Positions 1 through 64,000 of a stretch of DNA of 64,000 nucleotides are shown piece by piece. The DNA is from Paramacrobiotus metropolitanus (Eukaryota; Tardigrada; Eutardigrada; Parachela; Macrobiotidae). The notes beneath the pieces were generated by a model. The model had not been told where the DNA came from and did not search any database. It saw nothing but the letters and a program-made list of their open reading frames with translations. The stretch covers positions 62,001 through 126,000 of the forward strand of contig NW_026570247.1 of the NCBI RefSeq assembly GCF_019649055.1, read 5' to 3'. Each line of letters opens with the position of its first letter. Positions within the stretch are counted from its first letter, which is position 1. The position numbers and the translations under genes were made by a program.

Positions 1-1
1 G

Positions 2-845
2 AGTCGATGCAGTGGGATATGTGGAAAGAAAACCTCCACAGCTATATCAGATTCGCCGACATCCCGTGGAGAAGCAGAAAGGGCTGCTTCTGAACTCGCT
101 GGAGGTCAAGCCATTCGAGATGCTTGTCTCGATGTGCAGGCCGACTGCCATCACGGACAAGAAACTCACCATAGAAATGCTGCTGGCCAAATTGGATACA
201 GTGTACAACAAGTACACATTCAAGGTCGCGGAGTGGGCACACCTGTTCCGAACTGTCAAGGGAAGGACGAATCGCTGGCGGCATACTCCAGCAGGTTACG
301 GTACAGGAGTACCGTATGCAAGTTCTCCCGCCTGACATCATCGACCCGATGCTCAGCGCCGTCTTCATAAACGGCATCCAGTCGGATTCCGTCCGCCGTC
401 ACCTACTGATAAACGAATACCAGACCCACGAAGAGACCTGAACGCCGCCAGGAAGATGGAAACCGGCATTGAAGAAGCTACGGCCAGTACGTCCAGCCAA
501 GACCGTGAAACTGTGATGAAAGTCACAGCCAGCAGAAGGTCAACGGTTGTCAAGCAAAAAGACATCCAATTCCAGTGGTCAATCCAGTGCAAATGGAAGC
601 CACAAGCCACCCACCAGCAATCAAAACGAGTCCGATTCCGATTCCAGTTCCCTAAGCGAAGATGCGATTCCTGTGGATCAACCGATCACATGCGCGAGCG
701 CTGTTTCTACAGGAAACACGTATGCCATAACTGTGGGAAGAAAGGTCATATAGCAAAGGCATGCCGCTCACAGAAGAAATCCGACGTCGCTACGAATAAC
801 TACATTACGGATTACGCACCGCGTCCTCCATACGACATACTGTGA
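2..845 (+). pseudogene. gag polyprotein remnant with two CCHC zinc knuckles
   Basis: The gag gene of the element normally makes the capsid and nucleocapsid of the intracellular particle. The capsid part has the family pattern of a leucine-rich segment near the left edge, a DTVYNK stretch, an AAYSSRLR stretch and a later MLSAVFINGI stretch. The nucleocapsid part (about 655-775) has two perfect C-x2-C-x4-H-x4-C knuckles, CDSCGSTDHMRERC and CHNCGKKGHIAKAC, in a basic context. The reading frame changes at least three times: near 270, near 320, and around a stop at about 439. No full-length protein can be made. The frame closes at 845 with no fusion to pol. The start lies outside the window. Confidence 0.75.
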
Positions 846-1013
846 TTCCAGTTCCGGTTCCTACGACGCTTCGTCTCAGTGGTTCAGAGTTCACTAACTA
901 TATGGTTCTGTTGCCGTGGTTCTTGTTGCTATGGTTCTATGGTTTGTATGCTGCTAAATATATGGTTCTGATGCAATGGTTCAACCCAGCTCTTTTTGGG
1001 CGAGGGAAGGGAA

Positions 1014-1190
1014 TGTAGTATACTGAGTTCACGTGTTTATTGTCCTTCTAATACTTTCCTATTTCTGTCCTTTGTCCTTGTCTTCTTAGCAACTTCTCTT
1101 GTGTTTTCCCGGTTCTCTAGTTACGATTCCTCAGTTTCCTTTCAGTTGTTTTCCTGACCATTACGATACAATAAAGATACGATTCCTACA
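1014..1190 (+). repeat. 3' LTR of the first gypsy-like element
   Basis: The LTR is 177 bp. It starts TGTAG directly after the purine tract gggcgagggaaggga and ends CTACA, giving the 5-bp inverted ends usual for LTRs. An AATAAA polyadenylation signal is at 1170-1175, close to the 3' end. The partner LTR is not in the window, so the exact ends rest on the terminal motif and the tract only. Confidence 0.6.
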
Positions 1191-1235
1191 CATGACAATA
1201 CATGACAGTTAAGGAGCCGGTAATGTTTTGTTTAG

Positions 1236-1350
1236 GAATTTGATTGAGTTTCTGCGGCGTTTCCTGCGTCTGGGACAGAGCGCGGAGCTGGAGAACGGGC
1301 GGGATTCGGCGGAGGACGCCGCAGCGGCACCGGCACACCGCGTGGACTGA
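1236..1350 (+). CDS. possible terminal exon of an unidentified host gene
   Basis: A pyrimidine-rich acceptor (ttttgtttag) at 1226-1235 is followed by an open frame of 37 codons ending in TGA at 1348-1350. Its base composition (GC-rich, alanine- and arginine-rich) differs sharply from the AT-rich flanks. The frame contains LRRFLRLGQS and a run of alanines. No upstream exon was found, because the sequence to the left is the LTR element. If real, the retrotransposon sits in the last intron of this gene. The product is not recognised. It could equally be GC-rich non-coding sequence. Confidence 0.2.
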
Positions 1351-2179
1351 ACGGATCGCGCTGGCCGGAGTCCCGCAGCGGGGCCAAGGGCGCCGCTAGT
1401 CGTTGTTGTTGTTGTTGTGTTTCCGGCTGTGTTTACTCGCCATTGACTGGGAAGCGGTGCGCGGCGCGCTGTGGATGCACGGGAATGGGTTGTTGATTAA
1501 TGACTTGTTGAGGTGAAGTGTTTCTGCATAGATTCCGGGATGGTTGGGGCTTGTGTTTGTTACGGTGATGCGGTTGTTCTGGCTGGGAGCGCCAGTGTAC
1601 GCACGCTGCTGGGTTGTGCGCCGCATTGGGCGGATGAAAATACGAGTATTAATGATGAAAGTGCATTAATACAGAATAAAATCAGGAAGATAGTAGTCGA
1701 TAACTGACGGAAAATTCTGTAAAAGAATGTATTCATTGACACTTATTTATTTACGAAAACCAATCCACAAATGAATATTTAAGTAAATAATTCACGGATA
1801 AAAAACACATTATAACATATATACACAATAGTTATTGTTACGCATTATAAAATAAACTAACTGATGGTAAATCGGCAGTAGAATTATATTTATGGACAGT
1901 TGCTGGTTGACGGATTAAAATCCACAAATGCCGTAAATAAGTAAAATATTCGCGGATAATCTACGCATAATAAAATGCAATACCCGACGGAGATGTCTAC
2001 AACAGAACATATCTCTATGAACTGGCAATGCAATGATCATTTTGGGAATATTGCACGTACATCGCGTCATGCGTCTCGTTTCGCTCCTGACATGCTGCGA
2101 TCTTCACGGAGCCCTTCCTGCACTGCCCGGGACCGTCCAGGCTGTTTATCCAGCGCTGGTATAGTACGTGAACAACTAT

Positions 2180-2640
2180 AGTCTAAAGGTCATCGCTCAC
2201 CGCGGCGGTCAGTGGGCGTGGACGGCGCACTTACAACGGCTGACCCTGCAGGGCGGTGCAGTGAAAGGTCACGCGGGTCCTCAGGCAGGGGTATGCAGTT
2301 GCACACGCAACAGCAGCTGACCTTTTATTAGGCTGTTGGGCCTGGCAATCCCGGTGGGTGCGGGAGAACGGGCGCGGCAGACGGTTAAAGGCGGCGTTGC
2401 GCGGACTGCAGTGCATCGGTGACTACGGGGTCGGTCCCGCCCGACGCTCCCGGCCAGACGGCAACCGCACCGGCCGTCATCGGGCGCACGGCCCATTTCG
2501 CCGGCAGGACGGCCGCCGGGACGCTAAGACAGACGAAGGGGCTACCGTCCGGCCTGAGACGGCCCGCTTCTTCAGCTGCGGCTCCTCGGCACCAGGGACA
2601 CGCCGGGCACGAAAGATCTTCTAGGCAGGCACTCCCGTGC
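2180..2640. other. GC-rich island, coding potential unresolved
   Basis: This block is far richer in GC than its surroundings and is open in several frames on both strands: minus about 2385-2780 and plus 2358-2624 and 2419-2817. GC-rich DNA has few stop codons, so overlapping open frames are expected by chance. None of the translations shows a domain I recognise. It could be an exon cluster or a CpG-rich promoter region of a host gene. Confidence 0.3.
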
Positions 2641-5600
2641 GATACGCGACGGATGACCTCGTACATCCCGATACAGCTGACCGTACACAAACACTCGTCC
2701 CTCTCTGTTCCCCGGGATTCATGCAGGTTTCTTTTACCAGCCTGTCGACAGATGGAGCAGCAACAAATACAACGATTCATTCATGGTCTGTGTATAATAG
2801 TCCGAATTCCTGTATGAAATTACTAAAATCCCAGCGTTACGAAAATTTAAGCGGTGGTGCGCGCCCAAGCGAGTGAAATTTGCCTGTGGACTTACCTTAC
2901 CTGGTAACCTGATAAGCGACAATTTCCAACACTAACTGCAGATGCATGCAATAATATTAAATAACAAGTATCGGTCGCGCTAGCGCGCGACCAGTTGTGT
3001 TCAAGGTATGGAAGAATGATAGAAATTACAAAATATACTTCGTACAGCAATAAAATATTTCAAATATAAAACCCCAACGAGGCCAGCCACGAAAATATTT
3101 TAAACACGTAGAAATGCGGACAGCTTTCAAGCTTTCCGGTTAAAATCGATCAGTTTACAAAAATTGTAATAATCTCCGTAATTTTTTTTGTCTTTTTCAT
3201 GTTTTTAATGTAACTTTATATTGCTGATCTGGCCAACTCAAAACTTGAATTTTTTAGTACGACAGGTAGTATTTAAACGGTGATAAAATGGATGGCGTGG
3301 GATCACTTACACGATGCCCATAAATAATAAAACACCATTCAGCCGGTATTTCAGCGCAGAATTAATGGAAACTTGTAGGAAACAATTAATAGTTGCTCAA
3401 AGTAACCTCGCAGACTGCATCTTTAGCTACTAATTGCAAGATTTTCAGCCAATCAGCCAGCTGTTCAGTATTTAATAAAATAAATTAAATACATGTTTAT
3501 TAGATTTTAGGTTATTGAATACCAAAGCTGTCACCAGTATTACAAAGTAACGTAGGTTTGTGAATGCCCAAGCTACCACCAGTACCACAGGGCACAGAGC
3601 CGCTACGTTAGTGAATACAGTAAACGGGCCGCGGGCCGGCTCTTCGATATTTAGGGATTAGATACTCGTATAAATTAGACACTTCAGACCGTAAGATATT
3701 GAGGTACTCAGATTTCTAGATATTTTTAAAATTTAGAAACTCTGGAGACTAAAAATATTTAGAGGTAACGGCCCCGCTGCGCGGGGCCGAGTCGATATAT
3801 TTAGAAATTCTTGAAATAAAAAAGCTATAAAGCCGACTTTGAAGAATTTATAATTATTCTAAGGTAATCGAACTGATTTAAGAACGTGTTAAAGGTTTCA
3901 AGAATTAGAAAAATTAAAATCATGTCTGATGTAACTGGCAATTTTAAATAACAATTGTTTAGGTTGCGAAGTTGCGAACTCTCTAGAAGTAGTAAAAGGC
4001 GTCCCGCAAAGCGATTTTGGATTTTGTCACGTCCAGATTGCAGTTTATGACGTCACAAATATAGTCTAAAATACCAATGCATTTATCGCAACCAAGTGTC
4101 TTAGTTTACACACTAGTTAATTACACTAATTAATTAATTAAGGTTTTAGTCAATCTTACAAGCACCTACCAGAAATGAACTTGTTATAGCTAATTTTTTT
4201 CAGAAAAAACGCTGAGCTGAGTGATATTTGAACCATGTGAATTTGAGGTCACGTGACCAAGGTATAAGTTTTTATGTTACTTTGTTGAAATTCAGCAATT
4301 ATTTGCTAATGGCTACTAAAATGTGTGACACATGACTTTTTAACGTCATAAATACAATGCAAAAATTCCATAAAAATAACCAAATTCAGACCCTAGTTTG
4401 TATTATCAATTGCATAGATTAGAGGATTATCGTAATCATACACGCACATACTAGCTTTCGTGCACGCACTAAGTTGCTGGAAACAACTGTTACATTTATC
4501 GCACAATAAAAGTACAGTTATAAAAGTGGGCAGTTCATGGTGCAGCCATACCTGTTTGTCCATTAATAAATAAGTATAATCCTCCAACTGTAGAAATAAT
4601 AATGCTATTTTTAACTGAATGGAATTTCAACGCGCCAGTAGCGTCATAATTATAGTGCTCCACCATGCCAGAAAAAATGTATACACAGGATCATGCTGAA
4701 CAGCCAAATATAGTTAGAATAAGTCTTCCAGTAGTGTACAGTGTACTTCATAAGGCGCAATTCACGTACGCGTAAATGTACAATATTTTGTTACAAACTG
4801 CAGTGACTTTTTAAAAGTTAATGTAATTGCATTGTCTTGCAACTACGCATATGTATTGTACATGAGTACCATAGTGTTAAATAGTTTGTTATTCCTGCCG
4901 CTCGGGCTGTATGGCATTATTGGCGAGGTAGTCGCGCTGATGTTCGAGCGCTGTTCCACGCCGCAAAAGAATGTAAACAACTTGTTGTGTGACCGGGAAC
5001 TCATCATAGTACGATGAGCAAAGTATACAATAACGTACACCATACAGCATTATACGTAAACAGTATACAACTTTGAGCTGAACAGCTAATACATTGTAAC
5101 CCACAAGCATTGAATTATTAATAAATAAATTCTTTAAATACTTGAGACATACCATTCTATGTAGAAAAATCGGCTTTACAAAGTACTATTTTTAAAACGG
5201 AGTACATACTCGTATTATCATTTTATTGTAATGGTTAGACAAACAGTACACAAAGCGTTCCACGCCGTGCCCAGGCGCACATTAGGCACGCCACCCATCG
5301 GCGCATCAGAGATACGGTTCTTCGCTCATCCATGAGCGCTATCCTGCCTTCGCCGCAGCTACGTTAGCGACTAAAAAGTTTCGATTTGCATTCAGATAGT
5401 GCGCTGAAGGGTTTATTTTTTACGCGCAATTGAGGTAAAGCATCATTAAGTAGTAATTTTATGACTTTGTAAAACCAAAATCAAAAATCATGCTGTAGTA
5501 AGACGTGTACAGTATACAACCGCTCACGCTGAATAGAACATTCATCTGCCAAACTGATATGATGAGCGCGCGTATGTGTAACGGAATGCTTTGCAATACT

Positions 5601-5967
5601 AAGTTTACATAGTTATTACAAAAGAATGATAATGCTAAGCCTGTTAAAAAAATGTACTTTGTATAGCGAGTTTCTTCTCTACAGAATGGTATGCTCAAAG
5701 TATTTACAAAAATATATTCTCATCAAATTAATGCTTTTCGATTACAAACCGGATTAAAAATATGGGTTGCTTAAAGGTACAGGTGGATTGCAATGAGCGC
5801 TGGGTTGGCGCTTGCCGTCATAGCCACTGCACTGCATATAATCGTTGTCAAAATAATAGACTTATTAACTGCAGCACTACAAATAAATTACTACGCTATT
5901 ACATTAAACAAAAGAATGAGTAGATAACTGTAATTGAAATATTTCGCGTGCGCTAGCTTTGTTCAGT
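2641..5967. other. AT-rich stretch without recognisable gene
   Basis: I see no long or domain-bearing frame here. One strong short hairpin, GGCCCCGC/GCGGGGCC with a 3-base loop, is at 3770-3788. Small open frames at 4393-4587, 4832-5155 and 5459-5698 look like chance frames. Confidence 0.5.
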
Positions 5968-6012
5968 TTTTGAAACGCTAAGATAGTGTGGCATGACAAG
6001 CCATTGTAAGTA

Positions 6013-7028
6013 AGAGGCAGTTTATCGGACCTGACTACTTGCTACTTGCTACCATTTTCGCAGGCGTGGTCTCCCGTAGCCGTTTTGGTAGCAAGTAGTT
6101 TCACAAAATGAGTTTATGCTGGCTGACTACTGCTACGTAGCTGGCTATGTAGCACCGACTATGTAGCGCGAATGCCTGCATAAACAGACGATGCTACTAG
6201 TAGTCGTGACTAGATTGCTAGCTCGTAAGGACAATGGTTAAGCCATGTAGTAACCTCTTGAGGTTGCTAATCCATATACGAACTTCGCAGATAATGCGGA
6301 AAAATTCGATACAGTACACAATAACCATTAAAAAGTTTGAAACCAAGTTCGAATTAACAAACACTTTCATGTAATGAAACTTTTTAAATTTAAACTTCGA
6401 TTTTTTTAACTTTTAAATTAAATTTGAAATTTAAATTGTATTTTTTTTAAAGTTCAAATTTGAACTTAAATTTTTTTTAAATTTCAACTTACAACTAAAC
6501 TTGAAATTTCAAAAATAAAAGTTTCAAAGATTTCAGTTTAGCTTTTGAAAATGTAATCTTGAAACAAATCAAATAAAAAAAATGTTTTGTATGTACAACA
6601 AATTGAAAAGTTAAAAGCGGATTAAAATAATTTCCAGAAAATAGCAATAATACGAGTACGCCTAATATCGGCTTGCCATAATGTATTTAATGTCGGCTTG
6701 CCATGTACCTAATGTCGGCTTGCCATAAGCCTAATATCGGCTTGCCATAGTCAAGTAACCCGCCACCATAGGAGGTTGTCCGCTGCCGTAGCGGTGGGCG
6801 GGCGCTGCTGTTGCTACCTGCCGTTACCGTGGGCGGTTGCCTTCTACAGTCACACCGGGCGGGTGCCGTCTAGTCGTAGCAGGCCGCTGTGAACTGGCTA
6901 CTTTCTTGCTATCAGCTAGAGGGGTAGCAAGCTGGCGACGAGTTTATGCGAACAGACTAGCATTTGTACATCGGGGGAGGAGATAGCACGTAGCCACAAA
7001 GTTGTAGCAACCGCTATAAACTCCCTCG
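6013..7028. mobile_element. 1-kb TIR DNA element inserted in the left palindrome arm
   Basis: The other arm shows the empty site, so the insertion borders are exact to within a few bases. The element starts GAGGCAGTTTAT and ends ATAAACTCCCTC, giving imperfect terminal inverted repeats that continue with CTAC-rich sequence. A short flanking AA may be duplicated. It carries no coding frame. Its middle (6300-6600) is extremely AT-rich, and its right half holds a short tandem repeat and GC-rich stretches. It is probably a non-autonomous DNA transposon that arrived after the inverted duplication. Confidence 0.65.
6661..6749 (+). repeat. short tandem repeat, unit cctaatatcggcttgccat
   Basis: Four copies of a unit of about 20-25 bp sharing tcggcttgccat lie head to tail inside the 1-kb TIR element. 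Such subterminal arrays are common in non-autonomous DNA transposons. No other function is visible. Confidence 0.7.
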
Positions 7029-7035
7029 AAATCAC

Positions 7036-7560
7036 AAGCAAGCATGAGGACCCAGTTGTCTTTTGATTTCAGGCAGGTGCTTAGGCTTAAAATAAGCTTA
7101 GAACATACTCTATTTTATTCCGTTTTTGCAGTTTCACTGATATCAAGGATACGATTCAAAATGTACTCAAAATTATTAGAGAGCTGGGATGCACTATGGT
7201 AATCCGTTTATCTTGGTGCATCATGTTAACTCTTCTGAATGTTGGTTCTCATTGAAAACACAAACATAGTGTTCAAAATCCAAAAGCAATGTTCGAAAAC
7301 CGAATACGATGCTCGAATACGAAAGCATAATGCTTGTGCTTCGTGTTTATAAGCGCAGACATGAGCATCATCCGCTGAGACAAACCGTTATTAAAGTGCA
7401 TTTTAGCTCTCTAATAAACTTTTGAGTGGTTTTTAATCTTATCTTTTATATCAGTGGGGTAGCAAAAAATAAAATGAAATGCAATTTACTCCAAGCTTTA
7501 CTTTAAGCCTAAACACCAGTCTGGACACCAAAGGCAACTGGGTTTCTATGCTTGTTAGGG
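7036..7560. mobile_element. foldback MITE at the outer end of the left arm
   Basis: The sequence at 7036-7200 (cccagttg near its start, then aggcttaaa, then attagagagct) reappears inverted at about 7375-7560. This gives imperfect arms of about 170 bp around a middle of about 180 bp. There is no coding capacity. The same unit is present, inverted, at the outer end of the right arm, so it was part of the sequence when the palindrome formed. Confidence 0.6.
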
Positions 7561-10030
7561 TAACCTCTTAATGTGTAATGCTTACTGTTCTTTTACTCAA
7601 ACCATATGAAATCTGGCTTGTCTTATCAGTTTTTTGTTTAAACAAAAAATTGGTTCCAGAAAGGAAACAGAAAAAATGACTTTGCAAATTAAACCGCAAA
7701 ATAAATCTTATTCATCAGTACTGATTTAAAAGTACGAATTGCAAGATAGCCGTTAATGCTTTTTGCATAATGCATGGTGCTCTCGAAACGTATGCAATCA
7801 CAGTAGAATTAAAAATTGTACTCAAAAGGCTAACTGGTATTTGAGTTTGTCAACAAAACTAAAATTTTATCAAAATTACAAACTGGTAACTACTCTGATT
7901 ATGTAAAAACTGATAAATAAAAGCATAAAAACGTTTTTTCTTTGCCAAACCTAGCAGTGATAACCAATTTATTATTGTTGCTAGCATACATTTCTGTTCC
8001 ACAAAACGAAGGGTAACGAACGTTGACTACTATAGCAGAATTATTTTGCCAATGATTTTGCAACAAGTATATACTTCCTGCGAGATGAGTTGTTTACCGT
8101 AGCTCTTTGCGAAATCTTACGCATCTAGAACTGTATAGATACAATTAGTTTAAAAATAAAATGTATCTTTAAGCCGAAATTGCAAGACAAAAATTTTTTT
8201 TTCATAAATTTTCGAAAAATGCCAAAAAGAGGGGGTGCATGAATCACGCATCAGAAAAAAGTGGTAGTCGGGCGTTCGAAAACATCTGGATTATAACGCT
8301 ACCACGCTAGTATTTTTCATACGGTAAAAGAGTGCACTACTGTCATGCTTCACTGCTAAGGCGGCACGTATCACTTCCGAAAGTCTGTACTGTATGATAT
8401 AGCGTTTGTTGAGGTTTGATATTGGAGAAGTACGTTTATCAGCCTTCGTTGGCCGATAAGTTGGTACAGTAAGCGATTATCAAGTTCAAAGCTTAACAAA
8501 AGTCATCGGAAACAAATTCTGCAATTTTGTCAGTTAGGACAATATGTTGACATTGCAAGATATGGCAATTTTGCAGCAATAGTTAAGAAGCAGAAATATT
8601 AAAGGCTATATCTAGCAAAACGTTCAAAAATTGCCAAAATTTTAAAAAAATGTAAAGAAACCCGAAACGCTTAGCTAACGCATGATTCTATTCTGTCGTT
8701 TGCTGAAATTTCTGTAAGAAGTATAGTATAACGAAGTTTTTGGTGCACTTATGGAGCATGGTTTAGTAAAAATTTACAATAAACAGTTTTTTTTGCGCCA
8801 ATCACAAATTTGACGGACGACTACGCTGCCATAATTGTACAAAATTAGAAAAAAATCTGTAATTGTTTTTCTTAATGTTTTGGAAAATTAGTGTTAAAAT
8901 TTTTTAACAATACTCGTTCGTTTTACGAAGTACCTACTTTCAAAAACCCTAGTAATTCATACGTGCATTACTCATATGGTCGTTTAACTGGCTGCAGTAT
9001 GTGAACGGGTGACGGTTGTTGAAAGAGGTCATCAGGTATTGCTGATTCTCAAAACCGATTTCCTTCCGCGTTTTTCCTTACTCATTTCAACATAGCGTAC
9101 TGTATGCGCAATACCTATAATTTTTTAAAATTTGGAACGGTTTCCTTGCGATAACGTCTTTAAAAAAACGTGATGAACTACACGCCATGCCACCCGATCC
9201 ACTGCACTCCACCAGTGTTACCACCACATTTATGCGGCTGCAAAAAAAGTTGATCATTCACTTAAATTTAATTGAATAAGGCTATTTTTCTTTCAAAATT
9301 GTTCCTTAGGTTGATTTTGATTCATTGTGCACATTTACCGCTTGCACAACCACAACGCAGCCGTACCTGTATGGCGGTGACTGCCGTTTTATGGTGTAAT
9401 TCGGTGACTCAAACGGCGTGGCAAAATGTTGCCTTCTCATTGCTTTTTTAGCGATGTATTTGAAAAAACGGTTTAAAATATTTTAAAAATTTGAGACACT
9501 GTGTATAACATTTGCTGTGCTGAATTGAGTCCAGGAAAGGAAATTGGTTTGTGGAAGTAGTATTAGTAGTATATGATGGCTACGATGGACATCCACCAAG
9601 CTTGATTTGCTGTAGGTGCCCATTTAGGTGGTCATTTAGCGACCAAAAGGGAAGAAAAAAACATGTCACTGAATTGCTGTGGGTTAAAATTAGCACGAAG
9701 CTACATCATACACAAGAACGCAGTCACAGAGCAACCACATTAGTTTCACTCTGACGCGATTCATCACCAAAGTTGCGGCCCATTAGTACTTCGCTTTAGG
9801 GGTTTGTAGTGGTGAGTTGATCTAGGTAGGACTCGTATTGACCACAGGCATTACTGTAACGAGCACACCGCTCCGCACGGTTAGCGTTGATACAGGCTGT
9901 CGACTATACACATTGCCATTGGGGGGCCGTGCATGATTTGCACGGATGTATGAAGCAAAGAAGCAGTCCAATCAGCTTCAGAGGTGCATAATGGGCTAGT
10001 GTTGCGCATTCGGATATGTGCTTCAAGTGG

Positions 10031-10520
10031 ATCTCACACCCTAATTGACCAGTGGTAATAACATAATTTTTCTACGCCGTTGAGCCAGCTGGCAAGTCTT
10101 GCTTTCGAAAGTATTGTTTGTGCTTGCGTGGTTAGAACTTTGCACTTAGGACAACCAAGTTCTTTGAAGCTGATGATTTTCAGGGAAATATGCTCCGGAA
10201 GCGCTGCTTTCCAAATTTAATTTGTGTAAAATGTCAGTTGCACTGAGCGTTCTTCAATTTTTACTAAAAAATTCTGAATTGCTCACCACACAAACCCATG
10301 AGAGTGTCAAGACTGACTGAATGTTGGCTCGGTAACGATTAAGGTTTGCAGGAATGGTAAACCAGTAACAATAGCCTAGGCCAGTGCCACAATCACACGC
10401 TCTTATTTGCTTAATAAACTTGTTCGATTTAGCCATAAACGAGTCAATATCCACAACAACCTTTGGCTCGCACTCTGACATTTTTACTCTTATTTTCAAA
10501 ATATTTGCCTTGGAGAGCAA
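10031..10520 (-). pseudogene. orphan protein remnant, left-arm copy
   Basis: This is the mirror copy of the coding-like stretch in the right arm. The 88-codon frame at 10254-10520 is identical to 11618-11884. I do not recognise the family. The two copies point away from the palindrome centre. Confidence 0.35.
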
Positions 10521-10674
10521 GCCTCGGTTTTCCAGAGGTCATGTAGCAAAACTGCATAAAAGTGAACTGTTGGTCAATAATTTGTCGAGTAAGAAGTTGT
10601 GATAATTATCGTGCGTCAGGTCAGGAAATTGTCATTAAGCAAAGCAAAGACTAGTAAATTGCTTCCATAAAAAA

Positions 10675-11464
10675 TGAGCATGTGTTCACAATTTTACCTT
10701 TAAAAGGTTTAAAAATTTGGTTTTACATCAACTGTTGTTAGGTTGCTCGTGGTTTCTTAATTCGCTGGCACGATAGTTACTGCCATATGCGCTCTTAAAG
10801 ATTACATTTACTTATTGATAGTTTTTGACCAAACATTTTCAATCATACTTGCCGCTGGTACTCGACACTCGACACTAGTTTTGCTCGACGCTAAACATGG
10901 TCAGCATCTATCTCTTTAGTGGGTTGGCACATAGAAATTAGCCTACGGCCTGGATAAAGTTGGACGAAGTGTAGGAAATTTCAGCTACAGTCATGTTTCC
11001 ATTTGCAGGTAATAAATTGCATTTTTATAAATGCTAATACAAATAGGCTTGCAGAGGTTACTTATTAATCTACTAGTTCAATAGACAGACTCGCATGCCA
11101 ACTACTCGTAATAACCAAAATGGAATTACAACTAGTAAGTATATATCGCAAAAAACGAAAAGTGATCTTTCTAGAAGTTCAGCATTGGTCAGTCTGTATT
11201 CAGAATTTTGCGTAACTGTTTTTCCTATAAACGCACCCCAGCCCGTGTTGTTTTGCTAAATGACTAACAGTATAAAAAACCGGAATGGGAAAGAAAACAG
11301 CTCCCAGCTCTGGTACCCTGCTGTTACGTTGTTCTTATTGCATTCTGCAAGTTACAAACATGTCTTATTTTTTGGTTGAGTATTTATTGCTAATATTGGT
11401 ACATCAGCCCACTTTATTATCTAGGATAACTAAAAACACAATGGAGATTTAATTTAGCCAACTC
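10675..11464. other. palindrome spacer, no gene seen
   Basis: This is unique sequence between the two arms. It has no frame above 60 codons and no repeat that I can see beyond two adjacent copies of the word ctcgacact near 10860. Confidence 0.5.
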
Positions 11465-11617
11465 TTTTTATGGAAGCAATTTACTAGTCTTTGCTTTGCT
11501 TAATGACAATTTCCTGACCTGACGCACGATAATTATCACAACTTCTTACTCGACAAATTATTGACCAACAGTTCACTTTTATGCAGTTTTGCTACATGAC
11601 CTCTGGAAAACCGAGGC

Positions 11618-12107
11618 TTGCTCTCCAAGGCAAATATTTTGAAAATAAGAGTAAAAATGTCAGAGTGCGAGCCAAAGGTTGTTGTGGATATTGACTCGTT
11701 TATGGCTAAATCGAACAAGTTTATTAAGCAAATAAGAGCGTGTGATTGTGGCACTGGCCTAGGCTATTGTTACTGGTTTACCATTCCTGCAAACCTTAAT
11801 CGTTACCGAGCCAACATTCAGTCAGTCTTGACACTCTCATGGGTTTGTGTGGTGAGCAATTCAGAATTTTTTAGTAAAAATTGAAGAACGCTCAGTGCAA
11901 CTGACATTTTACACAAATTAAATTTGGAAAGCAGCGCTTCCGGAGCATATTTCCCTGAAGTCATCAGCTTCAAAGAACTTGGTTGTCCTAAGTGCAAAGT
12001 TCTAACCACGCAAGCACAAACAATACTTTCGAAAGCAAGACTTGCCAGCTGGCTCAACGGCGTAGAAAAATTATGTTATTACCACTGGTCAATTAGGGTG
12101 TGAGATC
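11618..12107 (+). pseudogene. orphan protein remnant, right-arm copy
   Basis: An 88-codon frame (11618-11884) contains CEPKVVVDIDSF and CDCGTGLGYCYWF. A stretch at about 11918-12107 then reads with strongly protein-like composition, including GCPKCKV and a W-rich KARLASWLNGVEK. After one in-frame stop (12105-12107) the same frame stays open and protein-like to a stop at about 12254. Cysteine pairs (C-x-C and C-x2-C) suggest a zinc-binding or disulphide-rich protein. I cannot name it. It may be the remains of a transposase carried by the duplicated segment. Stops and the break after 11884 argue against function. Confidence 0.35.
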
Positions 12108-14410
12108 CACTTGAAGCACATATCCGAATGCGCAACACTAGCCCATTATGCACCTCTGAAGCTGATTGGACTGCTTCTTTGCTTCATACATCCGTGCAAA
12201 TCATGCACGGCCCCCCAATGGCAATGTGTGTAGTCGACAGCCTGTATCAACGCTAACCGTGCGGAGCGGTGTGCTCGTTACAGTAATGCCTGTGGTCAAT
12301 ACGAGTCCTACCTAGATCAACTCACCACTACAAACCCCTAAAGCGAAGTACTAATGGGCCGCAACTTTGGTGATGAATCGCGTCAGAGTGAAACTAATGT
12401 GGTTGCTCTGTGACTGCGTTCTTGTGTATGATGTAGCTTCGTGCTAATTTTAACCCACAGCAATTCAGTGACATGTTTTTTCTTCCCTTCGCCCTAAATG
12501 GGCACCTACAGCAATCAAGCTATGTCCATCGTAGCCATAATACTACGGACTCAGTGTTATACACCGCAAATACATACAATGGTTTTGCCACGCCGTTTGA
12601 GTCTTACACCATAAAACGCAGTCACCGCCATGTGGTTGTGCAAGCGGTAAATGTGCACAATGAATCAAAATCAACCTAAGGAACAATTTTGAAAGAAAAA
12701 TAGCCTTATTCAATTAAATTTAAGTGAATGATCAACTTTTTTTGCAGCCGCATAAATGTGGTGGTAACACTGGTGGAGTGCAGTGGATCGGGTGGCATGG
12801 CGTGTAGTTCATCACGTTTTTTTAAAGACGTTATCGCAAGGAAACCGTTCCAAATTTTAAAAAATTATAGGTATTGCGCATACAGTACGCTATGTTGAAA
12901 TGAGTAAGGAAAAACGCGGAAGGAAATCGGTTTTGAGAATCAGCAATACCTGATGACCTCTTTCAACAACCGTCACCCGTTCACATACTGCAGCCAGTTA
13001 AACGACCATATGAGTAATGCACGTATGAATTACTAGGGTTTTTGAAAGTAGGTACTTCGTAAAACGAACGAGTATTGTTAAAAAATTTTAACACTAATTT
13101 TCCAAAACATTAAGAAAAACAATTACAGATTTTTTCTAATTTTGTACAATTATGGCAGCGTAGTCGTCCGTCAAATTTGTGATTGGCGCAAAAAAACTGT
13201 TTATTGTAAATTTTACTAAACCATGCTCCATAAGTGCACCAAAACTTCGTTATACTATACTTCTTACAGAAATTTCAGCAAACGACAGAATAGAATCATG
13301 CGTTAGCTAAGCGTTTCGGGTTTCTTTACATTTTTTAAAATTTTGGCAATTTTTGAACGTTTTGCTAGATATAGCCTTTAATATTTCTGCTTCAACCATT
13401 GGCTGCAAAATTGCCATATCTTGCAATGTCAACATATTGTCCTAACTGACAAAATTGCAGAATTTGTTTCCGATGACTTTTGTTAAGCTTTGAACTTGAT
13501 AATCGCTTACTGTACCAACTTATCGGCCAACGAAGGCTGATAAACGTACTTCAACATCAAACCTCAACAAACGCTATATCATACAGTACAGACTTTCGGA
13601 AGTGATACGTGCCGCCTTAGCAGTGAAGCATGACAGTAGTGCACTCTTTTACCGTATGAAAAATACTAGCGTGGTAGCGTTATAATCCAGATGTTTTCGA
13701 ACGCCCGACTACCACTTTTTTCTGATGCGTGATTCATGCACCCCTTTTTTGGCATTTTTCGAAAATTTATGAAAAAAATTTTGTCTTGCAATTTCGGCTT
13801 AAAGATACATTTTATTTTAAACTAATTGTATCTATACAGTTCTAGATGCGTAAGATTTCGCAAAGAGCTACGGTAAACAACTCATCTCGCAGGAAGTATA
13901 TACTTGTTGCAAAATCATTGGCAAAATAATTCTGCTATAGTAGTCAACGTTCGTTACCCTTCGTTTTGTGGAACAGAAATGTATGCTAGCAACAATAATA
14001 AATTGGTTATCACTGCTAGGTTTGGCAAAGAAAAAACGTTTTTATGCTTTTATTTATCAGTTTTTACATAATCAGAGTAGTTACCAGTTTGTAATTTTGA
14101 TAAAATTTTAGTTTTGTTGACAAACTCAAATACCAGTTAGCCTTTGTGTACAATTTTTAATTCTACTGTGATTGCATACGTTTCGAGAGCACCATGCATT
14201 ATGCAAAAGCATTAACGGCTATCTTGCAATTGTACTTTTAAATCAGTACTGATGAATAAGATTTATTTTGCGGTTTAATTTGCAAAGTCATTTTTTCTGT
14301 TTCCTTTTCTGGAACCAATTTTTTGTTTAAACAAAAAACTGATAAGACAAGCCAGATTTCATATGGTTTGAGTAAAAGAACAGTAAGCATTACACATTAA
14401 GAGGTTACCT

Positions 14411-14932
14411 AACAAGCATAGAAACCCAGTTGCCTTTGGTGTCCAGACTGGTGTTTAGGCTTAAAGTAAAGCTTGGAGTAAATTGCATTTCATTTTATTT
14501 TTTGCTACCCCACTGATATAAAAGATAAGATTAAAAACCACTCAAAAGTTTATTAGAGAGCTAAAATGCACTTTAATAACGGTTTGTCTCAGCGGATGAT
14601 GCTCATGTCTGCGCTTATAAACACGAAGCACAAGCATTATGCTTTCGTATTCGAGCATCGTATTCGGTTTTCGAACATTGCTTTTGGATTTTGAACACTA
14701 TGTTTGTGTTTTCAATGAGAACCAACATTCAGAAGAGTTAACATGATGCACCAAGATAAACGGATTACCATAGTGCATCCCAGCTCTCTAATAATTTTGA
14801 GTACATTTTGAATCGTATCCTTGATATCAGTGAAACTGCAAAAACGGAATAAAATAGAGTATGTTCTAAGCTTATTTTAAGCCTAAGCACCTGCCTGGAA
14901 TCAAAAGACAACTGGGTCCTCATGCTTGCTTG
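14411..14932. mobile_element. foldback MITE, right-arm copy
   Basis: This is the mirror image of the 7036-7560 element, with the same internal inverted arms (aacccagttg at the inner side, caactgggtc at the outer side). Small base differences between the two copies allow the age of the duplication to be estimated. Confidence 0.6.
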
Positions 14933-14983
14933 TGATTTACTTACAATGGCTTGTCATGCCACACTATCTTAGCGCTTCAAAAT

Positions 14984-16031
14984 AGTAAACGGATTTCCGA
15001 GCGAACAATTTCACGCACTCCAGCTACATTGCAACAGTTCCGAAATACAATTATTCCTTTATTCTGTCAACTGTTGTTAAATTTGGAGATATCTTCGGGA
15101 ATAGTGATAGAATAGACCGAATAGTGGAGCTGAAGGATTTTTAAGCCGTGGGAAATGGAATATCCTGTAATATAAGCACGGAGCCAGTGGCGTTCTGGCA
15201 CACTTATCAGGACAATATATCCAAAATAGCGAGAATCCGGAGAAGACCACAGAATGTACTTAGATCTTAATAATTAATAGCAGTGCGATCAGTATTAGGA
15301 AGTTTAAGCAGAAACGTTTTATTCAAAATATGCGTTACAATAAACGCAGACGACAACGGAGAACTCAGTTTATGCGTATGAACGAGATGAACTACGACTG
15401 TACGACACTACTGTACTGAAGTGCATTGCTGTTACCGTATTGAAGTGCATTGCTGTTTGTGGCTGCACCGCTGCAGTGGTAAGTACTGCCAGACCCAGTC
15501 GACTTCTTTACGCGTTCTCTCTGTCCCCTTACCGAACTTAAGGTGCAAAAATCTCATTAGCAGACGTTCGGCCAGTGGACTTGGAGCTGGTGGCACTTAT
15601 GCACTGTCCACCGGTAGAGCAGCACTCTTACAATTGAGTTATTTCTGATCGCAGACAGCGTGCATTGTTTAACACTCGAGTGTATGATTCTCCCTAGAGG
15701 AGTCTATTAATTGTTTTCGTTGAATAGCATCATTCTTGTGCTATAATTACAAAATCTGCACAAGTTGACAAACGCAACCTCAGAAATGCATTAGTTGCTT
15801 AAACGTTATGTAATATGCTTAAGCAACATGGCTTTATCTTTCACAAAATAGCCCTGATTCTAACACCGGGTTTTATTAATATCGCAGTTAACTATACTTG
15901 GTATAATATCTTGGTATAATTGATCCCCGCCTTCGATGTTGTAGCATGGATTCACCAATCCTTTAGGCCGTTTTGGGGTAGATTTATTATGGCATTTCAG
16001 CGTTTCTTTTTTATCACTTTTTAAATTAATT
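14984..16031. other. no recognisable gene
   Basis: A 75-codon frame at 15421-15648 has no recognisable domain. Nothing else could be supported in this stretch. Confidence 0.4.
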
Positions 16032-16190
16032 ATGGAAGCCAGCGAGAACGTTCGCCACATTTTTGATGGGAAGCGATTCCGGAAATTATGCACGACGGAT
16101 TCATGCTTGAGTTTAGCAAAAGTTGGCGACAAGTGCAGAAAGCATCGTCGGATTTGGCATAACGAACAAGCTACCATAATAACGCCTTTA
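16032..16190 (+). CDS. possible exon with a C-x4-C-x9-C-x2-H zinc motif
   Basis: From an ATG at 16032 the frame reads a short basic protein with LCTTDSCLSLAKVGDKCRKH, that is C-x4-C-x9-C-x2-H followed by arginines. This spacing resembles small zinc-binding modules found in many eukaryotic proteins. The frame then runs into a CCG-rich tandem repeat (from 16203) and closes at 16316. The real exon would therefore end near 16190. No downstream exon was found. A 105-codon frame on the other strand overlaps it and is its shadow, or vice versa. Confidence 0.2.
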
Positions 16191-16202
16191 GTTTATCTTC
16201 CT

Positions 16203-16312
16203 GCCTCCGCCGCTGCCGGTGCTGTACTATATCCCTACTTCCGCCGCTGCCGGTGCTGTAGTTTATCTTCTCACCTCCGCCGCTGGCGAGTGTTGTACTA
16301 TATCCCTGCTTA
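16203..16312 (+). repeat. tandem repeat, three degenerate units
   Basis: The unit contains tccgccgctgccggtgctgta and tatccct and occurs three times over about 110 bp. AT-rich low-complexity sequence (runs of aataat and acaataaaac) follows up to 16410. Confidence 0.6.
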
Positions 16313-16877
16313 CTAATTTATTATTATTTATGTTAATTTAATAATAATTCAATAATAATTCAACAATAAAACATTAACAATAAAACAAAAATTCAACAAT
16401 AAAACAATACATTCGTCTCTTTGTTGTTTTTCAGCTGCGTTAACGTGAATCGGAGCGATTTTGATGTGTTCTTGCTGCCATCGGCATTGATCAGCGAAGT
16501 TCAGTTGTTTAGGAATATTAAAACCGAAATGTTTTGTTGATTCGTTTGTTTTGTTGATTGTGAGTTTGACAAGCGTTCGATTTTGCGTAGTTATTTTAAT
16601 TGCGGGCAATAATAATTATTATTGTAACTGTGTGCAGTATGTAGTATAATTATACAATATATAATAAGCTGTGTGTCCCTGGTACAGTATGTGTACTGTG
16701 AGTGTGAACACTGGACATTCACTTGCGCCAAGCGCATATCAAACAGGTTCAATGTGCGTGTTAACTTTGCCACCGCCATAAAAGTCCATTTGCTCGAGGT
16801 GTTTAGTTTACATAAGGATTGAAGTTAATCGGCTACGCTAAAGAGTAGGTTCACTGAAAAGACATTATATATCTCTT

Positions 16878-16942
16878 TACACTATGGTACTGCCTACGCG
16901 GATCTAACGACGTAGCCGGGGTTCGATTCCCCTATCGGCGCA
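16878..16942 (+). tRNA. tRNA-like 3' half (probable tRNA pseudogene)
   Basis: The sequence contains a perfect B-box (GGTTCGATTCC) inside a T-arm-like hairpin, GGGG-TTCGATT-CCCC, followed by ATCGGCGCA. A CTACG/CGTAG stem lies where an anticodon arm would be, but its loop is 12 bases. No 5' strand able to pair with TCGGCGC is found upstream. It is therefore a truncated or degenerate tRNA-derived sequence rather than a working gene. Confidence 0.3.
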
Positions 16943-17855
16943 TTTCTCGGCCGTTTCTCAGTTTCCCTCGGATGGCGCCCTGCTGAGAACTGCTAAATTT
17001 TTGACTACTGCTAAATACAAATTTATATAAAAAAAATTTTTTATCAGTAGTCAATAATCATGGCTATACCCCTATAGTACAGTCACAGAGAATAGTATAA
17101 AATATAAATACAAGCAAACCTGGTGCAGATGGCGCTCAGGCGGGCAGTTGATTCAGGTGAATGGTTTTGTTGCTTAAAGCGCCCTCTACAATTTGGCGTT
17201 CCGAGGCCTTGGTTATTTTGAGTCGTTCGCCTTATTCGGATTCCTGTTCAAAACGGAACTGACAGAAATGGCTGCGGTGTTTAGACTTTACATATCGGAA
17301 TTTGCGATAAGCAAGCGTCCAGTACCCATGTGGCCATGTATAGCCTGTACCTCTGTCAGACAGGTAAATCTGTACCTTCGTCTGTCCTCTAATCAGCTAG
17401 ACTACGATGCAGCACCGTATTTACTATTTAGCTTCGCTACAGAGCAAAAATGGAACACTGTTTGGTGCTTGCCGCCAACATGCAGACTGCAGTACAGGGC
17501 ATGGGGCCACAGGCTACGCATACGCAGGCTAAACTGGGCTCGCTTTCGGTTTCATGTATCGAATCTCTAGCTTTGGCTGTGTATTACGTATCACGTAGTG
17601 CATTATATAGTACTTAGTACTTACGTAACTCACGTTCGATCGCATATCGCACTGTTCACCAGTTTTTTTGTGCTTTTTAATTTCTATGTTCGAGGTTTGT
17701 TAAAAGAATTCTTGTGTTGGCTGTTTTTTATGCCATCATTCTAGTTAATTCCCCGAAGTGGCCATGCGCAGGAATTTCATCCTGCGGTGCTGTACTGTAC
17801 ATCCGCATCGTACGTCACATTACTCACATAGTAACCCATTGCCGCTCTACAATAA

Positions 17856-18237
17856 TTGTATAGGCTACTGTATATTGCGAACTATCCGACGACACCTGTA
17901 AAAATGTTGATGGACCGTTTCGGAATCGTTCCCCTATTTACCCGTTGGAAGCACCAGGAGGCTATTTGGCTGTACAAGATCAAACATCCTGTGCCGTTCA
18001 ACGTGCCGAACTACATAATGGATTTGGTAAAGTACGAGGAAAGGAAGCCATACCACCTGCGTAACGCCGATAAATCTACCATCAGAACGAAGGCGGCGTC
18101 AAAATGTGGGGAAACCACATTGGCATGGCGACTGAGCAAGCTACTGGATAAGATCAACTTTTGTGGCAGTGATATTCTTGAATTACGTTCTCTTGGGTGT
18201 TTTAGAAGTCCACTATGCACTGCGGGCCTTTTTTAAA
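17856..18237 (+). pseudogene. LINE (jockey/CR1-type) reverse-transcriptase C-terminal tail
   Basis: The 126-codon frame has the layout of the extreme C-terminus of jockey/CR1-type LINE ORF2. It shows FTRWKHQEAIWLYKIKH, then YHLRNAD, then GETTLAWRLSKLLDKI, then a final ILELRSLGCFRS stretch. This region follows the catalytic reverse transcriptase domain and is what remains in strongly 5'-truncated insertions. Nothing upstream reads as reverse transcriptase. The family assignment rests on residue pattern only. Confidence 0.5.
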
Positions 18238-18343
18238 CTACTGTTGGGTATTGTTTTCTCCCTAGTTATGTTTCGTGTGTGATTATGCCCTTCTAACTTT
18301 GACTTCGATGTTTTTGTCCTTAGCATCTACCAGCCAGGTTTAA

Positions 18344-19798
18344 AATCCCAGGCTAGACTGTCATCCTAGCCGGAAATGGGCTGCTCATACGTCTGATCCC
18401 CCTGATTTTGCTGGTTTTCCTTTCGATGCCTTTCCGATAGAAGAATCAAATGACGATTCAACTGTTCTGGCTCCAGTTTGTACTACGGCATATGTTAATG
18501 GTGTGGCCGTGCCTGCTGTGATTGACACCGGCTCCGCTGTAACGATTATGAGTGTGCACTGTGCACAGATGTTAGATCTATGTATTCAGTCATATACCGG
18601 GCGGCCCGTTAAAGGTGTTAGTGGCAAATTAATATCGCCTATCGGCACTGTTTGTGTCGACGTGTTATTGGCAAACTGTTCGCACCAAATTAACGTGCTT
18701 GTGCTAGACACGTACGACCGTGAATTATTGGTCGGTAATGATTTTCTAATGCGAACAGATCTAGTAATTGATTATGCCGGTCGTACTATACGGCGCTTTG
18801 ATGAACGTGATGGCGAAAAGTTCAGGCCATGGAAAGCGCGGAATCTTGTTGCATGTCGCAAAGTGCACATTCCCGCTGGTCACGTAGCTTGGGTGAAATG
18901 TCAACTAAACCGTAATCTATTTCCTGGCCGTGTCAAACCAAAAAATATGGAGTTTATAGTTTCCCCAAATGCTAACACGTTCGCTCAAAAAGGGTTACGT
19001 ACATCAAACGCGCTCGTCAAAATTGTCAACAGTGTGTGTTATTTGGCGTGTGCAAATTTCTCTCGCGTGGCCCAAACAATCGGTAAGGGTCAAAATATTG
19101 CGTCTGCGACACCAATGTATGTTGACCGCGTTCCAGAGTGCTCGGTGGTTGAAACGTGTGAACTCCCAGAAATTCAGTGTGGTGCAAATTTAACTGACGT
19201 TCAAACTGAACAGTTGCACGCTGTGTTGCGCAAACACATAAGCGTGTTTCCCACTGCTGATCGCCCTATTGGCGAAGTACAAGGAGTTTCGCATGTAATA
19301 GACACAGACAGTGCATTGCCAGTGTCCCAACCTCCTTACCGGCGCTCGCGGGCCGAGCGTATTGTCATTCGTACAGAAGTTGATAAAATGCCCCGCCAAG
19401 GCATTGTGACCCCATCCTGTAGCCCGTGGTCGTCTCCCATTGTACTCGTACACAAGCGAGACGGCACAACGCGGTTTTGTGTTGATTATCGCCGGGTCAA
19501 TGCTGTTACCAAGAAGGACGTGTACCCAATGCCCCGCTTGGACGACGCGCTTGATCAGTTAGGTGGGTGCGCTTCTTTTACTTCCTTAGATATGGCGTGG
19601 GGATACTGGCAGATCCCCGTAGCGGAGTTCAGCAAGGACCGTACCGCTTTTGTGACGCCTGACGGCTTATATGAATTCAGCCGGATACCTTTCGGCTTAT
19701 GTAACGCCGGGGCGACCTTTCAGAGGTCAATGGACAAAATACTGAATGAATTCAGATGGCAGTTTGTTATAGTGTACATAGATGATATACTCGTGTGC
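18344..19798 (+). pseudogene. gypsy-type pol: protease and partial reverse transcriptase
   Basis: The frame is open from 18344 and closes at 20002; homology to pol ends at about 19798. The aspartic protease motif VIDTGSAVTIM is near 18520. Reverse transcriptase follows: the TRFCVDYRRVN block, SLDMAWGYWQI, GLCNAGATFQR and the catalytic YIDDILV at about 19777-19797. Codons after that (to 20002) read the integrase region in a wrong frame and are meaningless. The enzyme normally copies element RNA into DNA inside the particle. Here the thumb and RNase H are deleted, so the product would be dead although the remaining frame is intact. The gap-free frame and good motifs suggest a recent copy. Confidence 0.85.
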
Positions 19799-20997
19799 GT
19801 CAACGCTACTTTTGGCCGCGCATGCGTGATCATGTGCGTAAGTACATACGCGGCTGTCGACAATGTCAACTTCGTAAAGTCCCAACTGATAAACCCGGTG
19901 GTTTTATTGAAAAAATTCCGGTGGGCACTGCATTCGAGATGGTGGGAGTGGATGTTTTTGGTCCTGTTCCCCATACCGCTAAAGGCAACCGGTATGTCAT
20001 AGTCTGTACTGACTATCTGACAAAATATGTGGAAACAAAAGCTATTCCGGCGCAGACGGCTATTGCAGTTGCTAATTTCTTGGTGCATCAAGTAATATTG
20101 CGTCACGGTGCGCCGTCAAGAATTTTGAGTGACCAAGGTGGTCCATTTCTATCTGACGTAGTTCAGGAAGTTCTAGTGCTATGTCAAACGCGGCATCTGA
20201 ACACAACAGCGTACAATCCACAGTGTAATGGATTGACTGAGCGGTTCAATAAAACTTTAGCCGTTATGCTAAGCCTGTATGTCAGTGATAATCAAAAAGA
20301 TTGGGACCTACATCTCCCATATGTGACTACAGCTTATAACACCAGCAAGCAAGCCTCGACAAATAAAACACCATTTTATTTGTTGTACGGGCGCGAGTGC
20401 CGTTCCGTCATGGACGCACAGCTTGGTGCACTTCCGAATAACAATTTAATTAACATGCACGAATACAGTCAGGCTCTCGTTGAGCGTCTTAAACTGGCTA
20501 GTGATGTCGCAAAAGCTAATATTGAGAATGTCCAAGCTGGTTATATGTTGACCAACAATATCAAAAGAGAACCGCGTGAATTCCAGATCGGTGATTTGGT
20601 GTTATTGTACACGCCGGTAACTCCTGTTGGTTTGTCTCCGAGATTAATCGCACATTACTTTGGACCGTATAAAGTCGTTAGCCGTAAATCAAAGCTTAAC
20701 TACGAGATCCAGTCTGTGCGTACTAAAAAACGTGGTAAAAACACTCTTGTTGTCCACGTAAAGAGACTAAAACTGTTCACGGAACCTCTGTCTGATTTGG
20801 ATTTAATGGGTGACACTGATTCACAGTGGGACATTCCCGTCGAGGACGTGGATCCCGAGCTGCGCGTGGAAATTGAGCGGGACTGCGTCACCAAACCTCG
20901 TCGTCCTGCCAAGAAACCGGACGAGCTCGTCGACGAAACCGATCGCCCCGTTATCCGGACACTTCGTAACCGGACACTACGGGAACCCTCGCCGTAA
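19795..20997 (+). pseudogene. gypsy-type integrase (5'-truncated)
   Basis: This frame is shifted by one relative to the protease/reverse transcriptase frame. It begins inside the zinc-binding domain: the CRQCQ pair of the HHCC finger is present, but the two histidines were lost in the deletion. The catalytic D,D(35)E triad is complete: D in GVDVFGPV, D in SDQGGPF, and E exactly 35 residues later in NGLTERF. A basic C-terminal domain follows (YFGPYKVVSRKSKLNYEI, then HVKRLK) and ends at 20997. It would have been made as the end of the pol polyprotein. It now has no start of its own except a fortuitous ATG at 19795. Confidence 0.85.
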
Positions 20998-21130
20998 TGC
21001 CTTGCCTTAACGCTTGCTACTCTTCTTTTCATGTAACTTTTATATAGCGTTTTCCTTCATTACGGTCATCACATCGTTCACGTTTTGTTCCGTTCCTCAA
21101 AGTGATTGGTTTTCGCCGTGCTTCAAACTT

Positions 21131-21390
21131 AAGAACGGGAGTGCTGTGTGACGCATAGTCATGTATACAGTGTTGCTCTTCGGCGTAATCCGGCGTTTAT
21201 GCAATTGTTGTGAACTATCTTCACGTAGCTATCTGTGTCTAAAGACGTCTGTTTTCTATGCTGATTTCTCAGCGCCATGATGAAGTTGTGATTGAGCAAA
21301 TCATTATCTATCGTGTGCGGCTACAGTAAAGATCATTGATGGGATTTGGCGGTATTCTCCGTTACGTATAGTGTAGGAGAAACGATCATA
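21131..21390 (+). repeat. probable 3' LTR of the second gypsy-like element
   Basis: The purine tract aagaacgggag at about 21120-21130 is directly followed by TGCTGTGTGACG, the usual arrangement at the start of a 3' LTR. The end is uncertain and is set near 21390, before AT-rich sequence. No partner LTR is present for comparison. Confidence 0.3.
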
Positions 21391-21479
21391 TATTATATTT
21401 ATCTAACATTTTTGCCAATAATAAAAAAAACGTGACTTCGATTTTATAGCAAAACGTAAAAAATAATTTTTGAAGAAAT

Positions 21480-24400
21480 TCAAGTGCTACCTTGGTGGAC
21501 TTCGACCGAAATCGCTCGCCGGTGGTTTGTTTGTTTCCCGAATTTTGCCAAAACATAATTGCCCGCTTTTACAGTCATACCAACGGCAGCAAATGCCGGA
21601 TCCGCTTTGACATTGCTCATGGGTTCTACACTCACGGCAGGTGAAGGATCTTCGAACCAGTAGATAATCCCGTAAAAGCTGGATTTATCAGACGGTTTTG
21701 CCATTGCGATTGTACGGTTAGGCAACAAAACGAAGTAATTGTGCAGAACCGCAAAATAAATTTGCTGAATGCTGTCTTTCGGCCAAGGTAATTCGGCGGC
21801 ATTAAACCGTTTAGTACAGAGAGGCAGTGCGAGAGGGAGGCGGCACATAATTGCGGAGAAGGTGCACACAGACATCCATGGCGGATAAGTGAACGTGCTG
21901 ACCAGTGCCATGATCAAACGGAGCTGCCCAGCAGAATTGCGTCTTTCTCTTGATACAGGTTGCTTAAAGACAAGGTACGTTTTCGGTAATGGTTAACGAA
22001 TGAGGGAAGATTTTTCTCATCATCTGATTCTGTGAGACAAAGGTTAACCGGGTCAATCGCTGCAGCCTTTTCGTACGGCTCCAAAACCGTTGTGAATAGC
22101 GAAGCCTTTTCCTGCAAGTAAAAGTTAATTAATAGGCTTATTCCGGTAAAAATAAGAATTCTGGAGTAAGTCACCTGAAATGTAGTAATTTTTACGACTT
22201 TTTTGTTCTTCTGTTTGACAACGATAACCTCGATGGAATAGCTAACAATCGTGCTATGCGAGCAACCCATTTTTAAAACAAGCAGATGATCATAAGGAAA
22301 TGCATGCTATAAATATTTGTGGCTCACGTTTTCAGTCCATTATTGTGGCGCGATCAACCACTGATAATACCGCGTTTTCTCCTTCCAAAATCACCACGAA
22401 AGGCTTGATCGATAACAGTTCCCCATACCCAAACATAAACGAACTGAAAAAACCATATATTTTCCTTAACGGCCTATCCCAGACTCATTATCAAAGTTTG
22501 TCATAATGCGATACGTGCCGGCAGTCTTCTTCGCTACATATCGTATATCCACTTCTTCATTCTCTCACAGTCAAAATATTTCCCCACACACACAGGTGCA
22601 GGCAGGGTTGGCACACAATTAGGCGCTTGATATGTATAAAATGTCCGGCGCCACTGGACACATTAGTATAAAAATACTCTGCGCTTCTACGTGTGGATTT
22701 TTTATACTCTGCGGTCCAAACACTGACTGTGCCGATTTCCGCGGTGTCCGTTGTGAACAACTGCGGCTCAGAGCAATCGTGCGCTGTGTCCAACTCTTCG
22801 TCGTACTTTTGTAATACAGAGTAAGCTTTCCATTTTGTGTTCCCAATTCCATATTCCACAAAGGTCACTTATAGGTAACCGTCTAAAAATATTTCCGCGC
22901 CCTACCGCCCGTCTAACCGCGCCCTACCGCGTGTCCGGGCACTCAAAAAATAACTCGCTAAATGTATATAAACCGGGTATGTATTATTTTAAAAAAAGGT
23001 ATACCTCCTTCCGGTCATCATGCTTAGCAGTCTTTGTTCTTGCGGACCCGGCAGCATATTATGCAGCCGTCTCAGATTTTGCGAAACAAGAAGCTGTTGC
23101 ATTAATGGAGCTATCACACTGCTTGTTCCATGACAATGGTTGCGGATCCACCCGTTTTTGTTCTCGAAACAGAACAGGCAGTAAGCCCATAATGGACCCC
23201 AGCTGTTGACCTTGTCGACAAGATGTGTAAGATAATGAAAATTTATTCCACAAATGTTTTCGCCTAATAAAAACAAGAAAATTACGTAAAATGTATCATT
23301 GTAGTTATTACTTATTCATACGAGTATAATGTTGTTGCCGCTAACATTCCAGGTTTTGTAAACTAGAAGAGTTTAAAATTTTAAAATTTACTTAACGTTC
23401 TTACCGTACAACTCTCTGGTGTCACTCACAAACTGATTCAACTGCACCTTAACAGGGTCCAGTTCAGCAACTGATATGCTCGTGCTGTTTAGTATTTTGT
23501 ATGACAACACCAGCTTTTTAAAATGTTCATAACGCAAATCTGGCAGGATTCCTTTCAAACAGTAAATGGCATAGTGTTCCAAAAACATTTTGTATTCATT
23601 TGACTTCCATCTGTGGACGTCAATTTTTCGAGGCAGTCTACCAACATTGGGGGGAGGTTTAAACTGCAGAAGCTTGCTTTCTATCGCGGCAACCTATAAA
23701 AGGCATAATTGAAAAATGCATCTTTTTTATTGCTAAGAATTAATCAAGAAATGGTGCCGGTGGGTGGTTGAATTATATACTTGTGACTGGTGTTATTCAA
23801 AAGTATTCAAGTTTGTTAAATATTATTGAAACGTAAAAGCGCTTTTACGATAAAAATTTGTATACAGGAAATTGTCGGCAAAAATTTATCAGTTGTTGCA
23901 GAAGAAAATTGGCGGGCTGGTAGAGCCTGTTAGACAGTTCCGTCAAGACTATACTCATAAGGCATTCTTGTATACGTACTTTCAGTTTACCTAAGTTATA
24001 CTTTACCAGCTCCTTTCAAATTGATGAGGTTTAATTAAACGTATTTGCGCTAGCTAGTACGTGCCTTTTCATCGCTCAGGTTATAAGAACATCCAGTGCC
24101 TTCGACCTGAATTGTCATTAGCTTTTTCACAACACCCGACGCTATGGCATGCATTTCGTCTATAAGAAATGCTCTTCCTAGATCGATTCCAGGAAGGCAA
24201 GCCAGCGGCGGATAGCCTTTCATGCCTTTTTCCTGTACAGTAAAATAAACCATTTATTTTCGTTGACCTGCTGAGCGACGAAATAATTCCCTTCGATCGT
24301 ATTACCGGTATATTTTTTTCAATCGCTATTTTTGCGCACTCCATGATTTCGTCGTGGGTCCTTGGAGAAGGCTCTTCATCTTTTTTTGGCAAATAGCAGC

Positions 24401-25861
24401 GGCACTTTCCACCCCCAGCAGTGTCAACAGAGTATCCAGAAAGGTCACATAACGAAGAGGCGTTAAATCCCCCTGTTGACTTTAAATTCATAGCCGCGCT
24501 TTTGGCTGGTATATCAGCTGAAATTGCCGGGCAGTAAATGAAACACTTCTTTTTCCCATTTTTTTGTTGCTATTTCTAACCCTGCAAAAACTCAACGCGC
24601 AAATCTGTGACATTAAAAGCTTTTGTAGTGACAAAAATTTTTAATCAAAATATAACTTAATTATATATAGCAAATCGACTGAATATTGATATGGCTACAG
24701 AGTACCGCGGATCGCCCATAGCGCACAATATTCCTTCAAGTGTAGCGCTGGAGTACAGTTATGCAATTTTAAATTTATTATTCATTTGCCAATAAACATA
24801 GCAAAATAATTAATTTTAGATAGTGCAAATACCGTTAACGTTTATATCAATGATTTTGGCTGCCAGCTTTGCGATGATTGAATCTAAAGGTGGCTTTCCT
24901 TTTCCTTTCCATAAGGCGTAATTAATGATTTTATCGTTTTAGTACCGCCGATGAGCAGGAAGTTCGGCAATAACACCAAATACCGGCCAGGCAGATTTAG
25001 TTGCGCAGTTGAAAAAATCAATTCCGTCCGTATTAAGTATCAACGTCAGCAGCAGCGCGCTATTATCGATGTTTCTCTGCGCCCTAAATCGTTTATGGCA
25101 TTCTTGGTAAGCAAGCCCGTCATGGATATCAGTTATGCGGTGTCGATAAATGGGCTCATCTGAATGCTCCGTCAAATTTTCCCCTTAATTAAGAGCACTT
25201 AACTGACTTGTTTTAATAAAATTTACATTACTTTTACTTTGCAGAATCACTTCCAGTTGTTTGTGCAACGGTGCTGTGACAAAAATTTCTTTTTCCGCGC
25301 TAGTGCTGAATAAAAACCATGTTGTGGTAGGACTGCTGGTAGGGCTAACTTGAAAACAAACTGTAGAACTGGTAAATTATAAATCATAATTCATATAACG
25401 AATTTTTAAATTAAAAGTCAAGGACATCAAATTATAGTAAATTTTTGTTTATAATAAAAATTGGCAATTCGTAAAAATTAATTAAGACATAAAATATTTA
25501 GTAATTTGCTTATTTAGATTACAAAATATTACGCGAAAAAAATTATTTTAAAAGTTTAAAAAAATCAAAATGAAAGGAGAAGTAAAATTAAGTTACCAGA
25601 ATTCCGGGCACTTTTCGCCGTGAGAATTATTAACGCCACACGGTATGCATTTTATGTGGAGCACTGCATCTGAGATTCTGAAGTGGCTAAAGACTTCATT
25701 ACTTTCTTCACGCTTTTTAATGGGGTGAAGTCTATTCCCATTTTAAGCAATTCCAAAATAACAGTCATTTGCCGCTCCGACAGCGAAAGGTGGATGAATA
25801 GCAGGCCCAGTAAAAGAGAAGCGATAGATGTATCGTTACATGTGGGCGGGTCTGCGCTCAC
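21480..25861 (-). pseudogene. CACTA/EnSpm-like (TNP2-family) transposase, spliced, probably dead
   Basis: Reading right to left on the minus strand, several exons match the order of TNP2-type transposases, enzymes that cut and paste the element DNA. An N-terminal piece is at 25652-25861. LNTDGIDFF, SAWPVFGVI and ELPAHRRY are at 24939-25175, continuing to 24836 after an in-frame TAA. SADIPAKSAAMNLK and RTHDEIMECAK are at 24306-24517. CLPGIDLGRAFLIDEMHA is at about 24061-24232. YCLKGILPDLRYEHFKKLV to ELYG is at 23405-23693. THLVDKVNSWGPLW and FENKNGWIRNHCHG are at 23005-23263. Less certain C-terminal exons lie at 22557-22868, 21914-22116 and 21482-21850. Most junctions have GT/AG borders, for example donor GTAAGA after 23405 and acceptor TTATTAG before 23263. 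The in-frame stop makes it likely inactive. Terminal CACTA repeats were not located. Confidence 0.6.
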
Positions 25862-26857
25862 ATCTTTTCAAAATCGACATCCGGCATCTCACCAGAAATA
25901 AATTGGGAGTAATCGATCGGTGGCTCCATATCTGTAATATACAGCAAAACTGAACTACATGTATGTAATTCAAAATTTTTTCTGTTTCTTTAATTTTTAG
26001 TTAATTATTAACAGTAAGAATAAAACGTTGTATAAGCATAATGCAACTCTGTAAGCATAGGATATTCTACCCAAATGATATGCTATTGTGCATTGCTGTC
26101 TGACTGTACCTTCAGTGGACGGATGAGTTTAGTTAAGGCATACTAAAGAGCGCTATTTAAATTTTATTCTCCTTTTTGTAACAATTCGCAGATTTTCGAT
26201 TTTATTGAACATACCTTCGCCAACCTCATTTGTAGCCGTTTCGGGGTGTGTGGTCAAATGAAAAGATCTTACATGCTTTCTAGCCACTTTCAACCGATGT
26301 TCTGAAGAGAATTCTTTAAAACACTGCTTGCAAGTGATCGCAAAGGCGGTCTTATTTAACAGTTTGTGACTTCATCGAAGTCATCTCGCGGTTTACACAT
26401 GGGATGATCCATTGCCTGCATGATAATTTTGAAACCAGAAATAACAAATCGGATGGATGAAAGTAGGGAATTTCCACTGCTATAATATGATGTATTTATT
26501 AAAATCAAAGTTATGGCTTTCCAATGTCTGTCAGTAAGCCGGCATTACCGTGCTATGAAGTGAATAAATCTGAATGCGTTTCAAGTATGTCTACACAGAC
26601 CAAATACTCAGGGTTTCTCTAATGCGGACACACAGCCAAATATTTCTAGGTCAAGAAAAGTGCAGAGAATGGCCAAGAATAAAAGCCCTTACATTTACTG
26701 TTTCACTGAAGCACTTGATTTTCACTTTTTCTTAGGCTCTTAATTTCCAGTTCATTTACAGCGCTAGTACGCACATACTATGCGCGTGTAACGTTCGTTC
26801 ATAAGAACTCCCTTTTTCGGTGCATCGCCTTTCGCGACGGGTGGACAGTGCAGGGAT
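25862..26857. other. no recognisable gene
   Basis: This is AT-rich sequence between the transposase gene and the GC-rich block at 26.9 kb. I found no supported feature; the right end of the CACTA-like element may lie here. Confidence 0.4.
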
Positions 26858-27083
26858 CTAAGGGCGGGACGCTCCGCCTTCCTGAGTAGCTGATTTGCTG
26901 TTTCTGGGGATTTCCACCCCATTCACTTTCCTGCTGTTCTGACGGATCTGCAGTACAGTTGCACTGGCTGCAGATTCCGATTTCACCAGTTGGTGGTTTT
27001 GTGGTGTGGCGGCAACATCGCCGATAAAGTCGATGTTTCCGGGTCGTCTGTCGAGGATACGCGTGGCGCCCATACGGTCCCGC
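26858..27083 (-). repeat. dispersed repeat R1, copy 1
   Basis: On the minus strand this segment shares blocks with 33298-33532. These are the word gccacgcgtatcctcgacag, a block containing gcagccagtgcaactgt, and the end ggcggagcgtcccgccctt. The two copies diverge in the middle. Both read partly open (MGATRILD at the start, QEGGASRP at the end), but that may be chance in GC-rich DNA. Here it lies directly downstream of the coding-like block at 27.1-27.9 kb. Confidence 0.75.
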
Positions 27084-27089
27084 GTTATA

Positions 27090-27900
27090 CCATTTACAAT
27101 TACAGTTCGTTTGCGCCCGGAATTACGCAGTATTTGATATAATGAAATTTGAAGTGGAAGAAGATAACGTTGACTTCCGTTGGCAATCACAAATTGAATT
27201 AATGAACAAATTATGATTATGACTGCTGGCAGCGTCCCAAAGCTCCTTTCCGAAGAAGCCACATTCCTTGTGCCAGTCGCAGGAGAAAGAGCGGACGACT
27301 CCGCGCTGCTGACGACCGTGTGGCCGCTGTGCCATTCCAACAGTCTCCGTTGTCCGGAGGAATCCCGCATTCGTGGTTCGTCGCGGGGCTGGTGACGGTG
27401 ACCGACGCGGTGCTGGGCGACGTGGGCGCCCACACGGGGACCAGCTGCGGGGCACTGGCATATACTGGGTTTGTTTAACAGCTCCTTTATCTGCAGGTCC
27501 CTGTCCGTATCCGGCCCCGAGGGCAGCGGCAGGACGCCCACGCTCACCAGGTCTACATTGCACAGACAGTTAATAGCGTACAGATCCACCACCGGCGCCG
27601 AGGCATTGGGTCTCGGTCGGTAGTTGACATTGCTGCAGACGAACGTCGGTTCACCGAAACCAGCCGGTCCGACGCTAATGGTCAGCCGCGAGGAGATACT
27701 GCGCGACTCGTCGGTCTGCGGGAGGGCCTGGTAATAGACGGACTGGTTGGCGGGCGAGCGGTGGTGCCCTGGCGGTAACAGTTGCCGAAGCGGTCCCGCC
27801 CCACGACACTGCCGTTGAGGTAGGGCCCCAGGTAGACTCAAGTGGTTGTTCGCGGCGCACAAGCAACGGCTGATCCATTGCAAGCTTTGGATGGCGTAAC
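27090..27900 (-). pseudogene. extracellular-looking coding block with Kunitz-like pattern, frame-broken
   Basis: The minus strand carries good coding composition that switches frame at least twice. One part reads GRDRFGNCYRQG. The next (27480-27740) reads SVGPAGFGEPTFVCSNVNY, several N-glycosylation-type N-x-S/T sites and paired cysteines (INCLCNVDL). A third frame reads TNHECGIPPDNGDCW, the C-x8-C with PP and G that begins Kunitz/BPTI domains. Another frame follows with FSCDWHKECGFFGKELW and NHNLF. A Kunitz domain would match, but the spacing between its second and third cysteines is too long and one cysteine is replaced by tryptophan. It could be a decayed secreted protease-inhibitor-like gene, or exons whose introns I cannot place. 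It lies 600 bp downstream of F-box gene A on the same strand. Confidence 0.35.
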
Positions 27901-28488
27901 ATCGCCGCCCGTTTGTCCTACGGCTGCAAACTGCTAATTTTTTACTATAAATTGTTCGCGTGATAAATAAAATGCCTTTTCCGTCGAAAAGGCCCTGCGA
28001 TGAAATGTCTCGCTGCGTGATGCCCTGTCAGCTCAAATTCTCCGCGCTGCGAGATGACCTTGTCTGCGACCACATGTCCAGTGATTGTTGTTCACAGTGA
28101 AACGTGGCTGCTGATCAGTTTGAAGTTGACTGTTGTCGTCAACGTCGCTTGACAGAAATTGCTTTATTTGTATAAAAGCAAAAAGCTAAAAAAGAAAACC
28201 AAAAGGCGGGAACGAGAACATTACACGATACTCCGAGTAGCAAGCGACGCAATGATGCAAACCTTAAAGAAAACCGTACAAAAACTTGTAATCCATGCAT
28301 AAGATTCAAGAAGATCACGTGATATGTTTTCACAGAAATGTTATATCGAGACATGGAGTTACATTCATAGTTGCAGTTTGACACTGTTCGCGCTAGAAGT
28401 ATTCCGCGTTAAGATTCAGTTTTTAAATACGGCAGAAAATTTTATCCACAGCAGAGCGTGATGGTCGACAAAGGACGTGCTGCTGGTC

Positions 28489-31400
28489 TCACACAGCGAA
28501 CACTTCGTTGATGCCGTAGATGGCCAGTTTGCTCAGCGTGGAAACATCAACGGCCCGTAAGTCAATATCCTCCCACGATCGCGGGCTGCCGTCGGCATGG
28601 AAGCCACTGAACCTGCAAAGCATGGGCGAATTTCACCTTACGAAGAAACGGATCAGCTGGCGATTTAAACTGATGTGCGGATGCACTGAATAAAGCCAAC
28701 GTACACGAGAAGATAGTTGCGAACGGGCTGCCACTCTTCCGGGTAGGCCAGAGTCACCACCCAACGCGCATGCACCGCCGCGACCTTTGCCAGCATCTCC
28801 GCGGTGACCGGCGGAAAGCAGTCGTTGACGGCGCACATGAAGCGACTGGCCATGTGCATTCGGCCGTCGCTGCATCGCAGAAGGAGCCGCGGAATGCGGA
28901 TCTCCAGCTTGTCGATGGCCAGTTCGTGCGACTCCCATGTCAGGTCCTTCATGAATCTTAGTTCGTGTTCGGGCAGGCAGCGCAGGACACCTTGAAAGTT
29001 TAAGTACCGGAACAACCGAAACGTTGGCAGGCCGAACAGTCTGGACACTTTCCAGTTGTACAGCGCCACGACTTCGCAGACGTGCTTGCACTCCGTTGGG
29101 ACATAGGTTGCCGGGTGCTTCAGCCGGTGCTCCCTCTGTCCCGCCATCGTTACGTCTCCGGAGACGATCTGGCCTTTGAAAACGATCAACGGCAGTCGGA
29201 TTTTCATGATTTTTAGCAACGGCCTAATAAATAGCCCGTACAACGGGGGAAAAACGTTGAGGAAGGTGAGGCTGATCGTGGTGGAATGGATCGAGCGGCA
29301 GAGCAGCGCCGCCAGTTTGAAGCAGTGGTTGCTGTGCTCTTGCAGCCGGTAGCAGTTTTCCATGTTGATGCTGATGTGCAGTGTCATCTGCGCACTGCTC
29401 AGCAGCAACTGCCACAGAGCGCACACCCTGCGGAGGAGCGACGGTGTTAGACAACAAACCGGACACAATCAGAACAACCACCGCGCTTTTTTTCCGACTT
29501 CAGTCATTGCCGGACGGTCTCGCCCGGTCAAATGGCGCACAAGAGTTCTTCCCACAAGTTGACTATGGATGCCCTCATTGCGCGAATTAGTTGAACCGAA
29601 GACAAAGCTTTTCGGCAGCTCGGCAGAACTAAACAAGCCCTCCAACAATGCTTACCGTTTGGCCGTCATTTGTGATTGCAGATCCAGATGTGCCAGGACG
29701 CCGCTCATGAGCCACGGCGTCAGCTGACCGATGTGGGCGGCCGACTGCATCGCATCGTTTTCCCAACCTGCAGAACGATCACAGCATCACAGCTAAACTG
29801 CGAATCATTAACTATTAATTGAATTATTCATTAACTTGTTGAACAATATTCGGAGGATAACTCTCGGCAAAACGTTAAGCAGTGTTCTTGTCAGTATTAG
29901 ATAACCGGCCGTTACTATTTGGGCACATTCTACACGCCCATATGCCCGACCTCCTCATAAGTCATAACACTGTGACGGGCCTGAACGCGATCACGTTGCA
30001 ATTGCACGTACGTTAGCGCCCTGAAACAACAGAACAACACTCTAACTCCAACCCGTTGCGGTTTAAGTTCTCCAGCCCGGAATCCCCGACAGCTTTATGA
30101 GGAAGTGCAAACATGTACAGACTGTAAGGGCTAAGTGCCGGTAATGTAGTACTCTTCGGCTTAGCAGCTGAAACAGAATGCATCTAGCACCTGTCGTGCA
30201 GCAGTGGGCGAAGCAGACCAAGGGCTAAGTGCCGGTAATGTAGTACTCTTCGGCTTAACAGCTGAAACAGAATGCATCTAGCACCTGTCGTGCAGCAGTG
30301 GGCGAAGCAGACCAAGGGCTAAGTGCCGGTAATGTAGTACTCTTCGGCTTAACAGCTGAAACAGAATGCATCTAGCACCTGTCGTGCAGCAGTGGGCGAA
30401 GCAGACCAGAAGTGAGCCTCCGACTGACAACGCCAGAAAGTTTCAGACCGCATGGGATCGTCCGGCGATCCCATGCGGTCTGCGACTAGCCGCAACCACC
30501 GAAACGAATAAAGCAGTGCTGCTGGCTGCCTTAAACCGGGACTCTGGCGCTTGGCTTAATGCTCTCCCTGCACCAAGTCTCCATACATTCTTACGTGACG
30601 ATGAAGATAGAATCAGCGTCGCACTACGGTTCGGCCTTCATGTTGTTGAGGAGCACAACTGTTTGAATTGTGCCAGTCACGTGGAAACTAATGGCCACCA
30701 TGGGCTGTCATGTTCAAGCAGCAAAGAACGATAGTCCCGGCATCTCGAGTTGAATAACGAAACGAAACGTGTCTGGGAAACCGCGGGTTTTCCTTGCCAG
30801 ATGGAGCCATCCGGATTGTCAGACAAGACTAATCAGCGCCCGGACGGCATGACGCTGATACCCGTGCGTGATGGGAAAGCGGTAGTCTGGGATGCTACCT
30901 GTTGGGACACCGTGGCTATGTCGCACGTGAAAGCCAGCTCGAAGAAATCAGGCAGCGTGGCACAGCTAGCAGAAGACTTTAAGCGGCGGAAGTACGGATT
31001 GGTAGAGGATATGGGATGCATGTTCTACCCTCTCGCAATAGAAACGTTTGGAACATTCTGGGCCTGCCTTTGCTGAGATGATACGCTTCGTCGGTGGGAA
31101 AATCCGCGATTTAACCGGCGAATCTCGATCCACTGTCTTCCTTAGACGACGTTTCAGTCTCGCTGTTGTTAGAGGAAATGCGGCCGCTGTCTTGGGTACA
31201 TTAAATGCACGATCGAAAGTTGGAAATGACAGTAATGATTTTGATTGTTTCTTCAATGTGTAAATTCGGAATCTTTAATAGTATCGACCAGCGCAGCCTT
31301 GCTGTTCTGTTAATAGGCTATTGCCCGAATAAAGGAAAAAAACAGAATGATAGCTGTTATACTCGTAGTACGAGTCCCCGTACTGGCCGTACTTATCATA

Positions 31401-34400
31401 AGGTTATTACAGCCCTATGGCGCTATAAGGTTTCTTACTTACCTACCTGTTTGATGCCCAGAGGGCGAAACGAAGCATAATCATTAAATTCGGAATCTGA
31501 ACGGATCACTTACAAATAGGTATACAAAATTGTTAGCGCCGTTAGCTGGTCCAGTAAGCGGGTACCAACTGATCTCATTCGTAACAGGAAGTATTCATCG
31601 ACTGTCTACACCCGACTGTACTCGGCAGCTCGCATCAGGCAAAAAAAAAATTTCTGACAAGTTAGTCGAGAGAGCCAAGTTTGTCCGCGTCCTACGTTTT
31701 AGCACCGCTTCGGTCCTTTTCACTATTATTGACGCCGGTGTCGCCTGCGAGCACGGAGGATGCGCTACGACGGGGTTTGCGTGTGGAAGCCGACTACTGT
31801 ACGATACTTCTTGAACATGTTGTACAAGCTTGTCCGGTAATTTACAATCATCGTAAAGGTACCGCTAGCGCAAAGTTGCGTTAATGACGATGTCCACTTC
31901 ACTACATTCGTCAAAATTTCCTAAATGCGCTTCGCACTCCGCCGTTAGATTGTCGTTTACTGCACCGAACATTTTCCAGCCACCTTCCGCCAGGCATTTA
32001 CTATTATTCTCGTTAACTTATCTGGCGTGCACCAAGCCACCAACCAGCCAGCGAAAAGCATGCTATGTGTTAGTCAGTGTAGCGTGGCGCACCGTACTAC
32101 GTAGTACGTAGTGAAAATGAATGTGTTTTAGGTTGTCCCGATTTCAAAGTGAATCTTTATCTCGCTATGGTACGGTTGATCAACCGCACGATGTGGCTGT
32201 ATGCAGTGGACACGCCTACAGATACGGTATGCGAAGCCGCCTCGCGAGGTGGAGTTGCTGTATCGCAACGAGATTCGCTACGAATTCGGGACGAGGCCTT
32301 AGTCTGTATATGCGTTTCTTAGTACTCGACTATTATACCAATTTCCTTAAGTAATAATACAATGGCACAATGCATATAGCTCAGCTGTAAGTACAAGCTT
32401 ACTTTGTTGTGTTTGCACATGCTTTCGTCTCAGTTATTATTGAAATTTGCATGAATATCTCCTGTCGGAAATATCCTAAATGTATCACAGACACAGCAAG
32501 TAGCGCGTAAATTCACGTAAAAATTATATGTTCTGAAATTCTTGCGTTTTCCGCAACGAAATTTCGAGCATAAACTACGTAAAAACTAGAAACCGAAGGT
32601 CGTTTTTGCTCGCTTCCGCGATATAAATCGAAGCTTAGTGCCGGCTTTTGTTACGCGGCCTTCTACTAAAGGGAAATGGCCCGGTACATAGCGTAGAAAC
32701 TGGGATACATACACTCAAACTTTCGATTTCGCGCACTCCGAATCACTTTTTTGCATTACTTCTACAGTACTTTACGTCATTCCAAAGCTACATGATTCGC
32801 GTACATTGTTCTGAAAACGGTTTGCGCGCGCAACACCCGGTTGCCGAGATTTTTTTAACTATTTTACTATTTTTTTACTATTTAGAAGGACTGCAACTCC
32901 GAGATGAGCGTCCCACGTAAAGTATTTAAGGGATTTAGCCCGGTACATGGTATCAGATTCGTACATGCACGAAAACTTTCATTTTTGCGCACTCCGAAAC
33001 ACTTCTTTGCCTTGTTTTATGACATTCTGTAGCCAGATAATTTGTATACATAGGCGTAAAAGCCGTTTGCGCGTGCAACATCCGGTTCGGGAGTGATGGC
33101 TATTCGAAAATTCCAAAAAGTTTAAATGCATTCAGGTGTACCTAAAGTCCCATTATGGACCGATCTCCTTTAAATGTTGTACATAAGTGCACATATCCAT
33201 GGAGATCGTTTTGTTACCGAACCACAGTTCTAGCATGTTTTTCAAATTTTAAAACGAATTTTATTATACTTGTATTTGAAATTCATTTTTATACAGCGGG
33301 GCCGTATGGGTGCCACGCGTATCCTCGACAGCGAAACAGCGGTGAACCCGGATGAGGCTTTAATGCCGAATCTGACATGCGCACCGTGGCGCAGCACACA
33401 CCAGACTAACAAGGAAGGACTCTGCAGCCAGTGCAACTGTGCTGCAGATCCGTCAAAACAGCGCATAAATGTGCGGGGTGGAAATCCCCAGAAACAGCGA
33501 ACTGCTACTCAGGAGGGCGGAGCGTCCCGCCCTTGCATTTTAAAATTTGAAAAAAATGGTGCAACTCTGGTTCGGTGCCAAAACGATCTCCATGGATATG
33601 TGCATTTATGTGCAAAATTTAAAGGAGATCGGTCTATAATGAGACTTTTGGTACACCTGAATGCATTTAAACTTTCTGGAATTTTATAACAAACAGCCAT
33701 AACTCCCGAACCGGATGTTGCGGGCGCAAACGGGTTCGCGCCTGTGCATACAAATCACCTAGCTATATAATTTCATAAAACAAAACAACAATGTGTTTGG
33801 GAGTGCGCGAAAGTTAATGTTTTCGTGCATGTGCCCAAATTCGGTACCGGGCCAAAGCCCTTAACGCCTCTGTGATTCTTTTTGCGGTACATTGCGCAGG
33901 CGGTGAAGCAGAATGTGACCTTTCAGAATTCTGTATGTCGACTCTTACTTACGCACTTAGTAATCTGTTAACCCTTTATATGAGGATTGACTACCTATAT
34001 ACTGAAAACATTTTAAAGAATTATGCAGTTGAAACATCGCTTATTAAATGTGCCACATTTTATGCGGCATCTGCCAAATTTTATCGTTTGCCAGGCGCCA
34101 GTATCTCCAGGTTTTATCGCTCGTTATGTCACTGACAGTGCTACTGACAGATGCTAGTGCCACGTTTTACTCCCCTCGCTATTAACTACTGCTTCATTGG
34201 AGCCATGGCACCTGGGCCATGGCACCTTGACACTTGGGCCACCTATGGATTCCGAAGAAATTCCAAGAAAACCTATGGATTCTGAAGAAATTTCAAAAAA
34301 AACCTACGGAGCCTAAAAACTAGGAAGCCCAAGAAACCCATAATCCAAGAAACCGAAATGCATGGTGGCCCAAAATGTCCGAAGTGACAGGACACCCTTT

Positions 34401-35442
34401 CATCGCATGAGTCGCCGCATGATGGCATTTGCCATTCCCACGCTTGAGAGAACTACTGACGCACTGCCGCAGATACTCCTAAACACTGCGAAATGCTATG
34501 CTAGGATTCTGTTTGTATACCACCAGCAATAAAACAATTGCAGTTTTCTGTTTTTTTGCTGGCACCCACAGATTCGTTTTGCTCTTTGCATCTGTTTGCT
34601 TTTGAATGTAACTAACCGTCTGCGCAGGAGATATCCTCGCTGGCTCGAAACTGTCCGCAACCGATGGCCGGTAGAGTATCCCGACTGGCCAGATGCGTGT
34701 CCAGCACTTGCAACAGGGCCGGCGCCGTGATCCCCGGCGGGTCCCAACGCTGTTGGGCGACGTTGATGGTGATGAACATACAGCCATCCCGCTCGATGCG
34801 CAGATGAAAGCGACAACGGTCGGTCAGATCAAGCAACCCATCGTTGCTATCAAAAGCATTGCGGAAGTGTTTGATGATGCGGAATTTATCGGAGGCATCG
34901 CGCAGGGCACTGGATGCGCGGGCGAAGGGAATAAAGTATTTGGAATAGATAATCCCGCTACGGCGCTCCAGCAGGGGCGGATCACTGGGCGGCAAGCAAA
35001 AGGCCACTTGACCCATCTCCACAACTTCCACCGAAGCGGCTGTTGCTTGGACACTGCTGATGGGCGCCGCGGATTTGATGCAGAACATGTCACAGTTGTT
35101 GCAGCTAGTAAGGTGACCCAAGAGGACGGTCGCGCGGAAGCGCAACGGGCCGTCGTCTTCATCGCGCAGTGCCACGTACGCCGGGACGTTCTCGGAACCG
35201 TTCTCTTCGGGCTCCTCGTCATAGAACGGCAGCGGCCAGACGCTGCCCATGTGTATCCATCGCGCGTTGGCCTTTGTGGAGTCGAAATGGATGAAGGCGC
35301 GGTCGCCGTCCATATCCTGAATATATCCCAGCCACCACGAGCCATCGGGATTACGGACGACGACCGTGTTCTGGTAGCTCATCTGGTTGGCATCCACCAG
35401 CAACGGCCGATACCGCGGCATCGATCCCTGAGGCGAATCCAT
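28489..35442 (-). CDS. F-box gene A: Tudor-like plus F-box protein, 4 exons, 594 aa
   Basis: Hand-spliced exons are 34617-35442, 29656-29767, 28705-29427 and 28489-28612 (total 1785 nt; phases 1, 2, 2; stop TGA). Exon 1 starts MDSPQGSMPRYRPLL. Its WWLGYIQDMDGDRAFIHFD and RWIHMGSVWPLPF block (about residues 33-75) resembles Tudor/agenet SH3-like folds. A conserved second module follows (YVALRDEDDGPLRF, PPLLERRSG, DKFRIIKH, CRFHLRIERDGC). Exon 2 plus the first codons of exon 3 form an F-box, LTPWLMSGVLAHLDL then RVCALWQLLLSS. Exon 4 ends LSKLAIYGINEVFAV. F-boxes bind SKP1 and recruit targets to SCF ubiquitin ligases; the targets here are unknown. Donors are GTTAGT, GTAAGC and GTACGT; acceptors are CTGCAG, CCGCAG and TTTGCAG. 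Intron 1 is 4849 bp, filled with transposons, against 70-82 bp in copies C and B. The frame is complete with no lesion. Confidence 0.8.
30126..30408 (+). repeat. 94-bp unit repeated three times in tandem
   Basis: Units start at 30126, 30220 and 30314 with aagggctaagtgccggtaat and are nearly identical; only the first differs, by ttagcagc for ttaacagc. The array abuts the 5' side of the retroelement remnant, and its last unit runs into the element's open frame. Near-perfect identity suggests a recent expansion. Confidence 0.9.
30444..30482. repeat. 17-bp perfect inverted repeat, 5-base loop
   Basis: CAGACCGCATGGGATCG is followed by TCCGG and its exact reverse complement. It lies inside the first open frame of retroelement copy 1, directly after the 94-bp array. 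The aligned part of copies 2 and 3 shows no such hairpin. Confidence 0.9.
31264..32670. other. intron 1 of gene A, no element identified
   Basis: Open frames here (for example 31530-31814, 31681-31884 and 32121-32354, plus strand) show no recognisable domain and lack consistent composition. Confidence 0.4.
32671..32860 (+). repeat. solo left arm related to the TTAA foldback
   Basis: It begins GGGAAATGGCCCGGTAC after ctaa. It runs parallel to the left arm of the complete foldback at 32930, sharing cgcactccgaa and gcgcgcaacacccggtt. It has no matching right arm next to it, so it is a broken relative or a partial duplication. Confidence 0.6.
32930..33860. mobile_element. TTAA-flanked foldback (piggyBac-type target site) DNA element
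   Basis: The ends are GGGATTTAGCCCGGTAC on the left and the inverse, GTACCGGGCCAAAGCCC, on the right. Each is directly flanked by TTAA (32926-32929 and 33861-33864), the target duplication of piggyBac-type elements. Arms of about 325 bp (to 33255 and from 33536) are imperfect inverted repeats, for example gatctcctttaaat against atttaaaggagatc. The 280-bp loop contains repeat R1 (33298-33532). There is no transposase, so it is non-autonomous. It lies in intron 1 of gene A. Confidence 0.8.
33298..33532 (+). repeat. dispersed repeat R1, copy 2, in the loop of the foldback
   Basis: This copy matches 26858-27083 (minus) at both ends and in a central block (see that entry). It occupies almost exactly the loop of the TTAA foldback. 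The 26.9-kb copy has no foldback arms around it. Confidence 0.75.
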
Positions 35443-35730
35443 ACTGACCTATAAGTCATTGATTATATGTTATAACTTCACATCAATCCGTGGGGATAAG
35501 CCCTCTATTTACTGAGTATTATTATTGTGTTTCATACGATGAGGCGCACAGTAGTATTTCCTTGTTTTATTATCAACCCTACGGGGCGGACGGGCAGACC
35601 GACTCCTAGCCTTGATTTGTACTGAATCGAACTGCACAGTTTGAAGTGTTCATGGTTAAAATGACCGAATCGCATAATGCGGGCTACACTAGATCAGTTT
35701 ATTAAGTGCTATTATTAAGTGTGAGTATTA

Positions 35731-35752
35731 AGTACCGGGCCAAATCCCTTAA
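35731..35752 (+). repeat. solo right terminus of the TTAA foldback family
   Basis: The sequence gtaccgggccaaatccc followed by TTAA equals the right end of the 32930-33860 element. No left half is present in the preceding 100 bp. Confidence 0.6.
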
Positions 35753-38700
35753 TGGTGCACTGGAGTCCCACCTCCCACCGGAGAGAGAAGACGGATAAAT
35801 GGCATTCCGGGCCAGCTGGCGCGAAAAACGGGACTAACGTTGCACGCTGAAAATTACAATAAAAAGTGTAGAAAAGTGGCTTTTTTAAATTACGTTTTTA
35901 CGATTTTCCTAGAATTACATATACACCTTTTCCGACTTGGTCGGCGCAACTGACGCCAGGCTGTGCGCCACTCCCCGCGAAAAAGCTGAAGACGGACCTT
36001 CCTATATTTGTAAATTCCAAGGAATAATTTGTATCCAGATATTTTGGCTCAGATGGTAAATTCGCGAACGAACATTGTCAACGCAAAAAGAACGCAAAAA
36101 AACGGAAAGAAAAAAATAATTTTTCAATCACTTTGGTGATATCTAAAAGCTTCGTGTTTATGTATTTATGCGTTAATGAATTGATGCAAGATCGCAAAAT
36201 GAAGCTATATGCCGTTTTTTGCTTCGCATTCATTTATTTATGCAAATTAACCCTTCGGATACTATGCACGGTCCTATAAAAGCTTTATTTATGCCTTATG
36301 CAGTAGCAGTTCGCACCTGGCCGCACAGGTAGGTATCTGCAACCATTTCTTCTCGTTAGAAAACGAAAGAAATTGTTCCATAAACATTTTTTTAAAAATT
36401 ACTATTTTTAAAGTTCCCTTCGCTAGTCTGCGACGGACTGTTTTCGCTGACTGCCAAACAGCCAAGGAAAAGCCATTAAATTTTATTTTTTTACCAGTTT
36501 GAGCAGTGTGCACAGCCGAAGTTCAGGTCTGGATTGAGCCGACTTACTGGTTTATTAATAGTCAATTTTAGAACAGCCTTTCCAGAATCACCCGTCTAAT
36601 GAATATTTTTTAGCACCAGGACGGGGATAACCCAATGCATTCCTCGTGCTCCTTCACTCGTCCGTTTCATTCGAATTTCCAACATCAGAAAAATTAACGA
36701 CAAGCAATGAGAAACGGGTTTTGTGATTCAAACAATTCAACGCAGTTCAGTAACACTTCCGAAATTAATGAATCCTTAGTCTGTGATTAAAAGAGAAAGG
36801 TATCTCGGTGAGAGTAAGCTGTAAAACCGAAGGATTTATTTAGCCGTTCGGGTATTCGGTATTCGGAAATACTTGCCCGAACTACCTATCCAAAATATTT
36901 ATAATTCCATGAAACCCAGAGAAAATACAAGTACTCACTCAATTCTAATTATAGCGTGCGATGATAATCAAGAAACTTTCAAAAAAATGTCTGCTTCCAA
37001 AAACGCAAACGGCTTGGAAGAACTTGAAAAAGTCGCGATATAAAATAACTCGTGCGATCAGTGATCATGTGTAAATCTTACACTAGAAAGGGTAGCGCAT
37101 CGCATGATAATTATGTACACAGTATATTATTGATTTATACGCACACGAAGAGACTAAATAAGATAAATTATATTATACAGGAATGCTAAGGGAGACATGG
37201 TGTATTCGGATGCACTAGTGCTGTTTCCTATTAAAATCACTGAGCTACGGCAGCATTGGAGTGCTCAGTGTCAGAGAGATAGAGCGTACAGCACGGAGAG
37301 CACGAGGTAGAGTTTACCCGTAACGCCATTTGCGTAACGCGCTGTGCGGCTGCGGGTGGCCTGCGTTAGTAAGATGTTTTGCCGTAGACCGCGGTTTTGC
37401 ATTGTGACATAATTATGTATTACTGTAGCTGTATCAAATTATGAGATCTTAGTGAAGTTATACTGCAGAATGTGAACATTTCACTGGTGCTAGTGAAACG
37501 GGACACATCTGAATGTGTACTTTTACGAATTTTCCAGTCTTAACCGCGATTTTCCAGTTGTATATCAGTATAGTCAGTTTAAAACGTGCCGGGACAAACC
37601 CTTGCTGTTATGGGCCTACGATGACTTCCCGGCGCACCTTAGGCGCACGGCTGCCAACCGCCACAAAGTACCATCCTGGCGAGAATCGTCAATGACTTTA
37701 ATAATCGTCAATGACTTTAGTAATCGTCAATTAACCCACGCACTCCACTAGCGACAGCTTACCAGTAAAGTCGAAATCAGCGCAAAGTATTGACCAAAAT
37801 ACGAGACTATACCACCTTGTAGTATAAAATCTGTAGTATTAAATTTTGGAGAAATTTTTTATTTTCCGGTAAGTATTACTAGTTTTGTGAAATAATCATC
37901 CAAAGTAAGTATGGGAGTAAGTCGTTGTAATATACTGCGTAGTACGTACTAATATCTGGAAAGTACAAGGATATTATAGGAGCAGCAGGTCCTGCTAGTA
38001 GGCATACGAGTATAGTAGGTCATACATAATCGCTGGCACAGATAACTGATGCTACCTGATATCAGTTTTACATAACTGAACAATATTTTTCTTGTGTATC
38101 AACTTAGCTCGTACGCCATTGTTATATAACATAACCAGTAATTACGATTATTATGTGAGTAGCATTCAGTGGTTCTACCAGTTTCTAGCAAACAGAAGCG
38201 CATATCGGCAAGCAAATAGCGTAAACTATTGTCTTTGGACCAAGGAGCAGGTGCACTGATTTCAATTTTTACCTTTGTCAATCTGATGTAATTTTAAGAT
38301 GCTACATATTTACAGCTGAATATAGTTTATCTGGAACATATTGTGTGTGGTTTTGTAATGTGGTAACCGTTAATATATTGTGGCGAGTTGCAACTTGCAA
38401 GCCGGCAAAAAATAACCGAATAAAAAACAATTATCGTTTTTTATTCGGCTATTTCTAAAACGTTTTTGCTTGTGTAAACAGGAATACTGGTGGAATGGCA
38501 AAAATTAACAATTGTTTCACTTATTTTATCAACAATTTCACTTTTTTGTAATAAATTTTTAACAGATTCTGTGGTTCTCTGCGCTCAAAAGTAATTAAAA
38601 AACCAGCTTAAATTTTCATCTAAGGAAAGCTGATTCTGAAAGGGGATGAACTGCTTAATGACTACGGTAGTCATTACATTAGCCTATTGCGTTCAGTTCC

Positions 38701-40789
38701 AAAGAGCATATTATCACAGTACAGAGCCGTATGGTTTCAAAGGAATGGCAGTATTGGATGCTGGTCAGGTAAAGGGTAAAGGGTGAGTTGTCGTTGGCTC
38801 ACGTTGTAGCGATTGTATTTGCAATAGCGTGCAACCATTTCAAAGACTCGTTGCGCTCTACCGTGACTAGTTCGTGAGTATCGAAACGCAGCGGAACTCC
38901 TTGAACGTCCAGATTAACTGCCGCCTTTACCTGAGATCGGTGTGCGTCTTACTGTTAGGCTTTGGGCCGCTAATTGGCTAGACGAAAATACCGGCGACCA
39001 AAGACCAAATCACCAAGTAAAGACACTGCTTATTTCAATGGGGTGCCCCGTCAGTTTTATGTTGCATCATATTTATTAATTTGGACTACTTCTATAGAAC
39101 TATGTTTGCTCAGGCTAACCAATTGGTTACTTTTTATACAGCGGAATATGTTAAGATTTCAAGTTACGAAAATTAACAGCAATAAGTTACAACGCGTCTC
39201 GTTGCGATAACCTTTTGTACAGCGTTTGGCATTTACAATACAAACAAAAATCTTTGGAAATGCGTTTCGTAGTTTAGCGTAAGCCGAGAAAAGAGCGTAA
39301 CGTAACCCTGTTTCCTATGGGATATGTGAAATTCCGCTCATCGATTCTGTTTCTAGTGGTACTGGAAATGCGTGAAAGTTCTCAAGGGACTACTGCTCGC
39401 GCTCGGTGAAATTATGTACATACGCTGCTACGGTGCGTGTAATCTGTAACGAAGACTTTGTAGCAGCACCTCGCGGCGCGCGCTTCGCGCTCGGTGCAAA
39501 TAATTTTCTGTAATAAATTATTTTCTATAATTGAAATAATGAAAGTAAGGCCGACCCTTAATTACAACGCATGGGGATCTTAATGACCGACCAGCGCGCT
39601 AAACGATAGTGTTGTCGCAAGCCGCTTTTCGGGAGGCTTTTCCTGCTGGTTTCCGCCGTTAACTCACTTAGTAGGACGGGGATAACAAATGACTCCAGAA
39701 AAACTGATGGATTCATCCTCTTTAACAGTACCCTCAGGCCACAGCAAACGCTGGAATGGCACCTACGGCACAACTCAGAAATGAGAATGACTAGGAACAA
39801 AATCTGGATATAAGTATCCGTATTTCTGTCAATTGACCTGGTGCCCGGTGGATGTTGAGCGCGACACCGTGGGCAACATCTGTAACCGACCGGCAGCGGC
39901 AGTGGCTACTTGTCAGCAGCACTTTTACATTACACCAGCCGTGTTCTTTTTGATATTGTACGCTGCTTCCGCGGTAGGAAAAACACGCTTATGGTCATGC
40001 AGCTACCTAAACCTTTGCGCACGGAACATTAATGCCACACAACTCCCTGTCTCCAGTACCGCGGCATGTTATATAGTATGACGCCCCCAATACCCAAAGG
40101 GTCGCGTAGAGCCTGACGTGTCATGCGCGAAACGTTAACATCCGAACCCGTACAATTCTTAACAACCGAAATGATTATACTACACACCTTAACCGCTTAA
40201 CGAGAGAAAAAAATGTTTTATGAAATAAACAAAAAAACACGATGTTTTTCACCCCAAATTTTCGAAATGTAATGGCAAATTTCATTGATTTTCTAAAAAT
40301 TAAAGTCCTGCGTAGAAGTGGGTATGTGTTCTTACACTGTACTAACTACTACGTAGGACCCACATACCGTCATTGTGTGTTCGGTCATAACGAACTGAAA
40401 GAAGTCTTGTTTGGACAGAGCAACAGTGGCGCTCCACCTGACACGGTGATGTTTACTCGGTGTGACTGAACACCTAGGCACAATCAGGGGTCTGTCATGT
40501 CGACAGTGTGTGTAGTCGGTCCGTGTATTCGGTCGGAAACCTTTCGGCGCCTTGTACCCGGGTACTTGAGTTGGGACACCGTGGACGCTGCAACCGCGAC
40601 CGCGTGTCCCGATCAAATCGGTAAATGCCGAGCTGCGGCGTAAGCGAAGCAAGCGGGGAGCAGCCAGCATACAGTCTCCACGTAATAGTTCCCGTTTTTA
40701 AAAGGGCTAGAAGCGGAGGAAGAAACACGACGAAGTGCTTTTGTCCTTATTCATTTGCAGTGGTTTGACTGTGTTCTGTGGTCAAAGCA
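35753..40789. other. 5 kb without recognisable gene
   Basis: Only small structures are visible. A strong hairpin has 18-bp arms at 38411-38428 and 38436-38453 (aataaccgaataaaaaac and its near inverse). A 17-20 bp direct repeat (aatcgtcaatgacttta) occurs two and a half times at 37684-37732. The open frames at 39558-39800, 39833-40081 and 40332-40670 have no domain I recognise. Confidence 0.45.
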
Positions 40790-41425
40790 TTAAGCGAATA
40801 TCTCGTTGATTCCGTAGATGGCTAGTTTGCTCAGTGTCGCCACATCCACTTGCCGCAGGTCCACCTCCTCCCACATTCGCGGACTGCCGTCGGCATTGAA
40901 GCCGCTGAACCTGGATGACAAAGGATAGCGAGAGCGGAATGTTTACTGGCACGAAATAAGTGCGGGCTGGTCAAGTCGGCTTACACTAAAAGATATTTGC
41001 GTTCCCGTTTGGTGCGCACATTAAGCGACTGGTCATGTGCATGCTGCCGTCGCTGCAGCGCAGCAGCAGTCGCCGAATGCCGATCCACATGTCGTCGATG
41101 GCCAGAGCGTGGGACTCTATGGAGAGGGGCTTCGTCAGCATCTGCTCGTGTGCCGGCAGACGACAGACTGTCCCATCGCACTCTAACCCATGAAACACTT
41201 CGCACGCTGGGAAGCCAAACAAACCGGCCACCTGCCAGTTGTACAGCGCCACGAATCGGCAGTGGTCGTCGTACCATGTGGGCACCATGGCCGCGGTGTG
41301 CTGCAGACGGTGCTGCTTTTGTCCCGTTAAGCTCTTGTGTTGGGAGAGGCTCTGGTCTTTGAAAACGAGCAACGGCAGCCTCATCTCCATGAATTCCAGC
41401 AAGAATGTCAAAAAGAATATTAGTC
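40790..41425 (-). pseudogene. F-box family fragment D (exon 3 part and exon 4)
   Basis: Exon 4 (40790-40910) is intact and ends LSKLAIYGINEIFA, stop TAA. A 74-bp intron (donor GTAAGC, acceptor TCCAG) separates it from an incomplete exon 3 (40985 to about 41425). That piece starts at FMEMRLPLLVFKDQ and so lacks the F-box end. It has lost about 120 nt near 41020 (after MCAPNG), which shifts the frame. It is nearly identical to copy E at 56240-56640, more than to A, B or C. It therefore comes from a recent duplication of E or E's parent, now in opposite orientation. Confidence 0.85.
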
Positions 41426-42034
41426 ATCTGTATGAACTTCGTTTTGTCAGGAAATTTAACTACATGGTGATCGGAAATCGGAATATGAAACCATACACTC
41501 AAAGTGTCCGGAATATAAGCAAAAACTAAGTACTGAACTTCAACGCAAAAGCACAGTCTGCTAAACTTTTCATCAGCACAAGCCAATTACAGTGAGGAAA
41601 AACAGGATTACAAGAACAAAATTTCTTCTAATTTGTCTCCTCATTTATTTATTGATTTATTCATTTATTTATTCATTTATTCATTTATTTGACTGGGAGG
41701 CTGTAAAAAATGCTTTTGTTTCGGTTGCAGGCTGTCAGCATCAAATCGCACAGCAAAACTGATGCATGCAAGCGATCTCCGCAGAAGTCTTTACGGGGTA
41801 TCTCTGGCTTATGACCTATCCTCCTTTGTAAAAGTAATATATGTAATAGATAATGGTAATATATCGATACTTGAACCTCCTTGGCGTGGCAGTTTAAAGA
41901 AGAAATGTTTGCTCTGGACCAAACATTCCGCACTGCAGTAGAGGCCATAACAAGCGTCAGAATGGACCATCCGACGTGGTTACAGGCTCTTTACCCGTTC
42001 GACTGGGGGGTTTGGGGATACGACGCACTGAGGA

Positions 42035-42970
42035 GCTAGCTCCCTCCGTCTACCTAGCATCGGCTTCCTTGCTGCGTCCGCTTATCTCCAAACTGTGTCC
42101 AACACAGCTCCAACCGATGTGACCACCGCAACAATGGCCTGGAAGGCATTGACCGGCTCTGATGATACGCCTGCCGAATCCATGCGTAGCATCCAAAAAG
42201 CATGGAATCATCCTGCCACTTTACGCGCCCTATCACACCTTTCTGCACTTCGTACATCCGCCATAGAAGTAGCGAATTTAAAGGCCATGTCAACACCTGA
42301 ATCCGGCTACTGGATCCACGCAATACCGGCGTCCTGTTTGGGTAACCTGCTGGAAAATATCGACTTTCAAACCAGCGTAGCACTGCGGCTACGCGCTCCA
42401 ATCGTAACTCTTCAATTCTGCAAATGCGGCGAATGGGTAGGCGAGTACGGTAGACATGGGACACGGTGTAAGCGATCTGCTGGACGGCTACCTTGACACG
42501 ATGGCATTAGCGGTGAATTTGCACGCGGTCTAACGACGGTGGTTTTTCTGCTAGGATGGAGCCAAAAGGATTGTCCATATCACATAGCAAAAGGCCGGAC
42601 GTTGTTACGCTGATCCCGTGGGAACGGGGCAAGCCACTGGCTATAGACGTGACCTGTGTGGACACTCTAGCCGACACTTACATTGGCCGAACCTCTCTCA
42701 ATGTCGGCGCGGCAGCAGAACTGGCCGAAACGAAAAAGCTTGCGAAACACGAGTGGCTTCAGTCGAGGTACAATTTCATTGCTGCAGCTTTTGAAATATA
42801 CGGAACCTGGGGAGACGGTGCCAAAAAGCTGGTTGATAAAATTTTAATTGGACACCTTATAGCAGCCACCACAGGGCAACCCCGCGCGAAAGAATTCTTC
42901 CGGTACACGGAAACTTTCATTGTAGCGCAGTCCGGACTATCTTTTGCACCGTTTCATAACGTTTTGTAGC
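42035..42970 (+). mobile_element. R2-type (RLE) non-LTR retrotransposon remnant, copy 2
   Basis: The frame at 42095-42496 contains SGYWIHAIPASCLG and a C-x-C-x9-H-x3-C finger (CKC to HGTRC). After a short break the frame at 42556-42969 continues with KRPDVVTLIP, ERGKPLAIDVTC and FEIYGTWGDGAKKLVDKI. This is the same finger-then-nuclease order as copy 1, but the sequence is clearly diverged and the aspartate context is PDV instead of PDG. The upstream 60 bp reads SVYLASASLL in another frame. The reverse transcriptase domain is missing. It lies 460 bp beyond the 3' end of F-box gene B and opposes it. Confidence 0.7.
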
Positions 42971-43430
42971 CAGTCAGTTTGTAGATACAAGCTTGAAGAC
43001 TGCATAGTGCGCGCATTATCCGGTTGGAAAATTATGGGGGAATTCGAAATCCAAAAGGTTTAAATTGGATACAAAGAAACAGTATACCGGTGAAAATGTC
43101 TGTAATTTGGACCACAGAACTGCAACGCCTGGGATGGAAAAGCTGACAATCAACTGTTTAAACAATATGTATGAATGCCAGTGCAAATGCTTTAGGGACA
43201 CCAACAGCATAAAAATATGTAAGAACAATTTGAATACGGTACGTACGTGGTCGAAAGCGCCAAAATAAACGTAAGAAAACAAAATAAAAAAGGGCAACTT
43301 AACAAGGTGATTTTAAGAAGACAGGAAGTTGCCTCCAATAACGCAAATTCAGTTCCTTCATCCAGTACAGAAAGCGTCAGCATGATTATCACTATTATAG
43401 CATGCATAAGACGGAGGTTGGAAAAACGCT

Positions 43431-45771
43431 TCACACACGGAATACTGCGTTGATGCCGTAGATGGCCAGTTTGCTGAGGGAGGTCACATCCAGCAGCCGC
43501 AGATCCTCCGTGTCCCACGTGTGCAGTGTCCCGTCCGCGTGAAAACCGCTGAACCTGAAAGCAGAGAAATACGCACTTAGAAGCCAGCCTGACTTCCCGC
43601 GTTAGCATTCATTCATTTATGCATTCATTCGACCGAACGTATGCTGACAACCGTGGCAGGATGCCAGTACGTACTCACAGTAAAAGGCAGTAGCGAATGG
43701 AGTGCCAGTCATCCGGATAATCCAGTGTGCGCACCCAGCGCGCATGCACCGCCGTGGCCTTGGCCAGCATGTCGGCGCTAACCGGCGGGAAGTGCTCATT
43801 GACGGCGTGCATGAACCGCGCCGCCATGCGCTTGCGCCGGTCGCGCGGTAGCAACAGCCGCGGAATGGTGATCTGCAGTTTGTCAGTGTCCACGGCGTGC
43901 GACTCCCGCGTGAGGTGCGCCATCATCTCCCCCTCCTTGTCACGCAGGCGACGCTGGGGTGGATGCAGCGGATTCCCCGTCTCGAAGACATCGAACATGG
44001 TCCGACCGAAGAGCTCGCTGACGCTCCAATTGTGCAGCACCATCATATCGCAGAAGCCTTTATATAACAGTGGCTTCTCCGCTGCCGGATGTATGGGATC
44101 CTCCCCTTCTTTGAAGTTCCACGCCACATATGCCGGTGGGTCGCTCGTAATGTCTTTGAAGTGGAGCCGTGGCACTGGCGCGTCGATGTCCAAGTGCAGT
44201 GAGATAGCGTCCAGCCAGTTGAACAGGAAGAGGCGATTGGGCGGGAGAAACTGCAGCAGGGTCAGGCTTTGGGTGGCGGCGCTGATGGAGCGGTTCAGGA
44301 GGGTGACGGCTTTGAAGCAGTTGTCGCTGTCGGACTGCAGCTGCCAACAGCTTTCGAAGGATATCCTGATATGTTCCGCCATGCGGGCGTCGTTCAACAG
44401 CAGCTGCCACAGCGCGCACACCCTGTCGCAACAAGGACAATACTTAAGTACAGTCCATTTCCTAGTTCTTGGTTCAGAGGTGAAAACAAGTCATGTGGCT
44501 ACCCACCCTTCAAGAAAATGAGAATGCTTCGGCTCTGCGTATTCATGCAGCGGTAGTACAGCCAATACAGTGCGCATACAGCCACGTTCAGTACTCCTAC
44601 AGTAATAAGTCTAAACCGAAAATTAGGAAAAGGATTATATGAATATTTTTAAACAAAATATCACAAGGTCACTGATGCAGTATTGTAACTGTGATTAGCT
44701 CCAGACCGAGTTTATCGGATGCCACTGTTCGTGTTCAGCTCTCGTAGCCTTATCTCTTACCGCTTGCATCTCATTTGGGAGTGAATATCCAGATAGGACA
44801 AGATATCGCTGTGGAGCCACGGCGTCAGTTGGCCGATTCGTGCAGTCGTCAGGACTGTGTCACTCCCCGGATCTGAAGCCATCAATCACCGTTTCAATCT
44901 TTAATTCAGGAAGACAACACCAATTTCAGTATGTTCTACGGCCCGTTTACTAACCGTCTTCCTGTGGGCGGAGGTTACGGTATCGGACGGATGGCAGATT
45001 GTCCCGGTTGGCTAAATGTGTCCGCAGCACGCCCAACAACGCCCCCTCCGTCGCCTGCAACGTCTCCGCGTCCCGGGCGTAACCGGCGATTACAAACAGG
45101 CAGCCATCCTGCTGGACGCGCAGATGAAAACGACAACGGTCAAACGAATTAGACCAATCGGATGACCGCTTGACAGTGTCGCGCACATGCTTGATGATGC
45201 GGAACTTGTCGGAGACGTCGCTTAGAACACTCTCCGCCTCGGGAAAGGGGATAAAGTGCCGGGTGTAGAGCAGACCGCTGTCCCGCTCCAACAGCGGCGG
45301 ACCCGGCGGCGGCCACTCTCCCATCGTTTGACCGCGGTCCACCGTCTCGCGGCAAGTAACGGGTGTGTGGGCGTGGCCGGGAACATCCAGCCGCTGCGTC
45401 GTGACGCTAAATATGCGACAGGAGGCGTGACAACCATCGAGCTTGTACAGCATGGTGGCTTGTCGGAAGCGGAAGGGTCCGCCGTCTTCATCACGCAGTG
45501 CCACGTAGAAATCCTCGCGACTGCCGGAATATCCACCAGGCTCCCCGAAGGACGGCAGCGACCAGACACTGCCCATGGGGATCCACTGCGGTGCGACCGT
45601 TGTGGAGGCGAAGTGGATGAAGGCCTGGTCGCCGTTAATATCCTGAATGAATCCCAGCCACCACGTGTCGTCAGCGTTGCGGACGGCCACCGTGTTCTGG
45701 TAGCTCAACTGGTTGGCATCCACCAGGAACGGCCGATACTGCGGCATCGCTCCACACGGCGAACCTGCCAT
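43431..45771 (-). CDS. F-box gene B: Tudor-like plus F-box protein, 4 exons, 598 aa
   Basis: Hand-spliced exons are 44955-45771, 44761-44872, 43679-44422 and 43431-43554 (1797 nt; phases 1, 2, 2; stop TGA). Introns are 82, 338 and 124 bp with donors GTTAGT, GTAAGA and GTGAGT. Exon 2 (112 nt) and exon 4 (124 nt) have exactly the lengths of gene A. The N-terminus MAGSPCGAMPQYRPFL leads into the Tudor-like WWLGFIQDINGDQAFIHF block. The F-box is LTPWLHSDILSYLDI joined to RVCALWQLLLND. Exon 3 is seven codons longer than in A and is the most diverged part (LLQFLPPNRLFLFNWLDA), which suggests a different partner. Exon 4 ends LSKLAIYGINAVFRV. No lesion is seen; it is the best-preserved compact member. 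The ubiquitin-ligase adaptor role is inferred from the F-box. Confidence 0.85.
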
Positions 45772-45790
45772 GATCTACGAAACCATCGGC

Positions 45791-45818
45791 TTTTTATTAT
45801 TATTATTATTATTATTAC
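45791..45818 (+). repeat. (TTA)n microsatellite
   Basis: An uninterrupted run of about eight TTA/ATT units lies about 20 bp upstream of the gene B start codon, on its 5' side. Confidence 0.9.
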
Positions 45819-46955
45819 GGCACAAGAGCAGACAACCCCGAGGGGACTTTAAGTCTGGTCGAAGAAAAAACAATTTTAAATGCAAAGTACAGAATTAAGA
45901 CGGATCCACAGATTTGAATAGATATTTAAAGGCAGGAATCGAGAATTCACGTTGCCAGCAAGAATTATGTCCAGTATCAGTGGAACTGTGGAAATAATAT
46001 CAACTAGACGAAATTTCAAAATTACCTTTCGCCGCTCACTCTTAAAGTGACTTTAAGGTAAAGTGCGATTCCGATTCAAAAACCTAACCAATAGATTTGA
46101 ATTGTAAAGTGCTCTTTAAGTACAGTAAAAGAAACCCTTTGAGCTCCGATAAGATAAAGAACCCCCAGTCGCAAACTGCAAGCTGGAAACACAAAGCTTT
46201 GTAAGTTAGCAGAGCACTTAATTAAGGCTTGCGGCGAACAAACACACTTGTACCCGGTTGTCTAGCCCCAGTGGTAAAATCACATCTGAACGAGCGGACA
46301 TAAATGTACCACCTGGGTCAAAATATCCGGATACACACCTGCAGACCTGCTATATCTCATGCAGCATTTTGCGGATACACGTCTACAAACTAGGCCAATA
46401 AACGCCCGGATACAAATTTACTAAAATGCTCTCTCTCGAACTTACCATCCGGCAACAAGTACATGATTCCATCGTCCGGTAAAACCGTCCGGGTGAGAAT
46501 CTTCATCAGCAAATCGAAAATTGGGCAGGCAAAATTTACGGCGGATGTTTCTAGAGCCGGCGGTTGCCGGCTTATAGGCGAAAGGTCACCTATGGCCAAT
46601 CAAAGCCTCGCGCAACTGAGCCAAGCGACTGAGCCCGATTCCTTCGCACGAACCACAACTGCGTTCTCCCGGTGGTGTGGCGCGCCGTACTATCGTCAAT
46701 GGCTAAAAGTTTTCCGGATTTCGGTGTTATTGTCTTCACCCGTCTCTGAGACGGACTTGCATTAGTCTACAAAGGCGTATGTAACGCCGTTGTCTTCACC
46801 GGTTGACCGTCAGCGACTTCCTCGACCAAACAGTGTATTACGCATTCGAGTGTGCCAGGTATCGTAGGCCTGGTCCTTCGGCGCGTCCACTGTATGCACA
46901 GCGGAGCTGACGCAGAACCCCACGCGAGACTGACAAGAATCACCGCGCATTAAAA
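45819..46955. other. no recognisable gene
   Basis: Frames at 46390-46599 (minus) and 46463-46765 (plus) overlap each other on opposite strands and show no family pattern. Upstream parts of the plus-strand F-box fragment may be hidden here, but I could not recognise them. Confidence 0.4.
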
Positions 46956-47250
46956 CTTAATAAACTGCATATTAGCATTCCGAGGCTGCTTCTGAAATGC
47001 ACCGCAGCCGGAACGAGCACCTTCCACACTCGTTGTGCACGCCCTGAACGACAACTTCCTCGGTCACCCAGGAGGCGCTTGTAACCGGCAGGAATGTGGA
47101 TTGGTGGATGCGATTTCATTTGGACGTTCACCATTAACAAGGTCACAGACGCTAGCAAAGGTCACGGCTGTTTCAGCGCGCTGGGGCTGCAACTGTGACC
47201 TACAAAGCCGATCCCGAGGATTGGGAGGCCCGTCGCAGTTAGGTTTCTTT
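46956..47250 (+). pseudogene. F-box family fragment H (end of exon 3)
   Basis: The plus strand reads LNKLHISIPRLLLKC, matching the IRIPRLLLRC block of exon 3. After a frame change it reads VHALNDNF. About 75 bp of unrelated sequence follows, then LAKVTAVSARW and, after another shift, PEDWEARRS. The segment stops exactly at a GTGAGT donor (47251), the same place and motif as in gene B. It is a worn relic, in the opposite orientation to its neighbours B and C. Confidence 0.55.
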
Positions 47251-47707
47251 GTGAGTGCCGGACACTTAATAGCGATTGTCGCGGACGAAAATCAGATTTG
47301 CATCTGCTACGCTTTGCAGGGTTCTGTTCGGATGGCACACGGCGTATGTTCCGTAAAATGTCGTCGCCGCAGCAACAAATTATCAAAGAAATGCCCTAAA
47401 GCGTTCGGCAGCAGTTCAGTTTTCTTTCAAATCGTTCTAATGTACAGAAATGGTTTCTATGTGGCTGTTGTCAGAAAAAAATTCGAAAACTTGAAAAAAC
47501 CGAAATAGAAAGAAAACGCTAGGAAACAATTAATAAAAAACATGACATGGTAATCCGAGTAGGAGTAGCCCATGAATGATGCAGACTCTGAATATATAGG
47601 CGTAACTATCATATATTCCCACAAAAATGTTTTATGTTGAGATAACATCGGCCGCGATCAAAATAATCCGCGCAAAGAATCAATTTGCTTTGTTTTGTCC
47701 TTTTGCG

Positions 47708-49635
47708 TTACACAGCGAATACTTCGTTGATGCCGTAGATGGCCAGTTTGCTCAGTGTGGAAACATCAACGACCCGCAAGTCAATACCCTCGGACGTCCG
47801 CGGGCTGCCGTCGGCATTGAACCCGCTAAACCTACAAAGCATGGGCGAAATTCACTTCAATAAGAAACGGATTCGTGAGCAATTTGGGCTGATAGTTGTA
47901 TGCACAGAACATAGACAACGTACACGAGAAGATAGTTGCGAACGGTCCGCCACTCCTCCGGATAGCCCAGAGTCCGCACCCAGCGTGCATGCACCGCCGT
48001 GACCGTCCAACTCGTGTTCTGGCAGACTGCGCAGGACACCGTCGAACATCAGACCGCCCCGAAACAACTGGTACATGGCTAGGCCGAACAGCTCGGACAC
48101 TTTCCAGTGGTACAGCGCCAAGAATTTACAGCGGTGCTTGCACTCAGTGGGTACCCGGATGGCCGGGTGCTTCAGCCGGTGCTCCTTTGGTCCACCCATG
48201 TTCTCCGGCTGACAGACGATCTGGCCTTTGAAGACGATCATCGGAAGCCGGATCTCCATGAGTTCCAGCAGTTGTGCTATAAATACCCCATACATCGGAA
48301 GGAAGGCGCCGGAGAAGGTGAGGCTGACTGTGGAGGAATTGATTGAGCGGTTGAGCAGCACTGCCAGTGTGAAGCAGTTGCTGATGTCCGCCTGCAGCCG
48401 CCAGCAGGCGTCCACGTTGATGCTGATGTGTTCCGCCATGCTCGCACTGCTCAGCAGCAACTGCCACAAAGCGCACACCCTGCGCAACAATGACACGGTA
48501 AAGAACTGCCATATTCACATCCACTACAGCTGCACTCTGATTTGCCCTATATTGCGGTCATTTTAAGGTTACGGTTTCATATTTTAATCACCGGTCGTGT
48601 ACACCACCCCCAATGTGAAGCGCTACATACTGCTGATAGCATAACGTTCTTTTTGATACGTTCTTCACTGGCCTGTAGTCATGTGTCCACAGAGTTGACG
48701 ATGACCAGCGCTTACTGTTTGGCCTGCATCTGCGATTGCAGGTCCAGATTAGCTAAAAGTTCGCCCAAGAGCCAAGGTGCCAGCTGACCGATGCGGGTAC
48801 CCGGCTCGCCGGCTCGGGCTGCAGCGTATCACTTTCCAAATCTGCGCAACGATAAGTCGATTACTCGCGTAGACAAAACTAAATAACTAAATTCAGAGTC
48901 AGGTATCTAACCGTTTTCACCTGCACGAATTCGTGGCAAGCCGACGGCCGGTAGACTGGTCCGGCCAGCCAAATGTGTGGCGAGCACTTGCGACAGCGCC
49001 GCCGTCGTGATCTGCGCGATGCCCGCCTTGGCAATATTGATGGTGATGAACAGGCAGCCATCCCGCTCGATGCGCAGATGAAAGCGACAATCCCACAAAC
49101 TCAGCAGCTCCCAATCGCGTGAAAAGGCGTCGCGCACGTGCTTGATGATGCGGAATTTATCGGAGGCATCGCCCAGGATGCTCTGCGCCCCGGCACAGGA
49201 GACAAAGTGCTTCATGTACAGCGCACCGCTACGGCGCTCCAGCAACGGCGGATCACCCGGCGGCAAATTCACGACCACTTGCCCAAGATCCACCAATTCG
49301 GCGGGGGCGGGGTCTGTCCCGTGGGCGGTGAGCGTAAAGGATTTAATGTAGAAAATTTCAGGTTTCCGGCTAACCATAATGCAACCCAACAAGACGGCGG
49401 CGCGGAAGCGCAGCGAGCCGTCGTCTTCGTCGCGCAGTGCCACGTACGTTGTCGCAACCACGGTTCCCAGATTCGGTAAAGTAAAACGGCGGCAACCAGA
49501 CGCTGCCCATGTGGATCCATCGCGCGTTGGCCTTTTTGGAGTCGAAGTGGATGAAGGCGCGGTCGCCGTCCATGTCCTGGATATAGCCCAGCCACCACGA
49601 TTCATCGGGATTGCGGACTACGACCGTGTTCTGGA
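47708..49635 (-). pseudogene. F-box gene C: four-exon family member with several lesions
   Basis: All four exons are recognisable: 48912-49635, 48716-48841, 47924-48479 and 47708-47831. Introns are 70, 236 and 92 bp, with donors GTTAGA, GTAAGC and GTACGT. Lesions: the first 25 or so codons, with the usual start, are replaced by unrelated sequence before QNTVVVRNPD. A frameshift lies in exon 1 near 49450. A net gain of 14 nt in exon 2 (126 nt instead of 112) shifts the frame before the F-box. A 167-nt loss in exon 3 after LPEHEL removes the IRIPRLLLRC block and shifts the frame. Splice sites and exon 4 remain perfect, so loss of function is fairly recent. Transcripts may still exist. Confidence 0.85.
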
Positions 49636-49917
49636 AGTTCAGTACTACGGCGTACAAGGCTACGGAACTCTTGCGAAAAGCATGTGCGCAAATTCGGATA
49701 TCCGATTTTATGAAGCGATCGCAAAGTTTGTTTAGGTTATTTAAGCGCAGCGGCGAAGTTTGTGCTGATGTCATTCCCCTTTATGAGATTTCGGTCTTGA
49801 ATTAAAGAGAATCTGGCCCGTAGTCGGGATTTCTGGTGCTTCTATCCTCCTTGTTCTAACAGAATGTAAGGAAATATGGACCTGCTTATCCAGCTACGCT
49901 ACACTAGTATTGGGGTC

Positions 49918-50047
49918 GATCGAAAGCAAAACGGTCCGTCGTCTTCGTCACGCAGTGCCACGCAAGATGTGGGTGCCAGAATGTGGACCGTTCTCCCAGT
50001 CCAGTAGAAGGGAAGTAGCCAGACGCTGCCCATGTGGGCATTCCATC
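49918..50047 (-). pseudogene. F-box family fragment I (part of exon 1)
   Basis: The minus strand reads WNAHMGSVWLLPFYW and, further on, VALRDEDDGPFCFR, which is the end of the Tudor-like domain and the start of the second module of exon 1. The sequence between is slightly shorter than in gene A. Nothing before or after belongs to the family. It sits 280 bp upstream of pseudogene C. Confidence 0.7.
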
Positions 50048-50639
50048 CAAGTTTAAATGATCATTAATTTTGTACATTGTAGGATAATTCTGCATTTCTG
50101 CTGCGTATAACTGGTCGCGATTACAAATGAATACCGTTAGTTACGTACATATAGATAGATTTTTGCAATTATTTTGTTCATTTGCATTTTCTAAACTTGT
50201 TGTTACAACTGATTTGATTCCTGCGTCTGATTTGTGCTTATTAATATTGCCCCTGAATGGCAAATTTCCCGCCGTTCAGTATGAAGGGTGGCTACGGGAC
50301 CTGAGTCTGGTAGACTGGGGTTCGCCAGAGGCTGTGCGGTGGTAGCTGTCCCGCAGACATTCAGCGACCACCAACGGAGACCCATTAAGCACTCCCACTG
50401 TTTCTTTTTCAATGGTTCCTGGACACGGACTGCCGCTTTTTCTTTCATTTTATTCTCATGGCGACAAGGGGTCAACCTCAGTTACGGTGAAAAAAGGATG
50501 GTTCTTTGGACATGCGTTTCAAAGCCTCCAAGGACCACGTCGCCAGTCAAGATGGGCAGAACGCCCCCAAACAACCCCCCTTGTGACTGGCCTTCAAGAA
50601 CTGCTAACGCGACCACGTGTGAAGATATTTGCTAGGATC

Positions 50640-52279
50640 CCCCCCAGTACCTAAGCACCTTTGAACGGCAGAATTTTTGAAAAGAGTCTGTCGCTGTATG
50701 CAGCAGAATGATGTGGCGTCCTGGTGCGCAGTGCTTGGTTTTTCTAGGTTCGCCCTGGCACTGCCCGAGTCGAATACCCTTCGGAAGGATTCTTTGAGAG
50801 TATTGTCAAAAAGAATTTGCATGCGATGGAAGAGGGTAATACAGACACCGACCGCACCAATAGTCGTTCAACTCGCAAAGCGCCACAGGGGAACAAGGGT
50901 AAGTGAACGGACGACACAGAGCAGCTTCGTAAACGCGTGGATCAGATGTTTCAAAATGGGCAGGCTAATGACATCGTGAAATTTCTTTCGTCCGAAGAAA
51001 CCATAGCGGAAATGAATGATGAAACCGTAGCTGCATTAAGAGATAAGCATCCCAAGCGGTCGGCCGATGGGATTTTTCCCACTCTTGCCGCAGTGCCACT
51101 AACAATACCGCGTGTCACTCCTGCTGAGTTACTGGACGCCATTTTTAATATGCCTGCTAGCTCTGCTGGGGGTTTTACGGGAATGAAGTCGCAGCACTTA
51201 AACGATATGCTGAACCGCCGGGACGACGTGGAAAGTGAGCTGTGTCTGGCAATGACGAGTCTAATGGACATTGTACTCAATGGTAAAGTTCCAACTGAAG
51301 TGCGACCGTTTCTGTTTGGAGCTAATTTAGTCCCATTAAGAAAACCTACGGGAGGAATCCGCCCCATCGCAGTTGGCGAGGTGTTACGCAGAGTAGCTTC
51401 GAAAATTGTCAGCGCATGAATGCGCAGGATGTGGCTTCCAGGTGACTCCTGATGGTCATCATGGATTGTCTTGCCTGTACAGCAAAGGTAGATGGAGCCA
51501 ATAAAGAATTGAACAGTATACTGGAACGAGGATGCGTAGCAGCGGGCTTTCCCTGCGAGTTGGAACCCGTAGGATTATCCAGGGACAACGGAAAGCGTCC
51601 AGACGGATTGACATTGGTGCCGGTTCGAGAGGGAAAGCAGCTTGTATGGGACGCCACCTTTGTGGACACGTTAGCACTATCTTAGCTTAAACGGTTAGCA
51701 AAAGCGCAGCGCAGCGGCTCATCAAGCAGAAATCCGTAAACGCGGCCTGGGCGAACAGTACTGGATTTATCCGTTTGCTGTAGAAACGCTCGGAGTGCTC
51801 GGCGAAAGAGCCAGAGGAATGGTCAGCTTCTTTGGTCGGAAAGTCAAGGAGAGATCCGGAGAAGGCAGATCCACGGCTTTTTTAAAACAGCGCATTAGCC
51901 TTGCAATTACCGTAATTATCGAATTTGAAGCCCCCCAAAATACAAGCCCCCCCCGTAATTAGAGCCCACCCCTAAGGTCATTTGAAAGTTATAAGCCCCC
52001 GCCCCCCGAAATAGAAGCCCATGGGCTTAATTAAATACCATAAAGCCCATATTAAAAAATGCCAAAAACCTGGTTTGAAAAATTGAAGCCCCCCCCTAAA
52101 TACAAGCCCATGCCCGTAATTGGAGCCCACCCCGTGGGTCATTAGAAATTTTTGTAACCCTGGGCTTCTAATTCGATAAATACGGTATTAAAGGTAATGC
52201 GGCTGCGGTTTTAGGAACTTTGCCGGGAAAGAATAAAGTTGTTGAAAATTGTGATTTTGGTTGTTTTTTTAATTCTTGA
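50640..52279 (+). mobile_element. R2-type (RLE) non-LTR retrotransposon remnant, copy 3, with RT part
   Basis: This is the most complete copy. A frame at 50677-50979 has NDVASWCAVLGFSRFALALP, the region before reverse transcriptase. The frame at 50937-51419 carries the N-terminal reverse transcriptase block: SAGGFTGMKSQHL, VRPFLFGANLVPL and GGIRPIAVGEVLRRVASK. At about 51420 most of reverse transcriptase and the finger are deleted. The frame at 51452-51685 resumes with [10 protein letters not shown] and [10 protein letters not shown], the restriction-like nuclease. A further stretch gives IYPFAVETLG and ends GNAAAVLGTLPG to CFFNS (stop 52277-52279). A 276-bp MITE (51910-52185) interrupts the last part. 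Frame changes at about 50940, 51420 and 51690 make it dead. Confidence 0.75.
51910..52185. mobile_element. C-rich TA-flanked MITE inside retroelement copy 3
   Basis: The ends are CCGTAATTATCGAATT on the left and, inverted on the right, CCGTATTTATCGAATT. The target TA is duplicated (51908-51909 and 52186-52187), as for Tc1/mariner-type elements. Removing it restores a frame SLAIIKGNAAAV that matches SLAVVRGNAAAV in copy 1, which proves the borders. The interior is built of gaagccc, taagccc and gagccc words with runs of six to eight C. It has no coding capacity. Confidence 0.85.
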
Positions 52280-53739
52280 TTGTGCAGTAATGGCTGTAGT
52301 GGAATGATTGACTGTTACGTCGCAGTAAAAATCGGTATTAAAGAATTTTTTTTGATGAATACCGTAATGAATTTGAGAAAATATTCGAAACGGATAGCCT
52401 AAAGGTATATTCATACTTCGTTGTTAGAGGCACGACAGCCTGCGTGATAGATACGCCACTTTGCGTATGCGTATCACTGCACACATGCTGATTCGCCCTC
52501 TCTTGTACGTACGTGAGCGGCTGCACTGCACTCTCCGCCTAGCGGATCCACACCGAGGGCGCACTCACTGAGCAAACTTGCTCTCTCGCTCCTCTCTCTC
52601 GCTGTATGACTCAGCGCTTATACGCTCGCGTTGGATACGAGTCCAGTCTGAGCACTCACATTCCAGGTGTCTGGCCAGCGTGACGCCGTTGCCGCCAGCA
52701 CTTTATTCTCTACAATTCATTACGCGCTAGAACTCGCTCGCAGCAACTTGACTTGCTGATTTCTGCCAGACATTGGCTTTGTGGTGTTTTTTCTCCCGCA
52801 ATCACGCGGTATCTTTGCTCCCTTTATTTGTACAATAAAGATCACTGTGAGCCTCCTGCATTTGTCTGTCATATCGTATAGGCGCGTATAAAATACAGAA
52901 ACTTACGAGAGACAAAACTTCCAAATAATATATATTTACACACGTATCGGAGTTAAAGGCAAGTTTGCGCAGATACGTATAGGCAAAAATTATTAGACAG
53001 AACTCCACAAAAGACTGACACTGTAAAAGGCCAAAGAAAATACTGTTCAGTAAGTACCAATATAGCCCTAGCGTGTCATCAGCGCATCGCTATAATCAGA
53101 CTATCCCAAAACTAGCGGCTTTCTGCACTTTATTCTACCGAACAGCTCCCAAAAAACGCTGTTTCGACAGCGCTCGCACAACCATAAGTTTTTGGCGAAG
53201 AATCGGGAACGATTAGTGAACTGAAGTAAGGCTCTACTTCTAAGCCTTTCAAGTCTGCGTGACGCTTTCAGCTTTCATGTTACCATATTGTTTACTCACT
53301 ATACTGTGCTCGGCACTCTACAGGACACTGCACGAGACGAGAACTCTGGTCCAGTGGACCAGTGGTTTTGACCACACACCACGTGTCCGGGCCATGAGCG
53401 TCTAGCCGGCGCCCTGTGACACGCTAAGTTTTCTACCTCCCTGTGCTTTTATAAGTAAAATGAATGGCACTGTAATATTTTCGTAGCGCATCTGAGGAGA
53501 CTTTTTTGCTTTACGTAACCTCTACGCAGTCTGGTGCATAGGCATATAATGAGCTATCCGCTGTCGTTTGCGTTTATTGCCATGCATTTCGGAATAGTTT
53601 CCTTATACTAACCGCACGCTTCAATCCCCGTCCAAAGTAAGTACATTCTGTGGTCTTCGGGTTTGCTGTTTTGAATATAAAGCAGTGATGATAGGCAGTC
53701 GGACAGTGCGCTAAAATCTTAAGAAGATTTAATAATGCA
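52280..53739. other. no recognisable gene
   Basis: I see only pyrimidine-rich sequence (gctctctcgctcctctctctcgc at about 52580-52602) and chance frames. This could hold the promoter side of a nearby gene, but nothing can be shown. Confidence 0.4.
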
Positions 53740-53811
53740 GCCGGTGTAGATCAGTGGTAAGTCGGACCGCTACAGACGCAGCTGGCACGGGTTTGATTCC
53801 CGTCATCGGCA
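53740..53811 (+). tRNA. tRNA-like gene, anticodon arm degenerate
   Basis: The length is 72 bases. The acceptor stem GCCGGTG pairs fully with CATCGGC (one G-U) and is followed by A. The T-arm ACGGG-TTTGATT-CCCGT is perfect. An A-box-like TAGATCAGTGG and a B-box-like GGTTTGATTCC (one change) are in the right places for RNA polymerase III. The anticodon arm cannot be folded as 5+7+5; the 3' strand CGCAG lacks its partner. The anticodon therefore cannot be read with confidence. It is a tRNA pseudogene, or a tRNA with a small internal change. Confidence 0.45.
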
Positions 53812-54232
53812 GATTTTTATTTCTTCAGTATCTGTGGTAAATTCAGAAATTTACATTTAAATTTCATTTATAAAATCAGCAGTGTTCTCCTGTCGCAGGC
53901 ATCCGCCCTTCTAAGAGTGACAAATTTTCCGTTGCAGAACACCACTGGCTTCCGAAGTTCGATTATTCTTGCGTGAAGGTTGGCTCGGAAATCAGTTTCT
54001 GATAAGTATTATTGTTGTTTGGAATCTACACTCATGGCCAGTGCAATACTTGTACGGATCTGTATCTGCGACTGGTGAGTGCTTATGGCTTTGATATCGG
54101 TGTTATTCCTTTCCCGACCTCGTGCCAAAAAAAACATCCATAAGACTAATGACAGAAAAGCGTTTTGTTAAAAGCTACATTACATTTAGCTTCAAGCAGC
54201 TACCTTAGCATTTGTATCAATAAATTAAATAA

Positions 54233-56957
54233 ATGGCTTCTACACACTCAGATAAAAATATGAATTCGCCTTGGAGATTGATGCCGCAGTATCGGCCGTT
54301 GTTGACGGATGCCAACCAGATGAGTTACCAAAACACGGTGGTTGTCACAACTCTGACGACACGTGGTGGCTGGGATATATCCAGGATATCAACGGCGACC
54401 GCGCCTTCATCCACTTTGACTCTAAAAAGGCCAACGCTCGGTGGATCCATATGGGCAGCGTCTGGCCGCTGCCGTTGTATTGGGACGATTCGGTAGGCCG
54501 AGGCGGCCACAACGCCCCCGCGTACGTGGCATTCCGTGACGAAGACGGCGGCCCTTTGCGCTTTCGACCGGCCGTCCTACTGGGCTGGCTCATGGGCTGC
54601 CATACATGTGAAATGTTCTTTATCCGAACCACGGAGTCAACCGCCGCTGCTCCGGCCGAAGTGGTGCAGATCTGGCAAATGGCCGCGCAGCTGCCGCCGC
54701 GTGGTCCGCCCCTGCTGGAGCGCCGCAGCGGCACAAGCTATACCAAGCACTTTGTTCCCTGTGCTGGAGCGCAGACCGTCCTGCGCGATGCTTCCGACCC
54801 ATTCCGCCTCATCAAACATCTTCGCGATGCTCTGCGGCGCAGGCTGGAATTCTCGTCCCTGGCGTACTGCTGTCGCTTTCATTTGCGCATCGAACGGGAT
54901 GGCTGCATGTTTATTACGGAGACGATTGTCGACGCCGAGGTGACGCAATGGATAGCGACGGCGCTGTCGCAAGCGCTGGACACACATCTGGCCAGCCGGG
55001 TCAATCTACCGGCCATTGGGTTTGAGCGATTTCGTGGATGCGCGACCACCTCTTGCCAAGCCGATTAGTTTATTTCGCTAGCCATCGAAATGCAGCAGGC
55101 GGGTAGAACAAACAGTAAACTTGAATAATAAACTTAAATAACTTACTATCTAGGGATATATTGTGGGGTACGTCATAGAGGTCCCCTAGCTTTCCCCTCA
55201 TACATTACGGGAAATCTTGTGTTCCCCGCACAGCCGCCGCTTATATGATGCCGCGTAGAGTGGATCCTATAGTTTAGAACCGGTTTTAAACTGTAGTCAC
55301 CTTTAAACGGCACTATATGATTTCCCGTAATGTATGAAGGGTAAACAGAAGTCCCCTCTGAAGTACCAGTAGCGCATTCTGCACCTATCCTGTACTGCTC
55401 CAGTCATCCGACTGAAGCAGCACAGAAGGTTCTGAAGTACAGTTCGCCATTCTGAAATGGTATTGGTCAAGGTTAATTTGGGATTTTGGGGTCACCTTGG
55501 AATGAGCAACGACCAGTTGTTGAAAGGTTTACTGTCCAGTGGTGTTCTCCTGGTGCTTCTACCAGGGAAGGCTGCCGAAACAGCCTGCTAAACGTTAGAG
55601 TATTTCTAATTAACGAAGTGCTGAAATTCGAGACCAGATAAGTAGCAATTTAACTGTCAGAATATTATCGTTGCGAAGGCTGGGAAAGCGATGCCCTGCA
55701 GCCGGTGGTTGGCATTGGCCATCTACCGCCTTTCCTCCTGAGCGCCATTCTAGCCCACCTGGACCTGCACTCACAAATGACGGCCAAACGGTAAGCGCTG
55801 CGTTTGCAGCCTCCTTAATGCTGTTCAGGTGCCAAAGAGGTTCTTGTTGAGTCAATCAAGCGCGGCGAAACAAACGTCATTAATAGTTGGTTCTTCGAAG
55901 TTAATGCCGCGCGCGACTTAGTCTGACCATAAAACCCGTAAAGTGTTAAAGAACGAGAAAATATGGACTTGTTGAACCGTAGTTGTTGTCAAATGTCAAT
56001 ACAGTGATCTCACGGCACCGCTGTTCCACAGGGTGTGCGCTCTGTGGCAGTTGCTGCTGAGCAGTCCGCGCATGGCCGAACACGTCAGCATCAACATGGA
56101 AAGCTGCTGGCAGCTGCAGGCGGACAGCCACAACTGCTACAAACTGGCGGCGCTGCTCAGCCGCTCAATCAATTCCACCACCGTCAGCCTCACCTTCCTC
56201 CGCGTCTTCCCCACGGACCACCCGTCCTTCTTAACATTCTTGCTTGCCCTCATGGAGATTAGGCTGCCGTTGCTCGTCTTCAAAGACCAAAGCCTCTCCA
56301 CACGCAAGAGCTTAACGGGACAAAAGCAGCACCGTCTGCAGCACACCGCGGCCATGGTGCCCACATGGTACGACGACCACTGCCGATTCGTGGCGCTGTA
56401 CAACTGGCAGGTGGCCGGTTTGTTTGGCTTCCCCGCGTACGAAGTGTTTCATGGGTTGGAGTGCGATGGGGCAGTGTGTCGTCTGCCGGCACACGAGCAG
56501 ATGTTGATGAAGCCCCTCTCCAGAGAGTCCCACGCACTGGCCATCGACGACATGCGGATCGGCATTCGGCGACTGCTGCTGCGCTGCAGCGACGGCAGCA
56601 TGCACATGACCAGTCGCTTCATGTGCGCACTGAACGAGAGCGCCCCGCCTGTCACTGCCGAAATGCTCGCAAAGGTCACGGCGGTCTACGCGCGGTGGGT
56701 GCGCAGTCTGGCGTATCCGGAGGAATGGGAGACCATTCGCAAATATCTTTTAGTGTACGCCGACTTGACCAACGCGCATTCATTTCGTGCCAGTAAAAAT
56801 TCCGGTATCGGTATCCTTTGTCATCCTTTGCAGGTTCAGCGGCTTCAATGCCGACGGCAGTCCGCGAATGTGGGAGGATGTGGACTTGCGGCGAGTAGAT
56901 GTGGCAGCACTGAGCAAACTGGCCATCTACGGAATCAACGAGATATTCGCTTTGTGA
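54233..56957 (+). pseudogene. F-box gene E: complete four-exon copy with one frameshift and a lost donor
   Basis: The exons by homology are 54233 (or ATG 54260)-55063, 55679-55790, 56032-56754 and 56834-56957. Exons 2, 3 and 4 have exactly the lengths of gene A (112, 723 and 124 nt) and are open. In exon 1 one base is missing right after QNTVVV (about 54345); without it the frame would run on to NSDDTWWLGYIQDINGDRAFI. The donor after exon 1 is ATTAGT instead of GTTAGT, so a TAG follows in frame and splicing should fail. Intron 1 (615 bp) contains a MITE. Introns 2 and 3 are 241 and 79 bp. The F-box is LPPFLLSAILAHLDL plus RVCALWQLLLSS. It is in opposite orientation to A, B and C. The two exon 1 lesions would leave at most short products; a sequencing error could explain the frameshift but not the donor. 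Confidence 0.8.
55177..55359. mobile_element. small foldback MITE in intron 1 of gene E
   Basis: The arms are agaggtcccc...catacattacgggaaatc on the left and the inverse gatttcccgtaatgtatg...gtcccctct on the right, about 40 bp each, around about 100 bp. It has no coding capacity. It accounts for part of the length of intron 1 compared with the 70-82 bp of copies B and C. Confidence 0.75.
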
Positions 56958-58773
56958 GGCATAGAAAGACCTGTTCATCGCCTTCCAGTATATACATGCA
57001 GCGGTTATTAGAGTGCACCGTGAAAGCGCCTTGTTCTGGTGCGAGGTATTTTTGTTGCGAGCTGGTTTATGTTTTTTCAGCCTGACTTATTCCGGCATAT
57101 TGTTTCCTGCCATGTCTTCTTTTTCTGTTGTTTTCTTATCGTTGTTGGATCAGTTTAACGCCCTCAGTAATCTGGAATTTCCTGCATAAGATTGTGCGAG
57201 CTGGTTACCACGCAAGAAGTGGCCTTTCGTATCCGAGAAAGCTTTGCACGCCAGGAACACGATCGGCTTTCTCAAAATATTTGACCTTTGTTACAAATAT
57301 GTGTGCTTATTGAAATATGTGTGCTCGAGCCTCGAAGTATGATTCGCCATCCAATAGAAAAGCAGCATAATTATGTTTTACCCCTAGTTACCACTTTCCG
57401 GGCTGCTTAGACAGGGCGGAAAACTAGAACGTTTCATTGTGCCAGATTTGTAGTGTACTGTGTAGGCTATAGCGTCAGCTACGCGTCGCTTCACATATCC
57501 AGAATCGTGGTCGCCTTTGGTCTAAATTGCATAGGTACTTGTATTCGGTAATTCGCAGAAATGCAGCATCAGTGGTCAATCCCACAATTTACAAAATCAA
57601 ATGGTCTCTCTAATTTGGATGGAATGCTCATATTAGCGGTAAACATTCGGAATTCGGATTTTAATTAGTACTGCCGAATACCGATTCGTAGGAAGGTAAA
57701 ACACTGGTAGCTGTTGAACTGTTTGGAACACAAATCCAAGCAGTTCAACGCCGTTCAGTTCGGTATCCGCAGTTGACAATCCGGTCACGGCCAACGTCCA
57801 TTATGCGCGTAAGGTATATCTAGAAATACATTACTTCGTATTACGTACCATTTCACACGGCGCCGGCAAAACGCTCATGACCCGGACACATTGTGGTGTT
57901 TGATAAAAAACGACTAGACCAGGTCACCAGGCTACCCTAATTCCTATCTAGTGCAAAGCACATTAACACATTTTATGGTAACTCGAAAGCAAAATTGAAA
58001 GGCTTCCATTACGACAAGCGACAAGTCATACGGCAAAGCCCTGGCTTAGTTAACTATCATTTCGGTTTCGTCGCCAAAATCTAGACTTTGTGCGCTGTCG
58101 AGACGTTGTAAGGGGTCCGATGTGCGAACTGTAGTGTAGGGCAATCTAAAGAACAGGAATTCGCCATTTCTGGGTTGGTCACATGATAACGATGGCACTC
58201 TAGATCCACAGACATACTTCTGTAGGTGATTATTTAACAGTATTTGAGTTGAGGTTTTATGATAACAGTTCTTTACTGAGTTCTTTTTATTTTGACTGAG
58301 CGTATGCTGGCACTTGGTTGTGTGTTACTTTTAACGAGGATACGTGCCCGTAATGAATGATCCGCCACGGCTTAATAGCCGGATCCTCCAGTATCCTTTA
58401 TCAGAATCCCTTCAAATTTCTTGTCAGATAGAAGAGTTCGTTCAAATCGAGACCGTTGATTCACAACTGCAGTAAACTGCACTGCCATTCTTCGCATCCC
58501 AAATCCGTTACTCCTATGGAATTTCAGTAAGACTCAGTGGTACGTGGGATTGACGAATTCAGGTTCATATGCCGATTTAAAAGGAATACATAATTGTGAT
58601 TGCCTCTTGACCCTGCTCCATTCTACTAAGTACTCGAATTCAATCATAAGAAAATCAATAATAGACATGTCGAGACAGTTTACTTCGGTCGAGATTTTTG
58701 ACGGCGTCTACACGAATGGAAAAGCATCAAGTTTTCTAATTATTGTCTCGTTAGAGCTCCTTTACTGATCATT
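56958..58773. other. no recognisable gene
   Basis: This region follows the stop of gene E. I found no domain-bearing frame or clear repeat. Confidence 0.4.
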
Positions 58774-58842
58774 ATGGATTCGCCTTGGGGAGCGATGCCG
58801 CGGTATCGGCCGCTGTTAGCGACCGCCAACGAGATTAGGAGT
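58774..58842 (+). pseudogene. F-box family fragment F (first 20-odd codons of exon 1)
   Basis: The plus strand reads MDSPWGAMPRYRPLLATAN, the start of exon 1 as in genes A and E, and then loses similarity after about 60 bp. The fragment is too short to act, but it shows that a further copy began here. Confidence 0.75.
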
Positions 58843-59204
58843 TCTTCCATCAGGTAACTGATTTTCATCAAGGTCACCTCCGTCACTCCGTCTTCCGCCG
58901 CAGTGCAGGCGGAGGAAAGGAAATTCGCATTGTACTCGTAGCTTGAGGGTCGGTACAGTTTCGTACCTATCGCCTTTGAAACTTTAGGCCCGTGGGGCCC
59001 TTTGGCCCTGACTGTTTTCGACAAATTTCTAGAATTTGATTACGGTAAGTAACATAGCTCTTGTAATAATATTAACACCCCGAATAATGACATAGTATAT
59101 TATTATTCCGGATATTGCGAGGTACCTGTCAATTCCACATTGCGTTAATTTCACGTTAGGGCGTTACTTGTTAATTTTGTTTGGCATAGGGTGATGTTTC
59201 GTTG

Positions 59205-61030
59205 ACTGATACGGATTGTTCGCTGGGTGCGATGCCGCGCTATGAGAAACTCTTGACGGATCGCGAGACGATGAGCTGCCAGAATGCCTTCATACGCTTT
59301 GACTCCACAAAGGTCATTACGCGCTGGATACACATTTGGAGCGTCTGACTGTGCCCCTTCTCTGCGAGGACGACGGTCGTGTTCTCAATGCTGCAGTGCA
59401 GGTAACAAGAACGTCCTCGTTCGTATGACTTTCCGCAGTGAAGACGACAGAACCTTTTGCTTGCGACTGAAAGTTATCTTGGCTCTTAATACGTGTGGTA
59501 GAAACTTGCCTGCAATGTTCTGCACCCGAACCGACGCTTCCCTGACCAAGGCGCCCACCACGAGCTCGTCTTAAATTGGTCGACAGCGGCCAGGCTGTCA
59601 GTCAGTGACCCCCCACGGAATCGACGTGGCTGGAGCGCCGCAATTGTGTCTATGCAACACCCAACATGTCATGCCGTTGGCCAGCGCACAAGCGGCACGT
59701 TTGTGCGCGACCCTTCCGACTAACTCTGGATCATGCGGCATCTTGGCAGGTGATTTTGGGAATCATGGCAGCGATGTTAGAGTAGCACGGTAGCCCTGGT
59801 TTTTTTGTTATCATTAACCTGAAATCTGAATAACCATCGGCTGAAGCCCAGTATTAAACTTTCTACTGGGCAGTATTACAAGTTGTAGGAACGCAGCGCC
59901 AGCAGAAGCTCATGCGGATTCGCGACACAGCAAACGTTCGTTAGCAAACTACGAGGTATTATCGGTGTCCAGTCCGCTGATTTTCATAAACTTCTGGCTC
60001 TGCTTGATAATGATCTTTGGAGAAAACTTCGGTAAAACAACCGTCAAGTCCGTCATTACAAATTTACAGTAGTAATTACTTTACAAACATCGATGTATAA
60101 ATTCCTATGTACGACACTTTATTACGCTTATTTAACTCAAACGATGATATTATTTTTAGAAGGAAAAATAGCCCGGTACGTTAGTACAGTACTTATCTAA
60201 TTTGTTCACATTCAAATGTATACGATACAAATAATTAGATAACAATGTTTGGCAGTCCGCGAAAACTTCCGTCTTCGCAGACTGCCAAACATTATTTCTG
60301 CATTGTTTTTATCATCCATTGCCTTCATCGCCCTGCCTTTGTTTGGGTCACTCATCGCCGCCCCACTGCTTATCTCTGCAGCATCCGCATTTCCGGTGAC
60401 CTGATCTCGATGACCCACCCGCCACTGGTCGCATTAAGAAGTTTCTCCATATTGGAAGGCAAAGGATGGATCGGGGAAAGCGCTTCGTACCCAATACGTA
60501 CAACCTCGTCACCGCCAAGACCTGAATTCTGAATCGCCATGAAGACTCATGACCAGCGAATGTCCGCTGTTGCAGATTGCGCGATTGTTTCTCGCTTTTA
60601 TTGGCGCGTCAGAACGCTTACAGCCCCTCGGGACTCGTCAGCTACGTTTTCTATAATCCGGGTGGTGCAATTCCAGATGAGAGCTAGGCGGTAAGTGATA
60701 GATAATATTTCCCAGCGCTTGCATGATTGATGCTTAATCAAGTATTGAGAGCTGTTTGCGACAGGGTGTATGCATTGTGGCGGCAGTTGCTGCGTGTCGT
60801 CGACATGACGGAGGGGGTCAGCATCTCCTCTTGACAGCTGTTGGCAACTTAAATCCGACAGCGATTACTGCATCAAAGCGGCCACTCTTATGAGGCAGCA
60901 CAATGCTTCCCTTCCACCACCATCAGTGTGATCGGGCTGCGATTCCTTCCTCCCAAGCACGTAGGCTTTATATTTTACCGGCTGGACGCAGAAAAACCAC
61001 CAATTTGTCTGCCATCTCTTGCATTGAAAC
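59205..61030 (+). pseudogene. F-box gene G: badly decayed copy, closest to gene B
   Basis: Exon 1 relics: GAMPRYEKLLTDRETM at about 59229, then directly FIRFDSTK and RWIHIWSV (the WWLGYIQ part is deleted), stop at about 59348. MTFRSEDDRTFCLRL lies at 59425, the counterpart of VALRDEDDGPLRF. Exon 3 relic: after an acceptor (gacag, 60764) it reads RVYALWRQLLRVVDM, a stop, and in a second frame TTISVIGLRFLPPKHV to RLDA (about 60910-60990). That part matches gene B's TLLQFLPPNRLFLFNWLDA better than gene A. No exon 2 or exon 4 could be recognised. Several stops and deletions show it is long dead. Confidence 0.6.
60161..60292. repeat. TTAA-foldback-like terminus and a strong hairpin
   Basis: At 60161-60180 aggaaaaatagcccggtac resembles the left end of the foldback family (GGGATTTAGCCCGGTAC). 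At 60244-60292 aatgtttggcagtc and its exact inverse flank a loop that is itself partly paired (cgcgaa/ttcgca). Whether both belong to one element is unclear. Confidence 0.5.
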
Positions 61031-61768
61031 CTGAGACACAACCAGTGCAAAACCGGGATTTTTTTCCAACACTTCCATGGCACAACGCAGCGCCTTCAAA
61101 ACATCCGGCAACAGTCGGCACCGACATATGGAACAGTTCTGCCTCTACGTGCAACTAAGCCGTTTTCATGCACCTGGGATGACCACTAAGGCAGTGGCGT
61201 CGCTTCACTGCGACTCCCTTGACGGAATCGGGTACATTTACTAGTATGAGCTGCAGTGATATCACCACAAGCATTCCCGCCGGCTCTATCCTCAAATATC
61301 GCTGCCGACTCAATGTCGCTGTCACGACTTGAAGGTGGCGTAATATCTTTGATGTCTATAATCCGCCACTAAGGGCGCGCAAATCCAACTGATCGTTGTC
61401 AAGAGGACGAACAATGGCACACTGCTACCGCACTTCCCGGAGTTACCGTGCTAGATAAACGACTCACAGAGGTCACTAAAGGACAAGACATTTTCGTGAC
61501 ACCAGTGTCATTGCACTACGCCACAGACACCTTGATGCAGATGCAATACTCCGTGTTATGGCAGCAACCGCAGAACACAATGGAAGGTCAGCTATGCAGA
61601 ACGATCACAATCAGCTAGCGGAACAAGCAGGAATAATCTGTAGCTCTGTGGTTGCTCCCGTTAGCCGCAAATGGCTTGCAGTGCGCGGGTTTTATTACGG
61701 TATACAGAATCGTCCTTCCCTTTTCAACAGACAGATGTCGTGTTCAGCGATAGGGAGGGAGAATTTTA

Positions 61769-61933
61769 ATGTCCGTCAAGAAGCGACAGCCCAGCTACAA
61801 GCACTGCCTTTGTTGTGGCCGACCGAGCATCCAACAGCACGCCACCGCCCGAGTCAACCACTCTAACCCAACTGCCTACTGCGGCTGCCGCCACCACGCC
61901 GGCAAGAAGCGACAGCCTGGCCACAACCACTGA
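61769..61933 (+). CDS. small Cys/His-rich basic ORF, 54 aa
   Basis: From ATG 61769 to TGA 61931-61933 the frame encodes MSVKKRQPSYKHCLCCGR at its start and CGCRHHAGKKRQPGHNH at its end. The KKRQP motif occurs twice. Paired cysteines and histidines could bind zinc, and the basic ends could bind nucleic acid. A second plus-strand frame (61815-62099) overlaps it, so only one, or neither, is real. No family is recognised. Confidence 0.2.
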   Translation: MSVKKRQPSYKHCLCCGRPSIQQHATARVNHSNPTAYCGCRHHAGKKRQPGHNH

Positions 61934-62206
61934 CTTTGTCGCGGAAGTGGATGAAAATGGTGTGTTTTGGTTCTGCACATTTGCGCTGTTTTGCCGGTGT
62001 GACTCTTTAAGAGCGCTGTTATCACTAATCAGAGTAATTAATTTTCAGGTGTCATCTCCGATGACGTTTAATGATACGTCGCTCCTACGGAATTTTTAGG
62101 TTGTGAAGCCGCTTCTTTTTGTATCGTAGCCTACCACGCTGTCTACGCATGTTTGTGCTCGTACGAAATCTGGAGAGAATGCCTGCAGGCTGCATTAGAT
62201 GTTAAA

Positions 62207-62243
62207 ATTAAAGGATAACTTGCACTGCAAGTTATCCTTTAAT
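62207..62243. repeat. 18-bp perfect inverted repeat with 1-base loop
   Basis: The sequence attaaaggataacttgca is followed by c and its exact reverse complement. Flanking gcatt/aatgc words extend the similarity. No coding frame surrounds it. Confidence 0.9.
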
Positions 62244-63339
62244 GCATCCAGTGAGATGTGGAAGGAATGCATCTAATTAAATGTGAAAGTGGTGAAGTAA
62301 TGTTTTAAATTAAAGATACGGCCCTTCAAAGTTCAGGTGGTTACAAAAAGTTTTTTCAAGATTTAAAAATGAGGTCTAAAAGTTTTTTTGAAAACGGTTC
62401 CTTAACAGAGTTCGCTTAGGTTATTTTAAATGCTGTCAGCGCTCTAGACAGCCGCATTCTTTGGCAGCTGCCTGTTAACATACAAGCCTATGGAACGTGC
62501 GTATAGCTTTGAGGTCACATTCCCTTAAGCACTGCTGGCTCCAAACTCACATATCAAAAATATATGTTTTGATACTGTTATTTCCAAGAAAAAAGGTTAC
62601 ACTGGACAAGTACTAAACTGAAACCAAAATACAGTGGAAATCTTGAAATTACGTATGGGTCTGAAAGGAAAGTGGTGACTTAACAACCAACTCAGTCACG
62701 TCTGCAGTTATTCATTCAGTGATGTCTACAAGATAAACGTTCTGTCCAACACTGGTTTATATAGCACACTTGGTAACTTCCCGTATACTTTGTACATTGG
62801 TCAGCACTTAACCCAGAAGTCTGATCATCATTAGGGATCGGTGTACAGCACTGGGTGGGACGTTACACTGATCAGCTGTGAAAATAGTACACTTATAGAT
62901 CAGTTATTAGAATGATAACGCACACCGGCACACGTAATACATTACTGGTAGATTTACAAAACTGCCCGAACTTGGCGCGACGCCCTTGGATGGACGATTT
63001 CAACGATACTCATGAAAAAAATGCTCTTTTGCCACTCTTCTACGTATCTGTACTGTATACATAATGTTATTCATATATGCTATCCGATATCCGGCTGTTT
63101 TTCTTTTTCAATTTTTCCTTTTGTTCTGTGTTCAGATTTCGGGAAGTTTTTCGGGCTTAATTCAGGTTTAATATGGTTCGGGCTGGCGGGCGGGCTAAAT
63201 CTAGCTCCGTCTAGCCAGCAAAGTTTTTCCATCTTCCTTCTTGCAAAATAAAGTAAAAGTACCTTTTTTCTATCGTAAAATGTTCAGCATTTTTTTCTGA
63301 ATCTTTTAAGTGTAACCTCTAAAGAAAGTGCTTTGAATT
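62244..63339. other. no recognisable gene
   Basis: AT-rich sequence. A 79-codon frame at 63012-63251 is hydrophobic but has no supporting context. Confidence 0.4.
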
Positions 63340-64000
63340 GTCGATATGGTTGACCAAAAAACGCTGTGGTCTGTCATCTGTGGCTTATTACCATCTGAAT
63401 ATACAGGGCATTAATAATCGTAATTCAACTAAGCATGATTTGGCTGAACGTATTTTTCTCTCTGACGATAATTTTTCAAAAATTTTCTGTATTTCGGAAT
63501 CTCATCTGTCATCCTCGGATCCTGATCAATTATATGAAGTCCTTGGTTATAAGCTGTTTAGGAAAGATCGCAGTAAGACCACCGTAAGGTCCGCGGTGGA
63601 GGTCTTCTGTGCTATGTTCCTAATTACATCACCTGCAAGCTTGTTGATTCAAAAGAAACTTACGCCCATTGTGAGACCTTGTGGTTATACACGCGTCTCT
63701 AACACAAAAACAAAGAAAAACAACGTGAATTCTCTAAGCTGCACTAAAATTGATACTATGCTGTGCTCCCCACCTTCCCTTTACTCCAGCATGCCCGCTA
63801 TCGATGTCAGTTTTTCTGATCACCGTCTATGTCGTACTGTTGCACAGTATAAGACCACAATTCCCATACATAAGACCATCCAATTTCGGTTGTGGCGCCA
63901 CACGGATGACAGTGAGTTTTTGGATGAAGTAAGGGAAGTTGTTAATCGTTTCGAACAGTATGATGAGCAACATGTTGTGAATGAAGTTGTGGAAAGATTT
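63340..64000 (+). pseudogene. LINE ORF2, apurinic-type endonuclease domain, runs off the window
   Basis: The start reads VAYYHLNIQGINNR, the first strand of an exonuclease/endonuclease/phosphatase fold in LINEs. ISESHLSS (the catalytic glutamate region) and YKLFRKDRS follow. After a frame change at about 63590 comes RGGGLLCYVPNYI. After another break, from about 63747, comes KIDTMLCSPPSLYS and then VSFSDHRLC, the conserved SDH end of the domain. The frame then stays open to the window end, where the linker toward reverse transcriptase begins. This domain nicks genomic DNA to prime reverse transcription. At least two frame changes and missing middle motifs make this copy defective. Confidence 0.7.

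Follow-up and report, generated by a model that had tools for sequence, protein, structure and literature searches.

Copies of a four-exon gene that recur in the window (the whole stretch of 64,000 nucleotides analysed here, from Paramacrobiotus metropolitanus) probably belong to a very large, lineage-expanded tardigrade family of F-box proteins, in which a tandem Tudor module, an F-box and a C-terminal domain are combined and which would serve as adaptors of SCF ubiquitin ligases. An F-box is the connector through which target proteins are passed on for degradation in the cell. The family had initially been annotated as local; this description does not hold, as the tandem-Tudor module was found genome-wide, at no fewer than 287 merged loci, which fall into two branches. 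Judging from sequence, what appears to be new here is the presence of a Fragile X-type tandem Tudor on the putative substrate side of an expanded F-box family. Our view of how ubiquitin-ligase adaptors multiply would thereby gain an animal lineage and a recognition module, both new, and natural variants of the FMRP tandem Tudor would become available by the hundred.

With copy B as tblastn query, and with a profile HMM for each of the four exons, we detected eight loci of one architecture in the window, among which A and B are intact, E has one frame break, and I, C, H, F and G are broken or fragmentary. Copy A lies on the minus strand and comprises exon 1 with the tandem-Tudor module (34617..35442, 826 nt, donor GTTAGT, phase 1), exon 2 with the first half of the F-box (29656..29767, 112 nt), exon 3 with the second half and the C-terminal domain (28705..29427) and exon 4, stop included (28489..28612, 124 nt). 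The corresponding exons of copy B, also on the minus strand, are at 44955..45771 (817 nt), 44761..44872 (112 nt), 43679..44422 and 43431..43554 (124 nt, stop included). The product of an intact gene has approximately 600 residues. Copy E is on the plus strand, with exon 1 at 54260..55059, exon 2 at 55679..55790 (112 nt), exon 3 at 56032..56754 and exon 4 at 56834..56957 (124 nt); its exon 1 consists of two open frames with a break near 54346-54352, and the end of this exon is uncertain (the model stops at 55033 and uses a poor donor, GTGGAT, with AAG as acceptor; the profile match extends to 55059). Copy C (40793..41417, minus strand) retains only exon 4 and a truncated exon 3, which are 90-94% identical in DNA to the corresponding parts of E. 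Copy I (47711..49645, minus strand) has four recognisable exons, with the frame broken in exon 1 and exon 3, and copy H (49911..50039, minus strand) is an exon 1 fragment. Copies F and G, both on the plus strand, are weak matches (E 0.0002 to 0.05): F is an exon 1 fragment (58774..58836, E 0.003), and G (59217..61134) has degraded pieces of exon 1 (59217-59559) and exon 3 (60772-61134). An exon 3 relic absent from the earlier list was also found (46929..47006, plus strand, E 1e-4). At least nine copies or fragments had been proposed within 33 kb; their shared architecture was borne out, and the count falls to eight loci because the supposed separate copy D (34617-35442) most plausibly represents exon 1 of A, with an intron 1 of 4,849 nt. 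A retroelement reading of recurrent open reading frames in the window, being without a Pfam match, was rejected.

The gene structure proposed in the initial annotation was reproduced in the spliced models of A, B and E, namely an exon 2 of 112 nt, an exon 4 of 124 nt, intron phases 1, 2 and 2, and an intron 2 between K and VC of the F-box, more precisely inside the Arg codon between them. Genome-wide, exon 2 had 112 nt in 27 of 41 models, and an exon 4 could be identified in 18 of the 41, with 124 nt in 12 of these; in the remaining models the last exon was not trusted. The full set contained 43 models including L015 and L020, both of which were omitted from the exon-length counts and from the tree, and L015 from the exon 3 alignment as well. 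It should be noted that these counts of lengths and phases are not independent tests, since members were chosen by similarity and the model builder demanded GT/AG borders and phases 1/2/2 and slightly favoured 112 nt. A stronger sign is the dN/dS of 0.22 across the exon 2/3 junction, which indicates codon-level constraint. On this sequence evidence, the recurrence of a 112-nt exon 2 is not due to chance.

An F-box spanning the exon 2/3 junction, as had been suggested, was found: of 10 spliced members, 9 matched the Pfam families F-box or F-box-like at E <= 7.2e-5. The score was above a gathering score in 8 of these 10 stretches, which were scanned out of the 43 models; copy A has a weak F-box (E 0.11), copy B was just below the gathering scores, and the stretch of L013 had a wrong first letter. 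The intron inside the F-box marks the window branch, and the F-box of the sister branch is unsplit at the places examined. Three downstream frames were scanned in that branch: L069 has an unsplit F-box above the gathering score (21.7 bits), L072 has a match under it (E 0.014), and L070 has no F-box match. SKP1 gave four matches in the host genome. Regarding the C-terminal region, no Pfam family was found in more than one of 42 exon 3 members (best E 0.0052).

The order of the modules was also examined across the genome. Of 291 exon-1 hits, 163 (85 of 141 and 78 of 150) were followed on their own strand by an F-box exon at a distance of up to 3 kb; on the opposite strand such an exon was present for 0 of 141 and 1 of 150. 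It was found upstream on the same strand for 14 of 141 and 22 of 150 hits, which is expected from tandem neighbours. Here 141 of the 145 listed exon-1 hits were parsed, the four weakest second pieces being left out, and of the 151 matches in the other searches the 150 that were listed were parsed. An exon 3 match on the same strand within 9 kb accompanied 114 of the 141 hits (106 distinct exon 3 hits), and 129 of the 141 had no stop within the match.

For exon 1, the initial annotation of an N-terminal SH3-barrel or Tudor-like reader was right as to Tudor type, and a lone Tudor is to be refined to a tandem Tudor of the FMRP/FXR type, an assignment that is firm for branch 2 and less firm for the window branch. 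When the branch-2 profile (18 rows) was searched against 177,635 PDB sequences, six FMR1/FXR sequences were matched over both Tudors with E from 1.3e-6 to 0.0029; below E 0.1 only FXR1, FXR2 and FMR1 appeared, and the next match was at 0.12. The six sequences were still on top (E 8.3e-6 to 0.023) after removal of two rows that had first been found via Tudor_FRX1. Five loci (L058, L060, L061, L063 and L067) had been fetched for matching Tudor_FRX1, and their match to FMR1 (98.1%) is therefore partly circular. With hhalign, the branch-2 profile also matched the FMR1 of the tardigrade itself (92.7%, E 4.2e-7), and a parallel test gave E 1e-7, with 0.023 as the best value among 30 shuffles. FMR1 proper is one ordinary gene in this host, at a separate locus on C5.

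The window family (48 rows) matched four FMR1/FXR N-termini over 185 columns (84.7%, E 6.7e-6; best of 30 shuffles 0.062). The profiles of the two branches matched each other (E 3e-6, and 4.8e-5 in a second comparison), and single members of the window branch (L059, L062 and L064-L066) matched the branch-2 profile with E from 1.9e-6 to 5e-4. In all 43 members an aromatic residue aligns with F32 of FMRP, and aromatics at positions 38, 39, 55, 64 and 71, in 36, 37, 43, 42 and 42 of the 43, respectively, would form a putative aromatic cage. On the other hand, the window branch against the host FMR1 alone (E 0.088) was not above shuffles (best 0.018), in an initial comparison with two FMR1 sequences the full module did no better than 20 shuffles, and the PDB search with the window-branch profile gave FXR1 at E 0.012 only. 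Pfam matches of the 43 window-branch members were weak and mixed (18 families; Tudor_4 in six, MBT in three, Agenet in two and Tudor_FRX1 in one), the best single E in their exon 1 being 7.9e-4 for LexA_DNA_bind in one member. The two AlphaFold models, for which only window paralogues were used, were of poor quality (mean pLDDT 36.7 and 30.6); Foldseek aligned 242 columns of the first to the Tudor-Tudor-KH0 region of FMRP at a TM-score near 0.2, which gave the FMRP lead and is not counted as proof. In this low-confidence model the first Tudor also had fold matches to the Tudors of PHF1, MTF2 and PHF19, which are methyl-lysine readers. Nevertheless, a lone Tudor of the PHF1 or agenet kind was set aside, as the tandem layout fits FMRP instead and what stood out in the PDB searches was the match to FXR proteins over both Tudors; hhalign to a PHF1 Tudor was no better than shuffles.

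FMR1, FXR1 and FXR2 share a layout of tandem Tudor (Agenet), KH0, KH1, KH2 and RGG. The tardigrade module resembles the tandem Tudor in order and has a similar length, whereas the window family continues into an F-box and an uncharacterised C-terminal domain. The KH1, KH2 and RGG region typical of FMR1/FXR proper was not found by Pfam in 43 exon-1 and 42 exon-3 members, with no KH family among their matches (scan of exons 1 and 3; exon 4 comprises about 40 aa), and direct FMRP-like RNA binding is thus not evident. A KH_9 profile search found only the true FMR1 gene and missed the Tudor/F-box family. When KH0 was compared by itself, the window family reached E 0.024, with 0.12 as its best shuffle, and branch 2 reached E 0.47, with 0.044 as its best shuffle.

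Nematodes and plants are known to have greatly expanded F-box families. The F-box families of Caenorhabditis carry the C-terminal domains FTH and FBA_2, which have no match to tardigrade exon 3, and they are not known to contain a Tudor module. They share with the tardigrade family hundreds of F-box genes, tandem duplication and divergence of gene structure; one report counts between 39 and 1,426 F-box homologues in individual species (PMC8665587). F-box A2 genes of Caenorhabditis have reportedly captured a Tc1/Mariner HTH domain and show signatures of purifying selection (PMC12062965). In these genes as in the tardigrade family, an F-box class under purifying selection has gained an extra module, which is a transposase HTH there and, here, a Tudor of the kind present in a host RNA-binding protein. 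Among the papers listed by searches of open-licence PubMed Central, none describes such a Tudor plus F-box family in tardigrades.

The proteins would dock on SKP1/CUL1 through the F-box, giving an SCF ubiquitin ligase in which the substrate might be held by the tandem Tudor together with the C-terminal domain. By analogy with FMRP, this substrate may be a methylated or RG-rich protein that belongs to RNA granules or to chromatin. A further-reaching scenario, which we regard as tentative and somewhat unlikely, is that a single fusion of an FMR1-type tandem Tudor with an F-box gene took place in this tardigrade lineage and gave rise to its dominant F-box class, with several hundred members whose reading of methylated or RG-rich proteins would lead to degradation of RNA-granule, transposon or pathogen proteins, without counterpart in other animals. 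A non-degradative role, in which the contact of F-box and SKP1 serves another complex or the proteins compete or partner with FMR1 in RNA granules without ubiquitylation, seems quite improbable. It would suit an N-terminal module of FMRP type, and F-box proteins outside SCF complexes do exist; however, the F-box is the most constrained part of the protein, which fits SKP1 docking either way. Purifying selection was observed in all regions (dN/dS 0.22-0.56, from 40 of the 43 models, L015, L020 and WE being omitted), with the strongest constraint in the F-box (0.22), exon 4 (0.23) and the first Tudor (0.24).

The birth-and-death expansion suggested earlier is in line with the many copies and the broken ones nearby. 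It is nearly an even question whether copy number has any adaptive meaning, or whether genomic drift, that is, neutral birth and death of copies of which a minority work, accounts for it, as proposed for plant F-box genes (PMC7829749, PMC3030570). Of the eight loci in the window, five are broken or fragmentary and one more, E, has a frame break, and tandem and dispersed relatives are mixed in the tree of 41 models. However, the frequent exon 3 partners and stop-free matches reported above argue against drift, and the 25 closest pairs, which are not independent, gave dN/dS of 0.26-0.50, implying that many copies were constrained until recently. The claim that these are target-recognition genes in conflict, with the family diversifying to recognise foreign or selfish proteins of viruses and transposons and mark them for degradation, was left unsupported so far, and we consider it unlikely. 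Family size, clustering and broken copies would agree with it, as would the rapid change of F-box numbers by species-specific tandem duplication reported for Caenorhabditis (PMC8665587), and the weakest constraint lies outside the F-box and the first Tudor, at aa 101-150 of exon 1 (0.50-0.67) and at aa 501-540 (0.74-0.84, with few synonymous changes). Nevertheless, all 30-codon windows in seven close pairs had dN/dS below 1 (maximum 0.84), which equally fits drift; an arms race is thus not shown.

Synonymous sites were fairly diverged in the dN/dS comparisons. A dip in synonymous divergence near aa 501-540 was seen in the close pairs; it was mild over all pairs and coincided with higher GC3.

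The gene copies of the initial annotation were recovered in the window both by tblastn from copy B and by exon profiles, and splicing of copies A, B and E gave four exons each. The claimed intron phases (1, 2, 2) and 112-nt exon 2 were reproduced in all three, as was the 124-nt exon 4, which had been claimed for C as well. D, formerly considered a separate copy, is best read as exon 1 of A, because both are on one strand, D ends in a fitting donor and 4,849 nt separate it from A's exon 2 downstream. Copies A and B are intact. In E the frame is broken once and the end of exon 1 is uncertain; the other copies (C, F, G, H and I) are broken or fragmentary, C having 90–94% DNA identity with exon 3/4 of E. 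It should be noted that the regular exon borders are partly built in, since the model builder demanded GT/AG borders and phases 1, 2, 2; open frames and constraint across the exon 2/3 junction were not imposed. Intron 1 of copy A also contains three near-identical copies (99%) with a 94-nt period (30126–30408). Three open frames in the window (30735–31076, 42517–42969 and 51446–51962) have by eye a common motif like 'RPDG-TL-P' and are possibly one dispersed element; Pfam gave no match over the stretches scanned.

The proposed intron-split F-box over the exon 2/3 junction was borne out. Pfam F-box or F-box-like matched nine of 10 exon 2/3 stretches after splicing (three of them window copies, seven taken from the 40 genome models) at E ≤ 7.2e-5, and eight were above a gathering score; copy A was weak (E 0.11) and copy B slightly below gathering thresholds. 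Pfam found no F-box in exon 3 on its own.

The family does have copies in the window, but is not local. The window is positions 62001–126000 of contig C27 in the searched assembly (169.8 Mb, 533 contigs), a tardigrade genome by its matches to a tardigrade CAHS protein (65 and 71% identity at the two best places). There, the best 145 of 766 candidates matched exon 1 of A (141 parsed) and the best 150 of 682 matched exon 3. For branch 2, a sister branch of the same module, the best 150 of 1,045 candidates matched exon 1 and the best 150 of 684 the F-box exon. The two exon 1 sets showed no overlap and merged into at least 139 and at least 148 loci, that is, at least 287, a lower bound because the best ∼150 candidates were scored per search. 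An F-box exon followed downstream on the same strand, at most 3 kb away, for 85 of the 141 window-branch and 78 of the 150 branch-2 exon 1 matches listed; one lay upstream on the same strand for 14 and 22, and on the opposite strand for 0 and 1, respectively. Thus, proximity indicates an F-box for 163 of the 291 matches listed, not for every one. Nine exon 1 matches without a listed exon 3 were fetched as seven loci (L047–L053); exon 2 and/or exon 3 followed downstream in seven of the nine, several frames being broken, neither was found in the fetched piece of L052, and the third L047 copy runs past the fetched piece. L047 also carries, on its other strand, a copy with all four exons (6029–8199, minus) that is absent from the genome-search list, which again points to the counts being minimum values. 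Six exon 3 matches lacked a listed exon 1 (L041–L046): L044 has its second half, L042 has exon 2 only, and neither exon 1 nor exon 2 was found in the fetched pieces of L045 and L046. At L041 and L043, a divergent subfamily on contig C24, exon 1 is divided into three exons with one break within the first Tudor, which could be an older gene structure. Exon 3 match pairs on C24 (1242350 and 1281648; 1258700 and 1297889), with near-equal scores and the same order ∼39 kb apart, suggest a large duplication.

The N-terminus had been described as Tudor-like. In the PDB, a 43-row exon 1 profile of the window branch matched four entries at E values of 10 or below (FXR1 0.012, FXR2 0.022, polycomb PCL 1.2 and FMR1 1.4), all Tudors. 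The Tudor type is supported, and the tandem FMRP/FXR type is a better reading than a lone barrel, firmly for branch 2 and less firmly for the window branch. Pfam matches of single members were weak and uneven (Tudor_4 6/43, MBT 3/43, Agenet 2/43, Tudor_FRX1 1/43), and unrelated names also appeared, the best being LexA_DNA_bind in one member (E = 7.9e-4). In Foldseek, a low-confidence model (mean pLDDT 36.7) had five matches with E < 0.001, all FMRP N-terminal structures with TM-scores of ∼0.2, and sequence comparison with FMR1 followed. The 48-row window family matched a set of four FMR1/FXR sequences, three of them not drawn from a database, at 84.7% over 185 columns (E 6.7e-6, against 0.062 for the best of 30 shuffles); against the genome's own FMR1 sequence alone, the window branch was no better than shuffles (E 0.088). 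The residue aligned with FMRP F32, numbered on an FMRP sequence not drawn from a database, was aromatic in all 43 members.

Pfam Tudor_FRX1 had 20 genome matches at E ≤ 1, with the true FMR1 gene on top. Among the 14 fetched, L059, L062, L064, L065 and L066 were clear window-branch members (exon 1 E 3e-69 to 7e-33), L058 was intermediate (7e-15), and L056, L057, L060, L061, L063, L067 and L068 were distant relatives with a weak or absent exon 1 match, some of which opened branch 2. A profile of L058, L060, L061, L063 and L067 matched FMR1 N-termini at 98.1% (E 1.3e-13), which is partly circular since these loci came via Tudor_FRX1. Against the whole PDB, an 18-row branch-2 profile found six FXR1/FXR2/FMR1 sequences (E 1.3e-6 to 0.0029, both Tudors covered; next match 0.12). 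When L060 and L067, picked through Tudor_FRX1, were left out, the same six still ranked first (8.3e-6 to 0.023; next 0.12); the 16 rows kept had been collected by their similarity to L067. The branch-2 profile also matched the genome's own FMR1 (92.7%) and, within a small sequence set, the window-branch loci L059, L062 and L064–L066 (E 1.9e-6 to 5e-4). In KH0-only comparisons the window family gave E 0.024 (best shuffle 0.12) and branch 2 gave 0.47, worse than its best shuffle (0.044); a KH_9 search of the genome did not match the tandem-Tudor family. Its only match was the true FMR1 (L054 418–2307, minus; contig C5 ∼3433332–3433952), one 630-residue open frame from the Tudor to a G/R-rich tail, apparently without introns over that frame. 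Short exons at L056 (1408–1704) and L057 (1408–1692) exceed the Tudor_FRX1 cut-off and match the branch-2 profile at E 2e-11, cut short; they may form a third FMRP-like Tudor group.

The phase-2 intron splits the F-box in the window branch, whereas the branch-2 loci read have it unsplit (21.7 bits at L069, cut-off 20.5; E 0.014 at L072); thus, this intron marks one branch. The single frame scanned at L070, also branch 2, had no Pfam match. At many branch-2 loci the F-box and C-terminal part match in one frame. The two branches appear to have more in common than the Tudor part, as L072 matched exon 3 of the window branch at E 1.3e-7 and its exon 4 weakly, at 0.037. In a genome-wide Pfam F-box search, all of the best 150 of 1,080 candidates scored were above the cut-off. 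Seven absent from the family lists were hand-picked and read upstream; in this small sample, five (L089–L092 and L094) had a branch-2 tandem-Tudor exon (E 7e-21 to 6e-48), L095 a weak trace (8e-4) and L093 none.

Reported ligands of the FMRP tandem Tudor are methylated histones and, potentially via RG motifs, DDX5, FUS, EWSR1 and LSM14A, pull-down partners sensitive to F32L and/or Y96L (PMC5430443). On the basis of these client data, the F-box, four SKP1 matches in the genome and the aromatic residue at F32, we propose that family members may be SCF adaptors: the F-box is predicted to dock on SKP1, and the tandem Tudor and C-terminal domain would choose methylated or RG-rich clients. Caenorhabditis species reportedly have 39 to 1,426 F-box homologues with tandem duplication (PMC8665587), and one F-box class there took up a transposase domain (PMC12062965). 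Searches of open-licence PubMed Central listed no paper on an expansion of F-box genes in tardigrades or on a family that pairs a tandem Tudor with an F-box, and the words 'ubiquitin' and 'Skp1' are absent from the main text of the 2017 Hypsibius/Ramazzottius genome paper (PMC5531438).

Birth-and-death expansion of conflict genes had also been proposed. In a tree of 41 models, same-contig clades (C8, C142) were mixed with pairs on different contigs. Across 40 models (146 non-independent pairs with dS < 1.2), dN/dS was 0.22 in the F-box, 0.23 in exon 4, 0.24 in the first Tudor and 0.37–0.56 elsewhere. Together these data show constraint and turnover; positive selection was seen neither by region nor in 30-codon windows over seven close pairs (maximum 0.84). 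At the exon 3 end (copy A residues 501–540), synonymous difference in these seven pairs fell to 0.11–0.13, compared with ∼0.3 elsewhere; over all pairs the dip was mild, and GC3 was higher there.
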